Shown here: positions 1-43,327 of the stretch, in pieces
How positions within the stretch are numbered: position 1 is the stretch's first letter
Layout of the letters: every line of letters begins with the position of its first letter
Assembly (NCBI GenBank): GCA_032358255.1
Contig: JAULBX010026796.1
Location: forward strand, 1 to 43,327
Length of the DNA stretch: 43,327 bases
From: Heterotrichella gracilis
Taxonomy: Eukaryota > Sar > Xanthophyceae > Tribonematales > Xanthonemataceae
Reading direction: 5' to 3'
Position numbers and translations under genes: made by a program
Notes under the pieces: generated by a model
The model's database searches: none
Seen by the model: only the letters and a program-made list of their open reading frames with translations
What the model was told of the DNA's origin: nothing

Positions 1-3000
1 CCCGCCCTCCGAGTCTCCAAGCTCGACTACGACCTCGACCCCTCCCCCCCACCCGCCGCCGCCGTTCGCGACACCACACCCCCCACCATCACCCTGCTGG
101 GCCCCACCACCGCCACCATCACCCAGGGGATGCGGTTCCAGGACACAGGCGCCAGTGCGGTGGATGATGTGGATGGCAGCCTGGCGGGGGTGCGGGTGGC
201 GGGGCTGCAGGGGGTCAACACAATGCAGGTGCGGGAATAATATATCATGACAAAAGGAAACAATACAAAGCGTGCCACAAGTAAGATTCAATCAACATGG
301 CAGTTGCAGTTGTAGTCATGGTTGTAGTAGCGCTGTTGATGGTGTGGATGGCAGCCTGGCCAGGGTGCAGGGTTGGGAGGAAATATTGTTTTGCGGACAA
401 GGAAATGATAAATGCGTGACTCACGGTTGAACCGTATAGGAACCACAATGACATGCTAGGACTGACATCCACACCATCCACAGCGCTATAATCACAGTGA
501 TAGTGTCATTGTGGTACCCACAATGATATGAGAGGATGTCAGTCGCCTTGAACTATAACCCCAACCCTTCCTCAACCCCCCTTCCTTCACCCCCCCAGGT
601 TGGCACTTACAACGTGACCTACACCGCCACAGACGCAGCAGGGAACAGCGCCACAGCCCTGCGCCAGGTGGTGGTGGTCCCCCGCTGCCAGGCACCGGAG
701 GCCATGTGCCCCGACACCTGCCAGTGCAGCACCTATGGGGTGTGCTTCCCCGCGGGGGCGGTGGGGGTGGTGTGTGAGGCGGCGGGGGGCGGGGGCATGG
801 CGGCTGCTGGTAAGGGCTGGGGCAAGGGAGGGGTGGGGTGCATGGTTATACTTGAAACCTGATTGTAAAAGTAAGAAATTAAAAATATACAAAACGCTTG
901 CTCAGCGGCACCTTTGATCCCCCCATAGGGTTTAGGGTTTAGGGTAGGATACAGGGTTTCAGGACCCAGCCAACAATTTGCTCACCGCCACCTCCTGCTT
1001 TGCCCCCTGCAGGCGGCCCCGACACCACCTCTCCGGTCATCGTGCTGCAGCCGGTGGGTACCCGCAACCAGCTGGCACTCACCACAGGCGGCGCATGGGT
1101 CACCATCACCAACATAACGGTTGGTAGGTCAAATCTAAAACCCTAAACCCTAATTTGAACGGTTAGTTGTGTAGCTGGCGCACTCGAGGAGGGGGGAAGT
1201 AGGGGGTTGTGCGTCAGGGCCATAGGTGCTAGGGATTGGAGGGTGTGGAGGCGGGTTCAGGGTTTTAGGGTTAAAACAGCGTGGCCAGGGCGGTGAGCAC
1301 GCCATACTGCTGGGGATAGTTATGGTAGCCACTGTGTCCGTAATCCGTTGAATATGGCCCAGCAGGATGTAAGGGGCTCAGATTGGTCAGATGGTGGGCT
1401 GACACTGGAGCTACCTCCAGCAGCTATTGAAGGAAGTCTGGAGTGCATGGCGTGGGGGACGACTTGGTGGCTGCATCCCACCTGGCGAGTACAGTGGCAA
1501 GGCCCAGGTGGCACACATGGTACTGTACCTGTATGGGTCAATTGGTGGGCTGCCACTTGGCAGCAGCTAGTGAAGCATAACACTGCATAGCATAAACCCA
1601 TGCGGCCACTGTTGGTGGGTGCGTCCCTCGTTGGCCCAGAATGGCACTGTACCCCATATGGTCAGGTGGGGGTCTGTGGGGTGCAGGTGATGCGTTCAGA
1701 GATGCATACCAAGCAGTGGATGACAGGGATGGCAACCTGACTTCCTCTGTGTCTGCTTTCGGTGGCGCCTCCCTTGACCCCAGCCAGCCCACACCCCCCC
1801 AGCAGCCCCACCTCATCACCTATGATGTGGCGGATGGGGCGGGCAACCGGGCTGCCACGCAGCGCAGGAGGGTCAACGTGGTGTGTCCACAGGTAGGGTG
1901 TAGGTGGGTGAGGATAAGGGTGCTAATAGGGGGGTGTTGGTGTCCATGAAGGGGTTCATGAACAGTGACATGCATGGGGCAAGGCAGGCCACCAGAATCC
2001 TGTTGTATAGCAGGTGAAACGACGAAGAAAATATGACTTTGAACGTTTGTAGAACGAAGAAGGCGTACACTGCACACTTGTATTCCCATCAAATCTGGTA
2101 GGGTTCCGGTTAGGGTTCGCCTGGGCTCTAAGTCGGCGGGCCCCGCACCCATAACTTTCGCCTCGCAGCCATCGCACCCGGGTCCCTCATAGTCCCCGAT
2201 CCTGCAAAGTATCGTCATACTTACCTGGCCGGCGTTTCACTGCGACCCCGTAGGCAGTGGACGGTTCGTTGCGGTCTGCATTGCACCCCGCAGACTGCTT
2301 CGGATGGGGCGCTCCAAGTGGGTGCACCCACGGCTTAATTTTTGGTAGGCCGTTGCTCGCGCACTGCGCGTCCTCGGCACCCCTCAACCACCACCACCAC
2401 AACGAAACCAACACATATCAACAACACAAACCCCACCATCAACGCAGCACCCACAAAGCTGATACCAGACGAGTGCCACGACCACTTCAGAAGATAGGCT
2501 AGACCGAAGAAATCAGAGGCACTCATACCTAACTAGTAGACCCGAATTAGGCCTTGGCAGACGCACCTTCTATGGTACTCAGAGCGCCATATAGACAGGG
2601 GTGGGGCGGGGCCATGTGCCCATATGCCCATGATGGCATGGCATGTGGCAGTTGCAGCCACACTGGACCACCTGCCCCCTTGCACGCCAGCTCTAGCTCT
2701 TGCACCAACTCTTGCTCTCACTCTAGCTCTAGCCTGCTGCCCACTTGCGCAATAGTTCAGGCTTGCTGGGCTGAACACGGAAAGCTGCAGCCCTGGTGGC
2801 CGTGCGCCATGCCATCAACCCAGGGATGCTGCCCCTGTCCTAGAAAGTTTCCCCATGGTTCTCTGCGCCGCAGCGGGGTACTCTGTATCATTCTATTAAA
2901 TTTCATCAACCCTTCCTGGGGCTGTTGTGGCTGGTGCTCAACCAGGCTGGGTCACTAACTACACTACACTCACGGCCACGCTGGCAAGGCATGGCAAGGA

Positions 3001-6000
3001 AAGAAGGAAAGAAGGAAAGGGGTCGCGCAAAGGCGGAAGGGCCACTGGCTCGCACCAGGACACCGACAATGGTTTCAACTCATTAGGGAGCCTCGCTCCA
3101 GAGCCTCACCAGGGTCTCAACCCCCAACACTGACTACCAAACCCTTCACCCAAACCCTAAACCCTAAAGCGCACCCCGTTCCCCGCTGCAGTCCCAGCGC
3201 CTGTGCCTACCCAGCGACGGCACCCCCCCCTACTGCAGCACCAGCCAGGGGCTGTGTGTGGCACCCACATCCCACCTGCCCACCACCATGCCCCCCCTGC
3301 CTGTGCTGCAGCTGCTGGGTCCCTCCCAAGTGGTGGTGATTCAGGGTGTGGGGTACCAGCGGTGTGCGCCCAGCACCCCACTGACCACGAGTTGTGAGAG
3401 GTATGCTGGTGGGGCAGAATGATGGGCTTGTATTTGGTGAGGGAATGATGCGCTGCATGGTGGGGCGGATGGGTTTGTCACATACTGTACGTTGTGAGGG
3501 GAGGATGATGATGTGCCTGCATGATGGGTGGAGTGAGGTACGGGGTGGATCAAGGGTAATAACATTTTAATAAGAGAATAAATGCGGTAGTCCTTACTAT
3601 TATCTTATGATTCTTAGTGTGGGTTGAGGTACCCAAGAAGAGGCAATCTTGAATCGCATGACATGTCCTTCTCACCCTGCAGGGGTGCCAGCGCCTCCCA
3701 GCAGCAGGATGGGCCCCTCACCGCCCGCATAGAGGCCTGCTCAAATGTAACCACCAGGTAAGGGAATGGCGCATGGCACAATGGCCCACGATGGCCCCCC
3801 GCTGCCATGAAACTTGAGCTTGCAATAATGGAAATGCATTTCTGCCCATCATGTGCGCCGCGTCCATGCCGCGTCCCTGGAACGCGTGTTGAACAGCGCA
3901 GCACGCAGCGCCAAGGAAAGCCACACAGCTTGAACGTAGCTGAACAAAATTACAATCAACAATGCCTCCTTCGCACCAACGCCCTTATACTGAGACATTA
4001 CCCGCCGGGATCTATCCGCATCTGTTGGTTATTGCCATGCATTATCATTGTACTCTTATTGATCTGTTTTATTTCTTTTATTTATGTATTATTTCATTTT
4101 GCACGTGCCGTGGCCAGGTGGCTGTGGCGCGACGCGGGCCTGTCTGGCTGCAATTTGGACCCCTCAAGGCCAGGGGTGTACAACATCACATTCAGCGTGG
4201 CGGACAGCCTGGGGCGCACCGTCAGCGCCACACGCACAGTCACAGTGCGCGCACAGTGCCCGGCGGGGGAGGTGGCCTGCGCGGATCAGGTCCCAGAAAA
4301 CCCTAAACCCTACAGCACTTTACCTTGACCCCTCACAATGCACATAGGTGCCTAACACCTCTCGCAATGTGGGTGGATCAATTCTACCTTGAACTCTACA
4401 TCCTACTGCAATCAACCACGGGGTTTTGACCCCTCAACCCTAGCAGCCCTTATCCCACCTGATATGCCCTTCAAATCCCTCCTTACATGCCTTAGTCCCC
4501 ACCCGGTGCACCTGCATATTTACCTGGCGGCCGGCAAACCCCACCTAGGGTGTTGTGATCTCCACTCAATGGGCTACAATCCCCACAAGTTACACCCAAA
4601 TCCCCACCCCAATCCTCAGGTCACCTGCAGCAGCGGTGGAGTGTGCCTCAGCAGCCTCTCAGCCCCCACCAGGGCCTCCCCAGCGGCTGTGGTGGTGCTT
4701 CCACCCCCCACCCTCCAGCTGGTGACCTCGGCTGCGCTGCCAGCGGTGGTGCAAGTGCGGCAGGTGAGGGCTGGGGTGGGGTGCGGGGTTGGCTGTGGGG
4801 GGTTCGGCAGGACTTTGTAAGCGTTTGCATTGAATTTCCCTCCCGTCTTGATGGGCAGCAAGTGATATGCATGGATGTGCAATGGTTTACCTGGCTTGTA
4901 CATCCAATTGCACTCATGTGGAGAGATGTGCATTACTCAACCACGTCTTGACACATCCATTTGGTCACTAATGGCAGGCGTGGTGGCAATGTACCATTTA
5001 ATTATCATTCATTATTGTATTATTTTGCATAAAATTCCCTATTTATCCCGTGGCAGGGGTACGCATACACAAGCTGCGCATCCGGCCAGTCTCCCACCGC
5101 CGCCTCCCCCTGCGACCTGGGAGCAACAGCGCTCGATGGCAAGGGGAGGAACCTCACCAGCCAGGTACTCGCATGCCCACCCGCCACCTGCCTCTCCACA
5201 GGCGCGTGCTCCACCTACCTCTTCCAGTCAGCCGGCGTGGGAGGGTGCGGGGTCAACACCGAGCAGCCAGTGGGGACCCAAATTGACATCGCATTTGTGG
5301 TATTTGATGGGAGCATGCCGCCACAGAGCGCTACTGTGCTGCGGCAGCTGGTGGTTGCGGCCAGATGTGCGAGTGGGTTGGCGGAGTGTGCGACTGCCAG
5401 GGGGCCGGTGTGCAGCTCCGTGCCCTGTGTGCTGCTGTAAGTTTTCTTGTTTTTTTTTCCCTGTGCCCTGTGCGCTGCTGTTATTATTATTCTTTTCTAT
5501 TTTCCTGTGTCCTGTGCGCTGCAAATTTTCTTTTCTTCTTTTGCTGTGCCCTGTGCGCTGCCATTAAGTGCATTCCTTGGCATTCAAACACGCGTGGTAC
5601 ACTCATGTAAGTGCATACATGTGAGTACCATAGCACATGTGGTGAACGTCCTGCAAAATAGTAACCTGGGGGCATTGTACTCACATTTGCTTTTTGGAAA
5701 ACACATCGCCCTAATTACAAACCCTGCACCCTGTCCATGCAGGAGCCTCCTGGGTAGCTCCCAGCCAGCAGCCGGCAAGCCCACCCTCACGCTCTTTGAC
5801 ACCAACGCCACATCCTCCCTGCAAATCCCCATCAGCACCCCCTCCCCCACCCCCCTGCTCCCATGCACAGCATCTAACTCCACCGCCTGCTTTGCCGTGG
5901 CGGCATCTGTGGATGGCAGTGCGGATCTGTCCAGATCAATCAGAGCGGTGGACATCTCTTCATGCCCTGTAGGTAGGGAAATAAGGACACTGAAATGAAA

Positions 6001-9000
6001 TGTGTTACATTCCAAGAAACAAAAGTATACCTATTTTGTGAACAGGAGTGCAATGCCTTGCTCTTTGCTAATTCCTCTTCCATGATCAAAAGCATCATCA
6101 AACGTATATTGCAGAATGATTTAGTAAATCAGTAGAAATACTTTTCATATTTGTTTTTACTCGTCTGTTCATATTCACCCCCTGCCTCAGGGGTTGCGCC
6201 CTGTGCGGTGTGCGACATTGCGTTTGCCAACCTGGGGCTGTGCCCTGTGGGCAACTACAGCTACCGCTACGAGGTGTGGGACTACAACACATGGGAGTAT
6301 GCATCAGTGGTGCGGAGCGTGCAGGTGGTGCAGGAGTTCAAGGTGGTTATGGTACGTTGATATCAAGAAGAAAACAAATGACCCATTGTTCCAAACAGAT
6401 CATGCTTGAAAACGGCACTATGCTTTACATTTCAGTAGTAATATGGGTGGTATGTTTTCTCGCGTCAATGGCGCCGACGGCGGTTTGTTGCAATTCCCTT
6501 GGCACACGCTCAGCCTGCATGCAAGTGTGTGCATGGCTGGAATTGCCACTGCTGGGTGGTCCATCCATGATGGTTTCCTGATCCGCACATTGTCCATGGG
6601 TTTCAGAGCGTAGTCCTTAGCGCTTACTAAATGTGGATACTTTTTGCATTGAGTTCCTCTCACGCATGGAATGTGCAGGCCTTCAGCTTGCTGCTCAATG
6701 CCAGCAGCGCTACACTGAGCGATGCCCAGCAAGGAGCCACCACACTTTCCACCAATGTGTCCAGGGTCTACTCAGCAGTTTCTAATTCTCTTCTGGGCAG
6801 CCTGCTTGATGCAAACATCAGGCCGACGCAAGTCAATATTAGCAGCATCCAGGTAACTAAAAGATCCCATTGTTCCAACATTGACAAGATTAGGTCAAAC
6901 CCCTGGTGCTACTGAGAAGAAGTCCCATGGAAAATCTTGAAATTTCTCCATGTTGAAATCCTTAGGACATGGTCCATTTCCTGTGAGCCCACGCAGTGGT
7001 GTAAGTTCTTGTGTGCATGCAGGGTGGGGTGTCGGGTAGCGCTGATCCATTGATCAACATCACCCTCAGCTTACAGCTGCGGGCTCAGGTGGCACACACA
7101 AGCAGTGGCCCATCAACCCTCCTGGGTAGAAGGCTCATGTCTGCTGATTTCGATGGCTTGGAGGCCTCTGCGGAGCATCCATTACCGCCGCCAGCCAATC
7201 CATACGCTGCGTGCCACACACCTGGTTCTGGCTCTTTTTCTGAGTGTGCCCTGGCAGCAAGACAGAAACCTGACATGGGTCACGATGGCAGGCATCTCCT
7301 ACAGGCATATGGCAGTCATTCTGCTGTGGACATCATCCAGCAGCAGTTGGTGGACATATTCCAGCGGGGGCTCCCTGGGTTTAGCCAAATAGTGCAAGGA
7401 ATCTTCCCAGCTGCGTTTCAATCTGCTCCGGTGTCAAATACCTCAGTATCAGATGTTGCAGCAGTACAGCTGACCTCAGCAGTAGACGATCAGACAGCTG
7501 CGTTTGCTACGTTGCTTGGAAATCTGACCAGGCTGCAATCCAATCTGGATTTTCTCATGAATGCAACCAGGCAGCAATTTAACCCCGGGATTGAAACAGT
7601 GGATAAGATTTCAGCGGCTTGGCTGACACTTGTCAAGGGCTATGAACTGAACCAGGTAAGCCAAGGGCATGCATCGCGGCGCAATGGAAATGAATACGGT
7701 CCGCCGCAAAGGAAATGAATACGGTCCACCATGTTTGCAGTACCTCGTACCTCCACAAATAAACGGAGTCATTGATAAAATATGACATGGTCGACCATGT
7801 AATCTCGTTGGATCTCGTTGGATAGCATATACTGATACTGATGGATTCAAAAGTAAACATAATGACCACTGCCATGAATTAGTTTCAGTAATTAATTGCG
7901 TCAATGTTGCAGGCTGGCCTGAATGCCATGGTACAGAAGCTACCGCAAACCCTCACTGCATCTCCTACCTCAACCTCCAGCTTTGCATCTTTTTCTTCCA
8001 CATTGACTTCAGGCATCCAGTATGCCATCAACAGCGCAACTTCTTCGCTATACAGTGCAGCCAACCAGCTGGGTGTGGGTAGCGCATTTGTCACAGGCCT
8101 GCTGTCAGATCCTGACACGCAGTCAGCCTACTGTCAGATGGTTGGCACCCAGGGAGGGAGGGTGCAGTTGTGGTTCAGTTTGCTGAGCAATGTAAGCAGC
8201 AATGATGCAAATGACACAGCTACTGGGGTGTCAGCGGTTTCTTCTCTACTGTTGAGCAAGTATCAGAAGGTGGGTTGCCAACAGTATGCGTGTACATACT
8301 TGGTCGATGTTATTAGTACAACCCCTTGGAATCCATTCCGGTACCCCAGGCCTGTTTTGAAAGGCTGAAGCTAACTCTAGTGTGATAACCAACTTAAGAA
8401 TTGATTTTTGATGCAGTGGACTAGGCATGATGCCACCTGGGGCATCTTTCCATCAGCATTGAGCAGCGACAAGCCTGTGGAAGAGCTACGGACACGGAAG
8501 CGTTATGTGGGTAAGCAACCTGCCACTTGCATAGTGACTTTCTTGAGCACTGACATGCAGGATTGTAAATACTTGTATTACCTCTCCATTCATCATTTGG
8601 TAATTGTAGTCTGATGTAGTCAAATTGGTAATTGTGTTTATTGCACAGGTACCACAGGGAATAGGGTTGTGGGGGGAGTCTTCATCCACCAGCTTCGAGG
8701 AGATGTCAGCGTGGCTTGTGATGGCAGCTTCTCAGGTCTCACTTTCCTGTGCACCACCAACAGCAGCAGCGTGCAGTACCTCAACGATTGTGGTGCAGCC
8801 AATAGTACCAGCCCTGAGTTGGATCCAGGCTTTAAGACCCAAAACAAGGCACTTGATCCATTTGGTGTCGACCCAGTTTTCTTGGAGAGCTCCAACCTAT
8901 ATGATGCTTACATCGCAGCCCAAATGGCAAACTACTACAACACTGACAGCAAGGCAGCTGAGGTGAACATCTATGGCAAGCCATACGGGTTTTTCTTCCG

Positions 9001-12000
9001 CAAAGCTGGCAGGTTGCCGGATGGGATTCCCTTGTTGATCGACAGTATGCTCTCAGCCAGCAGTGCCAGCAAGCTGATGCAATACCTGGATGATGCCTAC
9101 TTCTTGGATGTCCTGACTCGCACGCTGGATATCCGCATTGTCACCCTCAACACAAAGCTCAATGTGTTTGGGTAAGTTGGGTCTTGTGTTTGCTATACAA
9201 TGCTCTGAGTGCATATGCATTTCCTCTGTATGGAATCACAATGATCACAGAGTAAGCACACAATCAAATCTCTGCGTGGGTGGCATCCGCCATGTCCTCT
9301 ATGCAGAGGGTAAAATTGTGTTGACTCTGTGCTTGTGTTTTGTTACCAATTCACCCGAATAACAAATGACCAAAAGTAGGTGTTCACCAGTATTATCATT
9401 GGAGATTTACAGACACAAGTGCATTCACTAAATTCTCATTCTGGATCCCTGCAGGTATGCAACCTTTGAGCTCAGTTGGAGGAAGTCTGGCGACATTATT
9501 GTGAGCGCACATCTGAAAGAGCTGCCCCAGCTGCACTACGATACCACCAGGCAGGGGCTGCAGCGCGGTTTTACTGACGTCATTCTGATGGTGCTAGTTG
9601 TTGGGCAGGCATGGTATGTGACTTCGAGTATCGTTGCCAAAGTCAGAGCGCTGTTGATGTTCCAGGTACGAGTATACACTGCTGTAAACGCAAATGGAAA
9701 TGCTTAAGCTCGAGTAGACCAACCTATGCGTTGTTTTGGCTGTCTACTGTCTTACAAAAATTCTTTTTGTATTAAAATTATTAAAATCAAAGTAGGACAG
9801 TACTTGGACAATTGTTACAGCCACGTCAAGAATGTAACGGCAGGTGTGAAATTGCTGCAGGAGCGGTTCAGCCTGTTTTGGATGCTGTTTGATGTCGTCA
9901 ACATGTTGGGTATGGTCCTGGTTGTGGCCATCTTCTGCACATATGCACGAGCTGCAGCCTTTCAGTTTGATGCCGATGGAAGCTATGATGTGTACGATGC
10001 AATTGACTTTGCGCAAGCACGCCTGCTGCTGCCTGCCAAGCAGGGAAATGGTTCTGTAAGCAAGGCTGGTCCAGGGGATCCTGGGAGGTGGATGCTGCCA
10101 GACAACAACACAGGTAATGTGACGTGAAAATGTGACTCAGTTTTCTTATGTGGTGATGCAGGTCTGGGAAAGGTCGACATTATTCTTTGTCCATTTTCTT
10201 TTCCTTTAAAATGTTATGTACAGTGTTTTTGGTAAAAATATATTGTTATACCATGGAAACAAGAAACTTCGAAGAAACAAGTAACCTGGAAGTTGTGTTG
10301 CAACCATAGTGACACACATTTTAGCAACATGGGCATCCCAGCAATTATGCTTGTATATTTGTCTCCCTCTGCAGGGCTTGACCGCCTGGCAGACATGTAC
10401 TCCAGCCTGGACCAGCTGTCCTCCCTCTCCACCGCCTACACCAGCATCCAGGGAGTGTGCCTCCTCATGATGCTGGTGCGACTGGTGCACATGCTGTCTG
10501 CCCAGAGGCGCCTATCTGTCATCACAACCACCCTCCTGGTGGCGCTCCCCCAGCTGGTGTATCTGACCATTGTGGTGCTGTCGGCGATGATCATGGTGGC
10601 TTCAATGGGCACGCTTGCGTTTGGACCCTCGTTTGGGGTGCTCAGCAGGCCGGAGCAGGCGGTTGCTGGTGAGGGCATGTAGTCCAAATCGCGATGTGTG
10701 TGTGGACATCTAAGCATCTACGTCCAGTAGCCAACAGATTTACTGCAACTAAGACTCTGATTTTCTGCATGTGCACTTCCACTGCATTGCTGTGGCCCCA
10801 GCCTGCCATCTGTGTGTAGGACAGGTTTGCATTGCCCAAGTACTGTCCAACGAGTCCACATGTGCAAATGCTGATGGAGTTGATGTGGCGCAGGTGTGTT
10901 CATGGAAATGATCAGTGGTCAACTGCAGCCAATTGTCGAGGATCTGCGGCGCTCAGACCAGATCCTATCCACAGTGCTGAGCCTTGCGGAAAACTTGGTC
11001 ACCATCCTTTGGTTCTACTTTGTGCCGGTGTTGACGATGTTCATCCTCTGGAGGTATGCTCACCATTCCACTTGAAACATGTGAACACATTCATTATAGG
11101 TGTGCTTTTTACTGAGTCTGGGCACCAGCAATTTAAAATTATTTTAAGAAAAATGTAAAATGCTGACGATGTTCATCCTCTGGAGGTATGCCCACCATTC
11201 CACATAGAACATGTGAACACATTCATTATGGGTGTGCTTTTGACTGAGTCTGGTCACGAGCAATAAAAAAAAGGTGTGCATTATGTTTGGATAATGTAGC
11301 CCTTCATATTTTTATCCTTGCTTACAAGATTTACAAGATTTAATTGACAGTTTGCTAGAAAATAATGCATTGTTTTGTAAAAATCACTCGGCACACCTTT
11401 ATGTATAGACCTAACATTTACATGATTGGTGTGCCCAGGTTTGTCCTGGCGGTGCTGGTCGATGAGTTCTCCCACCAAAACAAGTCCGCCAAGCACGCAC
11501 CAGGCATCCCTGCAGATGTGGCGCGCATTTTCCAGGAGCGCGTGGAGAAGGTGCTGTACAAGGCGCCCTCCAACCAGGAGATGCTGCACGTGGTCAGCAG
11601 GGCAGCCTACAAGAGGTGAGTGGCTGGCTTGCATCACGGTCACCTGATGGTCCATCACAAAGGCAGGCTGATCGGTGCTGGTGAGATCGCCATCTTCAAT
11701 ATTGTCAACCCTTCCTTCACGTCACAAGCATTTTATGTGAAATCAGACAGAGACTATTGTCAAGTGAGGCCCATATGGCAGGTTAAACTGACATATTCTG
11801 TGCCTGCTGTCCAGGCATGGGAGGAGGGAGAGCCTGATGAAATCAAAGCCTTATACAATATAGACAAGTCTAAGTGAGTCACATCTGGCACATCCAACTG
11901 ATACATATTCTGTGCCTGCTGTCCAGGCATGGGAGGAAAAGCGTGCTGGCTGTGGTGGCTCAGCGGGCCAACATTGCCATGAAATGGGCCAAGAACACCA

Positions 12001-15000
12001 CCCTGTCAATCTTCTCAAAGCACCACCACCGAGGGACCAAAAAGGTGCAACGGAATGTCATCCGTACTTTTGATGAGGATCTCGTGGAGGCGGAAGACCT
12101 GCGGGGCATGGTTGAGCAGCTGGCAGTGGAGTTGGGCTACTCCTTTGACACAGTTAATTGGGTGGTGGATGAGCTGCTGAAAAGGTAGGTGCCCAGAGTA
12201 TCTTGAGCTGCTTTGTCTGATTGCATGCCCCAATTGTGCACTGTGATGACTCCAAGCGTGCACAGTCACCAATGATGTGCTCTTAAGATCCTAATTGAAA
12301 AGGTCCTTTTTCCTGGAAACATTTGGGCATTGCTGGGTTTGATGACAATGTGAAGCCGTGACAATGCAGTGGTATCAAATAGTATGAACCAGCAAAACAG
12401 TGGTATGACAGGGTACGGTAGTGGCTATAGCCACCATTTTCAATTGTCCACATGGCATGTGCGCATATCAAATGGAGTTCATTTGTTAAGATAAATTCCA
12501 TTCTTTTTAGCTTTTGCCGTCTGAATAGCAATTCACCTTCAAATTCACCAGTATGGCCCTGCTGCACAGGTTTGGTGAAACCAGCACAGACTATGTCAAG
12601 AAAGACAATGTGTCTCCATCGGGATCACCCCGCATGTTTGACGACACACCCAGCATCTTGAGCGCTGCATCACCCTCAGACTCACACACCTCATCGGTAA
12701 GCATAGGCCATCCACTTAAATTCACATGCGTGGAATGCATGGAGCTTCCCAGCTTCCCAGTGTATCAGTGCTTTTCAATAACTCTGTGCTTTACTAAAAG
12801 CCTGGCAGGACATCTACTTCCCTATAGCCCTGGTGCCCTGGTGCGGTCCAGTGGCCCCCTAACTCCGCCTCTGTGCGTTCCCTTTCTTTCTTTCTTTTGG
12901 TTTTCTATGAGCTATTCAACATGCATTATTTGTTATTCTATGATTATAATTAAAACTGCATTATGCATTTCATACTGCATACTGCATTATAACTTGCATT
13001 TCAATTTGTGTTTTCGTATACTCGATATCTTTCATTTTCTCCAGGTGCTTTACAGCAATCAATCCAGCCTTGGCCGGGCCTACATGCAGCTGCAGAACAG
13101 TATGGGCAGCGAGGGGCAATTCAGGGAGGTTGGGGATCGCATGGTGTTCAGAGAGCCAGCACCATCCGTATGGGGGGCATCATCGCTGATACCTGCTGGC
13201 GCAAGTTTGGCAGGTCAGTCACAGCCCATCAGATGCAGTGTGATGAGTAAGAACATGCAGTCCATGGTACTTTTCCAAGCCTGCTGGGAGGGGTCAACCG
13301 AGGGATACGTTGTTCCTCATCTACTGTCAATCAAAAGTAGCGGGTAACTTTCTTTCTATTTTTTCAAATACCAGCTTGAATGTGGCACTAGTGGATGCAG
13401 TTTTGTAGGTTGAAGAGGCGCAGTTCATTCAGAAATGTGCATAAACATGGTAATTAATCATCTAATTGTATTGGGTGCAGGTCGACGAGGCAGCAGCTCT
13501 GACAGCAGCAACAATGCAGAGAGGATGGCTGAGCCCTTTGAGCTGGAGGATGGAATGGTGTTCAGGGAACCAGCTGCATCGGTTTGGGTGGTGCCTGGAT
13601 CGGTGCCAGGGGATGCCGCGCCCAATTTGGCAGGTGATTTGCTGCCTGTGCGTTTGCTGGACATAGAATTGCCACTGTGATTTGATGTGTTTGATGCCTG
13701 ATAAATGTGCTTCTGGTCTCGGTGGGGGGCATGATTTGGTAGTCTATTGCACTGCAAGTCTCCAGCATTGCGTGGACTGTGATTTGCGTTGTCATGCAGA
13801 CAAAGAATGTGTGCTACCATGGGTGCTGGCCATCAGGGGCATGAATGCTAACTAGACCAGCTACCCCCAACATATTTAGCATAAAATACCACAAAGAATG
13901 CATAGTCAGTTTTCCAAAACAAACGCACTTAATAATAATATATGTGCAGGTCGATCGAGCGACGCAGAGCAGGTAGCAGACCCAATTTGTACCACAGAAG
14001 ACACTTACCCAATTATAATAATAATAGAAGGGAAAATAAAAGCACTCTTGATGTGTGCAGGCCGATTCAGCGACGCAGAGCAGATGGCCGACCCCTTTGA
14101 GCTGGATGACGTAATGGACCAAGACGAGGCAAGGCAGGCAAGGGCTTCACTCAAGGTATCCCCCGAGCTGGCGCTCAGCCTGCCCGCCTCCCCCCGCGAC
14201 TCGCGCATGTCGATGCTCAAGCCCTATGATGACAGGAGCTCGGGGCTGGTCATGTTCTATGGGAACCCCCTCTCGGGGCAAAGGTATGGCAGGGGAAGTA
14301 TTTTAGTGCATGCACACCTCTGGGATGGCATTTGCCCTTTTTTAACCAATGCATTTGCCCTTTGGTTCCCCTTGGTGCGCCTGTTCAACAACATACTGCA
14401 TACATGAATATGTTTATTACTTATATATTTTTTCATTCATTATCATGATTTATATGTGTATATTTCCGCAGGAAATCCCAGTTGTTTGGGGCCACCAGCA
14501 GCACAGAAGGTCAGGAGGTGGCTGAGACATACACCTCTTACATCCCAATGCATGTGCACCGAAGGGCGAGCTATCCCCAGGATGATATCCCATCCTCAGA
14601 AGACGACGAAGAATCCCCGCTGCTGCCCGATACCCTAAACCCTAAACCCATGGCACCCTCGTTTGCCCTCTTGGAGCAGAAGCGGTATGAGATGATCCTC
14701 CTGAGAAGGTCGTTTCTTGCGCAATCCTCAGACCTCCCCCCACCCACCCACGCCACCCCAGACCCCCACCAGCACCCCGCCAACCACCAGCACCAAACTC
14801 AGGTGTCTGCCCCCAGCCACTCCTCCCCCCGCCACTCCATCCAGTGCAGGCCCAGCGCCAAGGGGGCAACTAGGAAAGGATCCAGGGGTTTCTATGAGAA
14901 GGATGGCACCCAATCAGATATCCAGGTATGGTAGGGGCTATAGCAGATTGGAACCTCCTTGCCAGGGCCATGCCTGTGTGGTATAGTCTCCTTCCTGAAT

Positions 15001-18000
15001 AAAATCCTGAAATCCTAACAGTGTTACATCCTAGAGTAATTATTATATACGGCGAATCCTTAATCCTATAAACCTACACAAGCTGCACTATTAAATTGAC
15101 ATGGATGTATAATTTCTGTCATACTGTACATCTTGCCTATCCAATATAATTTAAATGTAGAGCCTTGTAATGTATAATTTTCCTTTTACTTATCTACTTG
15201 TGGGGGCATTGCGCAGGGCGAGCCCAGCGGCTACTTAAGCGACTCAGCAGTGGTGGCCAGCAGTACCCTGAGGAGGCGCAAGCCCTCAATGGCAAGCAGG
15301 CCGCCCGTGCTGTTCAACACGGATCAAACCCGACACCCCCCTGTGGGTTACCGCTTCACCCGCCACATGGAAGGATCCCAGAATCAACGTGGGGATCATG
15401 CCAGTGACATCCTTGAGGATCAAATCCCTGCCCTCCCTGCGGATCGAACCCCCGCCCCACCTGCCCCCCTTGGCATTGCCACTGGCCACAGCCTCATGAG
15501 CAGGCCGGGTAGCGCACCCGCACCCAGAAAGAGCAGCATGCGCAAGCAGAACCCCTCACCCCCACCCAATGGTCAACCATCTCCTTCTTCATCCTCCCCT
15601 CCCCCCTCCCGTCCCTCTGTGTCCTGGCGGGGCAGCAGGGACTCTATCCGCCACCACATCCCCTCATCCCCCACCCTCGACCGCCCCTCCCCTCCCCCCT
15701 CCCCTCCTGATGTATCCAATGGGGGCAGAAGAGACTCAATCCCCTTCGCTGTACCATCCCCGCCTGCTGTTTCTACGAGGGCAAGAAGAGGCTTCATCCC
15801 CTTTGCTTCACCCTCCCCTGCTGCTGGTTCTGGTGGGGGCAGAAGGACCTCCATTTCGTCAACCCCCCCCTCCCTCCCTGCTGTTTCCGGGGGAGAAAGG
15901 AGGGCCTCAATCCCATCCGCTATTGCTGTTTCCGGTGGAGGCAGCAGGAGGAGGTCCATTCGGCGGTCTCTGGACCTTGGCAGGGGGGGCGCGTCATGGG
16001 CCCAAGGGGAGCTGCAGCGGGTGGAGCAGGCGGGGTCAAAGGGGCAGATGTACGCGGCGTCAAACCAGGTGGGGACTATCCTAACTGTGTGTTAGGAGCA
16101 AGTGTGGAATCCTGTCGGACATGACACGTGCCGTCTTTTAATGCCACATGGGGTGGGCGCCGCTGTGGACACAACCTGCTTCATCCCCTGCACATTGCGC
16201 TGGTTCACAATTGCAGCACAGATTGGCGGACTATGCAACACTGGCTGCGCCACTCATGTACGACCGAGTGCGATGCAGTGCCGCACATGTGCAAAACTGA
16301 GTTGCAATGGTCACATGTCATAGAGTCCCACAAGTGCGCTAACAAAGGCGTCTAGCCCTTGTCCGGCAAATGCTCGTCTAGTTGCAAACCCTAAACCCAA
16401 AACCAGTTGCAGGGTAAACCCTAAAATCCTAAATAGTCATCCCCCTTTGTCCCACCAGGTGCTTGTATGGTTGCATGGCGCGATGTGCGACTGGCAGAGG
16501 GCACTGCAGGAGGCAAGGGGGAACATGGGAGGCATGAGCAGCGGTGCGTGGGGATGTGGGTGGGGTGGGGAAGAATATGAAATTAGTTTATGCTGCTGCT
16601 GAGTAATCTGTACATGGATCACTTGCACTAAATGTGTGTATCTGTTTGTCCACCGCAAATGATATATCACCTGACTGTTGAAAATCCCATGTCACGACTG
16701 TTCCCTTCACCATCCACCCCTCACCCACCCACCTCGTCCCCACAGGGTTGGAAAGCGTCCCCAGGATGCACCACCGGGCCAGCACCACTTCCCGTCCCCC
16801 ATCACCGCCCCCCACCCGCCGCCAGCCATCCCTTGTCACCACCGGCAGGCGCAGATTGGACAGCAAGAGCGTGCGGTGGGCCCCCAGCATCATTGATGGA
16901 GGCACAGGTGCCAGCAGCACCAGCGATGGCACAGATTATGGTGGCACGGAGGGTGGGAGGGGAAGCGCCGCGGCGTCACTTGTTCCTGTTGATGCGGCAA
17001 GGAGGTCGTTTTCAGCCCCGGTGCGGTGGTCCCCTAGGGATATTGATGGTGCAGAGGCTTCTGGCAGCGATGGTGAAAGGGGTAGTGGGACTGAGGAGAC
17101 GAGGGAAAGCATGGGAAGCGCGCCAGCTGTGCCATTTCAGGCGGCAAGGAGGTCGTTGCGGTTTGCAGACCCTGGGCGGTCGTCGCACAGCATGCATGGT
17201 CCAGAAGGTGCCAGCAGCAGCAATGGAGGTACAGATGGTGACATGGAGGGCGGGACCGAGGGTGGTGGGGGAGGAGAGGTGCCAGCTATGCCCTTTCACA
17301 CTGCAAGGAGGTCGTTAAGGTTTGCAGACGCGGTGCAAAGCATGCCTGGGCCAGACGGCGGTGATGGGGATGGGATGGAGGTGGGAGGTGTGGGTGAGCA
17401 TGACGCAACAGGATCGGCCCCACCACCCAAAGCTTTCGGTCGCGTACGCGCTTCACTGCTGCACATGGCGGGCGGGATCCTGGGAGGGTTGGGGGAGGTT
17501 GGCGGACCAGGTGTGGTGCCATCGCCCACGGCCTTTGGTCGCGCACGCGCTTCACTGCTGCACATGGCGGGCGGAATTCTGGGCTACTTCTCCGCACCCA
17601 CAACAACAAATCCCCAGCCCCCCACAGCTGACGCCACAGGCAACCACCTCCCCACCACCACCACCACCACCACCACCACCAGGCATGTGGGTCCCCTCCC
17701 CGCTGATCTCATCGACCTCTCCTCCCCTGGCCAATCCCCGCGCTTCCAACGCACCCCCACCCGCGCCGCCACCCCCCGCCACCTGACAGCGCCTCCCGCC
17801 ACCACCACCTCCCGCGCCCTCTTCTGCACTGCCAGCCCAACACCCGCCCGCCACCTGGCAGCACCCCATCCTCCCCCATCCAGCCCCCTCCCACTGCAGC
17901 ATGGTAGCCCCCTCCACACACGCGGACCTTCCAGCCCCATCCACCCCTCCAGCCCTCTTCGGGCCCGATCCGCCAGGCTAAGCCCTTCCACCACCACCAC

Positions 18001-18187
18001 CTTAAGTGGGTCACCTAGCAGGAATGGGGCAAGGGGTGCAGCAGGGCCATCAACCCTAGGGATGAAACAACCTGGTGCAGGGATGGGACGGGTGGGGAGT
18101 CCGACATTGGAAACTTCAGGTTCTGGCAGGAAAGGGTTGGGAGTAGAGCAGAGGGGAGGGAGCTGCGGCACAAGGGAATGCTCCTAG
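1..18187 (+). CDS. Polycystin-family (PKD2/TRPP-like) cation channel with Ig-like ectodomain, 5'-partial, 30 exons
   Basis: Probable non-selective or Ca2+ channel of ciliary or cell-surface membrane. The exons I read are 1-228, 599-809, 1013-1123, 1687-1892, 3192-3400, 3683-3757, 4118-4289, 4620-4763, 5057-5436, 5743-5972, 6191-6351, 6679-6852, 7023-7655, 7913-8269, 8417-8510, 8649-9171, 9455-9665, 9801-10113, 10375-10668, 10894-11053, 11439-11615, 11927-12184, 12552-12696, 13045-13213, 13481-13633, 14061-14283, 14472-14925, 15217-16068, 16459-16543 and 16746-18187. Every junction is GT-AG and the phases agree throughout (8,844 nt, 2,948 codons with the TAG stop). Family evidence is the segment RKRYVGTTGNRVVGGVFIHQ, which resembles the start of the polycystin (TOP) domain, followed by hydrophobic helices and a terminal LAVLVDEF segment resembling the end of S6 in PKD2. 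The start codon and signal peptide lie outside the window. The family call is firm. Some exon edges in the Ser/Pro-rich tail are less certain. Confidence 0.92.
331..488 (+). repeat. Direct and inverted copies of the exon 1-228 edge in the following intron
   Basis: Positions 332-377 repeat the exon segment 157-202 (shared core GATGTGGATGGCAGCCTGGC, with GGTGTGG in the copy). Positions about 463-488 carry the same core inverted (CATCCACACCATCCACAGCG), so 331-350 and 466-485 form an inverted repeat. A nested perfect 12-bp inverted repeat, ACCACAATGACA / TGTCATTGTGGT, lies at about 442-453 and 507-518. Confidence 0.7.
927..945 (+). repeat. Interstitial telomere-type motif in an intron
   Basis: AGGGTTTAGGGTTTAGGG. 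Similar short runs occur, mostly in introns, near 1137, 3151, 4297, 16387, 23073, 25617, 30685, 32218, 35178 and 36217. They occur in both orientations. Confidence 0.8.
2217..2381 (+). ncRNA. U1: U1 spliceosomal snRNA, nested in a polycystin intron
   Basis: RNA of the U1 snRNP, which pairs with 5' splice sites. The 5' end at 2217 reads ATACTTACCTG, identical to the canonical U1 start that base-pairs with donors. Stem-loop I is a perfect 6-bp stem, CACTGC 2238-2243 with GCAGTG 2254-2259, closing a 10-nt loop GACCCCGTAG that resembles the U1-70K loop. Stem-loop II pairs 2271-2279 with 2290-2298 around the loop ATTGCACCCC, the U1A-type binding sequence. Stem-loop III spans about 2306-2330, with mismatches. 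The Sm site AATTTTTGG is at 2337-2345. Stem-loop IV follows, with CGCGC-ACT-GCGCG at 2358-2370 inside GCCG/CGGC. Order and spacing match U1 throughout. I see no clear TATA or plant-type upstream element. It lies inside the 1893-3191 intron on the same strand as the host gene. Confidence 0.94.
2471..2524 (+). other. Hairpin downstream of the U1 gene
   Basis: GAGTGCC at 2471-2477 is perfectly complementary to GGCACTC at 2518-2524. Inside lies a second CTTC/GAAG pairing. It sits about 90 nt after the U1 3' end. I do not recognise it as U2, U4, U5, U6, a C/D snoRNA or a tRNA. It could be a 3'-processing structure or chance. Confidence 0.3.
5420..5562 (+). repeat. Fourfold repeat of an exon 3' end running into the intron
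   Basis: The last exon bases at 5420-5436 (GTGCCCTGTGTGCTGCT, followed by the donor GTAAGT) recur in the intron at about 5461-5480, 5505-5522 and 5543-5562 as CTGTGCCCTGTGCGCTGC or close variants. Pyrimidine-rich spacers of about 25-30 nt separate them. Only the first copy has a proper GTAAGT donor. Confidence 0.8.
11031..11264 (+). repeat. Tandem duplication of an exon end plus its splice donor
   Basis: Copy 1 (about 11031-11132) spans the end of exon 10894-11053, its donor and about 80 nt of intron. Copy 2 (about 11162-11264) repeats all of it, including GACGATGTTCATCCTCTGGA and the donor GTATGC. The offset is about 132 nt and identity looks near 90 percent, so it is young. Using the second donor would add in-frame stops. 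Confidence 0.9.
11778..11940 (+). repeat. Tandem duplication of a splice acceptor and exon start
   Basis: The acceptor region of exon 11927-12184 (CATATTCTGTGCCTGCTGTC then CAG and GCATGGGAGGA) also occurs about 110 nt upstream, with its AG at 11815-11816. The upstream copy, spliced in phase, meets a TAG within about 50 nt, so 11926 is the productive acceptor. Confidence 0.88.
13950..13990 (+). repeat. Decayed copy of the start of exon 14061-14283
   Basis: After a perfect AG acceptor the sequence GATCGAGCGACGCAGAGCAG closely matches GATTCAGCGACGCAGAGCAG at the start of the real exon. The copy then breaks down. It would not preserve frame if spliced in. The exon at 13481 is a related but intact unit. 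Confidence 0.75.
14632..14648 (+). repeat. Telomere-type repeat inside a coding exon
   Basis: CCCTAAACCCTAAACCC, two and a half units of the plant/green-algal telomere motif, lies inside polycystin exon 14472-14925 and is translated as TLNPKP. The exon remains open through it. Confidence 0.8.
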
Positions 18188-18584
18188 GGCTGGGGTGAAG
18201 ACTGGTCGGCCCATTGGCGGCGTCCGATTAGGGTTTGGGAGCACCAGTAGGGGTAGGGCGGGTTGGAGTCCGGAGCCGCCCCCGCCAAAATCCCAATCCT
18301 CACAGCTGGGATCGCCAGTCCCTGGAAGCCGTCCAGCGCCACAGAGCAGGCAGGGAGCGGGCAAGGGACATCCTGATGAGGGTAATTTGGCACGACAGGG
18401 GCAGGCGCATCTTGCCCATGCCATGCCACCAAGGGACTCCGAAAGGCAATTTCCCCTTGTCAGCACGACTTCATCTCCAAGGGATGGGTCCCCACCTTCG
18501 GGAGTGGGTGGGACCGGCAGGGGAGGATTGAAGAGCAGTCCATCTAGGAGGAAATCACCCGGCCCGGGCAGTAGCAAAACCTGA
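18147..18584 (+). other. Open frame overlapping and extending beyond the polycystin stop (possible frameshifted C-terminus)
   Basis: The polycystin frame stops at TAG 18185-18187. A second frame, open from 18147, continues to TGA 18582-18584 with the same composition: Ser/Pro/Gly/Arg-rich, with SPEPPPPKSQSS, SSPRDGSPPSG and SSPSRRKSPGPGSSKT. A TGTAA element, the usual green-algal poly(A) signal, follows the TGA directly at 18585-18589. Either a 1-nt slip in the sequence or a recent mutation splits the tail, or this is 3' UTR that happens to be open. Similarity in amino-acid style argues for real coding sequence. No sensible small intron joins the two frames. Confidence 0.5.
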
Positions 18585-18587
18585 TGT

Positions 18588-19783
18588 AAAGTTGACAATT
18601 CAGTTTGGATGATCAATTTATGGTGCAGCAATCCTCGCAACCCACAAACTCCATGGGAGCGCACAGCACCGGATATTTCTGAAATTTACTGTTTGCATTG
18701 TTTTCGTGTTTGTTATCACAATACTGAAACACCAAGCTGACCTTGTATTTTGTACTTGCATTGCAGTCCAATTTGGCCATTCACGCTTACATGCTGTAGT
18801 GGGCACTGGAAGTCCGCAACACTGCCACACACTTGTACTGTGGGTGTACCAATGGGATGTCAAAGTTGCGCATGCTTACTCTACACTCTATAATTCATAG
18901 TGGTTTGTTTTGTGAGCAGGTGCTGCTGTGCTTTAACCTTTGATTGGTTTTTCCACTGGCAACCCTTTGCCAGGGTTTTGGCCACGCGGCTTGCTTTTCA
19001 AGTTTTAATTTGATATTAGACTATCTGCTTTGGGTACTGGTCAAATACAATATGCGCCTCGTCTTCAATAAGTATCCAACAATGTTCTCACTGTGAGTCT
19101 CATCTCTCGACCCGTAGTTCCCGTAATCCAACAGCAGTCTTCCGTCGAACATCATCTGGCAACTTGAGATAGCAAAGAAATACACCAGGTACGTGCTTCT
19201 GACTGAACTGTGCAACGATGCTGGGTACAGAGCATATGCTGATGACAGCTCTGCAATCTCCTGTTGATGGGTCATGCCGCAGTTCCTTGTAAGCTGACAA
19301 TTCATTATAGACCAATGTCGTGCATATGCATGCATGCGAGGCCACTGCCAGGCAACTATCACGTGGCCAATGTGACTTGGGTTTGTCCTGAACGTGGGTT
19401 ATTGACGGTTCAATTGTTAGTTGATAGGCAAGAGTGGATCAGGGGTTGTTGAGTATTATTAGCAGCAAACGCCGTCCCATGCCAGAGACGGTGCTCACTT
19501 ATATCGTGCTTCCCCCTTTAGTGTAGGCAAAAGGAATGCACACTGACAGCGCTGTTCTGTATAACTGCCAAGTTGAGTGTCTTCGAACGAGCTATTTTCG
19601 TTTTCGAATGAGCTTGAAATCTTCATACCTTGAAAGTGATGTCATGTCCCCCTCAGCTTCACTGTGCACAGCAGTGGCAAACCTTGAATGGACTCGCAAC
19701 TTGTACAGGTGGATCTCGAAAGGCAAAAGCTGTGAAATGAAGCTACGTAGTGGACAGAGATACTGCAACCAGCTGGCTTCCAC
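18588..19783. other. Intergenic, polycystin 3' side to the F-box pseudogene
   Basis: AT-richer than the flanks. I see no convincing exon. Short open frames here have neither domain signatures nor coding bias. Confidence 0.6.
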
Positions 19784-21519
19784 CATGGTCTCTGGGCGCT
19801 CAGACCTGGCCACCATCCACCACCTGCCTGAGGAGATCCTGCAAGCTGTGCTGGGCCAGTTGCCTGTTGATGACAGGATACGCTTGCAGCTGGTTTGTCA
19901 AACCAGCTGCAAGCGGTGGAGGACAGCACTGCAGGGCCCCAGCGCCGCGTGGGAAGATGTTGACTTTACATTCGCTGGGCGTTACAACAGACCAGACACA
20001 TTCACACCTGAAGAGATAGATGACAGCTTGGTCCGGTTCTTGTCCTCTGACACTACCTTGGAGCCAGGTGCATCCAAGCCACCCACAGCCTTACACCCAC
20101 GCATTGCGTCCACAGCCAACCTATGCCTAAGCTATGCTAGCACGCACCCCTTAAGGCAGTCTCAGCAGCTCGACTCCATACCCTGACGGGGTTCAGTCAG
20201 TCAGCACGCAATGAGGCATACATCGACCATGTTTGTGCTCTGACAAATCTACAGCATCTGGAGCTGAGTGTTTCAGACATCCTGTCATGGCCAGAGCAGC
20301 GAGACAGGACACCCAGTCTAGTATCACATGCCTTGTAGGGGCTTGGTGGCTTGACCAACCTACAGGTCCTGCAGCTGGATTTGCACAGCTGGGGAGCACA
20401 CCCAAAGGCCCTTTCAGCCCTGGGGAACCTCACTGGCCTGGTGGATTTGCAGCTGGATGTGGTCGGAGATGATCAGCACCGGGAGACGATGAAGGCCCTG
20501 TCCAGCATGAACAGCCTTGAGCAAATGACCCTTCGGAATTTCCACAATCTCGGTATTTTGACCAGCTTATCGCCGCTTCCCAAGCTCACCCTTCTGTGCA
20601 TTGATGCTCATGTCTCTTCAGATCTGGCAGGAGTGGGGTAGGTGGAAGCACTTGCCAGGCTGCCACAGCTAGCCCACTTTGGCATTGAATTTTGGCACGT
20701 GGATGATTTTGACAGCGATTTATCATTCAGCTTCTCCACCCTAACAGCACTGGCCAGTCTCCATGTGCTGTGTGGGGAACATTGCGACGCCAGGTCCGGG
20801 ACAATGTCTGCCGTCAGCCTGCCCACATCCCTCAAGGACTTGCACCTCGACATCGACATTTGCTACACAGTGGAAGTTGTGCCTCGACAGGCGGTCAACC
20901 GGCTGTATGCACCCCTAGCAAAAGCTCACTCAACTGACCTCCCTCCATTTGCGCCCAGTATGGACAGGTGATGGCTTGGGGCAGGCGTTGGCAGGCATGC
21001 AACAGCTGGAGGTGCTGCACCTGTCCGAGTCTGTGTGTTCAGAGCTGATGGGCGGGACCTGCAATCTCACCCTTCCTGACCTGCCATCACTGCACACGCT
21101 GTATGCGTGGGTGCGTACAAGTCAGCCTGTTTGGGAGGGGTCCAGCGATGATGAGACCTCCATGATGGTGCAGTGCAACATGCATCTACCAACAGATATC
21201 TCCAGGCTGAAGTGTTGCCATGCTTCAAAGTGGAGTGCACGTCACCATGAAGATGAGTGGCAAGCATGGCCGATGGTACAAACTCAAAGTGGCAAAACCC
21301 GTTTCTGGATCATCAGCACATGCTAATGTGGTTTTGGGGCCTAAGCAGACTGAGCTGACGTGGGGAATGGAATGCAGTGAAATTTTTGCCGACACTTTGG
21401 TCAGCGGGTCTTGTCCATTGATCAAGATGGCTCGTTCTGTTGTGGAAAATGCCGCAGCCGCGCAGGCGGAGGGGCAGGCAGTGGTTAATTTCATTGCAAA
21501 CAACTTGGTCATTAGGTAA
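19784..21519 (+). pseudogene. F-box / leucine-rich repeat gene, decayed
   Basis: F-box proteins recruit substrates to SCF ubiquitin ligases. The likely start, ATG 19784, leads quickly into an F-box (LPEEILQAVLGQLP ... RLQLVCQ ... KRWRTAL) up to about 20110. The reading then shifts to another frame for LRRs, for example LTNLQHLELS, GLTNLQVLQLDLHSWG and LPQLAHFGIEF. That frame is broken by TAG 20336-20338 and TAG 20639-20641 and ends at TGA 20969. A third frame carries MQQLEVLHLSES from about 20950. A fourth frame (about 21220-21519) holds a C-terminal segment ending VVNFIANNLVIR before TAA. No introns with good splice sites rescue these breaks. Two nonsense codons and three shifts point to a pseudogene, although poor sequence quality could give the same picture. 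Confidence 0.75.
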
Positions 21520-22143
21520 TGGATTATCATAGACTTCATGACTGTCTTTGGAATCATGGAACCAGCTGTCATCATTTAATCTGATTTAGTAAATCAGACA
21601 TTGTGTCAATGATATGGGTAATGCAATGGGGCATGGCATGACAATCTGTGGAATGCATGCATGCAGCACTCAGGTTGACACCATGCAATTGAAATGTAAG
21701 TGGTGAGTTACTGTAGCCTTGACCCTCAGTATTTTTTATTAAAACATGATGACATCATTGTTGTGTAAAGTCAAACAGCTCAGCAATGATACTATCCTAT
21801 TCGGATGATGCCACAGCGGCGCTTCTGGCAGGGAGGTGTTGGCTACCGTCATGAACAATTATGCTTGAATTCACATTCAAGGCATACAAAATTGCAATGA
21901 CTCTTGCATGCACTGAACGCCCTACCCTGGGTACAATTGCCTGCTGCATCATTCTTTATGTTATTTGCTGATCAATGCAAAATTTGATATCAATTATTGT
22001 TATGCCGCCCATCCGCGGCAGCAAAGTGACTGTTTAAGCAGGTGTCATGAAAACAGCACTCCATGTGGTAATGCTAATGTGACCATCATATCCGGATAGC
22101 CAAGCTGGTCGCATGCACTCCGTCCGCCCCATCCCCGTCCCTG
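21520..22143. other. Intergenic, tail-to-tail between the F-box pseudogene and ODR4
   Basis: AT-rich and with no coding signal. It should contain the 3' UTR of the minus-strand ODR4 gene, but I see no clear poly(A) element. Confidence 0.55.
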
Positions 22144-25100
22144 TTAATACCGGTCCCCCCCTGCCATCAGAAACCCCAACAAAAACACCACCCCAAACAG
22201 AAGCGCAACCAGCACCAGCTGCATGCCTGGCGTCAGCACCTTCCCACCCCCACCACCAGCCACCGCACCCTCCACCGCACCCACCACACCAGCACTCCCC
22301 AATGGGTCCCACTTTCCAGTCAGAGGGGGGCTAGCAGCGCCATTGAGGAGTGGATCGTCAAGGGGGGCGGCGTCATCAAAGGTCAGCCCTGTGAGCTCCC
22401 GCACGCGCTCGTGTGCATCGATGGCTGTCTCCCCCTCCGACAGGTATTCACACAAGTCCAGGTTGAGGCCCTGCAGTGTTAATTAAGGGCTGTTGAGGTG
22501 GCATGCACCAACAAGCATGGAAAGATGGAATGAATATTTAAGAGGTGGCAGCGCCGTAGCCATCTCCGGGCCACCTCCCTTCAGCAACCATGATGCACAT
22601 AATATGATGCTAAACAGCGCAACAAATTACACCTGGATTTACACCTGTTGCCCGCATTTTACAAATGGTCATAATACAACAAGCCTGGAATAGGCATGGC
22701 TTGCGCTGATCATTATGTAATATCAAGTACCCTGGGGTCCCCTCACCTGTGGCCGCACAAACACCCGCCGCGGCATAGCCAGGCTCACGGCCTTGCCGGC
22801 ATTCAATGGGTTGGCGCCACCTGGCGCCCCCCCCTCCTCCTCCCCTCCCTCCCTTTCACCCCCCTCCAGCCCCTCGACCAGCATGGCTGAACCCTCCATT
22901 AGGGTGTTGCACAGGTCCTCCTGCAGGCATGGGAACACAGGTGGGGACACAGGGTGGTACATGTGGGAGAAGGGTGGCGAGGTGGGGGATCTGTGGCAAT
23001 TGCAATGCCTGCTGTAGCATGGGTGGCAAGTGGGGATGTGTGCACCAATGTAATGGTGGTCAGGGTCACCACGAAACCCTAAACCCTAAACGTCAGCGAG
23101 GATGGTCAGGGGCAATGCGGCAGAGCCTGGTAGGGGATGCATGCAATTGATGATCAGCCATTGTGCCAGATGTGCGCCGGACGTGATCTTGAGTGACCGA
23201 CCGCGATGCGCATTTGATGTCATTGGGATGGGGATGTGATTTTAACGTGATCATAATGTCATCGCAATCACCCATGTGTGCCGTTGCACCAGTGCGCCAC
23301 GTGTCTCACCCTGTGCTACCCAGGGTGGCGCTGGCGGCCACGCTAAACCCTAAACTCCAATTGCCTACCTCCGCAACTCAGGCTACCCCGTGCAACGTCC
23401 AGTGGCAGCGAGTACTAGGAAAGTTGTTGTGCACTTGGTTTCATATCAATCTTTGATTTCAGATGATGATCCAATGCTTTTCTGTAAAACCAGGTGCACA
23501 TCAACATTCCTAGTTATCATCGCCATTGAACCCTGCAGGTGGGTTTTGGGTTTTGGGTTTTGGGTCGCTGAGCTTGCCCGCCTGCAACACCACGAAGCAA
23601 AAGGGCGCGCATGATGCAATGTCATGGATTGAGCCCGCCGCGCTCGTTGGATTGCAACAACGAGCGCGCCCCTTGCTTTTATGCGCTCGTTGCATCGAGG
23701 GACATCGTTTGTGCTGCTCAAGCGGCACATGATGCAATGCCTGCACACAACCATGCTCCACCCAATTGAAGCACGATCCCACCTTAATCCTTGAAGCCCC
23801 TAAACCCACACCTCTACCGCATATGCACCACCTTAAACCACACACTCTCCAACCCCACCTCTGCCACACGTGTGATTACCCCGACCACCTCCACACCCCC
23901 CACTCCCCCCACTCCCACACCCACCTTGAGCAGCGCAATCGCATCCGCCACCTTGTCCCTCCGCCCCACGCACGCGTACCCCTCCACCCCCCCTTGCAGC
24001 ACCACCCGCCCACACACCTCCACCCCACCACCGGCGCCACCGCTGGTCCCCACCACCTCCACATCACCCGCCAGTGGGCACAGCAGCTCCACCCCCACCA
24101 CTCCACCACCCCCTTCCAATGCCTCGGCTACGGTGAGGCTGGTGGTGGGGGTGGTGCCGTTGCACAGCCCAATCGCCCCCTGTATCTGCCTGGCTTGCTG
24201 CTCCATGAGGAGGTGGATTTGGGAGGGGAGGGTGGTGCCGGAGGCAGGGGTGGGGAGGTGCATGAGGAGCGGGTGCCTGTGGGGGGAGAAGAGGGGCCCT
24301 TGTTGGTAGTGCGGGATTGGGGTTGTGGAGAACCTTATTCCTTGGCCCTTTCCACATTCACATGCATGCCGCCTAATAGCAGGCCTCCCATACACATGAA
24401 AACATACATGACATGCAACACGCACGCAATCCCATGCACCCCCACCCTCTCATCCAGCCCAACGTCATGCCCCACCCCAGCCATGCATCCGACGCCTGGC
24501 TGTCCTTGATACGCCCACCATCCAGCCCCCCCACCCCTCACTACCCCACCTCCCCACCCGCACCCCACTGCTGCCCAACCCCGCCGCCCGCACCCATCCC
24601 CACCCCGCCCCACACACAGCCCCCACCCCACCCCACTCACGTGTATCTCAGGCTGACCAGGCTGTCCATGACCTTGCCATACTTGAACTCAACTGGCCGC
24701 AGCCCAGGTGGCTTCTTTGCATCCGCAACCAGCTCCCGGGCAGTGACCTTGCGAGCATCGGAGCAGAAGTGGACCAAAACAGGGGTGGGGCCTGTGGGGG
24801 GTGAGAGCGGCGGGGCGTGAGGGGCTGAATCATATATAGCAGTGTATGGCCCTTGCGCGTGTTCACATGTTCATGCGTTGATAAGGTGCATATTCCTCCT
24901 GCTGGCGAGTGCTTGAAATGTCCGGGGTATATTTCCAGTCCGCCAGTGCAGTGACAGAGGTCAAACACAGCTTGCAAAAATTGTGCAAGGGAGGTACCTG
25001 AGGCGGCCTTTGGGAGTGATGCCAGCAGCTGTATGAGCTGCGCCTCTGCTTCAGAGCCAGCGCCACACGACTCGGGTGCAAAGATGTAAGCGCCGGCGAT

Positions 25101-25986
25101 CACCAGACCTGGTTAAACACAAAACGGGATCATGCACTCTGCCCTCAGGGGCCTGGTGGCAGCCTAATGGTCACCAGTCACTGGTGCAGCTTTCTAGGAG
25201 AATATGTTGAAGGTTGACAGGCTGTGTAGCAGTTGACATCGGCTACGTGGGTGAGGCGAGTATGTGTGGAGAGCGTGGGGTAGTGTGTGGGGTGCAGGAT
25301 GTAGGATGTGGGATAGGCGTTGTCGGGGGTATGTATGTTGTGTTTTGGGGTAGTTGACAATGTGGGGTAGGCGTGTGATTGGGAAACATGGAGAAAGCAG
25401 GGCATGTGTGTGGTTTATTCCGCACCTCCTGGCAGCATCGCCCTGACTTGCGTGGCATGCTCCCCCACCCAGTCCACGTCCAGCTGCAGTGTGCTACCTG
25501 CACCTCGGCTGCCACTGGCACCGCCCTTCTTAGATTTTGAGGACGCTGCAGGCTGTGTCACCTTGATAGGGGTCTCGCCATCCTACGGGTATGGCAAGGC
25601 ATCGAGCATGAGGGGCTAAACCCTAAACAGGCTGTTGATCCGCATATGCATGCATATGTCACTTGGTACAGCACACTGTGGACAAGCGGAACCAATAAGC
25701 TGCACGTTGCTCTGTCAGGTCGAGATGGAGTGGGGTGGTCTACCTGCTGTGGAGTTGGCGCAGCAAACAGGACGCTGTCCCTTGCTCCATAGGTGACTGT
25801 CCTTCCAACCAGGAGGCCAACCTGCGAGTGTTTTAAGAGCACGTTATGACCGATTTCACCTTTACAACACGATGTGACAGTTCAAGGCTTCCCGTGCGTT
25901 TGCATGCTCACCTGTGGCTTCCCTGCTTGCAGCAACGAGTCCACGAAGGCCTCCACAGACACATCTGCCTGGGTCTGCCTCACCAT
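22144..25986 (-). CDS. ODR4: ODR4-like membrane protein
   Basis: ODR4 proteins are single-pass ER/vesicle proteins. In C. elegans ODR-4 is needed to deliver odorant receptors to cilia. Exons in transcript order are 25986-25912, 25821-25744, 25582-25426, 25108-24998, 24791-24641, 24276-23925, 22920-22747 and 22470-22144. All junctions are GT-AG and in phase: 1,425 nt, 474 residues, close to the human length of about 454. Family marks are VGLLVGRTVTYGARDSVLFA near the N-terminus, then DWVGEHATQVRAMLPGGLVI-AGAYIFAPE, a long middle domain, and a hydrophobic anchor near the C-terminus (MQLVLVALLFGVVFLLGFLM) with only GGDRY following. The start ATG at 25986 precedes VRQTQADVSVEAFV. A Gly/Glu-rich low-complexity run lies in exon 7. 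It is divergent from the IFT46-like gene. Confidence 0.87.
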
Positions 25987-26369
25987 TGCAGAGCAGTATT
26001 CCACCAATGCAAGCACCGGCCGCCTTCACAACTCAACTTTGCGTGATAGGGCTTTGTTTTTGCAGCTATTTACTATATTACAAGTGATGCATGCATGTGG
26101 CACAGTGATATTCCCTGCCCTTCTGCAATGTTGTGGGCGAAATGAACCAATTAAGCCAATTGCCCACCTTTATTTCTATGCCATTCCGCCAACCCAATAC
26201 CTTCAGAATTTTGGCGTAGTGAAAGGCGGTCTGGTCAAGGCTGCTTAACAGTTAAAAAGTCAGTGGCTGGCATGGCATGCATGTATTTCGAACCGTTGTG
26301 AAATTCTGAACCTCTGGACTGAACGACAGTCCTTCAACAATTCTCGAACGGCAATCAGCGGATAATACC
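25987..26369. promoter_or_regulatory. Shared divergent promoter region between ODR4 and the IFT46-like gene
   Basis: The two start codons are 383 bp apart and point away from each other, so both 5' UTRs and promoters must lie here. I see no TATA box and no RFX X-box. TTCGAAC-type words occur near 26288 and 26383, and a GCATGCATG palindrome near 26276. Confidence 0.55.
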
Positions 26370-27561
26370 ATGGAATATGCTTCGAACGAGTTGGATGGCG
26401 ACTTCTCTGCGTCGGAATCCGAGGTGATGTCATGTCTGTGGCATGTGGGCCCCATGTTGTTATGTCCAATGAGAAAGCACCACTACAAGAGGCCTCAGGA
26501 GGCTGCCTCTGTGCCTTAACTGGGAAAAGTATTCGAGAGCAACCAGGGTTTGGGATGACTGCAATTTTATTGAGACCAACCTCTTGGTTGCTGACAGGAG
26601 TCACCAGCATCCACACGGCTCAATGACCCTTCATCGAGCTCCTCCTTTCCAAGCAGCAACGAGCTTCAGCCAGCAAAGGTACAGAGACTCGATCTAGCAG
26701 GGTATCCTAATTATTTTGCCACCCCGCATGCCGAGATGTGTCCCTCTGTGCACCAGGAGGATGGCGGCGCTGAAGCAACCACCAGTGGGTGGGTTCAAGA
26801 CGTCACGCCTGAAAGCTTGAAAGGCTGGCTGAAACAATTGAAGGATAAACACAAGGTGTAGTGGCAGTAGCATTTGGCACATGCATCCTCTTAATTACAA
26901 GCTCAGGACTTTTGCGCTCGTTTTCCTCTTTGCACTAACAGAACACCCAACGTATTGCACCCTTTGCGCTGCAGAACAAGCCTCCTGACCAAGTCACGTA
27001 CTCGGCAAATATGCCAGATATAGAAACCCTCATGGAAGAGTGGCCTCCAGAAGTGGAAGACCAATTGCTCAACAACCAATTACCGCTTCCAGATCCCAAC
27101 ATGGTAACCGCACGCACATGCCAGTTGGCAATGCCATTGCTTGCTATTGTCCTCAAAATTGTGCTTTCTAGTAAAATGCACGCTCCAGCATACTTCGCAC
27201 AATAGCACCATGGATGCGCAATTGACTCAATTTTTTACATGGACAGGATACTGCTTTGGGCACTTTTGTTGACCGGGTTTGCCAGTTTGTGGGCATTCCA
27301 ACAACTAATCGGCTGGAAGCCCTTCACATGCTCTTCTCCCTTTACCTTGAGTTCAAGAGCAACCCTGCCTTCAACATCCAGCCCACTCCTCACGAGGATG
27401 AGGAGGATGAGTATGGAGCAGTGGCTTCTGATGGGGGGGATGTGGACTTCATGGTTGTGGGTACAAAGATGGGCACTGGGCAGTGGAAAGTGCCATCCGC
27501 TAGGAGTAACTCAAGTGCACCAAATGGCTCAGACTACGGTACAGATGAGGAAATATTGTGA
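26370..27561 (+). CDS. IFT46: IFT46-like intraflagellar transport protein, lacking the usual central core
   Basis: IFT46 is an IFT-B subunit that binds IFT52 through its C-terminal part. Exons are 26370-26423, 26598-26855, 26942-27103 and 27247-27561 (789 nt, 262 residues). The C-terminal half matches IFT46 closely: NKPPDQVTYSANMPDIETLM, then EEWPPEVEDQLL, and after the last intron FVDRVCQFVGIPTTNR and LEALHMLFSLYLEFKSNPAF. The N-terminal half is Ser/acid-rich and lacks the conserved IPDYIPAVGDIDAF core found in IFT46 of animals and algae. The 78 nt at about 26678-26755 could be an in-frame intron or exon. The protein ends in an acidic tail, TDEEIL. A TGTAA element lies at 27875-27879. It may be a shortened IFT46 or a C-terminal-only paralogue. 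Confidence 0.78.
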
Positions 27562-28740
27562 GAGCGTAGCTGATCAGGAGACATGGTCCAACCAGCCATT
27601 TGTAGCTCAGTGCAGCACCCATGAACCTGAAACCTTCCCCATGCCTTCCCCCATTCATTGCATTGATACATACCAAGCTGTCCTACTGATCCAGCGGCCC
27701 TTTATACGTCATAAACAGATACAATAAAATTAACTGAATAACAGAATAAATAAAACACGATGATCACGGTATGCAAGCTGAATAAATCATGGGTGTCCGC
27801 CGCAGCAAAAAATTCTCAGAATCTCTTGTCTGCCAGACCGGTCACGTAATTAACCTGGCGCGCGTTGTCTCATCTGTAACGTACAATGCCAACTGACTTT
27901 TGCTTTTTGGTATCCAAGGCTGAAATCCTTATTTACACCACATGACAAATGTTCCTCCGCTCCTTTTGGCTGTGCACTAGCGGCTGTTTCATGTGGAACA
28001 GACCGTTGATGACAGCTGCTGTTGCAGTACCCTTCTTACATTTAAGTCTGCAAGTCCAGATTGCAGATTAGGGTTTGCCAAGGGTTGAGTAGGCAGTACT
28101 TGTTGAACTGGCATGTGTTGCACCTGCGGTTTATAGTGCACCTTATTGTGTGGAAACTGCCTCTGCACAATTGGGCCAAAGTGGCTGTGGGGGTTCTGTA
28201 GACGTTTCTAGTGGCTAGTTCCTGGTGTCACGTTTGGAACCAAAGGTTGGACTTTTTTACAGTGCAATGCAGAAAGCTTGACGCACACCGGTCTGCAGGA
28301 CGGTGCATCGCTGTCCTTTTATCTTTTCGAACGGTACGACAACGCTGTTGGTGGGTGTGTTGCAGCAGCCCTTGCTCTCGACGCCCTTTGTTTGCATGCA
28401 TGCACTGCAACTAAGCAATCTGCAAAGACATCTTACCTGGCCAAGCAGATACAATCCTGTCTCCCTTCAACTTCTTGTCATAAAATACCCAGCTCCTGTC
28501 GCGTAAACGACCTTGGTGCGAGCTGGTATCCACATTTGACCCTTCCATTCTATATGCATGCATGCGTGTCCGACACATTGTCTTCCTCTCCACGCTATAT
28601 GCTTGAACTACGGGTAATGCAGCTGATGTTTGTGTAATGGTATATAGTTGGTACAATAACTACCATTCTACCAAGTGTATCCATCACACATGCAAACCTT
28701 GCGGGGGTCCTGCTCACTGTGTTCACTTGGGTGCAGCACC
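27562..28740. other. Intergenic, IFT46-like 3' side to the NMNAT promoter
   Basis: Contains the probable IFT46-like poly(A) signal (TGTAA 27875-27879) and GCATGCATGC palindromes near 28395 and 28555. I see no exon-like sequence. Confidence 0.55.
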
Positions 28741-30445
<1,705 letters not shown>

Positions 30446-31332
30446 GGGGCCAGGGGGGGGGTGAGAGATTGTGTGCGGGATGTGGGGGTGGGGGGCAGGC
30501 GCCGGCCATGTGTTGTATGGGTGCCTGGGGGAGATTGTGGTTTTGCAAGGGGAAGCAAGTTGGTGCAAGGGGTGCCCAAAGGTGGCGCGGGGTGCAAAGT
30601 GGAACGGTTTTGTCACCAGGGATTTTTCCTGGCGTGGGGTGGTGAGCGTTTGTACGAGTTTTCAAAGTTTTTGTTGAGACGCATGTTTAGGGTTTAGGCT
30701 TTCATGGGTGAGCAAGTCCAGGGTTGGATGTTATGGATGCATTTGCAATCTGCCTTGTTGCAATGTGTGTTTGTGAGCTTACAGGAGTGCTTTGTTGAGT
30801 GTGTGACGGTGGAAGTTGTGTGTGTGAATACCCTCTGAGAGGTTGTACCATTTGATGCAACAGTTGAGAGCCGGTGAACCCAGACTAGGATGGCATGGCA
30901 GGCTGAGTACCCCATGTGCTTATGCCTTGATGCACCTTTGTGGTCGTGAATAAGTCAGCAGGTGACTTGCTTTGATGAGGAAACCTCACTGATTTGCTCA
31001 TGCAGCAGGTTAGGTCGGGTTTGTAACCGCAGAACATTACGAGCATGCAAATTTAGGCAGATGCTAACATACACGCTGCAGAGGCTGCCTAGGGCTGGGG
31101 ATGAAGAGGAAGGAGAGCTTTTGATGGGGAAGAGGTCACTGAAAAACTTAATAAAAGTTGGATTTTGGAAATAAAAGACAATTTTGAAAATGAAAGACAA
31201 TTTCTGGGCTTCAAATATACAGCAACGAACACCTTCATACCATGGTACCACGACAGTCTTGTCCACTCCCCTATGCATGCTGCGACCTGAGGCCTACACG
31301 GCATTGCCGTACGTTGTCTTGCAGTAAACACG
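30446..31332. other. Intergenic, NMNAT to GCP4
   Basis: G/T-rich 3' flank with a telomere-type GTTTAGGGTTTAGG near 30685. An 18-nt tandem repeat lies at about 31166-31203 (AATAAAAGACAATTTT and AATGAAAGACAATTT). No coding evidence. Confidence 0.55.
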
Positions 31333-34300
31333 ATGGTTGTGGCAGTGCACGCTGCACACCGCGCCGATGGCGCTGGCCCTCTGCATCGCCCTGAAGTCGA
31401 CTCACAACTACTCCAAGAGCTGCTCCTTGCACTGCTGGGGCACACGGGAGGCGTGTTTGTTTTCGTTCCTGGAGATGTGATGAGCGAGGCTGTCGAGCGG
31501 GGTGGCGTGGTTCCGCCTGACGAGTGCACCATCGAGGTTGCAAGGGAGTTGCAGGGCGTCACAGGGCCGACGAGGTACCGTTCCCATATGCATGCATGTT
31601 CATTGCTTGCCTGTTTTGCTGTCCTGACACCTGTAATGCTTAAAAATATCTGATTAATGAAATACTCCTGGTGAAGATATTGGTTTTGGAAAACGTGGCG
31701 AAGCTGGGAGCAGGTTTAGACATCAAGATGTGGACCCTGAAAACCATTGCTGTGCGTTATTCAGGGAATTGCTGAACAGCATTTTGAAACTGGGCTCTCA
31801 CTTTCACGAAGTGAAGCGGTTTTATGACAAGAACAGCAGCTACAGCGCACACCAGGACCCATACCGAAAGGCCTTGGCTCACGGGCTGTCAGGTAAAAAC
31901 GCGCCCTCTTTCCCAACGCACATGCACCAAAAACCGTGCAGATTCCTCACTAAAAAATCAATGCAAATGCACCGCAGAGCTGCTGGATGTGTACAGAGCC
32001 ACCCTGGTTCAGCTGCAAAGGCTGCTCCAGCAGGAGCAACGGGTTGCGCTGCCCAGCCTGCACTACCACCTGTCAGAATTCCAGGTGCGTGATGGCTACT
32101 ACTTATACCTGTAAGAGGTTTCGTGCATGCCACACCAACCAGTATGCACTGCAACATATCAGTGTGCTGGTGCCCCCACCAGTACCCTTCAGAAGCTGTG
32201 CAGAGGCCCTAAATTTGAAACCCTAAACCCTAAATATCCGTTGAGCCAGTGCACAGCAATCGACCTGGGGATTTTACCGACAGTCTCTGGAACTGCAGCT
32301 GCACCATACACCCCAGCACCTCCTATTTGCACCCAATGCATTTAGTCGTCGCCGTCAAAATAATCATCATTATCCTTCTTATGGACACAATACAGGATCA
32401 TTCTTCTTCTTTTTGCTAATAGTAAATGGCATAATTACTCTTCTCATTATCATCAATAATTGGCATAACGCAGGCTGTCCTCCCCGTGATCCACCAGCTG
32501 CTGTACATCATCCACCAGGAGCGGTGCGTAGGCGCAGCCATCACCAGCTTGCTCCACGAGCACAGCCAATCTGGCGTGCCCGCGCTGCAGTCCTGCTTCA
32601 CGCGCCTGCTGTGGCACTGCAATCAGGTCATGTTCAAGCAGACAGCGGGCTGGTAAGCTATGCACAGAACCCTTTACAACCCGGCAGCAAAGCAACAAGA
32701 AATCCAACCCTTGAAGCTAAGATAGCGGGATGGTGAGGCACTGTGCATGGAACCCTGTCACCCAGCTGTCAAAAGCATCGCCTCCTGTTATGGCATCAAT
32801 CCCCATGCGGAGCAAACAGCCATGCTGAATTGCAGCAACTTTGTGGTCCACAACTCGTCAGGCATGTGAGGCATGCTGGGCCACTAAAACTCAATTTCAC
32901 ACATCAGCTCGTTGCCTCACACATGGCCTGCCAGGCGCCTGCAGGAGAATGTTGCAGTTTGTGCAAGCTGCACTGGTACTCTAGTTGAACCTATAAAATG
33001 CCAAGCAACGCATCTATGCTATGCCATGCACCTGCACAATGATGTACGGGTTCCAGATGGGCGACAGGCACAGAACTCTCCCCGACCCACCAGAACCCTT
33101 GTGTCCAATTCTTCCCACCCAGCTACTGCCAGTTCACTTCCTCTGAGCCTCACCAATAAAGCATGCCCTCCGCCTGCAGGATGATGTATGGGTTCCTGGT
33201 GGACGACACAGGCACCTTCTTCATCAAGCGCGCACCGCAGCGGGCCACTCCACAGGACGCAGCCACAGCAGGCGACAGCGGCTCGGCAGGTGCTAGCAGC
33301 AACGGTCGCCTGGGTGACAGGCCAGCATCAGCATCAAGCCGAACCAGCAACGAGTGGCAAACAGGGTTCATGGTGAGCCAGTGCATTTACGGGGAAAACA
33401 TCTCAGGTTTCTGCTTTCGTTTTAAGGAACAATGCCCCGCAAGTGACGACCAGCATTATGTTGGAATTGATTTATAAGAATATGTTTATGACCGGATTTA
33501 GTGCGGTGCTGGCCCATGCAGCACTGCAGCCCTGACCAGCAATGTGGTAGCATTGGCGGCTTCCACAGAACCATCAGGAACCCCTGGGTGGAGCAATTCC
33601 CCATCCCAGGGAACCATGCAAGAGCAACACGCGCCCCTTTTGCGAGGAATCAGACCTCAACAATGGGGTCCCCACGTTCACCCCGCTTTCCCTCCCCTTT
33701 CTCCAGGTCGACGTGGCCAAGCTCCCCCCCCTGGTGTCCTTCCAGCTGGCGCACGACATCCTGTTCATCGGCAAGGCGGTGCGCATGCTGGCTGCGCCAC
33801 CTGGCACTCCACAGCCAACCACAGACCGCCCCCGGACGCCACACCAACCGCACGCCTCATCCTTGCCCCAGCAGCGAACGGCGGGGCAGCAACCGCACAG
33901 CTCATCCCCGCCTCTCCAGCCAATGGCAGGGCAGAGGGCAAGCGAGTCAGGCGCACCGGGGCCTCCTCAGCCAATGGCGCAGCGCCACGTGGCGGCGCTG
34001 GGTGAGGCGTGCAGGGTGCTGCAGGCGGGGTGTGTGGTGCGGCGCATGGAGCTGGAGCGGGTGGTGGGAGTGGCCAAGGAGCAGGTGGGGACCCTAGCTA
34101 AACCCTAGCCAGAACCCTAGCCGAATCGTAGCAATGTCATGGAAGGAGGGCGGGTTGGTCCTTGTGGTTGCAGCGCTCATGAGAGTGCGGTCCCGCTGAA
34201 GCGCGCAGTGTGTTGCCCATGGCAGGTGACCCCTCCTTATGCCGCTCCCTGGAATGAGCCATATCTGACTTCCTCCCCTTAAGACAGACATGTTTCCTCC

Positions 34301-36729
34301 CCCCTTACACAGGTTGCCTCCAGCCTGCTCCACCTGGTCGTGGTTGAGAGCTCGCTGCCAGCCCACCTTCAAGCCATCAAGGACTACTTCCTCATGGGAC
34401 AGGGGGACCTGTGGGCAGGGGTTATGGAGGAGGTGAGGGGCAAAATCTCAGAGAAGGGTTAGGGAACTGTTTCGTTAGGGTTTAGCTTAAGCTTCAAGCT
34501 AAAGGTTTTGGATCATCAAGGGCTACTTCCACATGCAGCAGAGGGGTGACGGACGTGTGAGGGAAGGTGCCATGGGTCCCTGTGTGTACTGTGCATGGAG
34601 GAGGCGCAGAAGGGAAGCCATAGGGTTAAGGGTTTCACCAAGGTTTCCCTTGACGGTTTTCCGGGTTGGAAGGCCAGAGCAAATTTAGGGACCCGTTCAC
34701 CAATCCGTTATTCAGGCGGTCATGCCGCTGACAGAGGCATTGTCCACTGTGGCATGGCCTGCTTACTGCCCACAAATGGCATCACTCCACTGTCATACAC
34801 CAACCACCCTCCACACCACACCCTCCACACCCACCTTGCAGGCCCGCCTCCTCTTCCAGCTGCCCCCCCGCCCCTCCCCCGCCACCTACGATCTCGCTAC
34901 GCCCCTGGCCCAAGCAGCTGCCAAGCTGGGGCTAGACACCTCAGACCCCCTGCTGCAGCGCTTCCGGCTGGGGTTCACACCCACAGCCACAGCCACATCC
35001 GCCTCCGGCACCCCACAGCGCGTGTCGGCGCAGGCGGGTGGTGGGGGTGCAGGGGCGGCGGGTGGGGGTCTGTGGGTGCCTGAGCTGGATGGGTGGGATG
35101 GGGTGTTTCTGGATCTGGATGTGCAGTGGCCCATGCATGTGCTGCTCAATGAGGAGGTGGGTGGGGAGATGGAGCCCAAAACCCTAAATCATGAACCCTT
35201 AACTGTGAACCTGAAGTGCTGCTTGATGAGGGTGGATGGGTGCAACCCAAAACCCATGAATGTTATCTCAAAGTCCTGAGCTCTTGGACCCTGGATTTAA
35301 GTGGCGATGGCCCAAGCATATGCTGATCAATGAGGAGGTGGTTGGGTAAGGTGTGAAGCCCAGAACCCTATGTCCCTAACCGCAACCCTATCCCCTGGAT
35401 CTGGATATGAAGTGGCTGTTCCGGTATCTGCTCCTCTAAAACCTGACACACCTGCACAGCAGCATCCGTGGACTGTAGCATCCACACACACACACTCTCA
35501 TCCACCCCTGCCGCAGGCGCTCACCCGCTACCGCGCCCTGTTCCAATACCTGCTCCGCATGCGACGACTGGCCGCTGAGTTGGACGGGGCATGGGCCACC
35601 CTCCATGCACACCACTCGAGGCAGCAAGGGGGGAGCAACAGGGGGCGGTGGGGCGCAGCAGGGGAGGGGGGTGGCGATGGCAGCACCGGCAGCACCGGTG
35701 GTGGTGGTGGTGGTGGTGGCATGCGCAGCCTTGTTCAGCTGTGGGAGCTGAGGCATCGCATGGCGCACCTGGTCAACAACCTGCAGATTTATGTGCAGGT
35801 GGGTGTTGGGCAGTTACGTTTGCGGCGCTCAACTTCACTGCACTTGAAAAGGCGCAACTGTGCAACCCCAAACCCTGATCGCCCTGCAACTGAGCCCCGC
35901 AGGTGTGTTTCGCCTCCCTCCCACCACCATATCCCCACCTTGCGCCTTTCCCCTCAGGTCGACGTGATTGAGGCGCAGTACTCCCTGCTCCAGTCCCGCA
36001 TGGCTGCCGCGCGTGACTTCACTGCGCTTGAGAAGGCGCACACGCAGTGGCTGCAGGCGCTGGTCAGCCAGACATTCCTGGATGCGCGCGCCCTCATGTC
36101 TGCCATAGGGGGCGTGGTGGCGGACTGCAGGCAGCTCTGCGCGCTGGTGCAGGTGGGTGGGGGTGGGGAGGTACATCTAGCTGGAGCTAGTGCGTTTTGC
36201 ATGGTCAGATGTACAAGGGTTAGGGTTTAGTTTTGGGTTACTGCGCAAATCACACCTGGTGGGAGGCTATGACGATCCTGGCGCACCCTGCACCCTCTCT
36301 CTACATCCTTCCTACGCCAAAAGCCAATTTATATCAGTTTGCTAGAACTACATATTGTAGAATAGAATATAAGTGCTTATTCTCCACATCTGATTTCACT
36401 TTTCATGTATTCTTTTTATCAAGTTGTCCTTGTATATTGTAAACAAATTGACAATATTCCAATAATGTATCCCTAACCAATTTCTTTCATTTTTGCAGCG
36501 ATTTGAGCGCCTTGCCCCAGGCGACCAGCCGCGCATGGACCCAGTGGATGTTGCCGCCCTGTGCGCCTCCTTCCTCACCCGCTCCACCCTTGTGTACACA
36601 GTGCTGCAGAGCGGCAGCCTGGCCAGGAGCAGGGCAACCCCATTCATACGCCAGCTGCTGCTCAGGCTCAACTTCAATGGCTACATGGCGGGGCAGGCGA
36701 GGCACCGAGCGAGGGGGGGGAGGGGTTGA
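31333..36729 (+). CDS. GCP4: Gamma-tubulin complex component 4
   Basis: GCP4 is a subunit of the gamma-tubulin ring complex that nucleates microtubules at basal bodies and other organising centres. Exons are 31333-31574, 31765-31892, 31978-32084, 32474-32652, 33180-33372, 33707-34084, 34313-34432, 34842-35156, 35517-35798, 35958-36152 and 36499-36729. All are GT-AG and in phase: 2,370 nt, 789 residues, against about 667 in human and 745 in Arabidopsis. Family marks are LLQELLLALLGHTGGVFV at the start, YRKALAHGLSG, LPVIHQLLYIIHQERCVGAA, WHCNQVMFKQTAGWMMYGFL, FFIKR, LQAIKDYFLMGQGDLW (GRIP-type core), WPMHVLLNEE, LTRYRALFQYLLRMRR, ELRHRMAHLVNNLQIYVQVD and FTALEKAHTQWLQALVSQTF. The extra length comes from a Pro/Gln-rich insert in exon 6 and a Gly-rich run near 35698. 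The start is the only in-frame ATG before the conserved N-terminus. Confidence 0.93.
32714..32760 (+). repeat. Decayed copy of the GCP4 exon 4 end and donor
   Basis: AGATAGCGGGATGGTGAGGC near 32719-32738 parallels CAGACAGCGGGCTGGTAAGC at the real donor (32652/32653). Similarity continues for about 40 nt into the intron (TGTGCATGGAACCCT against TATGCACAGAACCCT). Confidence 0.65.
33021..33070 (+). repeat. Decayed copy of the GCP4 exon 5 start and acceptor
   Basis: CACCTGCACAATGATGTACG then GGTTCC parallels CGCCTGCAGGATGATGTATG then GGTTCC at the real acceptor (33178-33179), about 150 nt downstream. The acceptor AG of the copy is lost (CAA). Confidence 0.75.
34512..34560 (+). repeat. Decayed internal copy of GCP4 exon 7
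   Basis: ATCAAGGGCTACTTCCACAT at about 34514-34533 matches ATCAAGGACTACTTCCTCAT in exon 34313-34432. It is followed by a G-rich run like the exon's. Confidence 0.75.
35209..35420 (+). repeat. Three decayed copies of the GCP4 exon 8 end
   Basis: The exon end near 35105-35156 (TGGATCTGGATGTGCAGTGG ... CTCAATGAGGAGGTGGG) recurs in the intron. Copy one is at about 35211-35258 (TGCTGCTTGATGAGG). Copy two, the best, is at about 35285-35345 (CCTGGATTTAAGTGG ... GATCAATGAGGAGGTGG). Copy three is at about 35395-35418 (CTGGATCTGGATATGAAGTG). Confidence 0.8.
35816..35860 (+). repeat. Decayed copy of part of GCP4 exon 10, upstream of it
   Basis: AACTTCACTGCACTTGAAAA then GGCGCA matches GACTTCACTGCGCTTGAGAA then GGCGCA inside exon 35958-36152, with an offset of about 185 nt. 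Confidence 0.75.
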
Positions 36730-37074
36730 TAGGGATGTCCAAAGACAGCAGTGAGGTCAGCTGCAGTGTTGTCTGTAATGATCAGCTGGGCATGATTCTG
36801 GTGGCAAATTGCGGATTATGTGACGATAGCTCGACCAATTGTTCAAAGGACTTGGTGATCGCATGTGTGTTGAGGGTGCCAGTGCCGCTGGTGCCTTTTG
36901 AATGTTCACTCCCTGCATGCTGACGCCAGCGCCAACACTTGGTCCACTCGAGTCTCCAGGTCCACTGTTCCACTCCCCACCCTGTATCTCCAAGCAGGTC
37001 ATCTGCTGATGCAACTGACCAGTGCCACTTCCAAAAAAGGCAAATGTGGCAGACAGATGGGGAGATTTCGCTAG

Positions 37075-37300
37075 TATATTGCAAAAACGTTTAGACATGA
37101 CCCCCTCAAAATATTGTTTTCAATAGTTTGAAACTGATCGAAAACACATCAGACGTTCGTAACGCTCGTCTATGCCTGATCCAAGTTCGATTTTACGTCG
37201 TTACAAGTCATCCGACCGTTACGATTTCGAGTTTGATCAGTCCAAAACGTTTTCCAAAACATACTTTTGGGGGGTCATGTCTAAACGTTTTTGCAATATA
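37075..37300. mobile_element. MITE-like element with about 31-36 bp terminal inverted repeats
   Basis: The left arm, 37075-37110, begins TATATTGCAAAAACGTTTAG. The right arm, 37265-37300, is its reverse complement. The outer 31 positions match perfectly before a small slip in the C-run. Weaker mirror similarity continues inside (GTTTGAAACTGATC against GTTTGATCAGT). At 226 bp with no coding capacity it fits a non-autonomous DNA transposon, and TA at both ends is compatible with a Tc1/mariner-type target. It could also be a simple hairpin-forming repeat. Confidence 0.75.
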
Positions 37301-37301
37301 A

Positions 37302-37426
37302 TAGCACCCCTGGACTCTGAATCGGAATGGCCAGAGGGGGACGGTTCCGGAGACGCCACTGGGAGTGGCCCTGTTTCCCTCCTCAAAACCTCCAACGCAC
37401 AGCTTGAACAGTTACTGTCACAGTAA
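37302..37426 (+). other. Possible orphan terminal exon
   Basis: Directly right of the MITE-like element an open frame with plausible coding style (PLDSESEWPEGDGSGDATGS, ending NAQLEQLLSQ before TAA 37424-37426) follows an AG. No upstream partner exon is visible. It may be a relic or chance. Confidence 0.25.
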
Positions 37427-37617
37427 CTGAAAGATGGACCGTTCAGACTGAGTGTATCATTTGGATATCTGCCTCATGGACCATTTCCCGACCCTTTACC
37501 ACCGCTAGTGGTTGCCAAAGGCTAAGCCAGTACTAGTATCTGTCGCAGTTGCGGCTTTGTAACTTGCTCCTGACCTGGTGCAAAAGGACCCACCCCTCGG
37601 CGAGTCACAGAGCAGCC

Positions 37618-40185
37618 ATGTCTGACACCTCAAAGAGGCCCTTGCTCACTGGCCCATGGCTGCTCGCCACGGTGACAGCCCTCGTGCTGCTGACCCTCTT
37701 GACATGCCTGCCCTCCGCAGCGGGGTTGCCCTGGCTGTTATTGGTAGCAGCAGTGTTTAGGTAGGTGCACCCAGCTCAGACTGAACTCCTGGACCTGTAA
37801 AACCAACACTACCTGCTGCAGCACAAATCAATTACCAGGTCTATGCCTACAGCCTTCTGAAAGTGTGTGCTGTCAAATGCATGTTTTGGCTTCAGCCAGC
37901 ACCATTGTTAATGACCCCAGGGAGATGTGCCGCTCATAGTGCAATGCCCATATTGCTAAGCAATGCCTTTGAAAGAAATTCCCACGCAAGGTTTCAACTA
38001 TTCACTGTGGTTTATCGTCATTGTCAGCACTCTGTGCACCTGGTGTCAGGTACCACACGAGGTACTTCAGAGTCACCGTGATTGGCAATATTCACTGATA
38101 TCGTCCCCTCTTGGTTCAGGTCAGATGTCCACTCAAAAACTTTGATGCTACTATGGAGGAAGCGCATGCGTGACGTGTATGACAGCGCTGTGAAAATATT
38201 GAAATGAGTATGAACTTGGGTAGTAGCATTACTGTTGCTTGAGCAGTGATCATCACAGTATCATAGCCAGTAGCAATGCAGTATGCATGAGCAATGCCAT
38301 TCTTGTTTCAAAGTGGTACCTAAACTGTCTCTCCCGTGTGTGTACAGACAGCAAAACACCGGCCAGCAACATCATTTTGGGCTGACGCAGTGGTAATCGT
38401 CAAAAGCATTGACAACATTGCTCAATATCTGATTGTGAGCATGGTATTCGTGTGCACATACGCCACATTGGCCAACGTGTTTGGCCTCCCGGGTGTGCCA
38501 AACCCAGGCATCGATCTCATTTTTGAGAACCTGGGCAGATTGTTTTCAGAGTCATTGCTCAATGGAGTAGATAAGCATATGGATGACCTGGCATCAGATT
38601 TCCCCGCAGAGGATATAGCCAACTTGAAATTGGTTGTGTTTGGTGTCACTGGAATCTGCGCAATGCTGTTTGTGGCCATCTCCTTGGCAACAGATGACAA
38701 GCTCAGAGCGCTAATCAAGATCATTTTCATTTGGCTATTGCTTGCTGCGTCCTCCAAGGCCAACGCTACTGGGGGGTATGTGAGTCCCAAGGATGTGGGT
38801 GACCGCCCCTGGGGAGGCCCTGTGGGCAAGTTTTTGGGGCAATTCAGCACTTCATGGCGTGTTGGGGCGCTGGGAGAAGGTGAGGCTGCATGCGGGAGTG
38901 GTCAAGGTGGTGGGTGGTGTGGTAGGGTTGTTGCTTGCAAATGGTTACAATCATTGCTATGATAGCTGCATGGCTGCATGCAATGGCTGAGTTCCATATG
39001 ATCGTGATGCCTCGTCAATGGGTTTCTTATAATGAGTTTAATTTGGAGGTTGATCGGGCACAGTTGTATATCAACTGTGCCAGCAATGTATTCAGCTACT
39101 ATTCTCTCCTTGTGTGGGCTTGTCCCTGGTCCATTTTAGCAGCACCCCTTCTCTGTCACAGGGCTGACTTTCAACAAGAAGCCGACTCAGAGCCTGCCAA
39201 GAACCTCCTATGGTGAGTAAATTTCTGCCTGCCTGGCGCATTGATTTTGCAGAGCTTGCATGCCGCGGCACCCATGTTCTTCATTGGGCTCATTGCCGTG
39301 ACCCCCCCTTATACCTCCCACCCATACCTGCAGTGCTACAACTGCTCCCTGCGCACGCATACTCCAGACCCTGCATTTGTGATTATTATTGCCATCGTTG
39401 CCACTTGCTCGCTAATGGATTACTGCCCTGTGACCCCATCCCATGCCAGCTGTCATGTCGTGCATACGTACACAGTGATGCTGCCTCCATCCTGTGCAGC
39501 TGTGCATGGAGACCCTTGATCTGTGTGGCACAGCCTTCGTAAAAAATGCTTTCAATGGTACCGCAGGGACCGCTTCTTCTTCTGCCTGCACGCTGGTGAC
39601 ACCCAGGAGGCTGCTTGGCAGCATTGTCCCTCGCTCTGCACCTGGTGAGTGACGCCTGCCTGCCTGGGGCTCAGGTTATGCTCGCACCACATGCTGTCAC
39701 AAACTGCACAACAAACCCTTGACCTTGCAGGGGACCTGTTCCCATTGCATGCCGTTAAATCCATGTCCTCCCCTTGGGCCCATTGCCTTGACCCCCCTTG
39801 TACCTCCCACCCCTGCAGTGCTACAACTGCTCCCTGCGCACGCATACTCCAGACCCTGCATTTGCAATATCCATTGCCACCGTTGCCACTTGCTCACGAA
39901 TGGCTTGCTGCCATGTGACCCCGTTCCATGCCAGCTGTCATGTCGTGCATACATACACAGTGATGTGGCGCAAGCCCAAATGCTGCCTCCATCCTGTTCA
40001 GCTGTGCATGGAGAAAGTTTACGTAGTAAACCCTAATCTGAAACCCGTGTCTCACGGTGTCAGGCGTTGGCGCATGCGCATGCAATGCATTGCAGCGGCT
40101 TTCCACTAGTATGATTTTAACATGTTAATGGTGTGCCTTGCAGTTCCCAGATCGCCGGTACACGTTCCCCCCCCGCGTCTACTAG
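37618..40185 (+). CDS. Unrecognised multi-pass membrane protein (3' part unresolved)
   Basis: I do not recognise the family. Two exons look real. Exon A, 37618-37760, starts at ATG and encodes MSDTSKRPLL then a hydrophobic stretch (WLLATVTALVLLTLLTCLPS) and a second one ending AAVFR. Exon C, 38348 to about 38775 or 38779, encodes FWADAVVIVKSIDNIAQYL with two to three membrane helices (LIVSMVFVCTYATLANVFG, LVVFGVTGICAMLFVAISLA and IKIIFIWLLLAA). A further helix, NYSLWFIVIVSTLCTWCQ (about 37991-38048), has a donor in the phase needed for exon C, but its link to exon A would need a 17-nt microexon. Downstream candidates are 39162-39212, 39500-39644 and a terminal exon 40144-40185 (ending RRYTFPPRVY and TAG). 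I could not fix their joins. Confidence 0.5.
39265..40015 (+). repeat. About 250-bp tandem duplication, spaced about 510 bp
   Basis: About 39282-39515 and 39775-40010 share long runs such as GTGCTACAACTGCTCCCTGC, CGCACGCATACTCCAGACCC and GCCAGCTGTCATGTCGTGCA. Both end in a C/T-rich CAG followed by CTGTGCATGGAGA, which looks like an acceptor with an exon start. Similarity looks near 85 percent or higher. Confidence 0.85.
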
Positions 40186-40186
40186 T

Positions 40187-40786
40187 GCAATGGCGGATTG
40201 CAGGCGGTTGTGTGTGCTGATGCAGGTGGGTGGGGGTTTTTATGTACATCTAGCTGGAGCGCATTGCATGGTCAGAGATCGGTTTTAGATTGCTGCGCAA
40301 GTCACTCCTGGTGGGAGGCTACGACAATCCTGGCACACCCTGCACCCTCTTACCACATCCTTCCTACATGGTGACCAAAATCCGTATTATATCATTTTGT
40401 CAGAACTAATTGTTGTCAAATTAAACAGACGAGCACAATGTTCTCCATATTTTATTGTCATTATATTGGTTGCTACTACAGCGTCATAACAACTTGTGAA
40501 GCAAATTGACGATATTAAAATATGTATCCTTTACCACTTTCTTTCATTTTTGCAGCGATTTGAGCGCCTTGCCCCTAGCGACCAGCGGCGCATCGACCCC
40601 ATGGATGTTGACACCCTGGCCGCCTCCTTCCTCACCCGCCCCACCCTTGTGTACTCAGTGCTGCAGAGCGGCAGCCTGGCCAGGAGCAGGGCAATCCCAT
40701 TCATACGCCAGCTGCTGCTCAGGCTCAACTTCAATGGCTACATGGCGGGGCAGGCGAGGCACCGAGCGAGGGGGGGGAGGGGGTGA
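40187..40786 (+). pseudogene. Duplicated 3' end of GCP4 (end of exon 10, last intron, last exon)
   Basis: Homologous to 36115-36729. It begins inside exon 10 (GCGGATTGCAGGCGG for GCGGACTGCAGGCAG, with its donor at 40226), continues through the last intron (shared GGTGGGAGGCTACGA or GGTGGGAGGCTATGA, CTACATCCTTCCTAC) and includes the whole last exon, 40556-40786. That exon is still fully open with the same 77-codon length: RFERLAPSDQRRIDPMDVDT to GYMAGQARHRARGGRG and TGA. Differences include conservative substitutions (GDQPRMDP to SDQRRIDP, TRSTLVYT to TRPTLVYS). It has no start or upstream GCP4 exons, so alone it is a gene fragment. It might be used as a 3' exon by the preceding gene. Confidence 0.85.
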
Positions 40787-42155
40787 TGGAAGGGGGTAGG
40801 GGATGTCCAAGGTCATTGGCAGTGAGATCAAGCAACAATGTCGCCCACCATCATGATGACAGGAGTGGTGGCCATGTGGGCGGAAATGGCGGATTTTTGT
40901 GATCATAATGAATCAGATGGGTAGCTGTCCGGACATTTTTTGTGACTGGAATGATGGTGGGTGGTGAACACGATGGTCGAAAACACAATATTCGGAAACA
41001 CAATGTTTGCCATAACGATTTTAGATGTAATAACTTAGGCCAAGTGAAGACGTAGAAGGTGTTGAAGTTAAACTTTGCCACAGTAGTGTGTGTACAGTTT
41101 GTACCCACATACTTTGTGGGTTGTCGGCTTGTCGGCAGTGCTGTCCACGCTGCCACTAATGCCATTGCCACTAATGCCATTTACGGTAAATTACCAAGTA
41201 GTCCTGGACTAATCGATCTGCCGCTGACTGTAGTGTTTGCTTACAAGTTGTTTTGTTTGTGTCGTGTTTATTGGAAAAAAATGTTGAAGCAGCGACCAAT
41301 TCAGACCAGGCACCCTAACTTAGGGAGGACTTAGGAAGGACCCTTAAAGGGAGGACCTGGTGCCACCACTGGTGTTTGTCTGACAACAGTGTGGTATACA
41401 AACAAGTCGTCTGATACGGCACCACTCGTATCCAACCGGCAGGGGTTGTAGTATCACCGCATGCTGTCCAGTACGAAGGTTACAAACATACGGGAGCGCA
41501 TAGTAGAAAGCGTTCTGTGCACTACAGAAAGAGACAAGCAAAGGCCTTCAAATACCAGGCACTTTGCCAGCCAATCATCACTCCCTTACTCAGTCCACTA
41601 CACTACAATAGTCAACCTAGTACGTAGTATGGTAGACTACCCTAATCAAAACCCTGGCAGTCCCGCAGCATCGTCTGACTGCTAAAGACATATGATATGA
41701 CAACAAGCACCAGGTCCAGCTTGGTATTACCCTCAACAATGCCAAAATTACGTTGAGAATAATCTTACTCTGCTAACGCAATAATGCCTGTTGGCACAAA
41801 ATTTGAAGACCGTCGTATTTTGTGCGATTGTTTTCAAAAACTGTATCTAAACAGCATAGCTGTGTATATGTCGTTGCAAAAGAGCAACAATACCTCTGCG
41901 ATGTGTCTCAACAACCAGGGCTGGCCATGATGGCCGTTGGAGGCTCCACATGTGCTCCATGTGCTGCTATGGTGATACTCGTACCCACGCATGCTATTAC
42001 ATTTCCAACATTTCCATGATGCGGCATATGGTGGCACTGATTTTTTACTCTTTCCTTGTGCTAGTACGTGCAGCCCTTCCAGAGATCCGACGCACTACAG
42101 TTAAACGACTAAAAACACGCACCTGGCCCAAGTACATAGGCAAAATAGGTATTTA
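40787..42155. other. Intergenic
   Basis: AT-rich. It contains a short tandem repeat at about 41150-41182 (GCCACTAATGCCATT twice) and an AGGGAGGAC repeat near 41333-41357. Open frames here are short and have no recognisable features. Confidence 0.5.
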
Positions 42156-42648
42156 AAATGCACCTGGTCCATACACACCTGCCTCCTGGTGCCAAGCCTT
42201 GAGAAGCGGCTGCCTGTACACATATGCCACAGCATAATGTAAGGGGTAGTCCAGGACGTTGGGAAAGCCCAAGGCAAGAAGGTAGGCCATCAACCATCGC
42301 AAACTGTCCAGAAACCTGCATGCGCACAGGTGGACGGTGAGGACCTACACACAAAACACAGGGGGGGCTGAAGGAGATGGGGGTTGGAGAAGGAGAAGTG
42401 TGATGAAGATGCATGAATGGGATGTCCAGGAATGGTGTGTGGTGGAAGTGGGATATGGCAAAGTGTTTAACACAGCGGGTGTTTTTGCGGGGTGGGGGGT
42501 GTATGGGTGAATGCACACTGCAAGCGTGCTCCTCTTGCTGCTCGCCTTACATGAGACCTATGCAGATGGCAAGCACAGTGTGATGCACCTCAAGCGCAAT
42601 GTCCTCACCGATGCTCGTCCCCAAAGTCTCCCATAGTTGTGCACACAT
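42156..42648 (-). CDS. Small predicted membrane protein (short gene or gene part)
   Basis: Exon 42648-42551 starts at ATG, directly after an in-frame TGA, and encodes MCAQLWETLGTSIGEDIALE then a hydrophobic VLAICIGL. The donor AT/GTAAGG joins in phase to exon 42315-42179, which gives MFLDSLRWLMAYLLALGFP and YPLHYAVAYVYRQPLLKAWH. If the next donor (GTGTGT at 42178) is not used, the frame ends at TAA 42156-42158 after a few residues, giving about 86 residues. I found no further exon to the left. Family not recognised. Confidence 0.5.
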
Positions 42649-42713
42649 TCACGTGCAGAGTGTTTTGTGTGTAATAATACACCACCTAAACCCAAATCTC
42701 CTCCCTGTGTGCC

Positions 42714-42890
42714 TCACTTGCTGCCTGCTCCCTTGGGCTGGTGGATGGCCTTGGCAGTGTTGCTGCTAACACCCACTACTTCCGTGCTCGCACTGGTGCT
42801 GGTGGTGGTGGTGCTTGGTGCAGTCGCATGCCCATTTACAGCTGACACAGCGGCATTATTGTGTTTGTCACCAATGGACAAGCGCACAGC
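42714..42890 (-). CDS. 3' exon of a gene entering from the right, function unknown
   Basis: The acceptor TTTCAG precedes an open exon encoding AVRLSIGDKHNNAAVSAVNG, a Thr/Ser run (APSTTTTSTSAS) and a C-terminus IHQPKGAGSK with TGA at 42716-42714. The exon is in phase 0 and low-complexity, so no family can be named. A strong donor-like CAA/GTGAGG overlaps the stop, so the exon might instead be internal. Confidence 0.45.
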   Translation of the reverse strand, partial: AVRLSIGDKHNNAAVSAVNGHATAPSTTTTSTSASTEVVGVSSNTAKAIHQPKGAGSK

Positions 42891-43327
42891 CTGAAAGACA
42901 ATGACGCATCCACAAGTTATCAGTCAGCGGCATGCCATTAGCTCGTCCTGCCAGAGCTGCGATGTTTCACACAAGTAAGCGCAATATTTACAGTTACACC
43001 CAGTCTCCATACATGAAACACCTGGGGTACATAGCCTGCGGTACATGGCCCCTCCCTGTACTCCCTGCCCCTACCCTCCCCCCTTCACAGCCTTTGATTC
43101 AAATTGACCCTGCCATATGACCACCGCCAACCTATTTGGGCTTTGTTAGGGCTCAGCCTTGGTTAAGCCCTAACCAAGGGTTAGGGTTAGGGTTAGGGGA
43201 TTCATCCCTTGTGAATCACCAAATATACCAGCACACGGAACATACCAGTACCAGCACATCCAGTGGGCTGTAGAAAAAAAAATTGACATTATGCCTGCTT
43301 CTTTCAATACTGACCTTTGGACCCCCC
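42891..43327. other. Probable intron or flank at the right edge, with telomere-type repeats
   Basis: No coding signal. Near 43164-43199 there is a palindromic pair of motifs, TTGGTTAAGCCCTAACCAA, followed by GGGTTAGGGTTAGGGTTAGG, which is a TTAGGG-type rather than TTTAGGG-type run. Confidence 0.5.

What the first reader, a model, noticed from the sequence alone, without database searches (positions are those of the whole stretch)
1..40786. Exon-edge echoes: introns hold decayed copies of their own neighbouring exon edges
Across the window, introns or gene flanks repeat the adjacent exon end, acceptor plus exon start, or part of the exon, from nearly identical to barely readable. Independent cases are 332-377 and inverted 463-488 (exon 1-228), 5461-5562 (three copies), 11162-11264, 11778-11827, 13950-13990, 32714-32760, 33021-33070, 34512-34560, 35209-35420 (three copies), 35816-35860, 39775-40010 and 40187-40786. 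They hit at least two unrelated genes, usually keep orientation, lie within about 100-500 bp, and often include the splice site. This suggests a recurrent process that copies short spans across exon-intron junctions. Candidates are slippage repair of breaks, template switching, or aberrant RNA-templated repair near splice sites. It would be a continuing source of decoy splice sites and new exons. I know of no named system of this kind.
Basis: partly seen in the sequence, partly recalled or inferred. Interest (0 to 1): 0.85.

Follow-up and report, generated by a model that had tools for sequence, protein, structure and literature searches.

The report
Exon-edge echoes from telomere-like break repair
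In this alga-like genome many introns carry decayed, same-direction copies of the neighbouring exon edge, and in about a third of the spaced cases short telomere repeats sit between the two copies, which suggests that DNA breaks near splice junctions are mended with telomere-end chemistry and that this is one way introns grow.

Summary
In detail: of 16 sub-cases checked in the window, 14 beat all 1000 random-segment controls and two beat 999. In 293 kb of the same genome there are 81 local direct-duplication clusters (119 direct pairs, 2 inverted). 43 pair a junction-spanning exon edge with an intron copy; 11 are intron-intron. New here is what lies between the copies: 16 of 51 spacers hold a TTTAGGG tract (null 4.5). 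Conversely, 8 of 20 separately fetched telomeric tracts are flanked by 27-77 bp direct duplications, against 74 of 1993 random points and 1 of 22 other microsatellites. Tracts also crowd within 60 bp of junctions (45 of 81; expected 24.8). Best explanation: staggered breaks whose overhangs are filled in, often with telomerase-added repeats, then joined; selection keeps those that leave a working junction. Such events are known in mammals, less often with duplications in horse and rodents. Spliced-RNA templating and AGGT-type intron gain are not supported.

The parts
154..197 (+). source: middle of exon 1-228 (polycystin-like gene)
   Evidence: 38/45 identical to 329-373; exon 1-228 by HMM; next exon piece 599-808 matches PF16403 Ig-like
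329..373 (+). echo copy in the following intron
   Evidence: 0 of 1000 controls as good
455..488 (-). inverted second-order copy of 328-360
   Evidence: 30/34, 0 of 1000 controls; one of very few inverted copies
5420..5561 (+). tandem array of about 3.4 x 43 bp echoing the exon end
   Evidence: 28/34
11029..11138 (+). source: exon end 11029-11053 plus donor GGAG|GTATGC and intron start
   Evidence: HMM exon ends at 11053
11161..11270 (+). echo with intact decoy donor GGAG|GTATGC; 22-bp AT-rich spacer 11139-11160
   Evidence: 99/110; splice register; no other copy reported in the genome
11772..11825 (+). echo of acceptor plus exon start (source 11882-11937), acceptor CCAG|GCATGG kept
   Evidence: 49/56; splice register
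13940..13983 (+). echo of acceptor plus exon start (source 14051-14094)
   Evidence: 37/44
32711..32756 (+). echo of exon end plus donor (source 32633-32673), gamma-tubulin-complex gene region
   Evidence: 34/46, weakest case
33021..33071 (+). echo of acceptor plus exon start (source 33163-33215)
   Evidence: 42/53
34514..34550 (+). echo of exon segment 34375-34408; telomeric TTAGGGTTTAG at 34475-34485 lies between the copies
   Evidence: 30/37, beats 999 of 1000 controls; tract flanked by this repeat
35216..35416 (+). three echoes of exon end/donor 35109-35186; CCCTAAA at 35182-35188 at the edge of the source
   Evidence: 9a, 9b, 9c
35821..35856 (+). echo of exon segment 36005-36040 (gamma-tubulin-complex gene)
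   Evidence: 30/36; preceding exon 35517-35798 matches PF04130
39745..40014 (+). duplicate of 39256-39512, predicted intron against intron
   Evidence: 227/276; only these two copies reported in the genome
40191..40786 (+). duplicate of gamma-tubulin-complex exon region about 36118-36729 (segmental duplication, not an edge echo)
   Evidence: 51/63 and 233/247

Best explanation
The echoes are scars of staggered double-strand-break repair. A break with long single-stranded overhangs (tens of bases, region X) has both overhangs filled in, so X is doubled in the same orientation. Filler is added between the filled ends and they are joined, giving A-X-filler-X-B. In roughly a third of spaced cases the filler holds this organism's telomere repeat (TTTAGGG), as expected if telomerase extends a broken 3' end before joining. 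The rest have other filler, and 15 of 72 clusters are tandem or overlapping. If X spans an exon-intron junction, one copy keeps coding and the other lies in the intron as a decaying decoy; copies wholly inside exons are mostly removed by selection. Some units expand into X-tel-X-tel-X arrays, perhaps by unequal exchange. Shown: the X-spacer-X anatomy, direct orientation, telomeric tracts in spacers, duplications around telomeric tracts, and junction excess. Inferred: staggered break, fill-in, telomerase action, one-step origin and selection.
For: Direct orientation: 138 direct vs 3 inverted hits, chance 1.5; 119 vs 2 pairs. Spaced anatomy: 55 of 72 clusters have 6-160 bp non-aligned spacers, sharp-edged in young pairs, e.g. 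L014 9364-9400/9469-9505 97%. Telomeric filler: exact tract >=8 bp in 16 of 51 spacers vs null mean 4.45, 0 of 300 replicates as high. Reciprocal test on separately fetched data: 20 of the places listed, chosen by position before their flanks were seen; 8 of 20 flanked by 27-77 bp direct repeats, within 0-4 bp of the tract on both sides in L041, L042, L044 and L046; 0 of 20 inverted; 74 of 1993 random points; 1 of 22 other microsatellites. First data set: 23 of 84 intronic tracts >=11 bp flanked directly, 0 inverted, vs 95 of 1500 intronic points; without the array-rich locus L018, 12 of 66 vs 61 of 1200, P=2e-4. TTTAGGG is the telomere repeat: 42-base arrays sit at the very starts of contigs C70, C140, C526, C609, C717 and C770 in terminal orientation, and a telomerase RNA-binding domain is found on C626. 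1053 exact matches to the 20-base repeat pattern genome-wide (overlapping matches and terminal arrays included), reversed-pattern control 0. Homology-defined example: L044 1-225 is dihydroxy-acid dehydratase (E=2e-29); its exon end and donor reappear across AAACCCTAAACCCTAAACCCTAAAACCC. Neutral decoys: offsets not multiples of 3 (14/15/14).
Against: No empty orthologue was available, so one-step insertion is not shown. Of the six window spacers printed, none holds a telomeric tract >=8 bp; in the window only case 8 has a tract between copies and case 9 a heptamer at the edge of its source. In-register priming at tract ends was not clear and not tested statistically. X-tel-X-tel-X and tel-X-tel-X arrays (L033, L046, L047, L039) also allow the tract to be older than the duplication. 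With loose alignment templates, permuted heptamers also scored spacers above introns (mean percentiles 0.54, 0.69, 0.64 vs 0.71 for TTTAGGG; counts above the 95th percentile 6, 8, 13 vs 15 of 51), so that measure is weak; the exact-tract tests carry the argument. Tracts >=15 bp in the first set are flanked less often (8 of 44) than 11-14 bp tracts (16 of 44, 10 of these 16 in L018), opposite to a simple age trend. The 20 fetched tracts come from the first listed contigs only.
Confidence: 0.6

Rival explanations
1. Ordinary neutral local tandem duplication by slippage or unequal exchange, with nothing special about telomeric repeats or junctions. Exon edges stand out because one copy is conserved and because duplications inside exons are purged.
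For: 15 of 72 clusters are tandem or overlapping. Arrays exist (L018). With my earlier, faulty complexity filter pairs >=85% identical gave 9 edge to 7 intron-intron, no excess over its twofold null.
Against: 55 of 72 clusters have non-aligned 6-160 bp spacers. Telomeric tracts are enriched between copies and copies around tracts. With the corrected filter 43 of 54 exceed the threefold null (P=5e-4) and 14 of 20 pairs >=85% identical exceed the twofold null (P=0.008), though not clearly the threefold null (P=0.06).
Confidence: 0.2
2. The telomeric tract comes first and acts as a fragile site; later breaks or slippage at the tract duplicate its flank. Direction of cause is reversed.
For: Tel-X-tel-X and X-tel-X-tel-X arrays, in which the tract is part of the repeating unit (L033, L039, L046, L047).
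Against: In L041, L042 and L044 the two copies border one tract closely on both sides, and no second full tract borders their outer ends in the stretches printed; a lone TTTAGGG heptamer lies beyond the second copy in L041 and a degenerate AACCCTAGACCCT beyond it in L044.
Confidence: 0.15
3. Telomere-like motifs near junctions are kept because they help splicing (UAGGG or G-runs near donors, CTAAA branch-point-like sequence near acceptors); echoes and motifs only coincide.
For: For tracts >=8 bp within 60 bp of an acceptor the C-rich strand is strongly favoured (23 of 28), near donors mildly the G-rich strand (32 of 55), and inner tracts are balanced (46:40). That such motifs act in splicing is recalled, not from a call.
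Against: Does not explain duplications flanking tracts nor the balanced genome-wide strand count 520:533 (which does not separate introns).
Confidence: 0.1
4. A junction-directed process, for example RNA-templated repair or template switching driven by nascent transcripts or R-loops at splice sites.
For: Junction excess of duplications and of telomeric tracts, the latter free of the exon-conservation bias (45 of 81 within 60 bp vs 24.8 expected; permuted motifs pooled 165 vs 157.2).
Against: No convincing spliced copies at 433 junctions. Eleven intron-intron clusters exist. The gene model may place acceptors at TTTAG within tracts, so the acceptor half of the tract excess is less safe.
Confidence: 0.15

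Closest known systems
Short interstitial telomeric sequences inserted at double-strand breaks (Nergadze 2007, PMC2246262, passages and section 7 read; Santagostino 2020, PMC7215372, passages read; author name of the latter recalled)
   Same: Short telomeric tracts at many internal sites; direct duplication of the break site attributed to staggered breaks in horse; non-telomeric filler also seen.
   Different: Simple duplication is a minority class there: 3 of 66 horse, 6 of 130 rodent, 4 of 25 primate loci, against 8 of 20 tracts here (P=3e-4, 4e-5 and 0.07). My count uses no empty orthologue, so the classes are not strictly comparable. Here tracts crowd at exon-intron junctions; human intron placement was judged compatible with random.
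Small tandem duplications from CST-Pol alpha-primase fill-in of complementary 3' overhangs (PMC8355091, passages read; plant work of Schiml 2016 is cited there, not read)
   Same: Direct duplication of tens of bases from filled-in overhangs; uses a telomere fill-in complex.
   Different: Those are induced breaks in mammalian cells; telomeric filler between copies was not among the passages I read. CST dependence is untested here.
Intron gain by tandem genomic duplication (PMC4974935, listing and start of abstract only)
   Same: Local duplication next to splice sites.
   Different: Donor and acceptor are not in the same register of two copies here. These are mainly copies added to existing introns.
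Plant telo boxes (Gaspin 2010, PMC3022908, passages read)
   Same: Short TTTAGGG motifs in genes; the authors proposed telomerase acting on free 3' ends in promoter regions.
   Different: Those are short motifs mainly in 5' regions, without flanking duplications in the passages read.

Membership tests
Interstitial telomeric insertions at double-strand breaks | Internal tract has the organism's own telomere repeat | tested here: met
   42-base TTTAGGG arrays at contig starts in terminal orientation; 1053 matches of the 20-base pattern, many internal
Interstitial telomeric insertions at double-strand breaks | Break-site modification at the insertion, including direct duplication | tested here: met
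   8 of 20 vs 74 of 1993 random points
Interstitial telomeric insertions at double-strand breaks | Inserted in one step into an empty ancestral locus | not testable with these tools
   no relatives of this genome are held
Interstitial telomeric insertions at double-strand breaks | Break-end nucleotides in register with the telomeric repeat | tested here: inconclusive
   junctions printed only, few overlaps, no statistic
CST-Pol alpha small tandem duplications | Short direct duplications (tens of bp), inverted copies rare | tested here: met
   138 direct vs 3 inverted hits; 27-77 bp at the fetched tracts
CST-Pol alpha small tandem duplications | Dependence on CST, primase and 3' overhangs | not testable with these tools
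   needs genetics
Intron gain by tandem exon duplication (AGGT model, recalled) | Donor and acceptor at the same register of the two copies | tested here: not met
   identity at register 0.250 vs 0.251 at other shifts, 0 of 368 introns above 0.5; one gapped candidate, L014 751-889/925-1054, possibly a gene-model artefact
Introner-type mobile introns | Many similar copies across the genome | tested here: not met
   two window duplications queried; no copies reported outside their own locus; other spacers not queried
RNA-templated (retroprocessed) copies | Spliced exon-exon junctions in the copies | tested here: not met
   433 junctions, 2 flags with only 9 bp of upstream exon each, neither convincing

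The most novel reading that the evidence does not exclude
In this lineage the telomere-end machinery (telomerase plus the C-strand fill-in complex) is a major route for mending staggered breaks, and such breaks concentrate at exon-intron junctions of transcribed genes. Each event adds roughly 80-190 bp (offsets of the 43 edge clusters, 5th-95th percentile 78-191): telomere repeat or other filler plus a copy of the exon edge with its splice site. Telomere addition thus becomes a continuing engine of intron growth and of decoy splice sites.
Probability: 0.3. Interest if true: 0.82.

Novelty: new variant of a known kind. Interest (0 to 1): 0.62.

Why it matters
How introns grow and acquire new splice sites is an open question. 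This genome appears to record the process at high density: 56 of 435 sampled introns hold a visible event, a good share with a recognisable molecular filler. If break repair with telomere addition really concentrates at exon-intron junctions, it links telomerase, break repair and splicing evolution, and the junction bias becomes directly testable with relatives, break maps and RNA-seq.

Tried and rejected
Length periodicity: offsets first looked clustered near 104 and 205 bp (pairs printed); the per-cluster analysis gave P=0.38, so dropped, although the per-hit version gave P=0.02. In-frame offsets: no preference for multiples of three. AGGT-type intron gain: negative. Spliced RNA copies: none convincing. 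Mobile-element reading: the two window duplications queried have no other reported genomic copies. My first complexity filter penalised long repeats and missed L044; with it the counts were 12 of 84 vs 75 of 1500 and 7 of 20 vs 76 of 2000. It was corrected and the enrichments redone. The corrected filter and a pre-event null raised the junction excess, so the earlier 'no excess in young pairs' no longer stands as written. Dropped before counts: L004 and L029 (GC about 37%, unlike the rest) and L009 (all N). L001-L003 were not in the HMM set; L002 and L003 were examined. Gene models come from a home-made HMM seeded with window peptides and were not checked by RNA; one of its exons (2294-2317) lies inside a U1 snRNA gene.

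Paper searches behind statements about print: (one search returned none). In those listings I saw no paper on telomeric-spacer exon-edge duplications in introns; the library lacks most subscription journals.
Full report
The window is G000:C428:1-43327, part of a 68.5-Mb, 903-contig genome. Four of seven exon pieces given to Pfam had matches at E<=0.01: a polycystin channel (10377-10667), an Ig-like surface domain (599-808), a cytidylyltransferase-like protein (29771-30442) and a gamma-tubulin complex C-terminus (35517-35798). The telomere repeat is TTTAGGG: 42-base arrays occupy the starts of contigs C70, C140, C526, C609, C717 and C770 in terminal orientation, and a telomerase RNA-binding domain is found on C626. 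I did not identify the species; the green-alga-like lineage is inferred from splice signals, telomere repeat and gene content.

Sixteen alignments were checked; 14 beat all 1000 random-segment controls and two beat 999. Not all are edge echoes: case 11 is predicted intron against intron, case 12 is a segmental copy of gamma-tubulin-complex exons about 4 kb away, and case 2 is a short tandem array.

To test generality I fetched 28 ten-kilobase pieces of the genome. One was all N and two had GC near 37%; these were dropped, leaving 25 pieces plus the window, 293 kb. A splice-aware HMM trained on 19 of these loci gave CAG|GTRRG and TGCAG|G signals and, over all, 435 complete introns of mean 316 bp. 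A cross-locus control on 18 loci gave no false pairs at the BLAST threshold. A finer scan of intron-centred regions gave 138 direct hits against 3 inverted and 1.5 by chance at score >=28. Of 14 pairs printed, most show sharp-edged copies of 37-91 bp separated by non-aligning spacers; L011 8633-8839 and L012 5985-6129 are plain tandem.

Classes after correcting my complexity filter: 81 direct clusters, of which 43 pair a junction-spanning exon edge with an intron copy, 12 have exon sequence in both copies and a junction in at least one, 11 are intron-intron, 6 pair exon interior with intron, 6 are exon-exon and 3 are intergenic. Under random placement with pre-event intron lengths, junction-spanning cases should be 0.34 of the edge plus intron-intron set, or 0.49 allowing twofold longer detectability because the exon copy is conserved. 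For pairs at least 85% identical it is 14 of 20 against 0.27 and 0.41 (P=6e-5 and 0.008; threefold P=0.06), and at least 90% 9 of 12 (P=4e-4, 0.012 and 0.05). So the excess is real against simple expectations, but its cause may be a higher event rate in exon-like DNA rather than recognition of junctions. Where the junction could be aligned, intron copies keep GT in 17 of 18 donors and AG in 15 of 21 acceptors; offsets show no preference for multiples of three (14/15/14), as expected of neutral decoys.

The key clue is the spacer. TTTAGGG-type 6-mers are about 3.5 times more common in introns than the median permuted heptamer (160.9 vs 45.3 per 6-mer; next highest 65.4). Exact tracts of at least 8 bp occur in 16 of 51 spacers, against 4.45 expected from intron windows (0 of 300 replicates). 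The reciprocal test on fresh data is stronger. One search counted 1053 matches and listed only the first places; from these I took 20 by position, outside loci already held, before seeing their flanks. Eight have 27-77 bp direct repeats on both sides, none inverted; random genomic points give 74 of 1993 and other microsatellites 1 of 22. The intron-matched rate of the first data set is 95 of 1500. In L041, L042, L044 and L046 the copies lie within 4 bp of the tract on both sides. L044 is independent of my gene model: L044 1-225 matches plant dihydroxy-acid dehydratase at E=2e-29, and the exon end with its donor is repeated across the telomeric tract.

Telomeric tracts also lie closer to junctions than uniform placement in the same introns: 45 of 81 tracts of at least 11 bp within 60 bp, expected 24.8, 0 of 4000 replicates; permuted motifs pooled 165 observed vs 157.2 expected. 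This measure is free of the exon-conservation bias. Caveat: TTTAG can pass as an acceptor in the gene model, so the donor side (27 tracts) is the safer half. Near acceptors the C-rich strand is favoured 23 to 5, which suggests some selection by splicing.

Independent recurrence: the paralogous intron in L003 (C141) carries its own echo of exon end plus donor (1643-1714 / 1751-1822, 90%), with ACCCTA-type sequence nearby; the best match there to the window's echoed stretch is in the exon itself.

Mechanism. Direct-only orientation argues against templated insertion by alternative end joining as the main source (that such insertions come in both orientations is recalled). Non-aligning spacers argue against simple slippage. 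Duplication of a break site around telomeric repeats has been described as repair of staggered breaks in horse (PMC7215372, passages read) and as a class in rodents and primates (PMC2246262, passages and section 7 read). Small duplications from filled-in 3' overhangs depend on CST and Pol alpha-primase, which also fill in telomere ends (PMC8355091, passages read). The economical reading is that some breaks here are processed like telomere ends. What remains inferred is the break geometry, the enzymes and the one-step origin. X-tel-X-tel-X arrays show that later expansion, or a tract-first history, also happens.

Judgement. In kind it is a variant of telomeric insertion at breaks; its density and its placement at splice junctions are what is unusual. 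Only a minority of the window's own cases carry a telomeric tract, so the telomeric route explains part, not all, of the echoes.

Noticed in passing
window 2217-2378 (+): A U1 spliceosomal RNA gene (Rfam RF00003, 99.6 bits) lies inside the polycystin-gene intron between predicted exons 1687-1892 and 3192-3361; the small HMM exon 2294-2317 there is spurious.
   Followed up: partly
L018 (C15:10001-20000): Exceptionally dense in telomeric heptamers (40 in 10 kb) and in multi-copy exon-edge arrays; the tract-flank result was therefore also given without it.
   Followed up: partly
L004 (C1:10001-20000) and L029 (C180:40001-50000): GC about 37% against about 55% in most other pieces; C1 is the longest contig seen (894 kb). 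Possibly symbiont, organelle or contaminant.
   Followed up: no
L017 913-1314 / 2710-3111: 402-bp inverted repeat, 98.5% identical, about 1.4 kb apart; looks like a recent inverted duplication or mobile element.
   Followed up: no
window 13045-14100: A run of related exons in the polycystin-like gene (MVFREPA.SVW and DPFELDD motifs), i.e. tandem exon duplication with one decayed copy at 13940-13983.
   Followed up: partly
predicted introns of the 26 loci: Telomeric tracts >=8 bp near acceptors strongly favour the CCCTAAA strand (23 of 28) while inner intron tracts are balanced (46:40); possible selection via polypyrimidine or branch-point function.
   Followed up: no
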